Source of the DNA: Rugalucina vietnamica
Taxonomy: Eukaryota; Mollusca; Bivalvia; Lucinida; Lucinidae
Reading direction: 5' to 3'
Assembly (NCBI GenBank): GCA_964017185.1
Contig: OZ024876.1
Span: 30,529,778-30,593,777, forward strand
Length of the DNA: 64,000 nucleotides
The position numbers and the translations under genes were made by a program. Shown piece by piece: positions 1 through 64,000 of the stretch; position 1 is the stretch's first letter, and each line of letters opens with the position of its first letter. The notes beneath the pieces are model-generated. The model searched no databases, had not been told where the DNA came from, and saw only the letters and a program-made list of their open reading frames with translations.

Positions 1-82
1 AGCCCTTTTCTGTGCCTGTACAGGTCGGTTTATGTCGGACCTGCTCGGAAACCACATTGTTGGTTTTCCCACGAGGCGGCTC
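1..82 (+). mobile_element. F1 MITE, 3' end
   Basis: Right-hand part of an F1 copy, ending GTTGGTTTTCCCACGAGGCGGCTC in two overlapping motifs; continues upstream of the window. It ends 32 bp before the first exon. Confidence 0.85.
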
Positions 83-114
83 AAATAAAGCATTAAAATT
101 CTCTCCCATTTCAG

Positions 115-244
115 AATCGGACTTTGTGGGTTACCTCCCTTTGGATGTTCTAACAGCTGGTATAAAGTCAGGAAGATTTGTACAAGGTTTCCTACAAGTC
201 AACAAGAGTAATGCCTCTCAAGAAGCTTTCTTAAGAAGATCTAG
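115..244 (+). CDS. DIS3L: DIS3L exon 1 of window
   Basis: The acceptor is the AG at 113-114 and the donor GT is at 245-246. The exon encodes [20 protein letters not shown] and the following residues, a signature of the first OB/cold-shock region of DIS3L. It starts in phase 1, so an upstream exon must exist, and it ends with two bases (AG) of a split Ser codon completed by the T at 1182. An F1 MITE ends 32 bp before the acceptor. Confidence 0.9.
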
Positions 245-3200
245 GTAATAAAATTTATACATACCAGTATGTAGGATCTTACATTAGTGGTCTTTTCATA
301 TGACAGTTATTAAATGAGCGTTTTGCCAATTTAATGAATTCCATTTGAAATGAGACGTTAAATCTCAACACAAACAAATCATTTGAAAGGACCAGGAGTA
401 TAAGAATCTGTTTATGATATGATGTTTGTTTGTTTTTTGGTCCACACCTATACATGAGGTTATGAACTCCCGCAAAGTTTCTATGCGTGGACTTTATTTA
501 AAGAGGAAGCTCAATTGGACTAGTCTAATCGTCCCTGAGGTCCTCTGTCAAAACAAAACATACAATCAAATATATACAGTGATGCTATCATCTCAATAAA
601 CAGGGACATGACACGATTTAACTTCAACTACACAGAAAGCTCAATAAACCCGGATAGCTCAGTCGGAAGCGTGTACCTCTGCCGTGCAGGTTCGAATCCC
701 ACTGGCGAAGTCAGTAAAAACTATCAATTATTGAAAAAAGTAACAATGGTTCCTGCATCGGTATGTACCAATGGTTTGACTGTCACCTTCTGGGTGCGGT
801 GGTTTCACAGGGTATTTCCCGACCAAGTGTCGAGAACTGCCCTTTCTTCCCCCACCACTAGACAGTCGGCGTTTAAGAAGCAGAATTGCTTAGCTGAGTA
901 GAAATGTCTAGCTTGACGTCTATCTCTAGTAAGTATTTATGCATAATTGAAGGCGCGATGTTATTTTTGGTGGAGAAAACTGGAAGAACTTTAAAAATCA
1001 CCAACTCTGGATTATGGAACACGGGTACACCACTAACCTGCCAACATGCATATACCAAGACACAAAATGGGCTGTAAAAATGACTATGCAGCCCAGTCTG
1101 TGTTGGGCCTGGTTTGAAAACCATGAAGACTGGTTTTCTTGCAATGGGTCTCACTTAATCTAATCATCGTCTATGTTTCAGTATTGACATGACTGAGGAT
1201 AGCAGGTCGGATATTTTGATCCCCGGGTCTGCAGCTAGGAACCGTGGTATACATGGTGACCTTGTTGCCGTGGAGATACTGCCAAAGTCAGAGTGGAAAG
1301 GAAGATCATTGGTCATACATGTACATGAAGCAGTTCAGGGTTGGTACTCCAAGAGTTTTCTTTGGTATTAAGGATTTTATCCTAGACTTTAGTGTTCAAA
1401 ATTGATGATTTTAATTGAGCATGTGCGTGAAAAAACAAACAATTTGAGTTCGGACAGGTCAGACACAAATAAGCCTGTACAGTCACAGAAACAGGCTAGA
1501 TGCTTGAAATTTTGGATTTATGAAGAAGAGGGATTCCACTATCCATGTAGCGAAAACAAAGGCGTTGTGCAGTTACTGCACAGCTGATCTGGGCCTTTGT
1601 TTTTTCATGGGCATATTGTTGGTTTTCCCATGCGGCGGCTCATTTGTGCATTTTCAAATGAAATTATAACAAAAGCATGTAGTTTTCTGGGTTTTTTTTA
1701 GTTTTTTTTTTTTGTTTTTTGTCTCTGTTGGAGAATGTGAGAGAAAATCAGGTCATAAATCCATGTCCAAGAAACTGAAGCTGAATAATAGTCTTCTCAA
1801 CATGTCTGTTTATCATGTGACATAGCTGTTATTAACTCATATTTGACGAATGGACTTTCCCATCATTATCATTTGGGTGAGTCAACTTTGATTTTTAGGG
1901 GCATCAGGAGTGATTTTTAAATTTTATTCAATTTTACAATGAAAATTCTCTAAGCAAACAGAATAGCCCCAGATGGGACGCCGCATTTTGCGGCGTCACA
2001 TCTGGGGCTATTCTGTTTGCCTATGTCCCATAAAAGGGACGCCAGGCTTAAATGAGTTAACATTGGAAAACATCATGTTAAAAATATATGACCGAAAGTT
2101 AAATAATATAAACCATATTCATTCTAATTAGGGCACAGTGCACTTAACTTTTCAAAATAACTTCAAGTTAGGGTGACAAAATATTGTTCTAATAAGCGCA
2201 CACTACAAACCAAAACAACACACAAACTGCTAAAATAAACATGTCCATAGCATTAATGGTAATGTCATAAAAGTGTTTCATTCATTGCAAAATGGTGTTT
2301 GTCCATTTAAGGTTAAGTTTTAATGAGGTTAATATTGTATTTATGTGTAAAATTTGTGTAAAATACCAATTTGCTATTAGAGCAGTGTGCACTTATGCAC
2401 ATGCTTTTCAGAAAGGACCAGGCTTTGCACTTCTTGGGGGCATGTGCGCTAATAATAATTGAGCCACTGCATGAGAAAACCAACAATTTGCATAGGCCAC
2501 AACAAAGCCGCAGATCAGCTCTGCAGTAACTGCACAGCTGATCAGCGCCTTTGTTTTCACTGCACGGATAGTACAATCCTTCTTTTAAAATCCGAAATTT
2601 CAAGCTTCTAACCTGCTCCGGTGACTGTAAAGGCCGGTTTGTGTCAAACCTGGTTGGAACCCAAATTGTTGTTTTTTCTCAAGCACAGGCTCAATTAGAA
2701 CGAATATGGTAAGCAGCAATGCTTAACATCATGAATCCCTCGATGACAACAGTGTTGAAATAGCTTCAGTAAACACTTTTGGTATTTTCAAACGAAATTT
2801 ATGAAGGTTATTTTAGAATCCTCCATGGCATAGTGGTTAAGTTATTCCCCTAATGAACCAGGGGGAATGGTTTTGATCCGGACTTCTCCATTCTTTTGGA
2901 TGATACTTTTAGCCAAGGCCCCTTCTCTGTAATTGTATGTTCAAACCAAGAAAAACAATAAAACAAATAATTGCTTTCATATAAAAGGATCACTCATGTA
3001 AGATCTTGTATATATTTTTTTCCTATTTAAGACAAATCTAAGGCTGAGGATGGGTCAGATGACAGTAAAGCAGCACAGGAGGAGACCAGTGATGTCATGC
3101 CAACAGGGAAAGTTGTAGGCATCATACAGAGAAATTGGCGAGAATATGTTGCCTGCTTCTCCCAAGATGAGGTTAGTAACAAATATCCCAATAAGTTAGT

Positions 3201-6200
3201 CTTTATGCCCTGTTTGGAAAAATTGGAAAATGAGCCGCAACATGAGAAAACCAACAATCTGCATATGCCAAAACAAAGCAGATCAGCTTCACGTTAACCA
3301 GGAAGCTGATCATCGCCTTTGTTTTTGCTACACAGATGGTACAGTTCCTCTACTTTCTAAAAAAAAAAAATTCAAGCTTCTAGCCATCTTCTGTGACGGT
3401 ACAGACCAATTTGTGTCAGACCTGTTCAAAAAACACTTTGGTTTTCTTATGACGTGGCTCAAATTGTGTGGTAAGGTACCATGGACACCTCAATGGTTTG
3501 TTGTCAGTGGTTGTAAGGCTTAGGGCAATATTGCGTGAAGCTGTCCATAGTATTGAGGGACATAGTGTTTTTTCTGGGGTGGGGGGGTGGGGTAGGGGGT
3601 GCTCCGATATCATGATATGTGGTTCTGATCATAACTGGCTGTTGTCTTGAACGTTTAAAAGGTAGTTACACCTGTGTGTAGTGTATTGGAAAAGGGTGAA
3701 AAGATACTGTACACAATATGAGCCGGGACGCGAGGAAGCCAGTCTTCGAAGTCTCCTACCAGGTGTGACATAATCGCCCTGTACAGTCACAGAAGCAGGA
3801 TGGAGGCTTGAAATTTTGGCTATTAGTAGAAGAAGAATTGTACTATCCCAGTAGCGAAAACAGAGGCACTGATCAGCTGTGCAGTTACTGCACAGCTGAT
3901 CTGTACCTTTGTTTTCGCATATGCAAAAATCCGGTTTTCCATTGATGCGGCTCATATAGAACAGGTCAACCTCATTATAATGCTATGTTTGGGGCTCATA
4001 GAAGCAGACCATATTATAAGTGAAACCATGTTGTAATGAGGCTACTTACTATAACCATATAGCAAATTTGGGAGCCATGACATGGCAGTGCTATATTGAA
4101 AGCTGCATAATAGGGAGGCATGTTATAATGAGGTTGAAAAAAACTTGGTCAGAATCTTTTGCATTTGCGAAAACAAAGACACATATCAGCTTTGCAGTAA
4201 GCGCCTTTTTTTTGGCTACACAGTACAATACCTCTATTTTCTAAATCCAAAATTTTATATTCTCCTACCAGGAATTGGGGCGTGGGGACAAGAAAGCTGG
4301 GAAGGTTTTAGTGATCCCTTGGGACTTCAGAATACCAAAGATCAGAATTAGTACAAGGCAGGTGGACTCCCTTAGAAACCACAGGTACATTATTAATTAT
4401 GAAGGAATGGAGACTTTAATTGCACGGGGTCTATTCTCTAAGCCTCCATAATCTGGTGTCGTCTAGGTATAAGCAGGTTCCGGTAGTGGTTTTGTGAAAT
4501 TGAATGTAAACAAAGAAATGGAGTAGACAGGTCAACAGGTAAGTTGCATTATTTCTGTTTTATCTTTTCATTTTGAATAAAATCCTGATGTGCAGTCTCA
4601 AGAGAATTTACAAACGCTAGTAGAAATCAAATCTAGAGTGGCGAAGATGCAATAGGAAACTAGATTTTGATGTTCAAAGTTTCGATACGTGGCTGTTTTG
4701 ATGTAACAGTTTCGGCCAGATTCACAAGTTTGCCCTACATTTTGAATATTTATGCACCAGGCATTGTCCGATTCGACCCACAAACAAATATAACCAGTAC
4801 GTACATTCCTGGGAATCGAAATAGCTTCATGAAAGCGAGTCCAAAATGAAAAATCTTGGTATAAGCACATTTTTCAGGTGGTCGTGAATGTTAAGACGCT
4901 TTAGTACGGTAGACGTGCAATCTGACTGACACTGTACCAGGTACTCATCTTGAATTGCTTATGCAATCACAAGCACACTCAAATTTGAAATAATTGAGCT
5001 TGTTTATCGTGGCTGAGAGACATATTCGCTCAAAAGCTTAACAAGGATCTTATCCCATCCCAAAACATAAAATGGTTCCTCATAATTCTGGCGTGAGTTG
5101 CATAACGCGAACCCTTGAGATATTGATGACGCCATTTGATCTTCCTTATTCCTTAGCAACGGCGGGTTGCTGTCAGAGAGGCAGCTCCTGGGAATGTTAC
5201 GTAGCGCTGGCGAACACTTTTTTGTAACATACCGTTGCATAGGAAATAGTTGCGAAGTGCTTGCTAACCCTGTTTATGTATAACATGTATCAGCTAACGC
5301 GTCTATTCATATCCTACATAATATTCCTCATGCACATTTGTGGCAAATAAAATGTCGTATGCAGGGTGCATAATTTTCTAAGTTAAGAATTAGATTGTTC
5401 TCATTGAATGGGCCAGTTGTGTAGTAGAAAATGAGTCTAGTCTATTCAACTGGCGATTGTTTTAATGTGGTTTGAAATTAAGTTGAATTGTTTTTGGTGT
5501 TTTTATATGAAAATGAAAGGCGTATACACTGTTCTAGACGATAAACATGCCTAAAAGGAAGAAGAAGACCAACTTGACAACATGAAAAAAGCACATGCGC
5601 ATGAGGAAAAGTCGGCCTGGTTTAGTCCCCGTAATGAACTGGAACACTGAAATTTTTGAAAATGATGAATCAGTGGACGAAGAAGAAAGTGATGTGGAAG
5701 ATGAAATTAATTTTGAAGATGGGCCGATAAGAAATTATCCAGAAGGGTAAAACATCTACTTAACGTTTAAGCAAATTTTGGCATTATCAATAAGAGAAAA
5801 CAGAAGCATATCAATCACAGCTGCTTATATCAGGTTGCGACATAAATAGTTCAAATTTCCGTCCGTCCGTCTGTATGTTCGTTCGTCAATAATGTAAGCA
5901 TGCAACCCTGTACAGTAATTGTGCTTGACATTAGCTTCAGCAATGCACCTAGACCCGGTGTCCTTGCTCTATACATAAGAGTTGGGTGACGTCGAATTGC
6001 GTCGAGTCTATAACTATAGAATGTTGTTTAGCACTGAATATACTATTGCATTTGTAGGCGGGCGTATATGTTATATATCTGGTTCTACACAGGGAGCTTT
6101 GAATCCCTCCCGACATCACTCAACAATTGTCGACTGGGATGTATAAGTGACATACATTGAACGTTAAAAGATCTACTTTGAAAAGTTTGTTTGTTTGAAT

Positions 6201-9200
6201 TGACGCTTTACGTCCCAGTCAACAGCTAAGGCGGAGTCAAAAACCTTATTTTGTAATGATTGATTCAATCATGGTTGATTCAATCTCGTGCTTCTCCAGT
6301 GTTTGAAATGGGACTTTTAACCTAGATCTTGCCTCCGTTTGACCTAAATTATCCGGTGGACGTAATGCCCAACTCATCCTCACATCAATGACTACTATGA
6401 CTAATGCATAGATTACATTTGGCCTACGATTATCGTGCGATGATCGCACGATGCCAATTTTGGCATTTTCGTCCGGTGTCCGCAGGATGACCCTACGATG
6501 TTCAACTATCATCATAGCCTCTACGACTTTGTAATAGTCTGCACTTTTACAAATTTTTAAAAATCGCAAAACCGTAGCCCGTAGACACGTCGAGCGCGCG
6601 CCGTACGGAGACACTGCGATGATCGTACGATCGCCGCACGATTTATTATGATAATTTATGGACAAAACTAGTTCGGCGATCGTAGGGAGACCGCAAGAGC
6701 TCAGTCAGAAATCATAGCGACTCCTCGCGGACATCGCACGGACTCAGTACGATTTCCAGTTAAAGAGTGCGGATACCCTACGATTTCCATACGGTTCTGA
6801 CTCAAAACATCGACGAAAGCCAGAGCAAGAAATCTTTGAATTGTTAACACATACGTCGTAGCTAAAGATCAGTTCTGATGTCTAAAATCGTAGGAAAAAC
6901 CGCAGACCGAATCGGTGCAAATGTAACCTAGGCATAATCACTATACTTTCACTAAAATCGTATAAATTAGTTGTAATGCTTATAACGCCTATTACTCTTC
7001 GATCTACAGTAACAATTTAACGAAAGTCTTAATGTGTGCAACTGCACATATTAATTATGGTATTGCCTGTTAAAAGAAACCATATCACGAATGAATTTCA
7101 ATAATAACGAAAACTTAACAGTTTCATGTTTTTGGAAATATCTCACCACCCATGATTTTGTGCTTTGCATTCACACCACCCCTACATTGTATTCTTATAC
7201 GTTAAATGTTTACATGCTGTTCTTCCTCCAAAGCAAAAAGACATGTTATTTCTTGAATATATAAATCATTGAAGACCAACAAGTGTACTCACCTCCAGCA
7301 ATCTGCTCAAAATCACAAGTGTGTCGACAACTCAACCAAAATGTACCGCTAGTTTATCTTCTCGCGGATGAGGCACGTGCTTTTATGAGCTTTGAACATT
7401 TCCGCTGAACGCTTCTCAAACTTTTGCAAAGATTTGTTAATGTTAATTTGATGTTTTAACATGTATCTAGAGACTGCACTTCAAAAAATGTACATTGCTG
7501 ACCTAAGTTCTTATATTTTTTTCATTTTTTGAAGAAAGCAATGAAACACCAGACTAAACTGACCTTAACCAGCACAACTCCCGAGCATATTGGCTTGAAG
7601 AATAGACCCCGTGAATTGGTAACATAATTAAAAGGGACGAAAAGAGGTCTGTCTTTAATATGGATTTTTATTTATAGATTAGAATTAAACCAGGCCTCAA
7701 GGTTATAAAACTTTTCATGCTCAGCTCAGCTTAGACTGAAATTTGAAATGTCCATTAGTATTGAAATAGCCAAAATAAATTGAAAATTTGGGTCTAAATC
7801 ACCAAAACCTGCAATTTATCCTGCATGCCAACAATTGTTGGCATTTTAACATTTATTAGCGGGATAAATTTTAGTCTCAGCTGAGCTGAGCATGAAAAAA
7901 GTTTTATAACCTCGGGACCAGGTAGCAGAGCATGTGATAGCCTAGTGACAGGATTCTGAATCAAGAGGTCCTATGTTTGAACCCGACCAACACAGTTTGT
8001 GTCCTTGAGCAAAATTATTTACTCCCCATAGTATGTATATAGATACTACCTAATCAAAATTATCATCTGAGCCTTCGCATGAGAAAACTGACAATCTGGT
8101 TTTCCGACCGTGCCCGACACAAACTGGTCTGTACAGTCACAGAAGCAAGCTAGAAGCTTGAAATTTTGGAATTAAGAAAAAGTGGGAGTGTACTGTCTAT
8201 GTTGTGAAAGCAAAGAAGCTGATCAGCTGTGCAGTTACTGCACAGCTGATCTGTGTCTTTGTTTTCGCCAAAGCATTTTCTCGGTATTCTTATGCATGGG
8301 CTCATCCATTATCACAAAAAACCCTACTTGTAATTTCAGGTTTATTGTTCGTATAGATCACTGGGAGTCGGGCTCGCAGTATCCCAATGGTCATTTTGTG
8401 CGCAGTCTGGGACAGATCGGTGACCTTGAAACTGAAATCAAAGCTATCCTTGTGGAAAATGATATCAGTGTACCACCTTTCTCTGAAGCTCAGGTAACAA
8501 GTAAGGCCCTCGCCCACTGCGGCCTAGTAGAAATAGATGGGCTGCTTGTGCCTCCAGGCAAAGTTTCTAATCTACTGACCGACCATCTGCTTACTCGTTA
8601 ACCGCTCACGTCTGACCCTGCCCAGGAAAAGTGATTAAGTCAAACCATCCATACATAGAAGTCATATTGGCTTAGTTGGGTGGTTATATTTATGAAGCGC
8701 ATTTTGAGTGTCATGACATCCTAATGTTGGGTAAAAGTCCCATAAAATGGAGGCAACGTCCCGACATGACCATTGCTGTTGACTGGGACGTAAAGCATCA
8801 ATTCAAACAAACAAACAAACAGGTAACAAGTACACCACAACCTCTTTATAACACTATTGTTGGGGTCCAACCCAGTTATCATGTTAACTATCCAATCCGT
8901 ATTATAACGAGAGTAAAATGTATAGTCATATATATAGTAAAAATAATCCAAAACGGACATTTAGGGTCCAACATTGATCAGTGTTACATCCAAAACCTGT
9001 GTTGTAACAAACCATGTTATAAAGAGGTCAAGGTGTACTGTATATTATTGTCCAAAAGTTAAGATAATTGAGCCGCTTCATGTGAAAATCAACATACTGC
9101 ATTATGCGAAAACAAAGATGCAGATCAGATTTGCAGTAACTGCACAGCTGATCAGCACCTTTTTTTCCGCTTCTTAAATCCGAAGCTTCTAGCCTGCTTC

Positions 9201-12200
9201 TGTGACCATACAGACAAATTTGTGTCGGACCTGGTTGGAAACCACCATGACATCATTGGTTTTCCCATGTCGCGGCTCAATATTATGATAATCTCCATTC
9301 TCCAGTCTGCTTCACTTCATTAATAGCATTTTTCCCCATCAAATGTTAGCTTGATAGGTGATGTAGAATCAAAATATTGACCAATCACTTGCCATTTGTT
9401 GATGGAAAATAGTTATTTAGGGATAACTGTTTTTGAAAGCTTCATTTGTGGAAGTATATTGTCAGGAAAACATATCCATGAAATGTACACCCCCTTATAC
9501 CCCACTTTTATGCAGTTAAACTGGGGTATAGGAGGTGGTTCTAACGTGTACCCACAATCCATGTTTTGAGTAAAAATAAGAAAAATTTCAACTGAAAATC
9601 TGAAAATTTATTATATGGCAAGTGATGAAATATAGAGAAATATGTATTAAATATAACCAATATTTGAAAAAGTTATATTTTCACATGTGAAAATATAAAG
9701 TTATATTTTCACATGTGAAAATTATATTTTCACGTGTGAAAATATAAGATTTGGGAATACGCAAATTACGATTCCACCGTTTCATTTCTAATTTATACAT
9801 AACTAAATTTTATAATCTATGCTATTGTTGACGCAATGAACGTTCACACACAATAGCGATGTAATGACGTGACGTAATGACGTCATTTAAGATTTTGACG
9901 TCATATGCTTTAGCGCGCAACGTTACAATGACTACATGCAATATAATAAAAAGAAAATTCAAGTTTTTGTCGTGAATATGACTTTTATTTCATCTCGTGA
10001 AGTGAAAAATTATATATTTCATTCGTGCCTTCGGCACTCATGAAATATAAAAATTTTTCACTTCACTCAATGAAATAAAACTCATATTCACTCCAAAAAC
10101 TTGAATATCCTCTATTTATCATTTTTGCCCAGGTCTTAAAATCTCTGTATATTACATGGGCCTGTTTTGAACTGTTTTTGCAATGTATGGTCAGAATTTT
10201 GTTTCAGAGCAATTGTTTACGTCACTCATGACAACAGATTTTCGACAGTGTATTGCAAAGAAGACTTTCACAATTTTTAGCCATTATCCAATCACACATT
10301 GCATTCAAGTAATGTTTGCATTGCGAAAACTTGCCCATGCAATAACCAGATATTTTTTTAGCTTTAAAATATGAAAATTTTCAGCTGCAAAATTTTGAAA
10401 TTTTTCATTTTTTTCTCCAAAACATAGATTGTGGGTACACGTTAGAACCGCCTCGCCGAGGCAGTTCTAACAAGTATCCACAATCTATGTTTTGGAGCAA
10501 AAATAAGAAAAATAGGTATGCCCCTGCATACCCCAGCTTTTCTATATAAAAGTGGGCTATAGGTGGGTATGCATTTCACGGACATGTTTTCCTTATGCAA
10601 GTGCATTAGAATAATAAATATGCATTTTTGAGTTTGTTTTTTTTTTTACCCTAGACAAAGCAGCTGCCATCAGACACCAAAGAAAATCCCTGGAAAATGT
10701 CAGCAGACGACATTAGAAGCAGACGTGATCTGAGAGATACACATCTTATATTCAGTATTGATCCTAAAGGCTGTGAAGATGTTGATGATACTTTGTCTGT
10801 TAGGTACATGTGTTAAATGATAGTGTATCATGAAGAAAGCCAGTCTTTGTGGTTTCTTGTGGTTTCTAAGCAGGTCTAGTACAAACGTAGAGGATACCCA
10901 GAGGTTTTAAATTTCCGATTTACGATCAAATGCAATTAGTACTAGCCTCTCATTAAAATCCAGGACAAACAGAGATTTTAATTGCATTCATTTTACACAG
11001 GATTTATTGTAACGCATACGGTATTCACAATAATACGCAACATGCATTTGTTTGTCTGGATTTTTGTCACAAATTTACTGGTCTGTGTGTTTTTTGACTG
11101 ACAGGCGTGGTTTGGTCAGTTGTACAGTTTCTTAGGGAAATCAAAGAAACTGTTCACCTGTTCCGTCACTGCATAGATTATAAATTTGTAACTTTGATTT
11201 TTTGTCTTATGCAAATACACGTAGCAAGTTTTCAGAGAAAGTAACCAGTAGCACAAATATTCCGTACACATTATACTGCATAAAAAAAAGTAAGTAAAGG
11301 TGCCACTCTGCTCATTTTGCTGCTAACTATTGTTAGCTCACCTGAGCCCTTAGGCATAGGTGAGCTTATAGTGTACCCATCCTCCATTGTCTGTTGTTAT
11401 CGTTGTTGTTGTTGTCCACAATGTTCAAACATATTCTCCTCTGAAAGCCCTTGGCCAATCAAAGCCAAGCTGCATATGGAGCAAATATTGTTACGTAGGC
11501 TTTTCAATGGGAAAAAGCGGAAACATGGAATTTTCCAGAAAGTTTTGTAGCCTGTGACCTGCAATTGGTAGATACAGGCAGTTTACAGTGTTAATAATTA
11601 TGTGAGTATTTGTGGTCAAGTTTACTTTTTACTGTGACAAACATGACCTTTGCCAAAGGTTATTTATCAAAGACCAAAGCTCAGGTGAGCAATATCAGGA
11701 CCATTGGTCCTCTGGTTTACTATTTTGCTATTTCTATATATTACAGTGAGCTAGAGAATGGCAACATTGAACTTGGTGTTCATATAGCAGACGTCACTCA
11801 CTTTGTACAGCCTGGTTCTCTATCTGACATTGAGGCTCAGAGTAGGTCTACCACAGTCTACCTGGCTGACAGACGATATGATATGTTGCCAGGAATACTT
11901 AGCTCCAACCTGTGTTCCTTAGTGAGTGGGGTTGACAGGTAAGCAGACGTCATTCACTTTGTACAGCCAGGTTCACTATATGAGATCATATGACATTGAG
12001 GCTCTTAATGGGTCCACCACAGTCTGTCTACCTGGCTGACAGACGATATGATATGCTGTCAGGAATACATAGCTCCAGCCTCTGTTCCTTAGTGAGTGGG
12101 GTGGACAGGTAAGCAGGTGTCACTCTCAGTACAGCCAAGTTCACTATCTAACATTGAGGCTCAGAGTAGGTCCACGACAGTCTACCTGGCTGACAGACGA

Positions 12201-15200
12201 TATATGTTGCCAGGAATACATAGCTCCAGCCTCTGTTCCTTAGTGAGTGGGGTGGACAGGTAAGCAGGTGTCACTCTCAGTACAGCCAAGTTCACTATCT
12301 GACATTGAGGCACAGAGTAGGTCTACCACAGTTTACCTGGCTGACAGACGATATGATATGTTGCCAGGAATACTTGGTTCCAACCTGTGTTCCTTAGTGA
12401 GTGGGGTGGACAGGTAAGCAGATGTCACTCAGTTAGTACAGCCAGGTTCACTATCTGACATTGAGGCTCAGAGTAGGTATACCACGATTCTATATGAGAC
12501 GCCCCATGTGAACACCAACAATCTGCATAGGCGAAATCAAAGGTGCAGATCAGCTGTGCAGTAACTGCAAAGCTGATCACCACTTTTGTTTTCACTACAC
12601 GGATAGTACAATTCCTCTACTTTCTAAATCCAAAATTTCCTGACTCTAGCCATCTTCTGTGCTTTTACAGCTCGGTTTGTGTTGGACCTGTTTGAAAACC
12701 ACATTGCAGTGAGGCAGTTCTAACGAGTACCCACAGTCTGTTTTAGACCAAAAATAAGAAAAATAGGTATACCCTAGCATACCCCAGTTTTACTTTATAA
12801 AAGTGGGGTTCAATGGGGTATATATTACACGCACATGTTTTTCTGATGTCCACAAAATTAATTGCATAATGCAAACCTGAAATTCAAGTCTAAACCTATC
12901 CCAAATTTCCTTTGAAAGACAAGAAACTTCACCATATTTATTTGAGCCTGTGCATGAGAAAACCAACAATTTGGGTTCCGACCAGGTCAGACACAAACCA
13001 GCCTGTACAGTCACAGAAGCTGGCTAGGAGTTCGAAATTTCGGATTTAAGAAGAAGAGGAATTGTACTATCCTTGTAGCAAAAACAAAGGTGCTGATCAG
13101 CTTCGCAGTTACTGCGAAGCTGATCTGCGTCTTTGTTTTCGCCTTTGCAGATTGTTGGTTTTCCCATGAGGTGGCTCATTTTTTATTGCCTGAACATATC
13201 CATTATGACTGATTCCTATATTTCTATAGATACGCTGTGAGTGTGATATGGGAGCTGAGTCCGAGCTATGACGTTGTGGATGTATGGTACGGTAGAACAG
13301 TGATACGGTCTCAGTATAAACTTTTCTATGAGGTAACGGCAGTTCATTACCAAAACACATCTCCATGCAGTATACAGAGAATTAAAGAGCTTAACAAATG
13401 AGCCGCTGAATAAGAAAACCAACAATCTGCACAAGCGAAAACAAAGGCGCAGACCAGCTTCGCGGTTAGCGAAGCTGATCAGCGCCTTTGTTTTCGCTAC
13501 ATGGATAGTACATTCCCTCTTCTTTCTTTATGTGAAATTTCAAGCTTCTAGCTATCTTCTGTGACTGTACAGGCGGGTTTGTGTCGAACCTGCTCGGAAA
13601 CCCAAATTGTTGGTTTTCTCATGCACAGGCTCAAATAACATTTTCACTTGAAAGAAAAAGCCTCACAGTTCTAAGGAGAACCCACAACTTAGGTTTTTGA
13701 GAAAAAAAAGAAGAAAAAATGTTTACCCCTGAAAATGTCCCTTTTCACTATATAAAAGTGGAGTATTACAGTGGTTTATAATATCAGAAGTTGACTTTAT
13801 GATAAATTAAAAAAAAAAAAAAGTGTGCAACATTTTTAGAATTTAAAATTGCTGGTTTAGAATGTAGAGTGATTTTGCTCTCTATGTAGAAAAAACAATG
13901 TCTTTTATCAGCTGTCCACAGCGGATCAGCGTCTTTGTTTTCGCTGGTTTCTGTCGGACCTGGTCGGAAATTCAGATTGTCAGTTTTCTCATTTACAGAT
14001 AGCCCAGTCTATTGCAGAAGGTCTTGAAGTGAAGGAGATTGTTGAAAATGTTCCGGAGCTACAAGACTGTCCACAGGAAGAGTTAGGAAACAGGTTAGCT
14101 TTGTCATGTCATTACCAGCCGGGTAATAGCCCCCAATTTGATAAGTGTCTTCCTTATATAGATGCTAAAGGATTTTAAAGGGGCACATGTGCTGCTGGGA
14201 TTACCTGTTGAAATTTTAGTGGGGGGTGGCTTGACTGCTGGCCCAGGTAAATTAAAGCCAGTTGGAATACTTGTACATGTAATACTTAATCTGCTGAAAT
14301 TTCACAGGTAATTTTCCTCCCTGAAGCATTATCCAGTCAGAATTGACTATTGCTAATGATATTTATCGGAGAGCTCAGGGAGATGTTGCAGGTTGGTATT
14401 TATGCAAAAAGTGAGATAAGACACCTTATTCGGCCTTTTATACTCCAGGTGCCCCTTTAAACATTAAAAGCATGCAAGCTGTCATAGTACAAATACTCAT
14501 CTTCCTTTGTCCTTTATTTCAAGCAGCTTTTCATTGTCTTGTTTTCCTATTAATTCATACAAATACAGTAACTGCGAAGCTGATCAGCGCCTTTCTTTTC
14601 GCAACTCGGAAAGTACAATCCCTCTTCTTCTTAAATCCCAAATTTCAAGCTTCTAGCTGCCCTCTGTGACTTCACAGGCCAGTTTGTGTCACCTATTCGA
14701 AACCACATCGTTGGTTTTCCCATGACGGGGCTCATATATTTGAAATGATTAGTAATATTGTTGGGAATTCTCACAACAGGGTAAGAGATCTACGCAAGGC
14801 TATAGTACAACTGATGAAGATAGCTAGACACCTGAAAGCCAGGAGGGTTAGGGGTGGGGCACTGGAGTTGGAGAGTGTTGAGGTTCAGATACAACTCACA
14901 GAAACAAAAAGTATAGAAAACTTGAATCCAAAAGATGTAAGTTTTTTTTTCCTAGATATATTGTAGTTTTCCTGTTTTAAAACTGAGCTGCACCATGAGA
15001 AAACCAACATTTAGCTAATGCAAAAACACAGGCGCAGATCAACTTCGCAGTAACTGCGAAGCTGATCAGCACCTTTGTTTTCGCTACGCGGATAGCATAG
15101 GCGTACCGCCCATTACGCACAGTACGCATGTGCGTAATGTAAAAATTTAAAAGTGGCTAAATTTATGGTGTTTTTTGTCATTTTTCAATAAAAAATGAGC

Positions 15201-18200
15201 TTTTTTGCCCTTGGTGCGTATAATTTGAAATTTTCTGGTTACACCTATGGATAGTACAATTCTTCTACTTTCTAAATCTCAAACCTCTAGCCATCTTTTG
15301 TGCTTGTACAGCTCGGTTTGTGTCAGACCTGTTTGGAAACTACATTGTGGGTTTTCCCATGACGCAGCTCAAATCCTTAAGAGGGGGATGCTTCTGTCTA
15401 CACTTTTCAAAGATCTCTGAAATTGCTTGGCTGATGGAAGCTAAATTCTGTGTGGCAGTCGGGATGCGTAGCCAAGGCGCAATGATATAATCAAAATCGT
15501 AGCAACCAAAAACGTTCGAAAATTAAGCCATGCACTTTGAACCGAGAGACAGTGCCTTAAGTAATTCCGTTCGTGTGTACCAAAGACGAAACTGATTTTC
15601 ATCAAACACGCAGCCCATTTTAAGCAATGCTAAATCCGCCCGTGAAGCAGCTTTGTTGTCATGACAGTTTGTCGGCGCATCGATTTAGGGGATTTTCCTT
15701 CGCGAGTAAACTGTCGAAAATGTCAGTCGTGTTCAATCGTTTATTTAACGAGTATTTGATTTTCTCCCGTGTGGAGACCCATATTTTCTGAAAATTTAAT
15801 CTTTTGTGGGAATATTGATGTATGAATCACGATATGATCGGTGTGAACAAATTTTTGTTCTAAAAAAGAAAATTGGTACTGACGATGAGAATGGCGTTTA
15901 TGCCCCAAAATTAGGCTCAAATTGGTTGAACTTTTATGAAAAAATGTCAGCAAAATCGCTATTAATCCGTCAAATACGGTTCATTTCAACCGATGCTATA
16001 TAAAACATTGTCACTTTCATTCAGATTTCAATTTTATCAAGAAATATTTGAGAAAAGGAAAGCCAAATTGGAAATTGTCGGAGTTTGATACTATTTTTAG
16101 AACACAAGTAAAAGCTTTGAGGAAAATATCAATGTTGAAAAAGGTAGCAAAGCTGCTAGAGATTGTCGGTAGATCCTATATAGAGGACAATATGTTAGAT
16201 TGACACATTTATCATCATTTTCTTTTTATTTTGTACTGAGTTGATAAATATATCCGACTATTACCTTATGCAAACATATAAATCCAAGCCTCAGGCCATG
16301 GAGGTTCTGATTTAACCTCCATGCTCAGGCTCGAGAACTGTGTAATGGCTTGTGAGTTGCTCAATGCCACAACTTAAATTATGACACTGTCTGTTGTCAA
16401 TGACCTCAAGGTGATTATGCCCCCTTCCCTGCGATTCTCTATGTACTTATCATTTTTAGCTCGCCTGCACGAAGTGCATAGAGCTATTGTAGTCACCTCG
16501 GTCGTGCGCGTTTACGTTTACGTTTACGTTTACGTTTACGTGTGCGTCCGCGTCCGCGTCCGCGTCACACTTTCGGTTAAAGTTTTTTAAAAGTCTATAT
16601 CTCTTGACCATGTGGATGGATCAAGTTGATACTTTGCATGTTGCTAGATATTGGTCTGAAGTTTTACGCAGTACCATCATGACCCACCCTGGGTGACCTT
16701 GAGGTCAAGGTCACAGACTTAGAAATTTTGTGTTTAAGTTTTTGGTTAAAGTTTTTTAAAAGCCTATATCTCTTGACCATGTTGATGGATCAAGTTGATA
16801 CTTTGCATGTTGCTAGATATTGGTCTGAAGTTTTACGCAGTACCATCATGACCCACCCTGGGTGACCTTGAGGTCAAGGTCACAGACTTAGAAATTTTGT
16901 GTTTAAGTTTTTGGTTAAAGTTTTTTAAAAGTCTATATCTCTTGACCATGTTTATTGATCGAGTTGATACTTTGCATGTTGCTAGATATTGGTCTGAAGT
17001 TTTACGCAGTACCATCATGACCCACCCTGGGTGACCTTGAGGTCAAGGTCACAGACTTCGAAATGTTTTTGATTTAAGTTTTTGTAAGTCTATATCTCTT
17101 GACCATGTTGATTGATCGAGTTGATACTTTGCATGTTGGTAGATATTGGTCTGAAGTTTTATGCAGTACCATCATGACCTACCCTGGGTGACCTTGAGGT
17201 CAAGGTCACAGACTTAGAAATTTTGTGTTAATTTTTTTGGTTAAAGTCTAAATCTCTTGAACGTGTTAATGGATAAAGTTGATACTTGCATGTTGATAGA
17301 TATTGGTCTCAGGTTTTATGCTGCCTGGATGACCTCGAGGTCAGGGTCACGGACTTGGAAGTTTTGTGTTTAAGTTTTGGTTAATGTTTTTATAAGTCTA
17401 TATCTCTTGAACATGTATATTGATCAAATTGATACTTTGCATTGGTCTGAAGTTTTATGTTGTACTATGATGACCCACCTGAGTGACCTTGAGGTCAAGG
17501 TCATGGGTCATAGATTTTAACAGATGTAGTGGCAAAGCACAAGTCAGGCGAGCTACGCTGTCCTGCGACAGCTCTTATTGGAAATGGTTGAGGGACACCA
17601 GAGCATAGATATGCTGAATGCTCATCTAGTAAGCCTAAAGACTCAGATGAGGTAAATATGTTCAATAATTGTCACACTATTATGACTGATATTGTCCAGT
17701 GTTTCTAGAAATCAAGCTTGTGTCATTTTCTAATACATGTACATGTAGTTTGATTTGTTGTTTTCAGTCTGGTAGTAAACATATGAGGCTGTGTCAATAA
17801 TCTCAAATGATCAGCCCAGGCCCTGAGGCTATAAAACGTTTTTCAAGCTCAGCTTAGGTAAGCATAAAATTTCAACTAAACTCATAGAGAAAAACTAGTA
17901 ATTTATCCTGCTAATAAATATTAAAATGCCATGTCATTTTGTTGGCATTTTAACATTTATGAGCAAGATAAATTTTAGTCTCAGCTGAATTGAGCATGAA
18001 AGAAGTTTTATAACCTCGGGCCACCAGTCATACATGTGATGAGTTTAAGATGCATCAGAGATTGTTTCTTTCATTTCATGGAGGCATTTGAAAAACGTAT
18101 ATAGAATGTAGATTTAAGAAAATCATTGGAAGTGTCACATGTATAAAGTATTTCATTTGTGATTATATATTCAGACGTACACACTACTGATCGAACTGTA

Positions 18201-21200
18201 ATGAGTACTGGGCTCAAAAATTTACAGAACATTTCCTTGTATTCTTCAACTTCATGTATGTAGAAACCTTCTTTGTTTGTAAAACCAGGCTATAAGGTGT
18301 TGTGTGAATCTGGCTTGGTTGTGGCGTCATAAACTTTGATGAATTAATATATGCATGAAACGTCTATGGTTTAAACTTTTAATTCTGTACATGTATGTAA
18401 ACAACATATAACAAGACAAACAAAGCATTATAAACAATAATTGCATATTATTCAGAAGGAAAACTTTCTTTGTTGTAGCTCTGCCTGTGATCAATGTTTT
18501 TGACATAAAACATGCGCAGATCCAGAAAATTTTCTCAGGGGGGGTCCAAATTCCCAGAAGGGGTCTGACGGAAAATTTCAACATGGCAAAAACTAATAAT
18601 CTGGCAATTCTAGGGGGGGGGGGGACCCCCTGTCCACCCTCTGAATACAACCATGTTAAATATCGGTCAATTTCTACAACGAAGCTCAGCTTTCCATACT
18701 TAAACTGGTTCATAAGAAAAGACTTCTGGATTTCTGAGTTGGCAAGAAGTTATAATAAAAATACATTTCCTTTTATTTCTCAAGTCAGCTGTGAGCATAA
18801 AAAAAGGAAGTGTTAAGGGTAGCCTGACCCTACCTAGATTTTTTGGTGAATCCTAATTCTTTTATCTCAATATTTCTAAGAAATTGAAGAAAACAACAGT
18901 ATTTATGGCAAATTAATGACTTTTAACAGAAAAAATAATAAGAGAATAAAATAAAATTAATAGATAAATATGCACCTTTATAGTAACCCTACCTTGAGTT
19001 TTCCAAGATGTTACCCCAAACAAAGCACTTTTTCCAGGCCTTGTTTTATCTCGAGTTCATATATGAGCTGCGAGTTCATATATGAGCTGCGTCATGAGAG
19101 ATTCCATTTTTAGCCTAGGTGAAAACAAAGGCGCAGATCAGCTGTGCACTGTGCAGTGATCAGTGGCTTTGTTTCCACTACAGGGATAGTACAATTCCTC
19201 TTCTTCCTAAATCCAAAACTTCAAGGGTCTAAATTAAACCATGATACAATACGAAAACACACCCATGAAGATTTTAGTTGAAAAATTTTGATAACTTAAG
19301 ATGGTTGTTTTTGCTGTAACCTATATTGTGGGTACTACATGTAAGAATGGCCTTGGTGAGGTAGGTCTAACAAGTACCCATAGAAGTCTAACAAGTATCC
19401 ATACTCTTTGGATCAAAAATAAAAAAAATAGCCGTTTAAATAGGTACACCCATGCACACTCCAGTTTTACTATATAAAAGTGTGGTATAAATTCCAAGGC
19501 CATATTAGCCTTTTTCTCCATTGTTTATTTCGCAGTGCAGAATTTTCCTGGGTATTCACATCATGTTGTTGACCATGTCAAGGGATCACATCACATTCCT
19601 TGCATGCCTCAGACCTCTGAAAGATAATTGAAATCATGTTTAATAAAGTTGCATGGGTATGTAGTAATTCACCAGCCATTTGTATCCACAGTCACTATGG
19701 TGCCGGGAAATAGCAGGGCATCTAACTTAATTTTTATAGAGCTGCTAACAGTCAGACCAGTAAAGTAGTTAAATACGAAAGATACAACTACTAGTTCATT
19801 TGAATTAATGTGACTGTATCCTGTCATACGGAGGTTATAACCCGGCACATAAGCCTGCTGTGTCCCTATCCCCCAGTCCCATAGGGGCTGGGGATACAAA
19901 TGACTGGTGCATAACGCATATATTTTTCCCTAGCCCACAAAAACTGTTTGAACCCTGTTGGAACCCACTGACCCCACAAATACTGTCCAAAGAGACAGGT
20001 TACTTGATGTTCCCCAAAATTCTCTAATTTTTCCTGTTTTCAGAAGTAAATTATATAAATTAGCATTAACATCAGGATAACATGTCCGTGTAAAGTATAC
20101 CCCTTCAAACCCCACTTTTATATATAAAAACTTTAGTATGCAGGGGTATACCTATTTTCTTATTTTTGCTCCAAAGCATAGATTGTGGGTATTCAGTAGA
20201 ACCGTCTCAGTGTGGTTCTACGTGCACCCACAATCTCTGTTTTGAGCAAAAATATGACAAATATGAAAAATTTTCTGGTGATAATTTTAATTTTTTAAAA
20301 CATAATGCACCAGTCATTTGCATCCCCGGCTCCCCCAGGGCCGGGGAATAGCGGGGCTTTTAACTTTTCAAGTTTTTAAGCCCGGCTAAAAGCTCGGCAC
20401 TGCCGGGCAAGAATTTTGGTAAAAGCCCTGCTAAAAGCCCCGGCTCCCCAGGGGCTGACAATAACATGGAACAACAGCTGGAAGTTGTTCTGATGAAACT
20501 GAAACATGGGAGAAGGACCTCAATTTATGCATGTGAATGTTTAGGTGCATTTGGAAATTAAATAAGTACCATAAAGATAATTAAATGTCAAAATATCATT
20601 AAAATCTAATTTGAATTAATGTGACAGTGTATTGGCGGGAAATCATAACCCCGGCAAATCCCCGGCACTGCCGGGACACATCAGAGGTTAAAGCCTGGCA
20701 CTTTAGCCCCGCCATGTCCCCGGCCCCGGGGGAGCCGGGGATACAAATGACTGGTGCATAAGAAAAACATAGTATATTACATGGGCATGTTTTCTTAATG
20801 TAACAGCAGAGTATTAACAGACTACAGTGCATGCCCACAAGAATAAATTGATTAATACACAGCTTTTCTTCATTAATACACCTCACATGTTAAAAAAAAA
20901 AAAAGAAACACAAAACACACACACACACACACAAAAGCAATGACAACAAAAACATAGAGCTAGAATCACAACAGAAACACTGCCTTAAAAATTACAGAGA
21001 AGCTTAGACCAGATTTATTGGGTCCTAATTTCTGCCGATGTTGAATGGTGGTTCACCTGTTCACACCAATTTATAAATGCACAATACATTTGTAACCACT
21101 GCTCCCCCACCTACAGGGAAGGGCAGGGATTATGACTTTAAGCTTTCATCGCCCTGCAATTAGCAGGGGGCAAACTGGAGGTCAAAACTTTGCTCTTTGC

Positions 21201-24200
21201 CCTGCCCTTCACAGAACAAAATCTCCCTGGGGTAGGGATCCTAATGTCACCTCCCCCCCTTCATTTCCCCTGGACTGCAGGGACACTACTCGAAAAGTAA
21301 CTGCCCTGCTCTTTAACCCGGCTTTCACCCTTCCCCTCACCCTTCCCCGTAGGTGGGGGGAGGGTGCAGTGATTACAAATGACTGGTGCAATTAGGGTTC
21401 AGCAAACTGCCAAAGATCTTTTAGAGACCATTGCTGAGGACCATTGTCACGATTGTGGATAGAGCTATGCTGTAATAAACATATTTGTGGGTACTTACGA
21501 GCAGTGTTAGAGTCTCACATGTCTTAAGCTGCTAGGTGTACACCCCATACATCTCAGGAAGAGGGTCAGAGTAGTACATGATCTTCCCCACCCACTCCTC
21601 ATGTCCATGGAATGATGGTTTGGTAAATCCAGAATTTCATGATGAAATTTCACCAAAATCAAACTGATTAATTAAATCCTTTCCACAAAATGGAGAAAGG
21701 TGACAACAAGTATCACACATTTTGATTTACAGAGAAGAACGTGTCATGATGTGACTGTTTACACCACAGAAATACTTCAAAAACGACCGCCGACTTTACA
21801 CATGTGGTGTGACGTAATACGATCTTCTCCAATACACAGAATTAGCCTCAACACGGTCAAATCTATCTTGATGACTTGCGTACGGTCAAATATAATATCC
21901 GAGTGTGAACAATTTTTTGTTCTAATATAATTGGCACCCCCTAAAATTCGCATTTCAGGGATATGCCGTGACAGGCAAAAGTTTTTCGTGTCGTTTTCGT
22001 TGAAAAAAGTTTGTCATGTGGCGTCTCAGTGTAAGACGGCAATATGAAATCCCGCACAAGGCGGATCTAGCTGCACCGTAGAACAGCTATTGTTTTAAGC
22101 ACAGCAATAAGCGTGTCATTTTGATCGAAATTTCGACCAAAAAGTGGTCGCCATTTTGTTTCGGATTATTTTGCGTCGAGTAAGGTTTCAAAATAAAATA
22201 CAATTACCGCTTGCACGCTGGCTGCGTCCTCACTGTGGAGCCTCATTGGATAGGAAGAGCTGGTTTGGTCATGAAATCCGAACCATATGCTCAACATGGA
22301 CGCCATGCTCACAAATGCTCAACCGACTCCAGAATTGGTGGGCAGATTTTTAGCTCACTTGAGCCGTAGGCTCACAGGACTGGTGAGCTTATAGGATAGG
22401 CAGGTGTCCGTCCGGCGTCTGTCAGCGGCATTGGCGTCCACCATTTTCAAAGATCTTTAAAATATTTAAAAAGGTGCATTGTATATCTACATGCACAACA
22501 TTATAAGGATAGACCCATCAGTGGTGATATTTAGTCTTTGATTCAGATTACCGCCAATTGATTCGCTTTGACTTCAATTTTGCATAGTCTTTCACGCTCC
22601 AGTGGTCATTGTCACGTGCTTGATCAAAACTGAAAGCCATAACAGTTGATGAGGAACTAAACTGACTTCAAGTAAGTACTGAGTTCATAATACTCAAATT
22701 AATTCATATTTTCCTGTCTATTTTTTCAGCATTTAGAAGTGCATGACACAATAGCAGAGTGCATGATATTTGCAAATCACTGGGTAGCCAAGAAGATCAC
22801 AGAAACATTTCCAAATCAGGCCCTGGTACGTCAAATGAGCCACATCATAAGGAAGACAACGTTTTATATATTCGAAAACAAAGGCACAGATCAGCTTCGC
22901 AGTAAATGCGAAGCTGATCAGCGCCTTTGTTTTCACTACACAGAAGGTACAATTCCTGTTCTTTCTAAATCTAAAATTTCCAGCCTCTAACCATTTTCTG
23001 TGCTTGTACAGATGGGTTTGTGTCAGACCTGTTTGGAAACCTTATTGTTAGTTTTCTCATGATGTGGCTACAATGTTTTATGTACGTTGCATCAGGAGCG
23101 TGCTGACTGACCGTCTGATTACTGGGTTAACAGCTCAGAAAGACTGCTCAAAAGGCCAGTATTGCCATACAAGTCTTTCAGTGAACCCATGTGTATTCTG
23201 TGGAATATAAAAGCTTCTGAAATATTAAATGTAGATGATCTGTGTTTTTGAAAGTGAAAATGTTACCATACTTGATAATTGAAGTACCCAAGAAGTTGAA
23301 ACTGTTTCCATGGCAACGTGTTTCACAACCCAATATGAGCGGTAACTGTCCTGTTACCATGCCTGTCCCATCATAAAATTTGAGTGGCAAATTAAAGGGA
23401 CAGTGCAGATGTCCAAATTGGTACAATTTCGGACTTTTTATGAGCCTGCGCATGAGTAAACCAACCATTTGAGTTCCGACCAGGTCTGACACAAACCGGC
23501 CTGTACAGTCAGAGAAGATGGTTAGAAGCTTGAAATTTCTGATTTAAGAAGAAGAATCTGTGTAGTGAAAACAAAGGCACTGATCAACTTTGCTGTTACC
23601 GCGAAGCTGATCTGCATCTTTGTTTCCGCATAGGTAGATTGTTAGTTATACCCCCGGCATTTATGCCGACGGGTATATAGTTTTCGCTTTTCCGTTCGTC
23701 CGTTCGTATGTTAGTTCGTTGGTTGGTTAGTTCGTTCGTTCGTTCGTTAGTTCGTTCGTTATTCCAGAACGTTCGTGGAATTTATGTCAAAGTTTTTGTT
23801 AAAGTTTCTCTGGTGGTGTATATCTCATGAACTAATGATCATAAACCATTCATATTTTAACCATAGGTACCCTATAGGGTTTGCTTTGTTTCTGTGAGTT
23901 TGGACCCTGGGTCCATGCCCGGGGGTGGGGCTAGAGGTCAAAATCTAGGTCACCTTTACTTTGGGTCAAAGTTTTGGTTTAAGTTTCACTGTAGGTGTAT
24001 ATCTCATGAACCAATGATCAGAAACCAATCATATTTTAACCATAGGTACCCTATAGGGTTTGCTTTGTTTCTGTCAGTTCGGACCTTTGGTCCATGCCCG
24101 GGGGTGGGGCTAGAGGTCAAAATCTAGGTCACCTTGAAAATGTGCTATTTACATAGTGTTTTTTCATCTCTAAGTTCATATCTTAACAAATACTTATAGA

Positions 24201-26823
24201 AATGTATTCCTGTTTGGATCATAGATACCCTTTAGGGTTGAATTAAATTCCATGGCACCAAACACAAGGGGTGGGGCTCGAGGTCAAAATCTAGGACACA
24301 TAAAATACAGTAGTTACCAAGATTAATATTCTGTGTGTCTATATCTTGACAACCATGTATTAGAAAGTGTTCATGCTTACAACACAACATAGGTACCACA
24401 TAAGGGCTAGGCCCACTGGTCCATGCATGGGGTGGGGGTGGGACCTGAGGTCAAGATCTAGGACTTTTTTTTTTTTTTTTTTTTTTAAGAATGACATTCT
24501 ACTTTCATTTCAATCTAGGACTGAGGACCTGACCCAAAATGTCCGCGCTTATGTCCTAGATTGGGTATACACGTCAGCTCTGTATACCACTCTAAAATAG
24601 ATATGTCATTCTAAAACTACACCTCCCCATGTTTATATAAAAAGTACTTTACACTGCTTATTTCTAAAATGTACTTGATAAGGGTACTGTTTTTCGTTGG
24701 TGATGCGAGGTTCAATGTCAGGGGTGAGCATGTGCCGGGTTCTTTAGGTAGGGGGTGGGGAAGGGGGCTTGGTGGTTTCTAAAATGTACTTGATAAGGGT
24801 ACTGTTTTTCGTTGGTGATGTGATGTTCAATGTCAGGGGTGAGCATGTGCCTGGTTGTTTAGGAAGGGGGTAGGGAAGGGGGCTTGGTGGCTACCAGCCG
24901 GGGGTATACGTGCCTCTCAAGGCACTTTTTCTAGTTTTCTCATGCGACGGCTCATATCATGTTTCACTTGAACATGATGGCGAAGTGAATGAACCTGTTT
25001 ATAAGTGTAATTATATGGTAATTTGAAGGTGACTGCTTAGAACTTTGGGTGAGTGTATGTCGATGAAAAATGAAAGTAGATCCAGATTTTATAGTTTTTG
25101 GTTTCAACCTACATCATTCAAATCAATATGTGAGCCTGTGCATGAGAAAACCAACTATTTGGGTTTCCGACCAGGTTGACACTAAACAGCCTGTACATTC
25201 ACAAAAGGTGGTTAGAGGCTGGAAATTTTGGAGTTAGATAGTAAAGGAATTGTACTATCCGTGTAGCGAAAACAAAGGCGCTGATCAGCTTCGCGGCTAC
25301 CGCAAAGCTGGTCTGCACGTTTGTTTTCGCATATGCAGATTCATGGTTAGCTCACCTGAGCCGAAGGCTCACAAGGTAAGCTTATAGTACAGTAGTCGAG
25401 CCGGCGTCCGTCCGTGCGTGCGTCCGTGCGTCCGTCCGTTCACATTTTCAAACTCAAATATCTCTAAGACAACATGGCCGATTGTAATCAAATTTTGTCT
25501 AAAGCATCATTGAGGAGGGGGGAAGATTGTATTAGGTTTTGGGCCAGGTCAGATCAGAACTCTTGTTTCCATGGCAACAGATAGCTCCCATAGACTTACA
25601 ATGGGAAAAACATATAAAAATCTTCTTCTCTGAAACCACAAGGCCAAGAGCGTTCATATTTTGTGTGTAGCAATGTCTAGTGGTCCTCTTCATAAATCCT
25701 GCCATAAGTGCCCCTGGGGTCCATACGGGCCCCGCCCCGGGGGCGTCATGATGAAAGTATAAAAAAATCTTCTTCTCTGAAACCACAAGGCCCAGAGCTT
25801 TCATATTTTGTGTGTAGTAATGTTTAGTGGTCCTCTATATAAATCCTGCCAATCATGCCCCTGGGGTCAGAAATGGCCCCGCCCCGGGGGTCATTAGCTC
25901 CCAAAGACTTACAATGGGAAAAACATAAAAAAATCTTCTTCTCCGAAACCACAAGGCCCAGAGCTTTCATATTTTGTCAGTAGCAATGTATAGTGGTCCT
26001 TTTTATAAATACTGCCAACCGTGCCCCTGGGGTCCATATGGGCCCCGCCCCTGGGGGTTCATGGGTAAAACATAAAGAAATCTTCTTCTCCGAAACCACA
26101 AGGCCCAGTGCTTTCATATTTTGTTTGTAGCAATATATAGTGTTCCTCTTTATAAATCCTGCCAACCATGCCCCTGTGTTCCACACGGGCCCCGCCCCGG
26201 GGGCGTCATGATGAAAATATAAAAAAATCTTCTTCTCTGAAACCACAAGGCCCAGAGCTTTCATATTTTGTGTGTAGCAATGTTTAGTGGTCTTCTATAT
26301 AAATCCTGCCAATCATGCCCCTGGGGTCAAAAATGGCCCCGCCCCGGGGGTCATTAGCTCCCATAGACTTACAATGGGAAAAACATAAAAAAAAAATCTT
26401 CTTCTCCGAAACCACAAGGCCCAGAGCTTTCATATTTTGTGTGTAGCAATGTATAATGGTCCTCTTTATAAATCCTGCCTACCGTGCCCCTGGGGTCCAT
26501 ACGGGCCCCGCCCCGGGGGTGTCATGGGAAAAACATAAAAAAAAATCTTCTTCTCCAAAACCACAAGGCCCAAAGCTTTCATATTTTGTATGTAGCAATG
26601 TTTAGTGGTCCTCTATATAAATCCTGCCAATCATGCCCCTGGGGTCAAAAATGGCCCCGCCCGGGGGTCATTAGCTCCCATAGACTTATAATGGGAAAAA
26701 CATAAAAAATCTTCTTCTCCAAAACCACAAGGCCCAGAGCTTTCATATTTTGTCAGTAGCAATGTATAGTGGTCCTCTTTATAAATCCTGCCATCCATGC
26801 CCCTGGGGTCCATACGGGCCCGC

Positions 26824-26870
<47 letters not shown>

Positions 26871-29800
26871 CATGGGTAAAACATAAAAAAATCTTCTCCG
26901 AAACCACAAGGCCCAGAGCTTTCATATTTTGTTTGTAGCAATATATAGTGATCCTCTTTATAAATCCTGCCAACCATGCCCCTGTGGTCCACACGGGCCC
27001 CGCCCCGGGGGCGTCATGGGAAAAACATAAAAAATCTTCTTCTCCGAAACCACAAGGCCCAGAGCTTTCATATTTTGTTTGTAGCAATGTATAGTGTTCC
27101 TCTTTATAAATCCTGCCAATGGTGCCCCTGGGGTCCATACAGGCCACGCCCCAGGCATGTCATTATCTACCATAGACTTATAATGGAAATATGTGAAAAA
27201 ATCTTCTCTGCAACAACATGACACAAAGCTTGTATATTTGATATACAACATTGTCATGTGTTGCTCTACATAAATCCTGCCAATCTTTCCCCTGGGGTCA
27301 AATATGGCCCAACCCCGGGGGTCATTATAGGACCCTGACCTTGTTAGATGATTTTTTCAAGTGAACCAAAATGGCAGAAAAGAGGATACACAATCCAGAC
27401 AAGAGCTCTTCTGCTGATGTAAGTAGGGTTTCAAGGTCACATGACCAAGGTGGCCATCATACCCATATATGGTAAAAACCCCAATTACTTTGTCCAGTGA
27501 CTGTACTTGTTGGCTCTCAGGTGAGCGATCGTTGCCCCTGGGCTACTTGTTTTCTTATGCAGCGGCTCATGTAGTGTTGTGTCTCATTGCATCGTCAGTC
27601 ATTCGAGATTTATAGCTGCCGTTGTTGGAAGGTTTGATTGGCAGATCACATGGTGCGTAGCACAGCTATTGAATCAATAGTTCGATTTTTGGCATACTCC
27701 GTCAGGGAGTCGACTCTTTGGCTCAGTGGTAAGAGCATTTGGATTTCTGTCTAGGGGTTCCTGGTTTTGAATCCCATCAGGGATGTGGTTTTATTCAAAT
27801 TATGCATCATCTCTTTTCATATTCATAACAGTAGCAATGCTCTAGCCATTTGAGCTGCCTCATGAGAAAACCAACAACCTGCATATGTGAAAACAAAGAT
27901 GCAGATCAGTGACTGCGAAGCTGATCAGCACCTTTGTTTTCGCCACACAGATAGTACAATTCCTCTACTTTCTAAATCCAAAGTTTCAAGCTTCTAGCCA
28001 TCTTCTGAGATGGTACAGACCACTTTGTGTTGGACCTGTTCAAAAACCACATTGTTGGTTTTCTCATGAGACTGCTCATTTATTCTGCTTATAGCTTAGA
28101 CACCACCCCCTACCAAAAGAAGAGCAGTTTGGTAACCTTAGAAACTGTGCGTCTGCTAGAGGATATAAAATAGACACGACAACCAATAAAGACCTAGCAG
28201 AATCTCTTGACAGATGTGTGGATACAGCAGATCCAGTTGTGAATAAGGTGAGTCTTAGGAATTATGCACCTAATAATATCCCTGCCCCACTCCCCACACA
28301 CACACTTAGGGGTGCCAGTGGCATACACAGGAAATTAGACAACAAAAAAATCAGCAGATGGGTCCTGGGAATGGGAAATTGGTTCTGGATAGCTCTGACA
28401 ATTGATTTACCCTCAAATGGAACTGAACACCACTTTTTACCGTGGGTGGTTAATATTAAAGACGGTGACTTCTTTTGAAAATTGTCTAATTCCACCCTGG
28501 AAACACACACCTACCCCACTCAGGGAAAACATTGATAGGTACATTATGATTATGATCAAAAGTTTTAGTTTTGTTATACAGTTCAACCCCATTACTATGC
28601 ATTTCCGTATAGTCCATTATATTTAAATGTTTAATCTGATTTTCAATAGGTTCATTCTAATTTAAAAGCAAGCAGAATCAACTTTGAATATAGGGATCAA
28701 CCATGGTTTTCAGTGTTCAAACATTCGATGGATCACGAGGAAGTGTTTGAACACAAGGCCGCAGGCCGCGTGTTCAAACAGCATGTTCAAACACCTTCCG
28801 AGTGATCCAGCGAATGTTTGAACTCTGAAAACCATGGTTGATCGCATTTCTTGCATTTTCACTCTAATCCACTTAAAATCTCATGAAAATAACATTAACA
28901 ACGTAAAAACTCACCGAAAACCGCGGAGCTTCTTCAAAGTCGGCCATTTTGTTTCTACAAAACACATGACGTCACGTCGCATTGACACATGACGTCTGTC
29001 AAAACCCATGTTCAAACGGCACATGAATTTCATTGTTTGAACATGGGTTTTGCAGTTTGAACACGGCTTTCGACCAATCGAAAACTGCTTCAAACAGCTA
29101 TGCGCTTAGACATCTATGCAAGAATTTTGAATCAATAGTCAGAGTAATGCACTAGTCATTTGTAACCATGGCCCCCCAACTACAGGGATGGGTAGGGGAT
29201 AGCTGGGCTAAAGTGCAGGGCAATTAATTTTTTATTGTCCTGGCAGTGCAGGGGAAATGACAGGGTTTTGATGTTCAGATCCTTACACAGGGGAGATTTT
29301 TTATTGTGAAGGGCAGGGCAAAGATATAGTTTTGACCTCCAGTTTGTCCCCTTGGGGTAGGGTCTATAGCAGGGCCTTGAAGACTTAAAAGTCATAAGCC
29401 CTGCCCTTCCCAGTGGGTAGCGGAGCTGTGGTTACAAATGAGTGGTGCATTACTTCAACAACATTTTGTTGTCATGTTGTTACAATGAATTTTTATAGGG
29501 AAACAGTGGTATTGTGACAAACTGCTATGTCTTTGATGTATGGTTTTCATATCTGAGCCTTCGCATGAGAAAAAAACAACAGTCTGGGAGTTCAACCAGG
29601 TATGACACACACCAGGCTGTACCGCCACAGAGAAAAGTTTTAAGGCTTGAAACTTTGTAAAGAAGATTGATATATCTGTGACGCTGATCAGCTGTGCAGT
29701 TACTGAACAACAATCTGTGCCTTTGTTTTCGCATATGCAGATTGTTGGTTTTCTGATGAAGTGGCTCATTTATTGAGCTGCATCATGAGAAAATCAACAT

Positions 29801-32800
29801 TTTGCATACTGTAACTGCAAAGCTGATCAGCACCTTTCTTTTCACTAAATGGATAGTACAATTCCTCTTCTTCTTAAATCTGAAATTTCAAGCTTATTAT
29901 AGCCATCTTCTGTGCTTGTACAGCTCGGTTTGTGTCAGACCTGTTTGGAAACCACAATGTTGGTCTTCTCATGATGCGGCTCATGTAAATTTATACAAAT
30001 ACATTGTTTTCTATTCCACAGCTATTGAGAACCCTAGCAACTCAAGCTATGTCAAATGCTGAATATTTCTGCACGGGAGCCCTTGCACGTGACGAGTTCT
30101 TCCACTACGGTTTAGCATTGGATCTGTATACACATTTCACGTCACCCATCAGAAGATACGCAGATGTTCTGGTAAGGCATTAGAGCAGCATCGTGATTAA
30201 ACCAGATTATTGCCTATGCGAAAACAAAGGCGCAGATCAGCTTCGCAGTGACTGCGAAGCTGATCAGCGCCTTTGTTTTCGCTACTCGGATAGTACAATA
30301 TCTCTTCTACTTATTGCCAAAATTTCAAGCCTCTAGTCTGCTTCTGTGGCTGTACAGGTTGGTTTGTGTCAGACCTTGTTGGAAACCCCGAAGACCGGTT
30401 TTCCTGCGTCGCAGCTCATTAAGAAAAGAAGCCTATGCAATGAATAGCAAATGTTTTTGCCTGCATTAAGTTCCTCAAAAGGCTTTTAAGCCTTCTCAAA
30501 TGGTAAAGAGATAAATAACTGCCAGAAACTTATACATGTATAGTTATAGCCAAATACACTCCTAGAGTTGGAAATGAAAATAATGATGAGCTATAATGAA
30601 TTTTAAACTTTGGGATGTTGCAAACGTATAACGCCATATAGAATAGAGAAATTTAAATGCAGCCCGACCATTTTGGAATAAATCAGTCAGGCAATCACTG
30701 CCTTCTACTCCTGTCACCAATAATGGCCTTGCTGAATGAATGCTATATATCTATACATTTACACTCATAAAGCAAATTAGAAGCAAAATTTTAACCTGGA
30801 TATTGACTTATAAACCCATACAACAGTGTAGTAAAGAGATTGTGGTGTAGGTAAGATTTGAGCCGCATCATGAGAAAACCAACAATGTGATTTCTGAACA
30901 GGTCCAACACAAACCGGCCTCTACAAGCACAGGGGATGGCTTGAGACTGGAAATTTTGGATTTAGATAGATGAGGAATTGTACTACCATTGTAGCGAAAA
31001 CAAAGATGCTGATCAGCTTCGCAGTTCCTGCGAAGCTGATCTGCATCTTTGTTTTCGCCTATGCAAATTGTTGGTTTTCTCATGATGCTGCTCATTTAAA
31101 GCTGTACAAACCTGAGTATGAAAAATATTCAATAACCTTGTGGTTGAATTGCGCCAATTCAAAGTATTTGAGCCGCTTCATGGGAAAACCAACAATCTGC
31201 ATAGGCGAAAACAAAGACGCAGATCAGCTTCGAGGTAACCGCGAAGCTGATCAGCGCCTTTGTTTTCGCTACTCGGATAGTACAATTCCTCTTCTACTTA
31301 AATCCAAAATTTCAAGCTTCTAGCTCTTTTCTGTGCTTGTACAGGCCAGTTTGTGTCGGACCTGTTCGGAAACCACATTGTTGGTTTTCCCATGAGGCGG
31401 CTTATTTCTATTTTCGCAGGTTCATAGACAATTAATGGCAGCAGTATATGGTGACAATATTAAACTACCTACCAGTACAGAGCTGAATGAAATAAGTCTG
31501 CATATCAATCAAAAACACAGGGTATGTTAGTTTATTTCTTGTAGTTGAACATTGTTCATTCTACTTCAAGTACCATTATGAAAACTTGCCTATGCAATAT
31601 ACAGAGATTTTTGCCGGCTGTAAAAATTGAAAATTTCATCAGAAAAATTTTGATATTTTTAGCTCACCTGAGCCGAAGGCTCATAGGTGAGCTTATAGTA
31701 TAAGCTAGGTGAGCTTATAGTATACCCATGCTATGGCGTCCGTCCGTCCGTCGTCCGTCCGTCGTCCACAATTTCAAAGATCTTCTCTGAAACCGCTGGG
31801 CCGATTGTTCTCATATTACACATACACCATCTACAGGTAGGGGGAAAGAATAATGTGTTTTTTGTTTTGATCGGATAAGAACTCAATGGTTCCCATAGAC
31901 TTATAATGGTGAAAAAGTGAAAATTGCCAGTTTTTGTTGTCTTGTTGGAGATATTTGAATTTTGTTTTTGCAGAAATGTTTATTGAGTAGTGTTTGACGT
32001 TTCTTGTGAGTTTTGTCCTAATCCTTTATTTTGATTGGTTGCTGGGGCCCCATAAAGGGCAAAATTTTGAAAAAAAAAACATTCAAAAATCTTCTCCTCA
32101 GAAACTGTCAAGTGGATGAATCCTGTACTTTGTATACATGTTCCTGACAGTAGCCTCTACATAATTTGTGTTTTTTATTCCAGTCGGATAAGAACTCTGG
32201 TTGCTATGGTTTCCATAGACTTACAATGGGAAAAGTGGAAATTAGCTATTTTTTCTTGACCAATTGTAGGTATTTGAATTTTTAGTCTTTGCAGAAATAT
32301 TTATTGTCAGAGTATATCTCTATGTTTCATGTGACTTTTTTCCTAATCCTTTATTTTGATTGGTTGCTGGGGCCATATAATGGGTAAAATTTCGAAAAAC
32401 ATTTTAAAATCTTCTCCTCAGAAATTGTCTACGGCATGAAGCCTGTACTTTGTATACATGTTCCTGACAGTAGTCTCTACATAATTTGTGTTTTTTATTT
32501 CAGTCGGATAAGAAATCTGGTTGCTATGGCAACTTAAAGTTTCGATTGACTGAAAACAGGAAAAGTGGAAAATGGCTATTTTTTCTGGTCCAATCGCAGA
32601 TATTTGAATTCTATTTTTGCAGAAATGTTTATAGAGTAGTCCTCTACAGTTTGGTTGACTTTTGTCTTAATCCTTTATTTTGATTGGTTGGTGGGGCCCC
32701 ATAAAGGGCAAATTTTCTAAATAAATATTTGGTTAATATAGCAGATCTCAGGTGAGTGTTTACAGGACCGTTGGTCCTCTGGTTAATAATTTTGCTCAAA

Positions 32801-35800
32801 ACATAGATTGTGGGTACATGTTAGAACGGCCTTGCCGAGGTGGTTCTAACGAGTACCCACAATCTATGTTTTGGATCAAAAGTAAGAAAAATGGGTATAC
32901 CCCTGCATACCCCAGTTTTACTACCAGTATTTAAGGGGTTATTCATTACACAGACATGTTTTCCTGATGCGTAGAAAGCTCATAGGCGTGCATGGTGGCC
33001 TAGTAGTAGACTATATGACTTTAAAGTTAAAGGACCTGGGTTCGATACCCAGGGACTGATTCATGTCTTCCTTGGTTCTACAAGTACTTTTGGGAGTAAA
33101 TGCATCAAACAAGATAGCCTGGTGGAGGTAGGACTCAAACATAGGACTCCAGTTGATTGGACACAAACAGGTTAACCCATATTTGACGAATGGATTCTTC
33201 CATCATTATCAATTGGGTGAGTCCACTTTTATCTCTAGGGGTGTTAGGAGTGATTTTTATATTTTATCTCATTTTTCGATGAAACTTCTCCGTGCAAACA
33301 GAAAAGCCCCAGATGGGATGCCGCGTTCTGCGGCGTCACATCTGGGGCTATACTGTTTGTCTATGTCCCACAAAAGCGACGCCAGGCTAAAATGAGTTAA
33401 GTATAGCTCGATTTTGACCTCTGATGTGTCCAAAAAATTCCGAAAATGAATATTTTACTGCTTATGTTTATTGAAAAATAACCTCATTATAACATGGCTT
33501 CACTTATAACACTGTTTCCATGGACCTTAAAGAAAGTGTTATAATGAGGTTGAACTGTAGTATGATGAAACTTGATCACCCAGACAAAACACATACCAAC
33601 AAATGAGTCGGGTCATGAGAAAACCAACATTTTGCATATGCGAAAACAATGGCACATTTGTTTTCGCTACACTCAGTACACTGATAGTACAATTCCTCTA
33701 CTTTCTATGCTCTATACTTCTAGCCTTGTTAGCTCACCTGAGGCGAAGGCTCACAGGTGAGCTTATAGTATACCCATGCTCCGGCGTCCGTCCGTCGTCC
33801 ACAATTTCAAAGATCTTCTTCTCTGAAACCACTTGGCCAATCAAGTTGAAATTTTATGTGGAGCCTCCTTGGGTAGTGGTATTTCAAGTTTGATCGCGAA
33901 ATCCAGGTCACATGACCAAGATGGCCGCCACACCCATATATTGTAAAAACCCTTCAAAAATCTTCTTCTCCAGAACCGGTGGGCCGATTTCCACGAAACT
34001 TGGTATGTAGCATTGGGGACTTCAGCCCATCATAGTTTGATAAAATGATGACCCTTGTATGACCTTGACCTATTTTATGGCAAGGTCAATTTTGGAAACA
34101 TAGGCTTTTACATGGGAAAAGTGAAAACTATGGATTTTTTGAAAACTATTGCAGCCTGAGGCCTGAAAAGTGGTAGATGCAAACAACTAATGGAGTAGAT
34201 GAAGGTATGTGATTAATGTAGGTCAAGGTCATCTCTTGACCTTGGCCAGTCTGTCGTCCATTCACACTTTTCAAAGATCTTCTTCTCTGAAACTGCTGGG
34301 CCAATCAAAGTGAAATTTTATGTGGAGCATCCATGGGTAGGGGAGACAAAAGTTTGATCGTGAAATCCAGGTCACATGACCAAGATGGCCGCCACGCCCA
34401 TATACGGTAAAAACCACTCAAAAATCTTCTTCTCCAGAACCGGCAGGCTGATTTTCACGAAACTTGGTATGTAGCATTTGGGACTCCAGCCCATCATAAT
34501 TTGATAAAATGATGACCCTAGGATGACCTTGACCTAATTTACGGCAAGGTCAATTTTGGAAACATAGGCTTTAACATGGGAAAAAGTGAAAACTATGGAT
34601 TTTTTGAAAACTATTGCAGCCTGATGCCTGAAAAGTGGTAGGTGCAAACAACTAATGGAGTAGATGAAGGTATGTGATTAATGTAGGTCAAGGTCATCTC
34701 TTGACCTTGGCCAGTCTGTCGTCCATACACACTTTTCAAAGATCTTCTTCTCTGAAACTGCTGGGCCAATCAAACTGAAATTTTATGTGGAGCATCTATG
34801 GGTAGGGGAGACAAAAGTTTGATCGAAAATTCAGGTCACATGACCAAGATGGCCGCCACGCCCATATATGGTAAAAACCACTCAAAAATCTTCTTCTCCA
34901 GAACCGGCAGGCCGATTTTCACGAAACTTGGTATGTAGCATTTGGGACTCCAGCCCATCATAGTTTGATCAAATGATGACCCTAGGATGACCTTGACCTA
35001 TTTTACGGCAATTTCAATTTTGGAGACATAGGCTTTTACATGGGAAAAGTGAAAACTATCGATTTTTTGGAAACTGTTGCAGCCTGAGACCTAAAAAGTG
35101 GTAGATGCATACAAGTAATGGAGTAGATGAAGGTATGTGATAAATTTAGGTCAAGGTCATCTCTTGACATTGGCCAGTCTGTTGTCCATACACACTTTTC
35201 AAAGATCTTCTTCTCTGAAACTGCTTGGCCAATCAAAGTAAAATTTTATGTGGAGCATCCATGGGTAGGGGAGACAAAAGTTTGATTGCAAAATCCAGGT
35301 CACATGACCAAGATTGCGGCCACGCCCATATATGGTAAAAACCACTCAAAAATCTTCTTCTCCAGAACCGGCAGGCCGATTTTCATGAAACTTGATATGA
35401 AGCATTTAGGACGCCAGCCCATCATAGTTTGATCAAATGATGACCCTAGGATGGCCTTGACCTATTTTACGGCAATTTCAATTTTGGAAACATAGGCTTT
35501 TACATGGGAAAAGTGAAAACTATGGATTTTTTGGAAACTGTTGCAAAGTGGTAGATGCAAACAAGTAATGGAGTAGATGAAGGTATGTGATAAATTTAGG
35601 TCAAGATCATCTCTTGACTTTGGCCAGTCTGTTGTCCATACACACTTTTCAAAGATCTTCTTCTCTGAAACTGCTCGGCCAATCAAAGTGAAATTTTATG
35701 TGGAGCATCCATGGTTAGGGGGAACGAAAGTTTGATCGCGAAATTCCGGTCACATGACCAAGATGGCCACCATGCCCAACTATGGTAAAAACCACCCAAA

Positions 35801-38800
35801 AATCTTCTTCTCCAGAGCCTGCTGGCCGATTTAGGCAAAACTTGGTATGAAGCATTTGGGACTCCAGCCCATTATACTTTGTTGAAATGATGAACATAGG
35901 ATGACCTTGACCTATTTTACGGCAAGGTAAATTTTGGAAACATAGGTTTTTACATGGGAAAAGGCGAAAACAATGGATATTTTGGAAACTGTTGCAGCCT
36001 GAGACCTGAAAGTTGCTAGATGCAGACAACTAATGGAGTCAATGAAGGTAAGTTATTAATGAAGGCCAAGGTCATTTCTTGACCTGGACCCAAGGTCATT
36101 TAAATATCAAAATTAAAATTATGGTTTTCTCAGAAATCACTTGGTTTGGAAACTATTGCAGCCTGATCATGAGACCTGAAACTTTGCAGATGCAGACAAC
36201 TTATGAAGTCAATAAAGGTTTGAAGGTGTGTGAGTATTCAAGGTCAAGGTCATTTCATGATGACTTAATACTCTAAGATCAGGCTTCAGGTGAGCATTCT
36301 CAGGACCAATGGTCCTCTGGTACATCTTGGTTTGTGTTGGGCCTGTTCGGAAACCACATTCTACTGTTGTAGGTTTTCTCAAATAGCTTATGTTCATCTC
36401 AGGATCATCTTTATTTCATAGCGTCTATTACCAAAGTTTGAGCATATTGTAATTTGATTTTTGCCTATGCTAAACAAAGACGCAGATCACCTGTGCAGTA
36501 ACTGCACAGCTGATCAGCGCCTTTGTTTTCACTACATGGATAGTACAATCTCTCCTCTTCTTAAATCTGAAATTTCAAGATTCTAGCCCGTTTCTGTGAC
36601 TGTATGGACTGATTTGTGTCAGACCTGGTTAGAAACCCCCAAAGACCTGTTTTCTTACGACACGGCTCATTTGCCACCTGACAGGGAAGGCATTCATTGG
36701 ATAAGGATTGACAAAAAACAAATAAATACTTTAGGGCTATCAGGTTCTATGTGATGGAGCCTTAACTGTTGGTTGGACGTTTTAAAAATTCTATGGAATC
36801 CAATGAAATCCTAAAAATTTCAAGTTTTTTAAATATTTTTCCCCAGGCATCCCAGTATGCACAGCGTGAGTCCCAAGAGCTGTTCCAATGTTTGTATTTC
36901 CGTGATCGTGTGGCGGATGATGATACATGTGTTGTTGATGCTGTTATCTTCCAACTACGTGCTAATGGTGTTTTTGTCTTTGTTCCAAGGTATGGAAGCT
37001 ACTACACAGTAAAGACAGATTAAGCCACAAAATGTCTCTGTAACGTCATGCAAACACGTCCGTGTAATGTATACCTACTTATACCCCACTTTTTAACAAT
37101 AAAATTGGAGTACACCAGGGTATACTTTTTTTTCTTATTTTTGACTTATACCCAGGAAGTGGTGGCCCCTCAACATGTCTGAAAAATAATTGTTGACTGG
37201 GATGTTAAACCACAATACAAAGAAAAAATTTGAGCCCTGTGCAGCACTTTTGTTTTCGCTACATGGATAGTACAATCCTCATCTTTCTTAAACCAAAGTT
37301 TCTAGCCATCTTCTGTGCATGTACAGCTCAGTTTGTGTCAGACCTGGTCGGAAACCACATTGTTTGTTTTCTCATGACGTGGCTCATTTACTCAACACAA
37401 AAACATGACAGTCCATGTAATGTATACCCCAATTTTATATAGTAAAATGAGGGTATACAGGGTTATACCTACTTTTGATCTAAAACATAGATTGTGGGTA
37501 CTCGTTAGAACCGCCTCGTTGAGGCGGTTCTAACGTGTTCCCACAATAAATGTTTTGAATATAAAAGATTTTCTACTGAAAATTTTCAGTTTTTTTAGCT
37601 TTAAAAATCTCTGTATTGCGTGGGCATGTTTTGGTTATGTTTACAGGTATGGTATCAGAGGCCCACTTTATCTCCGCAATAAAGACGGGCAGATTGTCTA
37701 CGTCACAGAATCTGGGGTTCCAGAGTGGACGGCGGGGAAAATAACACGACATGATACCAACGTCACAGTGAGCTGTCTCTATGGAAACCAGACATATACT
37801 CTTCTTGATCATATTACGGTACTGTTGTAATTGTTGTTCTTGATGTTGTACGAGACTCTTCAAGAAAAAAAAATGTCTTATCGAAAAGCAGGGACACAAG
37901 CCTGTCTATAACTATAATATGCTCACCATTTTGGTCAATTGACAGTTTCTGTGTTGTATCTAGAATTTATAGCCCCTGGCTATCATTTGATGCTTCTTAC
38001 TGCCTTAATACTGATTAACCGCTTAAAAGATCTGAGCTTGTCCTAGAAGAATGTGTTTTTAGCTCGCCTGCACGAAGTGCACAGAGCTATTGTTGTCACC
38101 TCGGTCGTCCGCGTTTACGTTTACGTCCGCGTCGCACTTTCGGTTAAAGTTTTTAAAATTGTTATATCTTGATAATCACTGACCAGAAATCATTCATATT
38201 TGGAACATTGCTGCATATGAGGGTCCTCTGTGATTAAGTGTGAAGGGACCTGTGGGGTCGTGCCTGGGGGCGGGGCTAGAGGTCAATATCTAGAACACCT
38301 TTGTACAATGCTCAGATGCTGTGTTAGTTTCTCATCAACTGTAAAGCCTAGAACTGTCAAACCTTACATAAGGCTTCTCCTCGATGTCCCGACTCGGCAC
38401 CCACATTGACCTACTGACCTTGACCTATATTTCATGCTCCAGTGACTTTGTCATTTTTTAAGCCAACCCTTAATATCTCATCAACTATAAAGCCTACAAC
38501 CGTCAAACCTTGCATATGGCTTCTGCTCGATGTCCCGACTTTGCACCCACATTGACCTAGTGACCTTGACCTATATTTCGTGCTCTAGTGACTTTTTCAT
38601 TAAAGTTTTTAGAAGTCTATATCTCTTGAACATGTTGATGGATAAAGTTGATACTTTGCATGTTGGTAGATATTGGTCTGAAGTTTTATGCAGTACCATC
38701 ATGACCCACCCTGGGTGACCTTGAGGTCAAGGTCACAGACTTAGAATTTTTTTAGCTCACCTGAGCCGAAGGCTCACTAGGTGAGCTTATAGTATACTAC

Positions 38801-41800
38801 TCGAGCCGGCGTCCGTCCGTGGGTGCGTCCGTGCGTCCGTCCGTCCACACTTTCAAACATGTATATCTCGAAGACCAGCAGGCCGATTGCAATCAAACTT
38901 TATCAGAAGCATCATTGTGGTGGGGGATTGCCTGTATTAGGTTTTGAAGCAGATAAGATTAGAACTCTGGTTTCCATGGCAACAGATAGCTCCCATAGGC
39001 TTATAATGGGGAAAAGTTTGTCAACACTCTAGCAGCCTCAATTTTGATAGAAACTTCTTCATTCTTGCAGGTAATGAGGACAACCATAAAGTCTCGGATG
39101 AGTTCGAAATTCAGCCAGATCCATCCATGGAGTGTGGAGTTAGCTGCCCTTGAGTGTTTGAAAAAATCCCCATAGACTTACAATGGGAGAGAGGTTGTCA
39201 ACACTCCAGCGCCTTCATTTCTGATCGGATCTTCTTCATTCTTGCAGGTAACAAGGACAGCCATAAGACCTCTGATGAGTTCGAAATTCAGCAAGATTCG
39301 ACCATGGACTGTGGAGTTACCTGCCCTTGAGTGTTTGGAAAATGGCTGTTAAGTGTTGTCAACTCTAGTGCCTACATTTTTGATCAGATCTTCTTCATCC
39401 TTTCATGTAACAAGGACAGTCATGAGATCTTGGATGAGTTTGAAATTTGGCAAGATTCTACCATGGACTGCGGAGTTAGCTGCCTTTGAGCATTTTAAAA
39501 AATCTGCATAGACTTACAATGGGAAAGCTGCTGTGAACACTCCAGCGCCTTCATTTGTGTCTGATCTTCTTCATTCTTGCAGGTAACAAGGACAGTCATA
39601 AGATCTAAGATAAGTTTAAAATTCGGCGAAATTTGACTATGGACAGCGGAGTTACCTGCCCTTGAGCATTTGAAAATGGCTATTTAGTGTTGTCAACACT
39701 CTAATGCCTACATTTTTGATCCAATCTTCTTCATTCTTTCATGTGACAAGGACAGTCATAAGATCACGAATGGGTACAAAATTGGGCGAGATTCAACCAT
39801 GGACTGCAGAGTTAGCTGCCCTTGAGCATTTGAAAAAATCTCTATAGACTTATAATGGGAAAGATGTTGTGAACACTCCAGCGCCTTCATTTCTGATTGG
39901 ATCTTCTTCATTCTTCGAGGTAACAAGGACAGCCATAAGATGTGTGATTAGTTTAAAATTCAGCGAGATTCGACCATGGACTGCAGAGTTACGTGCCTGT
40001 GAGCTTTGGAAAATGGCTGTAAAGTGTTGTGAAAACTTTAGCGCTTACATATTTGATCCTCTGTTTTAGCTCACCTGAGCCGAAGGCTCACAAGGTAAGC
40101 TGATAGGATGAGAGTCGAGCGGGCGTCCGTCCGTATGTCTGGCCGTGCATCAGTCTACACTTTCAAACATGTACATGTGTATCTCAGAGACAGCAGGTCC
40201 ATTGCAATCAAACTTTATCAGAAGCATCAGTGTGGTGGGGGATTGCCTGCATTAGGTTTCAAGCTGATTGGATTTGAACTCTGGTTTCCATGGCAACCCT
40301 TAGGGGTAATTAAATAAGCGAATTATCCACTGGGCCATTGGGCCTTTTTGCTATATTTTATTGGTATTTATGTCTCCCCACTTCAGGGTCGGGAGACATA
40401 TTGTCTTTCCCCGTGCGTCTGTCTGTCCGTCTGTCCGTCACAAAACGTGTCCGCTCTATAACTTGAAAACCGTTAAAGATTTTTCGATGAAACTTGGTAC
40501 ACTTGTTGACTCTCAGGTGAGCGATCGTTGCCCTTGGGCTACTTGTTTGTTAAAGTTTTCGGTTAAAGTTTTTAGAAGTCTATATCTCTTGAACATGTAG
40601 ATGGATCAAGTTGATACTTTGCATTTTGGTAGATATTGGTCTGAAGTTTTATGCTGTACAATTATGACCCACCCTGGGTGAACTTGAGGTCAAGGTCATG
40701 GCCTTAGAAATTTTTGGTTAAAGTTTTGGGTTAAAGATTTTTGAAGTCTATATATCTCTATGTTGATGGATCAAGTTGAAACTTTGCATGTTTGTGGATA
40801 TTGGTCTGAAATTTTATGCTGTACCATCACAACCCACCTGAGCGACCTTGAGGTCAAGGTCATGGATCATAGATTTTGATAAGTTTAGTGGCAAAGCACA
40901 AGTCAGGCGAGCTACGCTGTCCTGCAACAGCTCTTATTCTTTTTTCATGGGGTATCAAGGGGGCTTATTTCCCACTATGGTTTTGTTAATGATTATACCA
41001 TGTCCTATATTCCTTGGGCCAGTTGTTCAAAACTTTGTTAGCTTAACATCATCGTTAGGACCTCAACTCATTAAGTAAATGCGGACTACATAAGCAAACA
41101 CACTGCATTTTATGTGAAAAAAACAAACAAAAAAAAACCACATTGTATTTGTAATATTCATGTATAAAATTTTAGCCAATTGTTAACTAACAATGTCATT
41201 AATTTTGAACAACTGGGCCAATGTCAGTCATCATTTACAGGTGCGACTCACGCTGAATGAATCCTGGGCACATGCTTCTTCTCTCAGGATGGAACTGGTG
41301 TCCAATAAATCACTTCGGAAACCAGCCGTTACCATGGAGGAGGTTGCTAAGCAACAGAAAGATGCAATAATCAAGGTAAGTGGTGCTTTCATGTTTTATA
41401 TGACTAAATAATGTTATATTACAGCTGAAACCAGCACATGACCTGCAAAAATGCTCTTGAAAAGTTACTTCAGCTGATCATTGGTGTTTTAATACATCGG
41501 CATAAATGAGCAGCCTGGTGGGAAAACCAACAATGTGGTTTCCGAACAAGTCCAACACAAACCCCGGTCTGTGCAGTAACAGAAAACAGCTAGAAGCATG
41601 AAATTTCGTATTTAGAAAGTAGAGGGATTGTACTATCCTTGTAGCGAAAACAAAGGCGCTGATCAGCTTCGCGGTTACCGCTAAGCTGATCTGCGTCTTT
41701 GTTTTCGCATATGCAAATTGTTGGTTTTCCCATGAGGCGGCATAAATGCAAATGAGAACATTCCTTTGCAACATGACTGTAAAATTGTTGACCGGGGATA

Positions 41801-44800
41801 TTAAAACACAAAACAAAGCTCTTGGAATAAGATCTGGCCCCAAGATTATGAAACTTTTTTCATGCTCAGCTCAGCTGAGACTAAAATTTATTCTGCTCAA
41901 AAATGTTAAACAAGTAGCCCAAGGGCAGCGATCGCTCACCTGAAAGTCAATAAGTACAGTCACTGGACAAAGTAGTTGGGGTTTTTACCATATATGGGTA
42001 TGGTGGCCATCTTGGTCATGTTACCTTGAAACCCTACTTACTTCAGCAGAAGATCTCTTGTCCGCCATTTTGGTTCACTTGAAAAAATCATCATACAAGG
42101 CCAGGGTCCTATAATGGTGCCCATGCAGATGCATGCAATATAGATGGAAAAAGGGCTGCTGATGTTGCCGCAACTGATATGGCAAAAAGTGTCATTAAAG
42201 CTCAAACGAAACTTAGCCTAAAATGTATATCTGCCAGAATTGTTAAGAAGCACAGGATAGACTACCAATACAAAATTCCAGATTCTCTTCATGACTTTAT
42301 CAAAACTCATTAACTCAAGTTCATGACAATGGATTTAAAGTTGTTGAATGTTTTTGTATGCTATTAAAATGAGAAGATTTTTAAAGGTTTTTGCTATTTA
42401 TAGCCATGGTGGCCATCTTGGTCATGTAACCTTGACCATTTATACAAACTTTCATTCCCTCTTCCTAAGGATGCTCCACATAAAGTTTGGCTTTGATTGG
42501 CCAAGCGGTTTCAGAGAAGATGTTTGAATATTTTGGTTATATACACGTATATAGCCCTGGGACAGGGGCAGACAAACCCCCTGGGCCCAAAATATTTTCG
42601 TGAACATAAATCTTCTGTCCATTTGCTCATTCCTAGCAAGTTTTCTGCCATTAAATGACATTTCCTATTTTTTTCCCATTCAAATGCATGGGCGACCTAA
42701 GGTGACCTTGCTGTAAAAAAAGGTCAAGGTCATCCCAGGGTCATGATTTATACAAACCTTGTAGAGCTCTATTGCCTGATGCTTCATAGTGCCAAGTTTC
42801 AAAATGATAGGCCTTCTGGTTCTGGAGAAGAAGACTTTTAAAGGTTTTTACTATTTATAGCCCTGGCGGCCATCTTGGCCATGTGACCTTGACCATTTAT
42901 ACAAACTTTCATTCCCCCTTCCTAAGGATGCTCCACATGAAATTTGAAATTGATTGGTCAAGCGGTTTCAGAGAAGAAGATGATTGACCAGAGGACCAAT
43001 GGTCCTGTAAACGCTCACCTGAGACCTGAGATATATATATATGAACTTGTTAGACTAGAATGGTACAATGCATGTATATAACCCTAGGGCAGGGTCAGAA
43101 TAACTCCTGGAGTCAATGTCTTTTTCAAATCATAAAAATTCAGTCCATTTGCCAATTAACTGCAAGTTTTGTCCTTCAAATGACATTTTAACAATTTTCT
43201 CCATTCAAATGCATGGGCGATCTAAGTTGACCTTGCCGTGAAATAGGTCAAGGTCATCCCGGTGTCATGATTTATACACTATAGAGAAATTTTGTAGACC
43301 TCCGTTCCTTAATGCTTCATGCCAAGTTTCAAAATCATAGGCCTTCTGGTTCTGAAGAAGAAGATTTTTAATTTTTTTTTGCTATTTATAGCCATGGCGG
43401 CCATCTTGGTCATGTGACCTTGACCATTTATATAAACTTTCATTTCCTCTTCCTAAGGATGCTCCACATAAAGTTTGGCTTTGATTGGCCAAGCAGTTTC
43501 TGAGAAAAAACTGTTTGAATATTATGGTCATCTACATGTATATAGCTCCGGGGCATGGGCAGACAACCCCTGGGCCTAAAATATTTTCATAAGCATAAAT
43601 CTTCTGCCCATTTGCTCATTCCTAGCAAGTTTTCTGCCATTACATGACATTTTCCTATTTTTTCCCATTCAAATGCATGGGCAACCCAAGTTGACCTTGC
43701 CGTAAAATAGGTCAAGGTCATCCCAGGGTCATGATTTATATAAACTTTGTAGAGCTCCATTCCGAGATGCTTCATACCAAGTTTCAAAATCATAGGCCTT
43801 CTGGTTCTGAAGAAGAAGATTTTTAAACATTTTTGCTATTAATAGCCATGGCAGCCATCTTGGTCATGCGACCTTGACCATTTATACAAACTTTCATTCC
43901 CTCTTCCTAAGGATGCTCCACAAAAAGTTTGGCTTTGATTGGCTTAGCGATTTCAGAGAAGAAGATGTTTCAATATTATGGTCATATACATGTATATAGC
44001 CCCGGGGCAGGGGCAGACAACCCCCTGGGCCCAAAATATTTTCTTAAACATAAATCTTCTGTCCATTTGCTCATTTCTAGCATGTTTTCTGTCATTTAAT
44101 TACATTTTCCTATTTTTCCCATTCCAATGCATGGGAGACCTAAGTTGACCTTGCCGTAAAATAGGTCAAGGTCATCCCAGGGTCATGATTTATATAAACT
44201 TTGTAGAGCTCCCAGATGCTTCATACCAAGTTTCAAAATCATAGGCCTTCTGGTTCTGAAGAAGAAGATTTTTAAATGTTTTTGCTATTTATAACCCTGG
44301 GGGCCATCTTAGTCATGTGACCTTGACCATTTATATAAACTTTCATTCCCCCTTCCCAAGGATGCTCCACATGAAGTTTGGCTTTGATTGGCCTAGCAGT
44401 TTCAGAGAAGAAGCTGTTTGAATATTATGGCCATATACATGTATATAGCCCCAGGGCAGGGGCAGACAACCCCACAGGGGCTAAAATTTTCCATTAACAT
44501 TAATCTTCTGTCCATTTGCCTATTCCCAGTAAGTTTTACCCATTAAATAGCATTTTACCATTTTTTCCCATTCAAATGCATTGGCGACTTAAGTTGACCT
44601 TGCAGTAAAATAGGTCAAGGTCATCCTAGGGTCATGATTTATATAAACTATGATGGGCCCGTGTCTCCGATGCTACATACCAAGTTTCGTGGAAATCGGC
44701 CCACTTGTTCTGGAGAAGAAGATTTTTAAAGGTTTTTTGCTATTTATAGCCATGGCGGCCATCTTGGTCATGTGACCTGGACCATTTATATAAACTTTCG

Positions 44801-45411
44801 TTCCCCCTTCCTAAGGATGCTCCACATGAAGTTTGGCTTTGATTGGCCAAGCGGTTTCAGAGGAGAAGATCTTTGAAATTGTGAACGACGGACGGACGAC
44901 GGACGGACGCCGGAGCATAGGCTCAGGTGAGCTAAAAAGTGTGAACAACGACGACGGAGCATGGGTATACTATAAGCTCACCTTGTGAGCCTAACGGCTC
45001 AGGTGAGCTAAATACCAACAATTGTTGGTATTTTAACAATTTATGAGCAGGATAAATTACAGACTTTGATCTTAACTTGAAACTTCAATCAATTTGGGCT
45101 ATTTTGTCATTTATGAGTCGTTTAAATTTTATGCTCAGCTGAATTGAGCATGGAAAAAGTTCTATAACCTCAGGACCTGGATGTAACTTGAAAATGTCTA
45201 ATACATGCATTGCCTTGTTCTCAGATCATGTTTTGTATTCACACAGGAGGTATCTGATGCAGCATTAGAGAAAAGACTTCAGCTCGAGACTCATGACCTT
45301 GGACCCAAGTTTGAATCCTTGAAGCAAGAGTATGGACAGACACCTGCAAACAAGAGCTTATACAATTTGTTTGAATCTTTTAAAGAGACAGCTCTTGATC
45401 CTGTTAGATAG
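115..45411 (+). CDS. DIS3L: DIS3L exoribonuclease, 3' part of gene (18 exons, 5' end outside window)
   Basis: This gene encodes the RNase II/RNB-family 3'-5' exoribonuclease that associates with the cytoplasmic RNA exosome. Joining exons 115-244, 1182-1339, 3032-3171, 4272-4384, 8340-8493, 10655-10803, 11747-11938, 13230-13332, 13999-14093, 14780-14936, 22730-22825, 28095-28247, 30022-30171, 31420-31521, 36847-36989, 37647-37818, 41241-41375 and 45247-45411 gives about 834 residues with every intron phase matching and GT-AG at every junction. Order: cold-shock/OB region (exons 1-5), RNB catalytic domain (exons 6-14, with [11 protein letters not shown] and [13 protein letters not shown]), then an S1-like region (exons 15-17). 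The motifs [13 protein letters not shown] and [16 protein letters not shown] fit DIS3L rather than DIS3 (PPGCTDIDD) or DIS3L2. The human protein is about 1,050 residues, so roughly the first fifth (PIN region) is missing upstream. No break in the reading frame was seen. Confidence 0.95.
649..712 (+). mobile_element. tRNA-derived SINE fragment
   Basis: CCCGGATAGCTCAGTCGG (A-box-like, as in tRNA-Lys) followed by a perfect B box GGTTCGAATCC. The arms do not pair as a full cloverleaf, so this is a SINE head, not a tRNA gene. Confidence 0.6.
1085..1154 (+). mobile_element. F1 MITE remnant upstream of exon 2
   Basis: Degenerate 3' half: CAGTCTGTGTTGGGCCTGG followed by GAAGACTGGTTTTCTTGC, matching the F1 right arm. 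Ends about 27 bp before exon 2. Confidence 0.6.
1182..1339 (+). CDS. DIS3L: DIS3L exon 2 of window
   Basis: The exon encodes [18 protein letters not shown] and [12 protein letters not shown], matching the cold-shock region of DIS3L. The acceptor is the AG at 1180-1181. The donor GT at 1340-1341 was chosen because it leaves one base (G) that joins the AC of exon 3 as Asp; reading on would give a stop soon after. Confidence 0.9.
1417..1641 (-). mobile_element. F1 MITE copy
   Basis: Full-length, reverse orientation (contains CCTGTACAGTCACAGAAAC). Starts 77 bp after exon 2's donor. The central hairpin is partly deleted. Confidence 0.8.
1832..2060. mobile_element. F8 MITE copy
   Basis: Ends TTAACTCATATTTGACG and AAATGAGTTAA are inverted. 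An internal hairpin pairs GCCCCAGATGGGACGCCGCA with TGCGGCGTCACATCTGGGGC. A second copy is at 33172-33400. Confidence 0.8.
2461..2692 (+). mobile_element. F1 MITE copy with AATT target duplication
   Basis: Full-length forward copy bounded by AATT at 2457-2460 and 2693-2696. Hairpin arms CTCTGCAGTAACTGCACAG nearly perfect. Confidence 0.85.
2821..2970 (+). mobile_element. tRNA-derived SINE
   Basis: A box-like GGCATAGTGGTTAAG, B box-like GGTTTTGATCC, then an A-rich tail with AATAAAACAAATAA. Ends about 60 bp before exon 3. Confidence 0.6.
3032..3171 (+). CDS. DIS3L: DIS3L exon 3 of window
   Basis: An acidic linker ([12 protein letters not shown]) is followed by [20 protein letters not shown], the start of the second cold-shock domain. 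Acceptor AG at 3030-3031, donor GT at 3172-3173, ends in phase 0. The acidic linker is the most divergent stretch relative to vertebrate DIS3L. Confidence 0.9.
3232..3460 (+). mobile_element. F1 MITE copy with AAAT target duplication
   Basis: Full-length forward copy between AAAT (3228-3231) and AAAT (3461-3464). Starts 60 bp after exon 3's donor. Confidence 0.85.
3720..3953 (-). mobile_element. F1 MITE copy with ATAT target duplication
   Basis: Full-length reverse copy. The central hairpin CAGCTGTGCAGTTACTGCAC pairs perfectly with its partner. Confidence 0.85.
3966..4136. mobile_element. F9 MITE copy
   Basis: Inverted ends TCAACCTCATTATAATG and GTTATAATGAGGTTGA enclose about 140 bp of AT-rich sequence. 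Confidence 0.75.
4147..4256 (+). mobile_element. Truncated F1 MITE abutting exon 4
   Basis: Middle part of F1 (GCGAAAACAAAGAC, hairpin remnant, AGTACAATACCTCTA, CTAAATCCAAAATTT), lacking both ends. It stops about 15 bp before exon 4. Confidence 0.7.
4272..4384 (+). CDS. DIS3L: DIS3L exon 4 of window
   Basis: The exon encodes [20 protein letters not shown] and then [16 protein letters not shown], the PWD(F/Y)RIPKIRIST signature that separates DIS3L from DIS3. Acceptor AG at 4270-4271; it ends with two bases of an Arg codon completed by the G at 8340. A truncated F1 MITE abuts the acceptor. Confidence 0.9.
4385..7690. other. Long intron segment, mostly unassigned
   Basis: No repeat family used here is recognised between 4385 and 7690 apart from a SINE-like tail (TTACGTCCCAGTCAACAG, 6210-6230). 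6380-6900 is rich in CGATCG/CGCACGAT words repeated in both orientations. A 139-residue minus-strand open frame (6246-6665) there has no recognisable similarity. See also 5548-5750. Confidence 0.5.
5548..5750 (+). pseudogene. Basic-then-acidic open frame with an in-frame TGA, unidentified
   Basis: ATG CCT AAA AGG AAG AAG AAG starts a lysine-rich stretch that meets TGA at codon 13. The same frame continues [16 protein letters not shown] then an acidic run ([13 protein letters not shown]) to a TAA at about 5750. The nuclear-signal-then-acidic layout resembles the N-terminus of transposon-encoded or nuclear proteins, but no family is recognised and it may be chance. Confidence 0.25.
7691..7921. 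mobile_element. F6 MITE copy
   Basis: Inverted ends: CAAGGTTATAAAACTTTTC, then ATGCTCAGCTCAGC, versus GCTGAGCTGAGCATGAAAA and AAGTTTTATAACCTCG. The interior has CCAACAATTGTTGG. Confidence 0.8.
7926..8050 (+). mobile_element. tRNA-derived SINE
   Basis: A box-like GATAGCCTAGTGACAGG, B box-like GTTTGAACCCGACC, then GTGTCCTTGAGCAAAATT, a body motif common in mollusc and fish SINEs. Lies between F6 and F1. Confidence 0.65.
8069..8303 (-). mobile_element. F1 MITE copy upstream of exon 5
   Basis: Full-length reverse copy with perfect TGTGCA-type hairpin. Ends 36 bp before exon 5. Confidence 0.85.
8340..8493 (+). CDS. DIS3L: DIS3L exon 5 of window
   Basis: The exon encodes [20 protein letters not shown] and the [16 protein letters not shown] segment, the end of the second cold-shock domain leading into RNB. 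The donor GTAACA follows GCTCAG at 8494. Some open frame continues past the donor by chance; homology stops at the donor and resumes in exon 6. Confidence 0.92.
8755..8821 (+). mobile_element. SINE 3' tail
   Basis: TGCTGTTGACTGGGACGTAA, a short AT stretch and an (CAAA)n tail. Similar tails occur near 37185-37228 and 41770-41820. Confidence 0.5.
8831..9038. mobile_element. F9-like MITE copy
   Basis: Inverted ends ACAACCTCTTTATAACA and TGTTATAAAGAGGT; a diverged member of the F9 type. Confidence 0.65.
9070..9278 (+). mobile_element. F1 MITE copy
   Basis: Near-complete forward copy, GAGCCGCTTCATGTG to ATGTCGCGGCTC; AATT/AATA flanks. Slightly shortened before TCTAGCC. Confidence 0.8.
9665..9745. 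repeat. Three tandem 22-24 bp palindromes
   Basis: Three successive copies of TATTTTCACATGTGAAAATA or its ACGTGT variant. Each is itself a near-perfect palindrome. Confidence 0.85.
9955..10112. repeat. Long hairpin (~78-bp arms)
   Basis: TTCAAGTTTTTG...GACTTTTATTTCAT...CATTCGTGCC folds on GGCACTCATGAAAT...CAAAAACTTGAA with few mismatches and a tiny loop around 10031. Foldback element or fossil terminal repeat. Confidence 0.8.
10322..10600. mobile_element. F3 MITE copy upstream of exon 6
   Basis: Full copy in the opposite sense to 58386-58668. Central hairpin TAGAACCGCCTCGCCGAGGC with AGTTCTAACAAG. Ends GGACATGTTTTCC, 54 bp before exon 6. Confidence 0.8.
10655..10803 (+). CDS. DIS3L: DIS3L exon 6 of window, RNB catalytic Asp cluster
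   Basis: The exon encodes the entry to the RNB domain and [17 protein letters not shown]. The conserved aspartates of this D-x-x-G-x-x-D-x-D-D motif coordinate the catalytic metals in RNase II/DIS3 enzymes, so the enzyme is predicted to be active. Acceptor AG at 10653-10654 after a T-rich tract; ends with two bases of a split codon. Confidence 0.93.
10804..11334. other. Intron segment, nothing recognised
   Basis: AT-rich intron after exon 6; no repeat or coding signal identified before the F2 element. Confidence 0.5.
11335..11718 (+). mobile_element. Short F2 element upstream of exon 7
   Basis: Both ends present in 384 bp: AGCTCACCTGAGCC...AGGTGAGCTTATAGTGTACC at the left and CAGGTGAGCAATATCAGGAC then CATTGGTCCTCTGGT at the right. 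Probably the minimal form of the family. Ends 28 bp before exon 7. Confidence 0.8.
11747..11938 (+). CDS. DIS3L: DIS3L exon 7 of window
   Basis: The exon encodes [20 protein letters not shown], then a stretch containing [15 protein letters not shown] and [10 protein letters not shown], core RNB sequence. Acceptor AG at 11745-11746, donor GT at 11939-11940. The 3' 152 bp of this exon plus the start of the intron is the founder of the tandem array that follows (11943-12495). Confidence 0.93.
11943..12495 (+). repeat. Tandem array of exon 7 donor-half copies
   Basis: Four extra copies of exon 7 positions 11787-11942 lie head to tail directly after the exon: 11943-12112, 12113-12263, 12264-12417 and a truncated 12418-12495 cut by an F1 MITE. 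Copies 1-3 keep a donor-like GACAG|GTAAGCA at their 3' end. None carries the exon's acceptor or its first 40 bases. Copy 3 still encodes an intact tail ([10 protein letters not shown]...CSLVSGVD) but has lost two bases upstream, so it would shift frame if joined. Confidence 0.9.
12496..12710 (+). mobile_element. F1 MITE copy, 3' end lost
   Basis: GAGACGCCCCATGTGAACAC start, hairpin, GATAGTACAATTCCTCTAC, right arm to AAACCACATTG; joined directly to an F3 fragment. Its insertion or the junction truncates the last exon 7 repeat copy. Confidence 0.75.
12711..12848. mobile_element. F3 MITE fragment
   Basis: AGGCAGTTCTAACGAGTACCC, then AAAAATAAGAAAAATAGG, CATACCCCAGTTTTACTT and a terminal ACACGCACATGTTTTTC. 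Left half missing. Confidence 0.7.
12944..13177 (-). mobile_element. F1 MITE copy with ATTT target duplication
   Basis: Full-length reverse copy; perfect TTCGC-type hairpin (GCTTCGCAGTTACTGCGAAG). Ends 52 bp before exon 8. Confidence 0.88.
13230..13332 (+). CDS. DIS3L: DIS3L exon 8 of window
   Basis: The exon encodes [20 protein letters not shown] and [14 protein letters not shown] of the RNB domain. Acceptor AG at 13228-13229, donor GTAACG from 13333. The split Arg codon joins exon 7 cleanly across the tandem array, which supports exon 7's own donor as the normal one. Confidence 0.92.
13400..13632 (+). mobile_element. F1 MITE copy with AAAT target duplication
   Basis: Full-length forward copy, AAAT at 13396-13399 and 13633-13636. 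Starts 67 bp after exon 8's donor. Confidence 0.88.
13655..13788. mobile_element. Degenerate F3 MITE
   Basis: CAGTTCTAAGGAGAACCCAC, then AAAGAAGAAAAAATG, TACCCCTGAAAATG and ACTATATAAAAGTGGAG; clear but diverged F3 right half. Confidence 0.55.
13890..13995 (+). mobile_element. Internally deleted F1 MITE fused to exon 9 acceptor
   Basis: AAAAACAATGTCTTTTATCA, hairpin fragment AGCGTCTTTGTTTTCGCT, then directly GTTTCTGTCGGACCTGGTCG and AGATTGTCAGTTTTCTCATT. The F1 terminus runs into the splice acceptor of exon 9. Confidence 0.75.
13999..14093 (+). CDS. DIS3L: DIS3L exon 9 of window
   Basis: The exon encodes [20 protein letters not shown] and [11 protein letters not shown], a less conserved RNB stretch. 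The acceptor TTTTCTCATTTACAG lies at the end of an internally deleted F1 MITE and resembles that family's own terminus. Confidence 0.88.
14175..14460. mobile_element. Small inverted-repeat element, singleton
   Basis: TTAAAGGGGCACATGTG at the left faces CCAGGTGCCCCTTTAA at the right; 286 bp, no coding capacity. Only copy in the window. Confidence 0.6.
14568..14733 (+). mobile_element. 5'-truncated F1 MITE upstream of exon 10
   Basis: Begins inside the hairpin (AGTAACTGCGAAGCTGATC) and continues to ATGACGGGGCTC. Ends 46 bp before exon 10. Confidence 0.8.
14780..14936 (+). CDS. DIS3L: DIS3L exon 10 of window
   Basis: The exon encodes [20 protein letters not shown] and [20 protein letters not shown], matching the GALELEGVEV region of DIS3L. 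Acceptor AG at 14778-14779, donor GTAAGT from 14937, ends in phase 0. Confidence 0.92.
14985..15370 (+). mobile_element. F1 MITE copy carrying a nested insertion
   Basis: F1 halves 14985-15095 and 15250-15370 are in register across a 154-bp insert. Starts 48 bp after exon 10's donor. Confidence 0.85.
15096..15249. mobile_element. Nested element with CATAGG ends
   Basis: Starts CATAGGCGTACC and ends GGTTACACCTATG (inverted 6-8 bp), flanked by GGATAG on both sides, a likely 5-6 bp target duplication inside F1. Confidence 0.7.
15371..16457. other. Intron segment, nothing recognised
   Basis: No repeat family from this window and no coding similarity. 15741-16003 has open frames on both strands without a recognisable protein. 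Confidence 0.45.
16458..17579 (+). mobile_element. F5 element with 157-170 bp tandem repeats
   Basis: Left AGCTCGCCTGCACGAAGTGC, AGAGCTATTG; right end AGTCAGGCGAGCTACGCTGT, GCGACAGCTCTTATT. About five units start at TCTATATCTCTTGAC near 16593, 16763, 16932, 17089 and 17249. Each has TGACCTTGAGGTCAAGGTCA. (GTTTAC)n and (CGTCCG)n runs lie at 16508-16565. Confidence 0.8.
17816..18022. mobile_element. F6 MITE copy
   Basis: CCTGAGGCTATAAAACG...AAGCTCAGC at the left; GAATTGAGCATGAAAGAAG and TTTTATAACCTCGGG at the right. Confidence 0.75.
18023..19083. other. Intron segment, nothing firm
   Basis: Contains a G-rich/C-rich stretch (18536-18640, runs of 7-12 G) also seen in mollusc repeats; no coding signal recognised. 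Confidence 0.4.
19084..19228 (+). mobile_element. 3'-truncated F1 MITE
   Basis: GAGCTGCGTCATGAGAG, hairpin remnant CAGATCAGCTGTGCAC, GGATAGTACAATTCCTCTTC; stops before the right arm. Confidence 0.75.
19316..19497. mobile_element. F3 MITE fragment
   Basis: ATATTGTGGGTACTACATG, GGCCTTGGTGAGGTAGG, TAACAAGTACCCAT (partly duplicated) and CCAGTTTTACTATATAAAAG; the terminus is lost. Confidence 0.65.
19666..19913. mobile_element. F4 MITE copy
   Basis: CACCAGCCATTTGTATCCAC faces GATACAAATGACTGGTGCAT. The interior is GC-rich and self-complementary. Confidence 0.75.
20072..20803. mobile_element. F3 MITE copy split by an F4 element
   Basis: Left part 20072-20302 with the GTTCTACGTGCACCCAC hairpin; right end 20761-20803 (AGTATATTACATGGGCATG). 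The F4 element at 20303-20760 sits between. Confidence 0.8.
20303..20760. mobile_element. F4 MITE copy nested in F3
   Basis: TAATGCACCAGTCATTTGCA to CAAATGACTGGTGCATA. GC-rich interior (CCCCGGC words) in inverted arrangement. Confidence 0.8.
20914..20935. repeat. (CA)n microsatellite
   Basis: About nine CA units. Confidence 0.9.
21078..21391. mobile_element. F4 MITE copy
   Basis: TGCACAATACATTTGTAACC, CCCCCACCTACAGGGAAGG versus CCCCGTAGGTGGGGGGAGG, GATTACAAATGACTGGTGCA. Confidence 0.75.
21392..22351. other. Intron segment, nothing recognised
   Basis: No repeat family or coding exon identified. Confidence 0.45.
22352..22460 (+). mobile_element. F2 element fragment, left end only
   Basis: AGCTCACTTGAGCCGTAGGC, GGTGAGCTTATAGGATAGG and CATTTTCAAAGATC; decays after about 22460. 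22461-22729 is unassigned. Confidence 0.65.
22730..22825 (+). CDS. DIS3L: DIS3L exon 11 of window
   Basis: The exon encodes [20 protein letters not shown] and [12 protein letters not shown], matching [20 protein letters not shown] of vertebrate DIS3L. It is 96 bp (32 codons), phase 0 at both ends. An F1 MITE starts only 11 bp after the donor. Confidence 0.93.
22837..23070 (+). mobile_element. F1 MITE copy just after exon 11
   Basis: Full-length forward copy; hairpin CAGCTTCGCAGTAAATGCGA pairs with few mismatches. Starts 11 bp after the exon 11 donor. 23071-23441 is unassigned. Confidence 0.85.
23442..24953 (-). mobile_element. F1 MITE copy split by F10
   Basis: Left 23442-23647 (GAGCCTGCGCATGAG... 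TAGATTGTTAG) and right 24935-24953 (TTTTCTCATGCGACGGCTC). The break lies in the right terminal repeat. Confidence 0.85.
23648..24934. mobile_element. F10 element nested in F1
   Basis: Starts TATACCCCCGGCATTTATGC, ends CTCAAGGCACTTTTTCTAG. Contains (TTCG)n-like runs (23698-23760), two ~180-bp units sharing CCTATAGGGTTTGCTTTGTT, a T-run (24464-24487) and a 115-bp tandem duplication (24661-24775/24776-24893). No coding frame. Related copy at 58852-60441. Confidence 0.8.
25349..27549 (+). mobile_element. Long F2 element nested in F1
   Basis: Left end AGCTCACCTGAGCCGAAGGC; right end CTCAGGTGAGCGATCGTTGC, CTGGGCTACTTG. The body 25560-27340 is about eleven 130-160 bp tandem units with AAACCACAAGGCCCAGAGC and GGCCCCGCCCCGGGGG. 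A 44-base G run is at 26826-26869. No genuine coding frame. Confidence 0.85.
26826..26869. repeat. Uninterrupted 44-base poly(G)
   Basis: Lies where sister units have CCGCCCCGGGGG, so it is an expansion of a 5-G run. Confidence 0.9.
27711..27840 (+). mobile_element. tRNA-derived SINE
   Basis: A box TTGGCTCAGTGGTAAGAGC, B box GGTTTTGAATCCC, then a diverged body. No full cloverleaf. Confidence 0.7.
27851..28077 (+). mobile_element. F1 MITE copy with ATTT target duplication
   Basis: Full-length forward copy, shortened hairpin (CAGATCAGTGACTGCGAAGC). Ends 17 bp before exon 12. Confidence 0.87.
28095..28247 (+). CDS. DIS3L: DIS3L exon 12 of window
   Basis: The exon encodes [20 protein letters not shown] and [20 protein letters not shown]. 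Acceptor AG at 28093-28094, donor GTGAGT from 28248; 51 codons, phase 0 at both ends. An F1 MITE ends 17 bp upstream of the exon. Confidence 0.92.
28248..28694. other. Intron segment, nothing recognised
   Basis: Only a short CA tract near 28296; 28578-28630 may be a worn F9 fragment. Confidence 0.4.
28695..28843. repeat. 149-bp hairpin element
   Basis: GATCAACCATGGTTTTCAG and TGTTCAAACATTCG face CGAATGTTTGAACTCTGAAA and ACCATGGTTGATC; the inner arms AGTGTTTGAACAC pair too. Further GTTTGAAC words continue to about 29090. 28844-29144 has nothing else recognised. Confidence 0.8.
29145..29452. mobile_element. F4 MITE copy
   Basis: TAATGCACTAGTCATTTGTA, ACCATGGCCCCCCAAC versus GCTGTGGTTACAAATGAGTG, GTGCATTA. 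Confidence 0.78.
29555..29767 (-). mobile_element. F1 MITE copy
   Basis: Diverged reverse copy, GAGCCTTCGCATGAG to GATGAAGTGGCTC. Confidence 0.78.
29775..29982 (+). mobile_element. F1 MITE copy upstream of exon 13
   Basis: Forward copy missing the left hairpin arm; 7 bp from the previous copy and opposite in orientation. Ends 39 bp before exon 13. Confidence 0.82.
30022..30171 (+). CDS. DIS3L: DIS3L exon 13 of window, RNB active-site arginines
   Basis: The exon encodes [16 protein letters not shown], then [20 protein letters not shown] and YADVL. The [11 protein letters not shown] motif is the invariant RNB C-terminal signature with RNA-binding arginines. 50 codons, phase 0 at both ends. 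Donor GTAAGG; an F1 MITE starts 11 bp later. Confidence 0.94.
30183..30417 (+). mobile_element. F1 MITE copy with ATTA target duplication
   Basis: Full-length forward copy of the GAAGACCGGTTTTC subtype with perfect hairpin. Starts 11 bp after exon 13's donor. Confidence 0.87.
30418..30859. other. Intron segment, nothing recognised
   Basis: AT-rich; no repeat or coding signal identified. Confidence 0.45.
30860..31093 (-). mobile_element. F1 MITE copy with ATTT target duplication
   Basis: Full-length reverse copy; TTCGC-type hairpin, two mismatches at the loop. Confidence 0.87.
31170..31403 (+). mobile_element. F1 MITE copy with ATTT target duplication
   Basis: Full-length forward copy. Ends 16 bp before exon 14, so its GTTGGTTTTCCCATG end lies within the acceptor's pyrimidine region. 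Confidence 0.88.
31420..31521 (+). CDS. DIS3L: DIS3L exon 14 of window
   Basis: The exon encodes [20 protein letters not shown] and [14 protein letters not shown], the end of the RNB domain (VHRLLMAAI in vertebrates). Acceptor TTTTCGCAG lies 16 bp after an F1 MITE; donor GTATGT. 34 codons, phase 0. Confidence 0.92.
31580..32970. mobile_element. F3 MITE copy split by F2
   Basis: Left 31580-31660 (GAAAACTTGCCTATGCAATA...TTGATATTT); right 32784-32970 with hairpin TTAGAACGGCCTTGCCGAGG. Confidence 0.8.
31661..32783 (+). mobile_element. F2 element nested in F3
   Basis: AGCTCACCTGAGCCGAAGGC left; GGACCGTTGGTCCTCTGGTT right. About three ~300-bp units sharing CCTTTATTTTGATTGGTTG and CATAGACTTACAATGGG. 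Confidence 0.82.
32991..33130 (+). mobile_element. tRNA-derived SINE
   Basis: A box-like GGTGGCCTAGTAGTAGAC and a perfect B box GGGTTCGATACCC (33038-33050). The acceptor stem does not pair. Confidence 0.7.
33172..33400. mobile_element. F8 MITE copy
   Basis: Second F8 copy, collinear with 1832-2060; hairpin GCCCCAGATGGGATGCCGCG with CGGCGTCACATCTGGGGC. Confidence 0.8.
33479..33556. mobile_element. F9 MITE, internally deleted
   Basis: ACCTCATTATAACATGG ... GTGTTATAATGAGGTTGAA within 78 bp. Confidence 0.7.
33605..36385 (+). mobile_element. F1 MITE copy split by F2
   Basis: Left 33605-33730 after AAAT; right 36321-36390 (TTGGTTTGTGTTGGGCCTG ... AGGTTTTCTC then AAAT). The outermost right terminus is worn. 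Confidence 0.75.
33731..36320 (+). mobile_element. Long F2 element with ~465-bp tandem units, nested in F1
   Basis: AGCTCACCTGAGGCGAAGGC left, GGACCAATGGTCCTCTGG right. Five units begin at TTTCAAAGATCTTCTTCTCT near 33805, 34268, 34734, 35197 and 35647. Each holds GGTCACATGACCAAGATGG, a CCATATATGG-type box and TAGGTCAAGGTCAT. Confidence 0.85.
36460..36668 (+). mobile_element. F1 MITE, 5' end lost
   Basis: From TTTTTGCCTATGCTAAACAA through a TGTGCA hairpin to ACGACACGGCTC; GAAGACC-like subtype. Confidence 0.78.
36847..36989 (+). CDS. DIS3L: DIS3L exon 15 of window
   Basis: The exon encodes [20 protein letters not shown] and a segment ending NGVFVFVPR, the passage from RNB to the C-terminal S1-like fold. 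Acceptor CCCCAG at 36846; ends with two bases of an Arg codon. The intron before it holds the 2.6-kb F2 insertion. Confidence 0.92.
37044..37146. mobile_element. F3 MITE fragment
   Basis: ACACGTCCGTGTAATGTATA to TATACTTTTTTTTCTTATTT; stops before the hairpin. Followed by a SINE-like tail (37185-37228). Confidence 0.65.
37232..37385 (+). mobile_element. Internally deleted F1 MITE with ATTT target duplication
   Basis: GAGCCCTGTGCAGC jumps to CTTTTGTTTTCGCTACATGG; the left arm and half the hairpin are missing, but ends and duplication are intact. Confidence 0.82.
37399..37640. mobile_element. F3 MITE fused to exon 16 acceptor
   Basis: Complete F3 with hairpin GTTAGAACCGCCTCGTTGAG. Its right end CTCTGTATTGCGTGGGCATG, TTTTGGTTATG leads straight into TTTACAG, the exon 16 acceptor. 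Confidence 0.8.
37647..37818 (+). CDS. DIS3L: DIS3L exon 16 of window
   Basis: The exon encodes [20 protein letters not shown] and a segment ending TYTLLDHIT of the S1-like domain. Acceptor TTTACAG at 37646 is continuous with the end of an F3 MITE. Donor GTACTG from 37819, phase 0. Confidence 0.92.
38061..40938 (+). mobile_element. F5 element split by F2
   Basis: Left AGCTCGCCTGCACGAAGTGC at 38061; right AGTCAGGCGAGCTACGCTGT ... CAGCTCTTATT at 40938. The F2 insert is 38752-40548. 37819-38060 holds nothing recognised. Confidence 0.8.
38752..40548 (+). mobile_element. F2 element (composite) nested in F5
   Basis: Left end at 38752; a second left end (AGCTCACCTGAGCCGAAGGC) at 40068; right end CTCAGGTGAGCGATCGTTGC, TTGGGCTACTTG. 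About six ~170-bp units with TTCTTGCAGGTAACAAGGAC between 39000 and 40060. Confidence 0.78.
41016..41219. mobile_element. F7 MITE upstream of exon 17
   Basis: GGGCCAGTTGTTCAAAACTT at the left faces AATTTTGAACAACTGGGCC. Ends 21 bp before exon 17. Confidence 0.8.
41241..41375 (+). CDS. DIS3L: DIS3L exon 17 of window
   Basis: The exon encodes [20 protein letters not shown] and an [13 protein letters not shown] tail, close to the end of vertebrate DIS3L. 45 codons, phase 0, donor GTAAGT. An F7 MITE ends 21 bp before the exon. Confidence 0.9.
41509..41741 (-). mobile_element. F1 MITE copy
   Basis: Reverse copy flanked by ATAAAT on both sides; the last two bases of the right end are missing (GAGGCGGC|ATAAAT). 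Confidence 0.8.
41836..45180. mobile_element. F6 MITE copy split by F2
   Basis: Left 41836-41910 (ATGCTCAGCTCAGCTGAGAC); right 45010-45180 (CCAACAATTGTTGG ... GAATTGAGCATGG ... TATAACCTCAGG). Ends 66 bp before exon 18. Confidence 0.78.
41911..45009 (-). mobile_element. Long composite F2 element, reverse orientation, nested in F6
   Basis: Starts CAAGTAGCCCAAGGGCAGCG (reverse of the F2 right end), ends GGCTCAGGTGAGCTA. About six ~450-bp units with CATCTTGGTCATGTGACCTT and GGTCAAGGTCATCC. Extra F2 ends near 42990-43025 and 44920-45009 show it is several F2 units fused. Confidence 0.8.
45247..45411 (+). CDS. DIS3L: DIS3L exon 18, C-terminus and stop
   Basis: The exon encodes [37 protein letters not shown] and a short tail ending DPVR with a TAG stop at 45409-45411. 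The layout (Y.Q...KSLY.L.E....AL) matches the vertebrate C-terminus. A 3.1-kb F2 insertion and F6 remnants lie in the preceding intron. Confidence 0.9.
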   Translation, partial: EVSDAALEKRLQLETHDLGPKFESLKQEYGQTPANKSLYNLFESFKETALDPVR

Positions 45412-45761
45412 CAATAAACAATGACATCTGGTATCAATAGTTTCTTTTCAGTTTCTTCCTTATAGATACTAAGAAGTAGAAGTTTACTTCATACTAGTAA
45501 ACATACAATCAGTCTGGCTTCTATGAAATTTTGATCTTCTATGCACATGTGTAGTCCATTAATAACATATGTGGTAGGAAACTCTTCTGATGCAGCATGT
45601 GTTAGCCCTTCCAGGATTTTTTTTTTTTTTTTTAATTCAGTTTTACGTCCCTTTCAAGCTTTTTCACTCATATCGAGACGAATCAATCGGTAGGTGGGGC
45701 GAAAACCGGAGTACCCGGGGAAAAACCACCTGACACACCCGCAAGCAGAACATGGCTTTCT
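45412..45761. other. DIS3L 3' flank
   Basis: Start of the intergenic region. 45616-45757 carries a T-run and CGAAAACCGGAGTACCCGGG, a repeat motif common in mollusc genomes. Confidence 0.5.
45413..45418 (+). terminator. AATAAA polyadenylation signal next to DIS3L stop
   Basis: A canonical AATAAA hexamer begins one base after the TAG stop. I see no other AATAAA in the next 150 bp. If used, the mRNA would have a 3' UTR of only about 15-35 nt. Confidence 0.5.
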
Positions 45762-45971
45762 GGGCCCAGTTGTTCAAAACTAACGACGTCGTTAGTTAAC
45801 GTCTCGTTAAAATTTCAAACATTAATATTACAAATACACTGTTATTTTTTGTTGAAAAAATGTGAGAATCCTTTGCACTGCAAAGGATTCTCACATTTTT
45901 TCAACAAAAAATAACGGTGTATTTGTTACTTTAGCTGATATTTGTTTAACTTGCTTTGAACAACTGGGTCC
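45762..45971. mobile_element. F7 MITE copy with internal hairpin
   Basis: GGGCCCAGTTGTTCAAAAC to TTTGAACAACTGGGTCC. Inside, AATGTGAGAATCCTTTGCA, CTGCAAAGGATTCTCACATT forms a near-perfect ~40-bp-arm hairpin. Confidence 0.82.
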
Positions 45972-45992
45972 AGGATTGTAATCTTCAAGTGG

Positions 45993-46330
45993 GAGTGTGG
46001 TGGCTTAGTGGTAGTGGTAGTGTGTTGGAATCCAGGGGCCAGTTGCTCAAAATTAATGTCGTTAGTTAACGATTCGTTAAAAAAAATTCAAACATGAATA
46101 TTACAAATACACTGTTATTTTTTGTTGATAAAATGTGAGAATCCTTTGCACTGCAAAGGATTCTCACATTTTATCAACAAAAAATAACCGTGTATTTGCT
46201 TATATAGTCGGCATTAACAACGATTTGAGGTCCTAATGATGACGTTAAGCTAACAAAGTTTTGCACAACTTGGCCCAGATAAAGATGTCCTGGGTTCATT
46301 GGCCGCCAATAATTTTTTACAAAGCCCAGC
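45993..46330 (+). mobile_element. SINE interrupted by an F7 MITE
   Basis: GTGGTGGCTTAGTGGTAGTG (A-box region) before the insertion at 46036 and TGTCCTGGGTTCATTGGCCG (B-box region) after 46277. Confidence 0.55.
46036..46277. mobile_element. F7 MITE copy nested in a SINE
   Basis: GGGCCAGTTGCTCAAAA to TTTTGCACAACTTGGCCC; the same internal hairpin as 45762-45971, 65 bp away. Confidence 0.8.
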
Positions 46331-46883
46331 ATGCTAGAAGTAGATACATGTACCACCTAACAGGTGTTTAGGCAGAATTCCAAAAAAAAAAAATAGCACC
46401 AATCAGGTTTCTGCTAAAACAAGTAGCGTGAGGCGGCCAGTGATCGATCAGGGACCAGTGATTGATCAACTAGTGATTATCGGCTATTAATTCTCAAAGG
46501 ATACCTGAAGTAAATCTTATGCTAGTCTCAACTTAAAGAGCATTATATTACCTTACAAACGCTGATTTAGATTTATTTTGGAAAGCTTTCTATCTTGGAT
46601 TTTCTTGCACTTTACGAAGAGGGGGTCTTTGTTGTACTGCTTAAAAGCAGTGATTGTTCAATGAATTCTTCAAGATGAATCAACTTGCATTCGTTCCGAC
46701 TGGCTAATCTTTTCAACTTTACTGCATACTATTAAAACAAATCTGATCCACATTCCAAATTATATAGGATAACGCTGCGATTAATGGACAAATTTCTGTG
46801 ATTTTCGGGCTATTTTTTCAACAGTTTTCCATTGTTTCTATGGGCGTTTATGCTTTTTGACCACCTCATTTCGCTGCTTTATT
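46278..46883. other. Intergenic, nothing firm
   Basis: 46437-46480 has CCAGTGATCGATCAGGG, whose inverse occurs at 48668-48700, so F2 at 46884-48558 may lie inside a larger inverted-repeat unit. Confidence 0.4.
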
Positions 46884-48558
46884 AGCTCACCTGAGCCGAA
46901 GGCTCACAAGGTGAGCTTATAGGATGGCCATGATCCGGCGTCCGTCCGTCGTCCGTCCGTCGTCGTCGTCGTCGTCCACAATTTCAAAGATCTTCTTCTC
47001 TGAAACCGCTTGGCCGATCTAGTTGAAATTTTATGTGGAGCCTCCTTGGGTAGTGGCATTTCAAGTTTGATCGCGAAATTCAGGTCACATGACCAAGATG
47101 GCCGCCACGCCCATATATGTTAAAAACCCTTCAAAAATCTTCTTCTCCAGAACCGGTGGGCCGATTTTCATGAAACTTTGTATGTAGCATCAGGGACTTC
47201 AGCCCATCATAGTTTGATAAAATGATGACCCTTGGATGACCTTGACCTATTTTAAGGCAAGGTCAAATTTGGAAACATAGGCTTTTACATGGGAAAAAGT
47301 GAAAACTATGGATTTTTTGAAAACTATTGCAGCCTGAGGCCTGAAAAGTGGTAAATGCAAACAACTAATGGAGTAAATGAAGGTATGTGATTAATTTAGG
47401 TCAAGGTCATCTCTTGACCTTGGCCAGTCTGTCGTCCATTCACACTTTTCAAAGATCTTCTTCTCTGAAACTGCTGGGCCAATCAAAGTGAAATTTTATG
47501 TGGAGCATCCATGGGTAGGGTGAACGAAAGTTTGATTGTGAAATCCAGGTCACATGACCAAGATGGCTGCCACGCCCATATATGGTAAAAACCACTCAAA
47601 AATCTTCTTCTCCAGAACCGGCAGGCCGATTGACATGAAACTTGGTATGTAGCATTTGGGACTCCAGCCCATCATAGTTTGATAAAATGATGACCCTAGG
47701 ATGACCTTGACCTAATTTACGGCAAGGTCAATTTTGGAAACATAGGCTTTAACATGGGAAAAAGTGAAAACTATGGATTTTTTGAAAACTATTGCAGCCT
47801 GATGCCTGAAAAGTGGTAGATGCAAACAACTAATGGAGTAAATGAAGGTTTGTGATTAATGTAGGTCAAGGTCATCTCTTGACCTTGGCCAGTCTGTCGT
47901 CCATACACACTTTTCAAAGATCTTCTTCTCTGAAACTGCTGGGCCAATCAAAGTGAAATTTTATGTGGAGCATCCATGGGTAGGGGAGACAAAAGTTTAA
48001 TCGCCAAATCCAGTTCACATGACCAAGATGACTGCCACGCCCATATATGGTAAAAACCACTCAAAAATCTTCTTCTCCAGAACCGGTTGGCCGATTTCCA
48101 CGAAACTTGGTATGTAGCATCGGGGACTTCAGCCCATCATAGTTTGATAAAATGATGACCCTTGGATGACCTTGACCTATTTTACGGCAAGGTCAATTTT
48201 GGAAACATAGGCTTTTACATACAATGGATATTTTGGAAACTGTTGCAGTCTGAGACCTGGAAGTTGCTAGATGCAGACAACCAATGGAGTCAATGAAGGT
48301 AAGTAATTAATGAAGGCCAAGGTCATTTCTTGACCTTGACCCAAAGTCATTTAAATATCAAAATTAAAATTGTGGTTTTCTCATAAATCACTGGGTTTGG
48401 AAACTATTGCAGCCTGAGACCTGAAACTTTGCAGATGCAGACAACTTATGAATTCAATAAAGGCATGTGAGTATTCAAGGTCAAGGTCATTTCATGATGA
48501 CTTAATACTGCAGGATCAGGCTTCAGGTGAGCGTTCTAAGGACCAATGGTCCTCTGGT
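46884..48558 (+). mobile_element. Long F2 element
   Basis: Left AGCTCACCTGAGCCGAAGGC, right GGACCAATGGTCCTCTGG. Three ~467-bp units start near 46979, 47446 and 47911, very similar to those at 33731-36320. Confidence 0.85.
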
Positions 48559-48639
48559 TTCTTTTAACTCACTGAAAATTTCCAAACTGTGTTTCATGGC
48601 TAGAGGTAAACAATAATCATTCTTTCTAAAAATGTACGT

Positions 48640-48815
48640 ACCTTCAAAGTTAGCCGCGGTTTCCGAGAGATCGATCACTGGTCCACCTGACCCTGATTCA
48701 CGCTGTATGATGGTGGGTGTGTTAAAATGACGTCACTGAGAATGTGACGTGATGACATCATAAACTAACATATTGGAAAACATGGCGAAGGTTCAAGCTT
48801 GCATATGGTATGTAC
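48640..48815. promoter_or_regulatory. Candidate CRE-containing promoter with divergent donor-like sites
   Basis: A perfect TGACGTCA at 48728-48735 with TGACGTGATGACATCA close by. Downstream on the + strand ATGGCGAAG (48782) leads after 26 bases to ATATG|GTATGT; on the - strand CTTTGAAG|GTACGT occurs near 48645. No downstream exon was identified on either strand. Confidence 0.25.
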
Positions 48816-49377
48816 ACATGCATTCTCCACTGCATGTCTGATCCGCAAATTTATCAAACATGGCTATTTTTGATCGATCACTGGTCTCTTTACGCTACAT
48901 GTACCCTCATTTTAAAAATGCACAAAAATTTACAAATGTTTGGGGCACACCTTTATCGTTTTTATCTCTGCTTTGCAGCATCAGTGCTTGGCTTTAGATT
49001 TAAAGTAGCACATTTTCCAGTTTTTGCTAAAATTGCAGCAGGTCTTAGTGGTTTTAGTTTGAATGTTTGAGAGCAGAGATAGATGTATGTGTTACAATTC
49101 TGAAAGGGGCTTATGGCTTATGGAGGGAAACTGACATGGGGCTTTACGTCACATCAACATAAGTAAACTAAGGTCATTGGCTGAATTTGACATTGCTCCG
49201 CCCAGAGGTGTGGCCTATATCATGTGACATGTTTTACATTGAGAAAAGAAGAACATGGATAAAGACAATAATTATTTCATCTTAGGTCATTGCAGTAAAA
49301 AAAAGTAAATATACAGGTTTAATGACCAGATGTGATTCATATTCTTGCTCTGCATCTCATCAAAGTCCAGGACAAAT
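48816..49377. other. Intergenic, nothing recognised
   Basis: An 86-residue open frame (48810-49070) has no recognisable similarity. Confidence 0.4.
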
Positions 49378-49611
49378 GAGCAGCATCATGAGAAAACGGA
49401 TTTTTGCCAATGCGAAAACAAAGGTGCAGATCAGCTTCACAGTAACTGCAAAGCTAATCAGCGCCTTTGTTTTCACTACACAGATAGTACAATTTCTCTT
49501 ATTCTTAAATCTGAAATTTCAAGCTTCTAGCCTGTTTCTGTGACTGTACAGGTCGGTTTGTGTCAGACCTGGTCGGAAACCCCGAAGACAGGTTTTCTAG
49601 CGTCGCAGCTC
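49378..49611 (+). mobile_element. F1 MITE copy with AAAT target duplication
   Basis: Full-length forward copy of the GAAGAC subtype. Confidence 0.87.
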
Positions 49612-49743
49612 AAATAATGATTAATCTGACTCTCAATTTATAAATATGAGATTATTGCAACAAATATTGATAACATCCTGTATTTTTGTCACAAATTTAG
49701 TGGCCAATGTACATACAGACTGACAGATGGGATGGCATTTGAT

Positions 49744-49972
49744 CAATTGACTCCTCCGCCAGCAAGGTATAGCCTATAGCCACGCCCACCCCTATTTCAT
49801 TAGACAAACATTCTGTTTTTGCACCTATATTTACCTGTAAAAAGCATGTGTTGGTTTGTTTGTCTAACCCACGTGTTGTCTAACCGTCACTGACCGTTAG
49901 CTAATGTGCAGATTTGAATGGTCAATATAAAATGAATATTAATGATGGGTGGTTTGACGGAGGACTCAATTG
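49744..49972. mobile_element. Small inverted-repeat element, singleton
   Basis: CAATTGACTCCTCCG at the left faces CGGAGGACTCAATTG at the right; 229 bp, non-coding. The rest of 49612-50222 is unassigned. Confidence 0.65.
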
Positions 49973-50222
49973 TGTTTTCTTGTGAGGTGGTTCATTTGGC
50001 ACCTATTTACTGGATGATAAATAGATAAAAAACAAATATGTCATTTTATCCTTATTTTTTTTCTACAAAGATTGAGCTTTTTATGAATCTAGTGAATGAA
50101 TACAAAATGGCATGTACAAATATAAAAGAATGTATCAAAACTATCATGAAAGCCTTCAAAGTGTATACATATTTGTGAGACCTAGATTGTAAGATGAGAA
50201 ATTTTCACAATGACAATGATTT

Positions 50223-50459
50223 GAGCCGCGACGCGAGAAAACCAACAATGTGGTTTCCGACCAGGTCTGACACAAACCGGCCTGTACAACAGCTATAGAA
50301 GCAGGCTAGAAGCTTGAAATTTTAGAGTTAAGTAGAGGAGGAATTGTACTATCCGAGTTGCGAAAACAAAGGCGCTGATTAGCTTCGCAGTTACTGCGAA
50401 GCTGATCTGCGCCATTGTTTTCGCATAGGCAAAAGTCCGGTTTTCTCACGACGCGGCTC
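50223..50459 (-). mobile_element. F1 MITE copy with ATTT target duplication
   Basis: Full-length reverse copy, TTCGC hairpin with one mismatch (GATTAGC). Confidence 0.88.
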
Positions 50460-50758
50460 ATTTTATTTGCATTGAAACACATCCACAGTGAATGGTAATG
50501 GCAAACATAACCATATTCCTTCTAATTATCGAAAATGCTCCTATAAGCACACATCTAATTCTTACTTGAAATTTCACCAATTGTTTTAATTAGCACACTG
50601 AGGGACATACTAAGCCAGTCATTTATGCTGCTAAAAAATGCTAAAAAAATTGAAATTTTGAAAACTTATCTGACATAAAAAAAATTAAGACTTCACAGAC
50701 TAACAACCATCTTGTAACAATTAACCTAGTATACTGATCAGCCTTTATTATTTAAAAT

Positions 50759-50991
50759 GAGCTGCCACATAAGAAAACCAACAGCATGCATAGGCAAAAA
50801 CAAAGGAGCAGATCAGCTGTGCAGTAACTGCACAGCTGATCAGCTTCTTTGTTTTCGCTGCACAGATAGTGCATTAGATCTGAAATTTCAAGCTTCAAGC
50901 CTGCTTCTAAAAGCTTTCTATGACTGTACAGACTGGTTTGTATCGCACCTGATTTGAAATCTAAATTGTTGGTTTTCTTATGCCAAGTCTC
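50759..50991 (+). mobile_element. F1 MITE copy with AAAT target duplication
   Basis: Full-length forward copy, perfect TGTGCAGTAACTGCACA hairpin. 50460-50758 is unassigned. Confidence 0.87.
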
Positions 50992-51036
50992 AAATAATAA
51001 AAGCCTAAAACAAATAAGGGTCAACGAGACCAAAAC

Positions 51037-51086
51037 CTATTACCATGACAAAAACCTATTGCCATGACAACAACCTATTACCATGA
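51037..51086. repeat. Three ~19-bp tandem units
   Basis: AACCTATTACCATGACA, AACCTATTGCCATGACA, AACCTATTACCATGAAG. Confidence 0.85.
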
Positions 51087-51299
51087 AGTACTGTTGACTT
51101 GAAGTCATTTTTGTGATGTGATAGGATGTTTGATAACATTATTTTTTTCCTCAGGAGATGTCATCAAACAAAAGCTGAAGTATAGGGCGTTATGCCTATG
51201 AATTATAACAGAAACTTGAATAATTATCACAGTAATGAGAAGCCAACATGATTCACTAGTATTAAAACGTATCTGTATAACTGTACAAAACAAAAACAG

Positions 51300-53560
51300 G
51301 TATAACAAGAATTGACAATAAGCAAGGCTAAGTTCTCTTAGAAGTCATTTTGTCAAAAATTATTTTTTTGCAATAAAATTTCTTCATGCAAATGTCCAAT
51401 GGGTGTACATCATGTAGGCACGATATGAAATTGTTTCATCAAAAACTGTGGTAGGAGTTGATCGGCCCGTGAATGCCCTTACCTGTACACAAAAAGAGGA
51501 AAAATTGTCTAAGTTCTCTTAGAAGTCATTTTGTCAAAAATTATTTTTTTGCAATAAAATTTCTTCATGCAAATGTCCAATGGGTGTACATCATGTAGGC
51601 ACGATATGAAATTGTTTCATCAAAAACTGTGGTAGGAGTTGATCGGCCCGTGAATGCCCTTACCTGTACACAAAAAGAGGAAAAATTGTCTAAGTTCTCT
51701 TAGAAGTCATTTTGTCAAAAATTATTTTTTTGCAATAAAATTTCTTCATGCAAATGTCCAATGGGTGTACATCATGTAGGCACGATATGAAATTGTTTCA
51801 TCAAAAACTGTGGTAGGAGTTGATCGGCCCGTGAATGCCCTTACCTGTACACAAAAAGAGGAAAAATTGTCTAAGTTCTCTTAGAAGTCATTTTGTCAAA
51901 AATTATTTTTTTGCAATAAAATTTCTTCATGCAAATGTCCAATGGGTGTACATCATGTAGGCACGATATGAAATTGTTTCATCAAAAACTGTGGTAGGAG
52001 TTGATCGGCCCGTGAATGCCCTTACCTGTACACAAAAAGAGGAAAAATTGTCTAAGTTCTCTTAGAAGTCATTTTGTCAAAAAATATTTTTTCGCAATAA
52101 AATTTCTTCATGCAAATGTCCAATGGGTGTACAGCGTGAAGGCACAATATGAAATTGTTCAATCAAAAACTGTGGTAGGAGTTGATCGGCCCATGAATGC
52201 CCTTACCTGTAAAAAAAAAAAAAAAAAAAAAATTGTCTAAGTTCTCTTAGATGTCATTTTGTCAAAAATTATTTTTTTGCAATAATATTTCTTCATGCAA
52301 ATGTCCAATGGGTGTACATTATGTAGGCATAATATCAAAAAAATCTAAGAAAAACTGTGGTAGGAGTTGAGCGGCCCATATCTGCACACCTTAGAATAAA
52401 TGTTGAAAACTTGCACAAAAAATTGTCTAAGTTCAAACAGCTGAAATTTTGTCAAAAATATTTTTTTTCAAAATAATATTTCTTCATGCACATGTCCAGT
52501 GTGTCTGTATTGTGAAGGCAAAGTATCAAATAGCTCCAGCAAAAACTGTGGTAGGAGTTGATCGGCCGGTATAGGCACTACCATGGAACCCATGTTGGAA
52601 ACAATGCACAAAAATTGTCTAAGTTCACAAAGCTGCAAATTTGTTAAAAATTATTTTTCCAAAATAATATTTCTTCATGCACATGTCCAGTGTGTCTGTA
52701 TCGTGATGGCAAAGTATCAAATTGCTCCAGCAAAAACTGTGGTAGGAGTTGATCGGCCCGTATAGGCACTACCATAGAACCCATGTTGGAAACAATGCAC
52801 AAAAATTGTCTAAGTTCACAAAGCTGCAAATTTGTTAAAAATTATTTTTCCAAAATAATATTTCTTCATGCACATGTCCAGTGTGTCTGTATAGTGATGG
52901 CAAAGTATCAAATGGCTCCAGCAAAAACTGTGGTAGGAGTTGATCGGCCCGTATAGCCACTACCATAGCACATGCACATCCCCTAATAGAAAATGCTCAT
53001 GAAAAATTGTCTATGTTCTCTCAGTTGTAATTTTGTCAAAAATTATTTTTTCACTATCAAACTACTTCATGCAAATGTCAAACATGTCACCATTGTATTG
53101 GTAAAGTTTCAGAGTTATTCATGGAAAACTGTGGTAGGAGTTGATCGGCCCATGAAGGCATTATACATGTGCATATAAACACAGCCATTAAGAATTACAA
53201 AGGGAAATAATTCTCACAGAACTGGCCCCTAGCCCCTTATGTTTTATCATAATATTTGCCCCATCAATATGTATGTGTGTGCAAGGTTTCATGAAATTCC
53301 CGCTAAGGGGCTTCAAGATATTAAAGAATATGCATATAAACACAGCCATTAAGAATTACAAAGGGAAATAACTCTCACAGAACTGGCCCCTAGCCCCTTA
53401 TATTTTACCATAATACTTGCCTCATCAATATGTATGTGTGTGCAAAGTTTCATGAAATTCCGGCTAAGGGGCTTCAAGATATTAAGGAAACAAAGTGTTA
53501 CGGACGGACAACGTGAAAACAGTATACCCCCCTTATAACTTCGTTATAGCGGGGGGTATA
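51300..53560. mobile_element. Repeat-bearing element, ten ~181-bp units
   Basis: Units begin near CTAAGTTCTCTTAGAAG at 51328, 51509, 51690, 51871 and 52052, then more diverged ones to about 53170, each with AACTGTGGTAGGAGTTGATC. The first four look identical. A ~160-bp tandem pair follows (53171-53488). The right end is a hairpin TATACCCCCCTTATAAC with GTTATAGCGGGGGGTATA. The left end is uncertain. Confidence 0.75.
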
Positions 53561-53589
53561 AAAACAAAACTAACGTCTAAACGAAATAT

Positions 53590-53779
53590 GAGCCGCATCG
53601 TCAGAAAATTGGATTATTGCCTTTGCGAAAACAAAGGCGCAGATCAGACAGATAATACAATTCCTCTTCTTCCTAAATCCAAAATTTCAAGCTTCTGGCC
53701 TTTTTCTGAGACTGTACAGACTGATTTGTGTCAGACCTGGTCAAGAATCCTGAAGACCTGTTTTCTTGCGTCGTGGCTC
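53590..53779 (+). mobile_element. Internally deleted F1 MITE
   Basis: GAGCCGCATCGTCAG to GCGTCGTGGCTC; hairpin right arm deleted (GCGCAGATCAGACAGATAAT). Confidence 0.83.
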
Positions 53780-53879
53780 ATACGCAGGTCTGACTATGTC
53801 ACGCAAGGTACTGCATGACAAAACATGTTCTATGAGATTGTGACCCAATGCATGATAAGCACTGCTTATGAGCCACCGC

Positions 53880-54093
53880 ATGGGAAAACCAAAAATCTGC
53901 ATAGACAAAAACAAAGACGCTGATCAGCTTCGCAGAACTGCGAAGCTGATCAGCGCCTTTGTTTTCGCAACACAGATAGTACTTTCCAAATCCAAAATTT
54001 CCAGCTTCAAACCATCTTCTGTGAATGTACAGGCTAGTTTGTGTCAGACCCGGTCGGAACACCCAAATTGTTGGTTTTCTCATGCACAGGCTC
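53880..54093 (+). mobile_element. F1 MITE copy with TTAT target duplication
   Basis: Full-length forward copy with a perfect hairpin, ends GAGCCACCGCATGGG and ATGCACAGGCTC. Confidence 0.87.
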
Positions 54094-54261
54094 TTATCAT
54101 TTTGGCCTATGAAAAGTAGTAGGAAAGCCCTATTCTGTTACTATACATGTATAAATTTCATGTTTGTGAATGGTCTTGAAATTTGAGGGAATTACTAGAT
54201 TTATGCCAAAGACAAAAGGGCTGAACTGCTGTCTGACTAATTTGTGTGTTTGTTTTTCCGC

Positions 54262-54776
54262 TTGGTTGCCAAAAAAGCCAGTTTACTCATGATGCAGCGC
54301 AAACAGTTTTGAGTCTTTGTTATTGCGCTTAGTTGCCAAAAAATGTCAGTTTATTCATGATGCAGCGCAAACAGTTTTGAGTCTTTGTTATTGCGCTTGG
54401 TTGCCAAAAAATGTCAGTTTATTCATGATGCAGCGCAAACAGTTTTGAGTCTTTGTTATTGCGCTTGGTTGCCAAAAAATGTCAGTTTATTCATGATGCA
54501 GCGCAAACAGTTTTGAGTCTTTGTTATTGCGCTTGGTTGCCAAAAAATGTCAGTTTATTCATGATGCAGCGCAAACAGTTTTGAGTCTTTGTTATTGCCC
54601 TTGGTTGCCAAAAAATGTCAGTTTATTCATGATGCAGCGCAAACAGTTTTGAGTCTTTGTTATTGCCCTTGGTTGCCAAAAAATGTCAGTTTATTCATGA
54701 TGCAGCGCAAACAGTTTTGAGTCTTTGTTATTGCGCTTGGTTGCCGAAAATGCCAGTTTATTCATGATGCAGTGCA
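54262..54776. repeat. 68-bp minisatellite, 8 copies
   Basis: Phase marks TGCAGCGCAA at 54293, 54361, 54429, 54497, 54565, 54633 and 54701, with a last diverged copy. Inner copies are almost identical. Each copy has TTTATTCATGATG, that is CATCATGAATAAA on the minus strand. Confidence 0.92.
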
Positions 54777-54833
54777 AAAAGCTTAATGTTACATGATGAA
54801 TATTAAAATAACAATATAAAACCTATTTACAAA

Positions 54834-55005
54834 TGAACTGCATAAATGCAAAAGCAAAAGCGCAGATCAGGTATGCCGATAGTACATTAATTCCTCTTCT
54901 TATCAAATCCCAAATTTCAATTGTCTAGCCTTCTGTGATTGTACAGGCAGGTTTGTATCCCAACTGCTTGGAAACCCCAAAAACCTGTTTTCTTCAGTCA
55001 CAGCT
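54834..55005 (+). mobile_element. Degenerate F1 MITE
   Basis: GCAAAAGCGCAGATCAGG, CGATAGTACATTAATTCCTC, ACCTGTTTTCTTCAGTCACA; hairpin lost. Confidence 0.7.
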
Positions 55006-55013
55006 AACATTAT

Positions 55014-55245
55014 GAGCCACCTCATGGGAAAACCAACAATCTGCATAGGCGAAAACAGACGCAGATCAGCTTCGCGGTAACCGCGAAGCTGATCAGCGCC
55101 TTTGTTTTCGCTACCCGGATAGTACAATTCCTCTTCTACTGAAATCCAAAATTCCAAGCTTCTAGCTCTTTTCTGTGCTTGTACAGGCCGGTTTGTATCC
55201 CAACTGCTCGGAAACCACATTGTTGGATTTCCCACGAGGCGGCTC
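55014..55245 (+). mobile_element. F1 MITE copy next to C19orf12-like stop codon
   Basis: Full-length forward copy flanked by ATTAT on both sides with a perfect TTCGCGGTAACCGCGAA hairpin. The 3' UTR of the minus-strand gene must run through it or be very short. Confidence 0.88.
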
Positions 55246-55257
55246 ATTATGATGGAA

Positions 55258-55478
55258 TCATCCTCCAGCCTTGTTGTTTGCAAATTGCCGTACAACATTC
55301 AGCAACAACTCTCGATGAACCTGAGATCCAATAAACGCAGTCAGCGCCTCTAATGTGGTGCTGCCTACTAGTTCCTGTACTTTCTTCACAAGTTCTTGTT
55401 TTTCAGCATCAGTGAGATTTTTCAATACTGTCAACATGGAGCTGTATTCATCTGATTTACAGTAGCCAATCACTGAAC
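55258..55478 (-). CDS. C19orf12: C19orf12-like exon 3, C-terminal helical region and stop
   Basis: Begins GSVIGYCKSDEYSSMLTVLK and ends NNKAGG with a TGA stop at 55260-55258. Acceptor TTCTTACAG on the minus strand. The acceptor and first bases are tandemly duplicated upstream (55453-55653). An F1 MITE ends at 55245, only about 12 bp beyond the stop. Confidence 0.85.
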
Positions 55479-58303
55479 CTGTAAGAAACAGATCAATTTT
55501 ACAGTAGCCAATCACTGAACCTGTGAGAAATTATTGCATATACAGTAGCCAATCACTAAACCTCTAAAATACAGATCTGATTCAAATTAGCCAACCACTG
55601 AACCTGTAAGAAACAGATCAGATTTACAGTGGATAATCACTGAAAACACTGTAAAATGATGACAATCTTGGCACACTGGTAAGACTTTTGTAGATCACCA
55701 GAGCTGCATGTTCACCATGCTCTGGTGTCCGTTGTCATCAACTTTCAAAGTTATTTCCCTCGGAACATCTTGGCCAATCAAAGCCATATTTTATGTGCAT
55801 GGAGCCTCCTTGGAAAGGGAAAACAAAAGAGAAGTCTGATTATCAAGATGTCCGCAAAGCCATATACACAGTAAAACACCTTTAAAAATCCCTTACGCCA
55901 GTGGACCATTTTCCATGAGACTTGGTATAAAGCATTTTGAACTTGGCAGGGGCATGACTTATCATAGCTGATATTTGAGCCGCCGCATAGGAAAACCAAC
56001 AATCTGCATAGGCGAAAACAAAGACGCAGATCAGCTTCCCAGTAACAGCTGATCAGCGCCTTTGTTTTTGCTACACAGATAGTACAATTCCTCTACTTTC
56101 TAAATCTAAAATTTCCAGCCTCTAACCATCTTCTGAGACTGTACAGCCCAGTTTGTGTCAGACCTGGTCGGAACCCAAATTGTTGGTTTTCTCGTGCACA
56201 GGCTCGTTTATCATAGCTGATATCAATAATAGGCCTGTCTTGACCTTGTATTGAGGGAACTTCACAAAATCAATTAAGGAAAACCAGCACAAAATCCCCT
56301 GCCAAAGGGCTATACATGTATATACATGCCATTAAAACTTTTCTCTGAAACAAGTTTGTTAACGTGTACAACCATAGATTTAAAGAACATGTGTATTTAG
56401 TGAATAGTCAATAGGGCGGTATCATGGGAAATACATACATGCAAAATCAAAATTGCAGTAAAAAAAAATACAAAATTTTGAGCCTCTAGCCATCTTCTAT
56501 GGCCAATGACCATACAGGCTGGTTTCCGTTTCACCTGGGGAGAACCCACTCCCCACCCCTGGAACAAATTCTAGCCACAATCCCATCCCCTACTTAACTC
56601 ACCGGCTATACTACCAACAAGAGCCCCAGGTGGTCCCGCCACCACTCCCCCTACACACGCACCACCAGCCGCCCATGCCATCTGCTTGAATATACCTGTA
56701 GAAAATTAGGTTAGACATGTTTAATACGTTCAACTGAAATTATAGTGCCAACGATTTTCAGTGTTTATATTCTTGTTTGCATACAATATTATAATTTTGT
56801 ACATGTTTTCTAAAATGGTTAAAAATATTCAATTTAGGCAGTCACTTATCAGTACAAGAACTCCGCGGAGGTCGATATCGCACCTGCATCGGGCAACGTC
56901 AATAGACCATGAAATATAGTTCAAGGGCACCGGCTCAAGGTGCGTGCTTGAAGGGGCATGTCAAGGACAATTACTATGCAAGGTTTCAGACTCGCAGCTA
57001 TCTCTGATGTCGAGAAAATCAAACTTCGACATAAAAATTTTCAAAGTCAATGGACCGTAAAATATAGGTCAAGGGCACCGGGTTAAGGTGCGTGCTTGAA
57101 GGGTATGTCAAGGACAATTACTATGCAAGGTTTCAGACTCGCAGCTATCTCTGATGTCGAGAAAACTAAACTTCGACGTAAAAATTTTCAAAGTCAGTGG
57201 ACCGTGAAATATAGGTCAAGGGCACCGGGTTAAGGTGCGTGCTTGAAGGGTATGTCAAGGACAATTACTATGCAGGCTTTCAGACTCACAGCTATCTCTT
57301 ATGTCGAGAACCAAACTTCGACGTAAATGTTGACAAAACTTCGACGTAAAAATTTTCAAAGTCAGTGGACCGTGAAATATAGGTCAAGGGCACCGGGTTA
57401 AGGTGCATGCTTGAAGGGTATGTCAGGGACAATTACTATGCAAGGTTTCAGACTCGCAGCTATCTCTGATGTAGTGAAAACCAAACTTCGACGTAAATGT
57501 TGACGGACGAACGAACGAACGGACGAATGAACGAATGGACGGACAGAAATTTGGACTCCTATATCGCACCCTGCTATAAGCAGGTGCGATAAAAAGTGAT
57601 TCAATAGAATTGTGGGTATTCATTGGTAGAAGCCATGTGATGAGAAAGACTAAAATCTGAATAGGTGGTAGTGATATACTTGATTGGTAAAAGAGCCGCG
57701 ACATGAGAAAACCAGTCTTCTTGGGGTTTCCAACCAGGTCTGACATAAACTGGCCTGTACAGCCACAGAAGCAGGCTAGAGGCTTTAAATTTTTGGTTAT
57801 AAGTAGAAGAGGGATAGTACTATCTGTGGAAGCAGTTAATGCACAGCTGATCTGTGTCTTTATATTTGCAAAGGCAAAAATCTGTTTTTCTCATTATGCA
57901 GCTCAAATATTTGAGGTATAATACTATTGTTGATCGTACTGTACACTGTAAATTATATGAGCCACAATGAGAAAAACCTGTCTTCAGGATTTACAACCAG
58001 GTCTGACACAAACTTGCATGTACAGCCGGAAGATAGTTCGACTTTGAGGCTTGAAACATAGAATTTTCAAACATGCTAATCAAACTGTGCTGTTACATAA
58101 ACAAAAGTCAGGTTCTCTCTTTTGTTGCTCATATACATACTACCTCTATGGCGCTTATGCCTTGCCTTAAAATGAACCTTGCCTTATTAATAATGTCCAG
58201 CTTTACCTTTGCTTGTCTTCTTGAGCTCAGCATTCGTCTCTAGCAAGTCCATCAGATGTTTATAGTAAGGAACAAATGCCAGTCCCATCAAATTGGTTGC
58301 CAT
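55258..58303 (-). CDS. C19orf12: C19orf12-like membrane protein, 3 coding exons
   Basis: Joining 58303-58207, 56695-56603 and 55478-55258 on the minus strand gives 136 residues, close to the shorter human isoform (141). The start region is MATNLMGLAFVPYYKHLM. Residues about 36-62 form a Gly/Ala/Val-rich hydrophobic hairpin (GGACVGGVVAGPPGALVGSI) matching the VGGLVGGPPG glycine zipper of C19orf12. The C-terminal part (LKNLTDAEKQELVKKVQELV) aligns with the helical region LMELPPAEQQRLFNEATAII of the human protein. The family localises to mitochondria, ER and contact sites, and its human gene is mutated in MPAN neurodegeneration; the molecular function is not settled. Phases match at both junctions (1 + 2 bases). 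It is convergent with DIS3L. Confidence 0.85.
55453..55653 (-). repeat. Five ~42-bp tandem copies of the exon 3 acceptor edge
   Basis: Units related to TACAGTAGCCAATCACTGAA (plus strand) start near 55453, 55497, 55538, 55583 and 55621. The first spans the real splice acceptor and start of exon 3. The second keeps a good acceptor (TTTCTCACAG, exon would start at 55520) exactly 42 bp upstream and its frame is open; the fourth keeps one 125 bp upstream (out of frame). Confidence 0.85.
55690..55975 (+). mobile_element. Worn F2 fragment
   Basis: GGTGTCCGTTGTCATCAACT, CTTGGCCAATCAAAGC, TTTTATGTGCATGGAGCCTC and GACTTGGTATAAAGCATTTT follow F2 unit order; the ends are lost. It lies in intron 2 of the C19orf12-like gene. 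Confidence 0.6.
55977..56205 (+). mobile_element. F1 MITE copy flanked by 16-bp direct repeats
   Basis: GAGCCGCCGCATAGG to GTGCACAGGCTC. TTATCATAGCTGATAT occurs immediately before and again immediately after the element. Confidence 0.83.
56206..56602. other. Intron segment, nothing firm
   Basis: 56490-56545 resembles an F1 right arm (CTCTAGCCATCTTCTATGG); otherwise unassigned. Confidence 0.4.
56603..56695 (-). CDS. C19orf12: C19orf12-like exon 2, glycine-zipper segment
   Basis: 93 bp between acceptor CTACAG and donor GTGAGT on the minus strand, encoding IFKQMAWAAGGACVGGVVAG and PPGALVGSIA. This is the family's most diagnostic segment, predicted to insert in membrane as a hairpin. Confidence 0.85.
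56874..57592. mobile_element. F11 element with ~150-bp tandem units
   Basis: GATATCGCACCTGC at the left; CCTGCTATAAGCAGGTGCGA at the right. Four units with GGTCAAGGGCACCGG and GTTTCAGACTCGCAGCTATC. Ends in an ACGGACGAACGAACG microsatellite. Confidence 0.78.
57693..57904 (-). mobile_element. F1 MITE copy
   Basis: Reverse copy, GAGCCGCGACATGAG to ATTATGCAGCTC; hairpin left arm lost. Confidence 0.8.
57959..58130 (-). mobile_element. Shortened F1 MITE
   Basis: GAGCCACAATGAGAAAAACC to TTTTGTTGCTC with the hairpin almost gone. Lies 75 bp from the C19orf12-like exon 1 donor. Confidence 0.72.
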
Positions 58304-58336
58304 CTTGCATCAGGGTAGAATGTGAATACCTCGCAC
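58207..58336 (-). CDS. C19orf12: C19orf12-like exon 1 (5' UTR end plus residues 1-32)
   Basis: On the minus strand an acceptor TTTTACAG precedes 58336, then 33 bases of leader, then ATG at 58303-58301 in context AAGATGG. Coding ends at 58207 with one base of a Gly codon; donor GTAAAG. The acceptor implies at least one non-coding exon upstream (higher coordinates). An F3 MITE begins about 45 bp beyond the acceptor. Confidence 0.8.
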
Positions 58337-58385
58337 CTGTAAAATAAGAGCCAAGACCTGTCTTCTGACCAGTGACCAAACTACA

Positions 58386-58668
58386 TCAGGAAAACATGTC
58401 CTTGAAATGTATACTCCCTCATACCCCATTTTTATTTAGTAAAACTGGGGTATGCAGGGGTATACCTATTTTTCTTATTTTTGCTCCAAAACATAGATTG
58501 TGGGTACTCGTTAGAACCGCCTCGGCGAGGCGGTTCTAACGTGTACCCACAATCTATATTTTGAGCAAAAATAAGAAAAATATAAAAAAAATTCTATCGA
58601 AAATTTTTGTTTTATAAAACTTTAAAAATCTCTGTATATTGCATGGGCATGTTTTCGTAATGCAAGCC
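58386..58668. mobile_element. F3 MITE, complete copy
   Basis: AGGAAAACATGTCCTTGAAA to GCATGGGCATGTTTTCGTAA, with perfect hairpin TTAGAACCGCCTCGGCGAGG. Best reference copy of F3. Confidence 0.87.
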
Positions 58669-58851
58669 CATCAGTGACAGTCTGGCCTGATGGACAAACC
58701 ACATTTTTGCCAAACATGGTGATGGTATTGGCCGGACCATAATTTTTAATTTTTCTTCATGCTGTAACTCAAACATTTATAAGTGTCTAAGAATAATTGA
58801 TAAGCACACCTTAGGTATAGCACTATATATGAGTTAAGTTTTTATACCCCT

Positions 58852-60441
58852 GGCATTTATGCCGACGGGTATATAGCTTTCGCTTTTCCATTCCTGTGTT
58901 CGTTCGTTCGTTTGTGTATTCGTTCGTTAGTTCGTTCATAATTCCGGAACGTTCGTGGATTTTATGTTGAAGTTTTGGTTAAAGTTTCTCTAGTCGTGTA
59001 TATCTCATGAACCAACCATCAGAAACCATTCATATTTGGACCATAGGTACCCTATAGGGTTTGCTTTGTTTCCATTAGTTCGGACCCCCAGGATCCATGC
59101 CCTGGGGTGGGGCTAGAGGTCAATATCTAGGTCACCTTTAAAATGTGTTGTTTAATACAATGTTAATTTCTTTCTTCTAAGTCCACATCTTAATAAACAA
59201 TCATAGGAATGTATTCCTATTTAGATCATAGATACCCTGTAGGGTTTGCTTTCATTTCATGGCACTGAATTCTGGGTACCATCCCCTGGGGTGGGGCTAG
59301 AGTTCAACATCTAGGACACATTTATAATATGATAGATACCATGATAAATTTTCTGTAAGTCTATATCTTGACATCCACAAAGTGTGGTCAGAAAGCATTC
59401 ATACTTCGACCATAGGCTACAGGTTAGGTTCAGACTATAGGGTCCATATATGGGGGGTGGGGCTAGAGGTCAAAATCTAGAACTTCTTTAAAAATTGTGT
59501 AACGGGATAGTCTCCCTTTTAGAATACGTTGGTGCAACGTATTAGCGGCATATTAGCGGGTAGTAATATGCAAATTAGAAACTCGAAACTTTGTGATTAG
59601 AGTAAGTGTTAGGTATATAGCGCAGTAAACCACCCTTGGTGGATGAGCATGCTTTTCCACCGACGGGGTTTCTGTGGCTCGGCTCGGCTGTTCGTTACAT
59701 TTGGTGGCAGCGGTGGGATGATGACAACTGCCAGAACGGAGTTGCCTTACCCATGTAGTCCCCAGGCCAAGACTCGGGGCGAGTCTTCTCGGAGGGGGAA
59801 GTAATGTAACGGGATAGTCTCCCTTGTAGAATACGTTGGTGCAACGTATTAATTAGCGGCATATTAGCGGGTAGTAATATGCAAATTAGAAACGCGAAAC
59901 TTTGTGATTAGAGTAAGTGTTAGGTATATAGCGCAGTAAACCACCCTTGGTGGATGAGCATGCTTTTCCACCGACGGGGTTTCTGTGGCTCGGCTCGGCT
60001 GTTCGTTACAATTGTATTTTCTGTAGTTTTCTTTACAACCCTGCTTAGAAATCATTCATACTTGGACCATGGGTACTCTATAAGCTTTGCTAAGTATCTA
60101 ATGACATTAAACTCTAGGGGCCATAATCAGGGTGGTGCAAGATCTAGGACATCTTATAATTTATTTATTTATTTTTTTATCATTATAATTAAAGAATGAC
60201 ACTTGGTTTCCCACTAGGACCCAGGACATGACCCTCAATGTCAGCGATTAAGTCCTAGATGCAGTATACAAGTCAGCTCTGTATACTGCTCTAAAATAGA
60301 TGCCATTCTACTACACCCCCCACCACACACACACTTATGTGTCAGGGGTGGGCATGTCGGGGCTGTGGGCTGGGGGGGGAGGGGGGGTTGGCGGGTGGTA
60401 CCAGCCGGGGGTATGCATGTCTCTCAAGGCACTTTTTCTAG
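58852..60441. mobile_element. F10 element carrying a TRIM
   Basis: TATACCCCTGGCATTTATGC to CTCAAGGCACTTTTTCTAG, collinear with 23648-24934. Contains the TRIM at 59498-60010. Confidence 0.8.
59498..60010 (+). mobile_element. TRIM: intact miniature LTR retrotransposon
   Basis: LTRs 59498-59699 (202 bp) and 59805-60010 (206 bp) start TGTAACGGG and end TTCGTTACA, and differ by about two substitutions and one 4-bp indel. Target duplication ATTG at 59494-59497 and 60011-60014. Two bases after the 5' LTR a primer-binding site TGGTGGCAGCGGTGGGAT matches the 3' end of a tRNA-Leu. A purine tract GGAGGGGGAAG precedes the 3' LTR. The 105-bp interior codes for nothing, so it must move using proteins of another element. 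Confidence 0.9.
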
Positions 60442-60567
60442 TCTCTTCATACTATGAAGTCTAAAATTTACATGTTCAAAATTTGTTTGGGCCCACGCAA
60501 CCGTTGAAACTTTTAGCAGATAAACTGTTTGTCTCTCTATAAAATTTCCAGGTCCCTGGACTACATC

Positions 60568-60812
60568 AGGAAAACATGTCTGTGAAATGTATACCCCCTA
60601 ATACCCCACTTTTATATAGTAGAACTGGGGTATGCAGGGGAATACCTATTTTTCTTATTTTTGCTCCAAAACATAGATTGTGGGTACTCATTGGGTACCC
60701 ACAATCTATATTTTGAGCAAAAATAAGAAAAATATCAAAATATTTGTCCTGACAATATTCCATTCTACATCTCAAGAAATATCTGTATATTACATGGGCT
60801 TGTTTTCGTAAT
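60568..60812. mobile_element. F3 MITE copy, hairpin deleted
   Basis: AGGAAAACATGTCTGTGAAA to ACATGGGCTTGTTTTCGTAA; the central GTTAGAAC hairpin is reduced to TGGGTACTCATTGGGTACCC. Confidence 0.82.
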
Positions 60813-61219
60813 GAGTTAAAATTAAACCTCCAAATGCCCACAGCTTCACCTTATTGTAAGACAATTCACCTGCCAGGTGCCAGTTCAACATTAACAATGT
60901 TTTTAGTCAACTATTCGTCAAAATTTCAAACATGACAACAGTATTACACCAGGAAGTAACTTGACACTTGCTGATCATAAGCAGGTTGCTCAGCCCTCTA
61001 AATCTGAGAATTTGGGCATAAAACAATCCGAGTGTGAGTTTAAATGGACCATACAAGAATGTTTCAAATAGAACCAGTCTTCTTGGTAAAATAGCCATTT
61101 TTGTTTTTACAGGTAAAAATCATATAGATTTTGACAATCAGTATACCCTTAAATCCATCATTTCTGTGAGATTTGCTCTTTCTGCTTATGTGTCTGTGGT
61201 CATTTTTCGGGTGCTGGGC

Positions 61220-61300
61220 TCCAACCAATCAGAAAGCAGCTCTAGTGACACACCTAACTCACACGGAAGCGTGTGCCCTGACGTCATGGTCAAGTTTGGA
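61220..61300 (-). promoter_or_regulatory. Candidate C19orf12-like promoter (CCAAT, ETS, CRE)
   Basis: CCAAT in ACCAATCAGA at 61225-61229, an ETS core CGGAAG at 61264-61269 and a perfect CRE TGACGTCA at 61279-61286 fall within 62 bp. This trio is typical of CpG-type housekeeping promoters. It lies 2.9 kb upstream of the first recognised exon, which needs a 5' non-coding exon. Only position and motifs support it. Confidence 0.3.
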
Positions 61301-61341
61301 GGCACTCACTAGTCTACATGCCAACCATGTGTAATCTTTAA

Positions 61342-62030
61342 AAACAAGGAGACATAGGCCTTGTTTCCAAATGTCCCTTTCATTTAATCCGAAATTGTTT
61401 TGATCAAATGAACCATCAAGGTCCACAACTTAACGTAATGGAGAGAGGCCTGGAGGGGGTACTCCCATATTAAAGCAGTATGGGTACATGTATGTGCTGC
61501 GGTAAAGCCCCCCTTTTTTTAGTTTTATTAGCTCTGAATGCACCTACTTTTTCAGTTCGATTAGCTCTAAAAGCACCCACTTTTTCTGAATGCACCCATT
61601 TTCCCCAGTTCGATCAGCTCTAAAGGTACAACTTTTACCGTTCTTTCAGCTCTGAATGCACCCACTTCTTCAGTTTGAACAGCTCAGGAGACAGGGGCCT
61701 TGTTTCTGAATGTCCCTTTCATTTAATCCGAAATTGTTTTGATCAAATCGAACCATCAGGGTCCACAACTTAATGTGATGGAGAGAGGCCCAGAGGGGGT
61801 ACTCCCATATTAAAGCAGTACGAGTATGTGCCGCAGTAAAGCCCCCCTTTTTTTTAGTTTTATTAGCTCAGAATGCGCCTACTTTTTCAGTTCGATTAGC
61901 TCTAAGAGCACCCACTTTTTCTGAATGCACCCATTTTCCCCAATTCGATCAGCTCTGAAGGTACAACTTTTACCGTTCTTTCAGCTCTGAATGCACCAAC
62001 TTTTTCAGTTTGATCAGCTCCATAAGCCCC
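61342..62030. repeat. ~338-bp tandem duplication
   Basis: GGCCTTGTTTCCAAATGTCC at about 61359 and GGCCTTGTTTCTGAATGTCC at about 61697 begin two copies, each with sub-repeats of TTCAGTTCGATTAGCTCT and TGAATGCACC. No coding signal. Confidence 0.85.
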
Positions 62031-63241
62031 AAGCCCCCCTTCCCCCGGGGAGAGAGGTTTTGCATCTAGATTGGAAGGGATATCCCGGTACAACCAGTTT
62101 TCGACCGCCTAAGAGGTATTTTGCCTTGCTGTATTTGGTCTCATGACTAATTCCTGATATTTTTGTTTTATATCATCTATCAGCTCATGAGTAAAAAAAC
62201 CAAGAACAATATATATTCACATTTCCTCCTTTGTGTCTGGATAGGCTGATAAATTGGATGTGGCCAGAGGTAGGCTTTTTCAGAATTTACTGACCTATTT
62301 TCGACCGCCAGGGGTAAAATGTATATGGCACATACAATAAGAATTGAATGCATTTCTGCTGTTGGGGAACAACCTTACAAAAGCAATAAACAAGCAAAAT
62401 GATTTTGAAAATAAGCAAGCAGTCTGACACACAAAGGCAATTCATACAAGGTACATGTAACTGAATTGGCTGTTGAATTACTGGGGGTAGGGTTGAAAAT
62501 ATTAGTATAGAAAAATGTTTTGCACTTCCATCAGAGACAAAGAAAGTACATTTCAACTCAAGAGAAACTATGAGTTCCCTATCATGTAGACCATAACTGT
62601 TGTACATGGCTATGTGGTGCTTTATTTTACAATTATTGAAACTTTGATCATTTTAAAAAATGATGGAAACAACGAAAAATGTCGTAAGGACGGTATATCA
62701 ACTATTTACTCTAAAATTATTTCATTTAGAAAGCTTTGAAATTTATTGCATTACAATAGTATCGGAAATCACCGTGGATTAAAAGTATCTTTAAATTATG
62801 AAAATTTGCTTAATAGTTTAGACATCGTAGCCATGGAAACAGGCAAAAATTTGGGTAATAAATAAAAGCCCAAGAAAACAGGGTCGTCTTACATAATGTC
62901 ATTTAATACTTACCACGGAACTTCAATAGCTAAAAGAAAAACACTATTTAACAGGGCTATCTCTGCTGAAAACAATTATACCCAAACAGCTGCAAAATTC
63001 AATGTATCAAGATTTTTATAAGGCAAAGTCTTAGATGGTCGAAAATAGGCAGTGGTCGAAGGTTGTGTGAGGATATAGTGGTTGCCCTGAATCTGAATCC
63101 AAGGTCGGTGGTTTTCCTCTTGTTTTCCAGCTCCATAAACCATGTATGACCATGCCATAACACCAAAATCCGCCCCTTCAAAAGAGCGTTAATATATACA
63201 TAAGTTCATTGAGCTTTCTATCCAACTCAAGTGAAAATTTA
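62031..63241. other. Upstream region, nothing recognised
   Basis: No repeat family or coding exon recognised; open frames here are short and without similarity. Confidence 0.45.
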
Positions 63242-63885
63242 CAGGTCGAGTTGAAACGTAAAAATGAGTATATACCTATTTTTAAGTATATACTTAGTTT
63301 TAAGGATAGCAGCTCATAGTAAGAGATAGGAAAATCAATGCAAAAAACTAACTAATGACTTTATACAATAAAGAGAAAGAGTTGCAAAACCAAACTTGGC
63401 CAGTTGTTCAAGGGTCATATACACTTTCAGATTTTAAAATAATTTTTAACATCTACCGATGCATTGTTGTGTTAGCACGCTTTTTGTTTTGTATGTATTT
63501 TCCCATATGAAGATTTATTGATTATTACTAATCATTGTTTACTTTGAGAATATCCCAGTGGGAGGTATGTATACTAAGTGAGAGAAGGGTGTGTATTTGT
63601 GTGAAATTCAAGGGGTTGTCTCATACATATCCTAAATGCATGTTTCCTTCAAAATGCAGAAAATGCAACGGTAGAAGTTGAAAATTATTTAAAAATCTGA
63701 AAGTGTATATGAACCTTTAACAACTGGCCAAGTATGGTTTTGCAACTCTTTCTCTTTACTGTGTAAAGTCATAATTTAATTTTCTGCATTGATTTTCCTA
63801 TCTCTAAGTATGAGCTGCTATCCTTAAAACTAAGTATATACTCAAAAATAGGTATATACTCATTTTCACGTTTCAACCCGACCTG
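63242..63885. mobile_element. Long-arm inverted-repeat element (~195-bp TIRs)
   Basis: CAGGTCGAGTTGAAACGTAA at the left faces ACGTTTCAACCCGACCTG (after C) at the right. Complementarity continues through AGTATATACCTATTT, AAGGATAGCAGCTCATA, AAAGAGTTGCAAAACCA, TTGGCCAGTTGTTCAAGGGT to about 63440, with a ~250-bp centre. No coding capacity. Confidence 0.87.
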
Positions 63886-64000
63886 ATTTAAATGTCCAAT
63901 TTGTTTTGAAAAGTTAGTACTTGTGTGGAGAAAATTGGCAATTCGCTAAACTCCAGCTTCGAACACAGAGAGAAAGACGGCATTACCTACTCTATGATGC

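What the first reader, a model, noticed from the sequence alone, without database searches (positions are those of the whole stretch)
1..45246. Mobile elements end just upstream of nearly every DIS3L splice acceptor
Reading each acceptor, a recognisable element ends this many bp upstream of the exon: ex1 F1 32, ex2 F1 27, ex3 SINE 60, ex4 F1 15, ex5 F1 36, ex6 F3 54, ex7 F2 28, ex8 F1 52, ex9 F1 0-5, ex10 F1 46, ex12 F1 17, ex13 F1 39, ex14 F1 16, ex16 F3 0-8, ex17 F7 21, ex18 F6 66. Only ex11 and ex15 lack one. With roughly one element per 500 bp, about 2-3 of 18 would be expected. F1 also starts within 80 bp after the donors of ex2, 3, 8, 10, 11 and 13. F1 ends are symmetric: the downstream end always reads TTGTTGGTTTTCTCATG, so either orientation presents a pyrimidine-rich tract toward the acceptor. 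Either integration is biased to exon edges, or insertions there are the ones tolerated or useful for splicing.
Basis: partly seen in the sequence, partly recalled or inferred. Interest (0 to 1): 0.88.

Follow-up and report, generated by a model that had tools for sequence, protein, structure and literature searches.

The report
Short transposons collaring clam exon edges
In a clam-like genome a 234-letter mobile element sits within 60 letters of about two in five of the splice sites examined in four neighbouring genes, at exon starts and exon ends alike, probably because it settled in introns that were shorter then and were later blown up from inside by younger repeats, although real targeting of exon edges is not excluded.

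Summary
F1 is a 234-bp MITE with a 4-bp AT-rich target duplication. It ends within 60 bp of 10 of 18 DIS3L acceptors; for E2-E18 9 of 17, expected 2.0, 0 of 100,000 permutations. TCP1-family exons elsewhere show it more weakly. Corrections: it is not acceptor-specific; the any-element null was too low (6.6 of 17); and much of the effect is layering. F1 appears older than the tandem-array elements in intron interiors. In unmasked bases, 44 of 88 edges have F1 within 60 bp against 22 expected; the clear excess is confined to introns with 600 bp or more unmasked, and the one long interior I could check is a high-copy repeat younger than F1. Best reading: F1 colonised shorter introns and stayed as a collar when they grew. 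Edge-targeted insertion remains possible. A splicing role has motif-level support only.

The parts
1..82 (+). F1 fragment, right end 32 bp before exon 1 of the window (start cut by the window)
1081..1152 (+). F1 fragment, right end 29 bp before E2
   Evidence: 28.8 bits, E 1.7e-8
1417..1641 (-). F1, 77 bp after the donor of E2
3232..3460 (+). F1, 60 bp after the donor of E3; target duplication AAAT
4156..4255 (+). F1 internal fragment, 16 bp before E4
4500..7600 (.). Interior of intron 4: high-copy repeat, mostly 93-97% identical to the listed copies elsewhere in the genome
8069..8303 (-). F1, 36 bp before E5
12944..13177 (-). F1, 52 bp before E8; target duplication ATTT
13400..13632 (+). F1, 67 bp after the donor of E8; target duplication AAAT
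13843..13992 (-). F1 lacking its last bases, 6 bp before E9; its end lies in the pyrimidine tract TTTTCTCATTTACAG
14565..14733 (+). F1 part, 46 bp before E10
14985..15370 (+). F1 split by a 150-bp insertion, 48 bp after the donor of E10
22837..23070 (+). F1, 11 bp after the donor of E11 (GTACGTCAAAT|GAGCC)
27852..28077 (+). F1, 17 bp before E12; target duplication ATTT
29775..29982 (+). F1, 39 bp before E13
30183..30417 (+). F1, 11 bp after the donor of E13 (GTAAGGCATTA|GAGC); target duplication ATTA
31170..31403 (+). F1, 16 bp before E14; target duplication ATTT
37413..37639 (+). F3-family element ending about 7 bp before E16
55014..55245 (+). F1 beginning 12 bp after the stop codon of a C19orf12-like gene on the minus strand
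115..45411 (+). DIS3L exons E1-E18: 115-244, 1182-1339, 3032-3171, 4272-4384, 8340-8493, 10655-10803, 11747-11938, 13230-13332, 13999-14093, 14780-14936, 22730-22825, 28095-28247, 30022-30171, 31420-31521, 36847-36989, 37647-37818, 41241-41375, 45247-45411

Best explanation
F1 is a high-copy MITE that colonised gene introns when those introns were shorter than they are now. It inserted at AT-rich 4-bp targets right up to the splice signals; copies ending less than 6 bp from a splice site are missing, presumably purged by selection (inferred). Younger repeats then inserted into intron interiors, where target is ample and harm is least, and pushed the two ends of each intron apart. The F1 copies next to the exons stayed in place as a fossil collar. 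Shown: F1 structure, edge enrichment, replication in neighbouring genes, one long interior made of a repeat younger than F1. Supported by two nested insertions: F1 older than the tandem-array elements. Inferred: that most other long interiors are young too. Not explained by this alone: why F1 ends are about 3.5 times denser in this window than in the genome as a whole.
For: Two F1 copies are split by insertions of 1,966 and 3,324 bp that contain tandem arrays (the first also pearl-type matches), and none of 159 F1 copies was found inside an array or another family copy by the tests (limit: a tandem-array finder would report an array broken by F1 as two, so I also checked the window's list by eye: no F1 there lies between two arrays of one unit). 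The share of edges with F1 within 60 unmasked bp does not fall with intron length (9 of 14, 14 of 36, 21 of 38); introns with little unmasked DNA show no clear excess (expected 8.1 and 9.8), and the clear excess is confined to introns with 600 bp or more unmasked (21 against 4.5). The one long interior tested, window 4500-7600, is a genome-wide repeat, mostly 93-97% identical to listed copies, against 13-18% median divergence of F1 groups from the consensus. Pearl-type elements are not enriched at edges: 1 against 2.5 expected, 69 copies. No F1 ends within 0-5 bp of a splice site.
Against: Only one interior was tested genome-wide; four others were asked and not answered. It was largely unmasked, but I did not check it against the stricter mask. 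Even in unmasked bases F1 density falls smoothly from 15.2 per kb at 10-20 bp to 0.5-1.0 per kb beyond 200 bp, which needs introns of only a few hundred bp at the time of F1. F1 end density in the window (36 matches at up to 2 mismatches in 64 kb) is about 3.5 times the genome mean (172,937 in 1.09 Gb), so some preference for, or retention in, genes is still needed. F3 is also enriched (8 edges against 2.4, p 3e-4) and was not dated.
Confidence: 0.55

Rival explanations
1. F1 (and F3) integrate preferentially next to exons, 10-60 bp outside splice sites on both sides, for example guided by exon-linked chromatin or methylation, or by splicing-coupled open DNA; selection removes hits in exons and splice signals.
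For: Symmetric sharp peaks at donor and acceptor; replication in POLG and, weaker, in TCP1-family genes (8 of 16 nearest F1 ends within 60 of about 290 bp scanned, p 0.009); the W4-restricted null leaves 20 against 7.4 acceptors and 17 against 4.8 donors; unmasked-base nulls leave 44 against 22-26 edges, 0 of 20,000; near copies are not older, and the youngest third is the most edge-bound (15 of 29 against 11 of 30 of the oldest; no test run); F1 is denser in these introns (96 in 114 kb) than outside them (63 in 150 kb, which may hold unfound genes).
Against: No clear excess in introns whose unmasked DNA is short, and the only long interior checked is a young repeat. Gap does not depend on exon length (rho -0.01, n=45), against a nucleosome centred on the exon, and far copies show no GC step.
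Confidence: 0.3
2. F1 is kept near acceptors because its ends supply a pyrimidine tract and a CTCAT branch-point-like motif (exaptation or positive tolerance).
For: In E4, E9, E12 and E14 F1 ends 6-17 bp before the exon, so the usual branch-point zone (about -18 to -40, recalled) lies inside F1; the F1 end reads CTCAT at -17 to -52 before E5, E8, E10, E12 and E13 and CTTAT at -16 before E14. E9 has an F1-derived pyrimidine tract. Copies near acceptors are on the gene's strand 15:5, against 30:23 far away (no test run).
Against: Donors are equally enriched; no extra conservation of acceptor-facing ends; the end is paired into the element's own stem in 4 of 5 complete acceptor-side copies.
Confidence: 0.08
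3. Copies next to exons merely survive longer because deletions there would hit the exon (deletion shadow).
For: Fast intron turnover in bivalves is my assumption; no test here.
Against: Near copies should be older; they are not. The peak is tens of bp wide, not hundreds.
Confidence: 0.04
4. Chance, or selective reading by the first stage.
For: The pattern was picked after the fact from one window.
Against: 0 of 100,000 permutations, and replication in sequence fetched afterwards.
Confidence: 0.02

Closest known systems
MITEs (miniature inverted-repeat transposable elements)
   Same: Short, TIR-ended, fixed-length target duplication, tens of thousands of copies.
   Different: Strong concentration beside splice sites; I did not find this reported for MITEs among the rows listed by searches.
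Sola2 DNA transposons
   Same: AT-rich 4-bp target duplications of the type AWWT, as described for Sola2 elements in PMC3627910 (passages).
   Different: No Sola2 transposase or end sequence compared; assignment open.
Introners (PMC9860276, passages)
   Same: Some introner families have TIRs and 4-bp target duplications and a genic bias.
   Different: F1 does not form the intron: splice sites lie outside the element, several copies per intron, gaps of 6 bp and more.
TE underrepresentation zones of mammalian introns (PMC3088655, passages)
   Same: The same measurement, TE distance to exon.
   Different: Opposite sign: mammalian TEs are depleted near exons, and those very near exons are biased to the donor side.
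MITE-like repeat in introns of Lucina haemoglobin genes (PMC4732748, passages)
   Same: MITE-like repeat in several introns of one clam gene.
   Different: No splice-site proximity in the passages seen; sequences not compared.

Membership tests
MITE | Terminal inverted repeats | tested here: met
   GAGCC..CATGAGAAAACCAACAA / TTGTTGGTTTTCTCATG..GGCTC
MITE | Fixed-length target site duplication | tested here: met
   14 of 25 copies with exact 4-bp duplication, 8 more with 3 of 4, 3 with 1 of 4; shuffled pairs mean 3.5, max 10 exact
MITE | Short (50-500 bp) | tested here: met
   234-bp consensus
MITE | High copy number | tested here: met
   172,937 end-motif matches genome-wide at up to 2 mismatches, 413 for the reversed control
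MITE | Mobilised by an autonomous DNA transposon sharing its ends | not tested
   No transposase looked for
Sola2 | 4-bp AWWT target duplications | tested here: met
   Mostly AATT, AAAT, ATTT, ATAT; also TTAT, ATTA, ATCT and others
Sola2 | Sola2 transposase or matching ends | not tested
   No reference ends or transposase compared
Introner | Element supplies or delimits the intron, splice sites at its ends or target duplication | tested here: not met
   Splice sites lie outside F1, no F1 end within 0-5 bp of a splice site in 46 introns, up to 6 copies in one intron
Introner | Intron absent from relatives without the element | not testable with these tools

The most novel reading that the evidence does not exclude
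F1 and F3 belong to transposon lineages whose integration is directed to exon-intron borders on both sides, 10-60 bp outside the splice sites, giving a class of exon-edge-targeting elements that sit exactly where mammalian genomes exclude transposons.
Probability: 0.28. Interest if true: 0.85.

Novelty: new variant of a known kind. Interest (0 to 1): 0.58.

Why it matters
In mammals transposons are depleted beside exons (PMC3088655, passages). Here one MITE family stands within 60 bp of about 40% of the splice sites tested in raw coordinates (37 of 92 in 46 introns). Either integration can be aimed at exon edges, or the collar is a fossil of how introns grow: first elements stay at the rim and later ones fill the middle. 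Both can be tested with one clam genome and a sister species. The second would give a clock for intron expansion and a caution for every TE-to-exon distance analysis.

Tried and rejected
Branch-point and pyrimidine-tract role: one search shows motifs but no extra conservation; one search shows the end is mostly self-paired. Nucleosome centred on the exon: no correlation of gap with exon length. GC step as target: none at far copies. Simple W4 target preference: covers part of the acceptor side only. Deletion shadow: near copies are not older. Intron creation by F1 (introner): splice sites lie outside F1. Searches for F1 ends in viral and prokaryote genome collections: 0 matches (the tool says records of the window's own genome may be left out); in papers: 0. 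Rfam: nothing over gathering scores; sub-threshold hairpin matches are not meaningful. Papers whose passages held nothing on TE-to-splice-site distance for this question: PMC10294476, PMC3276498; PMC12910113 (passages) says TEs close to exons lower expression in a fly.

Weak points of the gene models. POLG and EDC3 were named by match to recalled human proteins, not by a family search, and their splice sites were read by eye. The POLG model is incomplete: exons 4-19 joined are not an open frame (21 stops in 706 codons) and three stretches of the human protein had no match, so some of its 18 'introns' hide exons; the found edges are canonical. In EDC3 one coding exon is probably missing in intron 1, which holds no F1; adding it would add two edges without F1. 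The TCP1-family gaps were read by eye.

Rows dropped: F1 matches under 15 bits (12); three of 46 PF00118 matches, all on C9 in one 623-aa open frame, taken as intronless; two of 18 F1 that were not the nearest to an exon. The first self-BLAST returned nothing (I suppose invalid scores) and was repeated with others. One search failed on a missing donor and was rerun.

Full report
What is there. The window carries exons of DIS3L on the + strand. A recalled human sequence located the exons. Eighteen exons with canonical splice sites join into one 834-aa frame with RNB and Dis3-type cold-shock domains, 73% identical to Mercenaria mercenaria DIS3-like exonuclease 1. A C19orf12-like gene lies on the minus strand at 58303-55258. 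The genome has 1.09 Gb in 47 contigs.

F1. Profile search gives a 234-bp element with inverted ends of about 25 bp (GAGCC...CATGAGAAAACCAACAA) and an internal hairpin. Of 25 copies with both ends, 14 have an exact 4-bp target duplication and 8 more match 3 of 4; the left copy is 97% AT. This is a MITE. The AWWT-type duplication resembles Sola2 (PMC3627910, passages), but no transposase or end sequences were compared. The end motif occurs 172,937 times genome-wide at up to 2 mismatches against 413 for the reversed control.

The observation in the window. F1 ends within 60 bp of 10 of 18 acceptors and begins within 80 bp after 7 of 17 donors, one of these a weak copy. With copies placed at random inside each intron, E2-E18 give 9 of 17 acceptors, expected 1.96, 0 of 100,000 runs; donors within 80 bp 7 of 17, expected 2.55, p 0.004, but donors within 20 or 40 bp are not significant in this gene alone. 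For all repeats together (57% of intron bases) acceptors are 14 of 17, expected 6.6, p 2e-5, and donors 8, expected 6.6, p 0.30. Shifting F1 round the window gives at most 10 of 42 coding edges in 20,000 runs against 17 observed.

Replication. I fetched 100 kb on each side and found EDC3, the first DIS3L exons and POLG (EDC3 and POLG named by match to recalled human proteins). POLG alone gives 8 and 7 of 18; EDC3 alone (4 introns) and the 5' DIS3L part alone (5 introns) are not significant. The POLG model is incomplete (21 stops when exons 4-19 are joined), so some of its introns hide exons. Over 46 introns of four genes: 20 acceptors and 17 donors against 5.2 and 5.2; F3 8 edges against 2.4, p 3e-4; pearl-type elements 1 against 2.5; five rarer families give 0 or 1 edge each. 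In TCP1-family genes on seven contigs (43 exon hits of 46), 8 of 16 nearest F1 ends lie within 60 bp of the exon and none between 180 and about 290 bp, p 0.009. Only 8 of the 86 edges there carry an F1 that close, so the effect is weaker than in the first genes.

Shape. F1 per kb from the donor: 0 (0-6 bp), 5.4 (6-10), 13.0 (10-20), 6.5 (20-40), 3.3 (40-80), 0.4-1.4 beyond 100. From the acceptor: 0, 10.9, 13.0, 9.8, 3.3, none at 80-150, then 0.5-1.7. So the copies stand as near as splice signals allow, on both sides. Divergence from consensus is 0.146 near and 0.164 far, p 0.08. Gap is unrelated to exon length. AT-rich targets are denser near acceptors (0.26 against 0.14) but not near donors (0.147 against 0.151); restricting the null to such targets leaves 20 against 7.4 and 17 against 4.8. 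That null keeps both copies of each target duplication, which makes it conservative.

Layering. F1 appears older than the tandem-array elements: two F1 copies are split by insertions holding such arrays, and none of 159 F1 was found inside an array or another family copy (an array broken by F1 could be missed by that test, but the window's own array list, shows no F1 between two arrays of one unit). Later intron growth therefore inflates the raw effect. Counting only bases not masked by arrays, known families and a 264-kb self-comparison (39 of 114 kb), 44 of 88 edges have F1 within 60 bp against 22.4 expected, or 25.9 with AT targets, 0 of 20,000 runs. Split by unmasked intron length, the excess is nil below 300 bp (9 against 8.1), small at 300-600 (14 against 9.8, p 0.06; 12.3 with AT targets, p 0.30) and large at 600 and more (21 against 4.5, 0 of 50,000). 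The self-comparison misses repeats that are rare within 264 kb. The one long interior I could test genome-wide, DIS3L intron 4 (window 4500-7600, largely unmasked; not checked against the mask), proved a high-copy repeat, mostly 93-97% identical (81 matches from 40 scored of 3,694 candidates). By identity it is younger than F1. Four other stretches were asked and not answered.

Judgement. The pattern is real in these genes and reaches other contigs in weaker form. The simplest account is that F1 settled in introns that were short, up to the limits of the splice signals, and that younger repeats later opened the middles. That account is shown for one interior and inferred for the rest; it also needs introns of only a few hundred bp at the time of F1, and does not say why F1 ends are about 3.5 times denser here than in the genome. 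True edge-targeted insertion would explain all of it and is not excluded. A splicing role has motif-level support only. In mammals the sign is opposite: TEs near exons are underrepresented, and fewer lie near acceptors than donors (PMC3088655, passages; Alu, PMC6326789, passages).

Print status. Searches listed no report, by title and start of abstract, of MITEs enriched at exon edges in a mollusc; I saw listings and passages, not whole papers, some lists were capped, and the library lacks most subscription journals.

Noticed in passing
window 11991-12485: 151-bp tandem array of about 3 copies of the 3' part of DIS3L exon 7 with its donor, lying in the following intron.
   Followed up: partly
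window 55450-55644: 42-bp tandem array repeating the splice acceptor and first codons of the last exon of the C19orf12-like gene, so several acceptors stand in a row.
   Followed up: partly
window 29555-29982 and 54835-55245: Two pairs of F1 copies only 7 bp apart.
   Followed up: no
window 58374-58668 and about 40 other places in 264 kb: F3: about 300-bp element with inverted ends CATYANGAAAACATGTCC / GGGCAAGTTTTCGTAATG, also enriched at splice sites, no clear target duplication by eye.
   Followed up: partly
window 25582-27327, 33805-36085, 43122-44877 and others: Tandem arrays of 150-465 bp units, several next to CGTC/ACGG microsatellites, like bivalve pearl-type elements (name recalled, from no call).
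   Followed up: no
G000 contig C8, 61636712-61637131 (L054): Three tandem matches to the same part of the TCP1 family: small exon duplications, as in DIS3L exon 7, may be frequent in this genome.
   Followed up: no
264 kb round the window: F1 is very unevenly spread: 13 copies in some 10-kb blocks, none in others.
   Followed up: no
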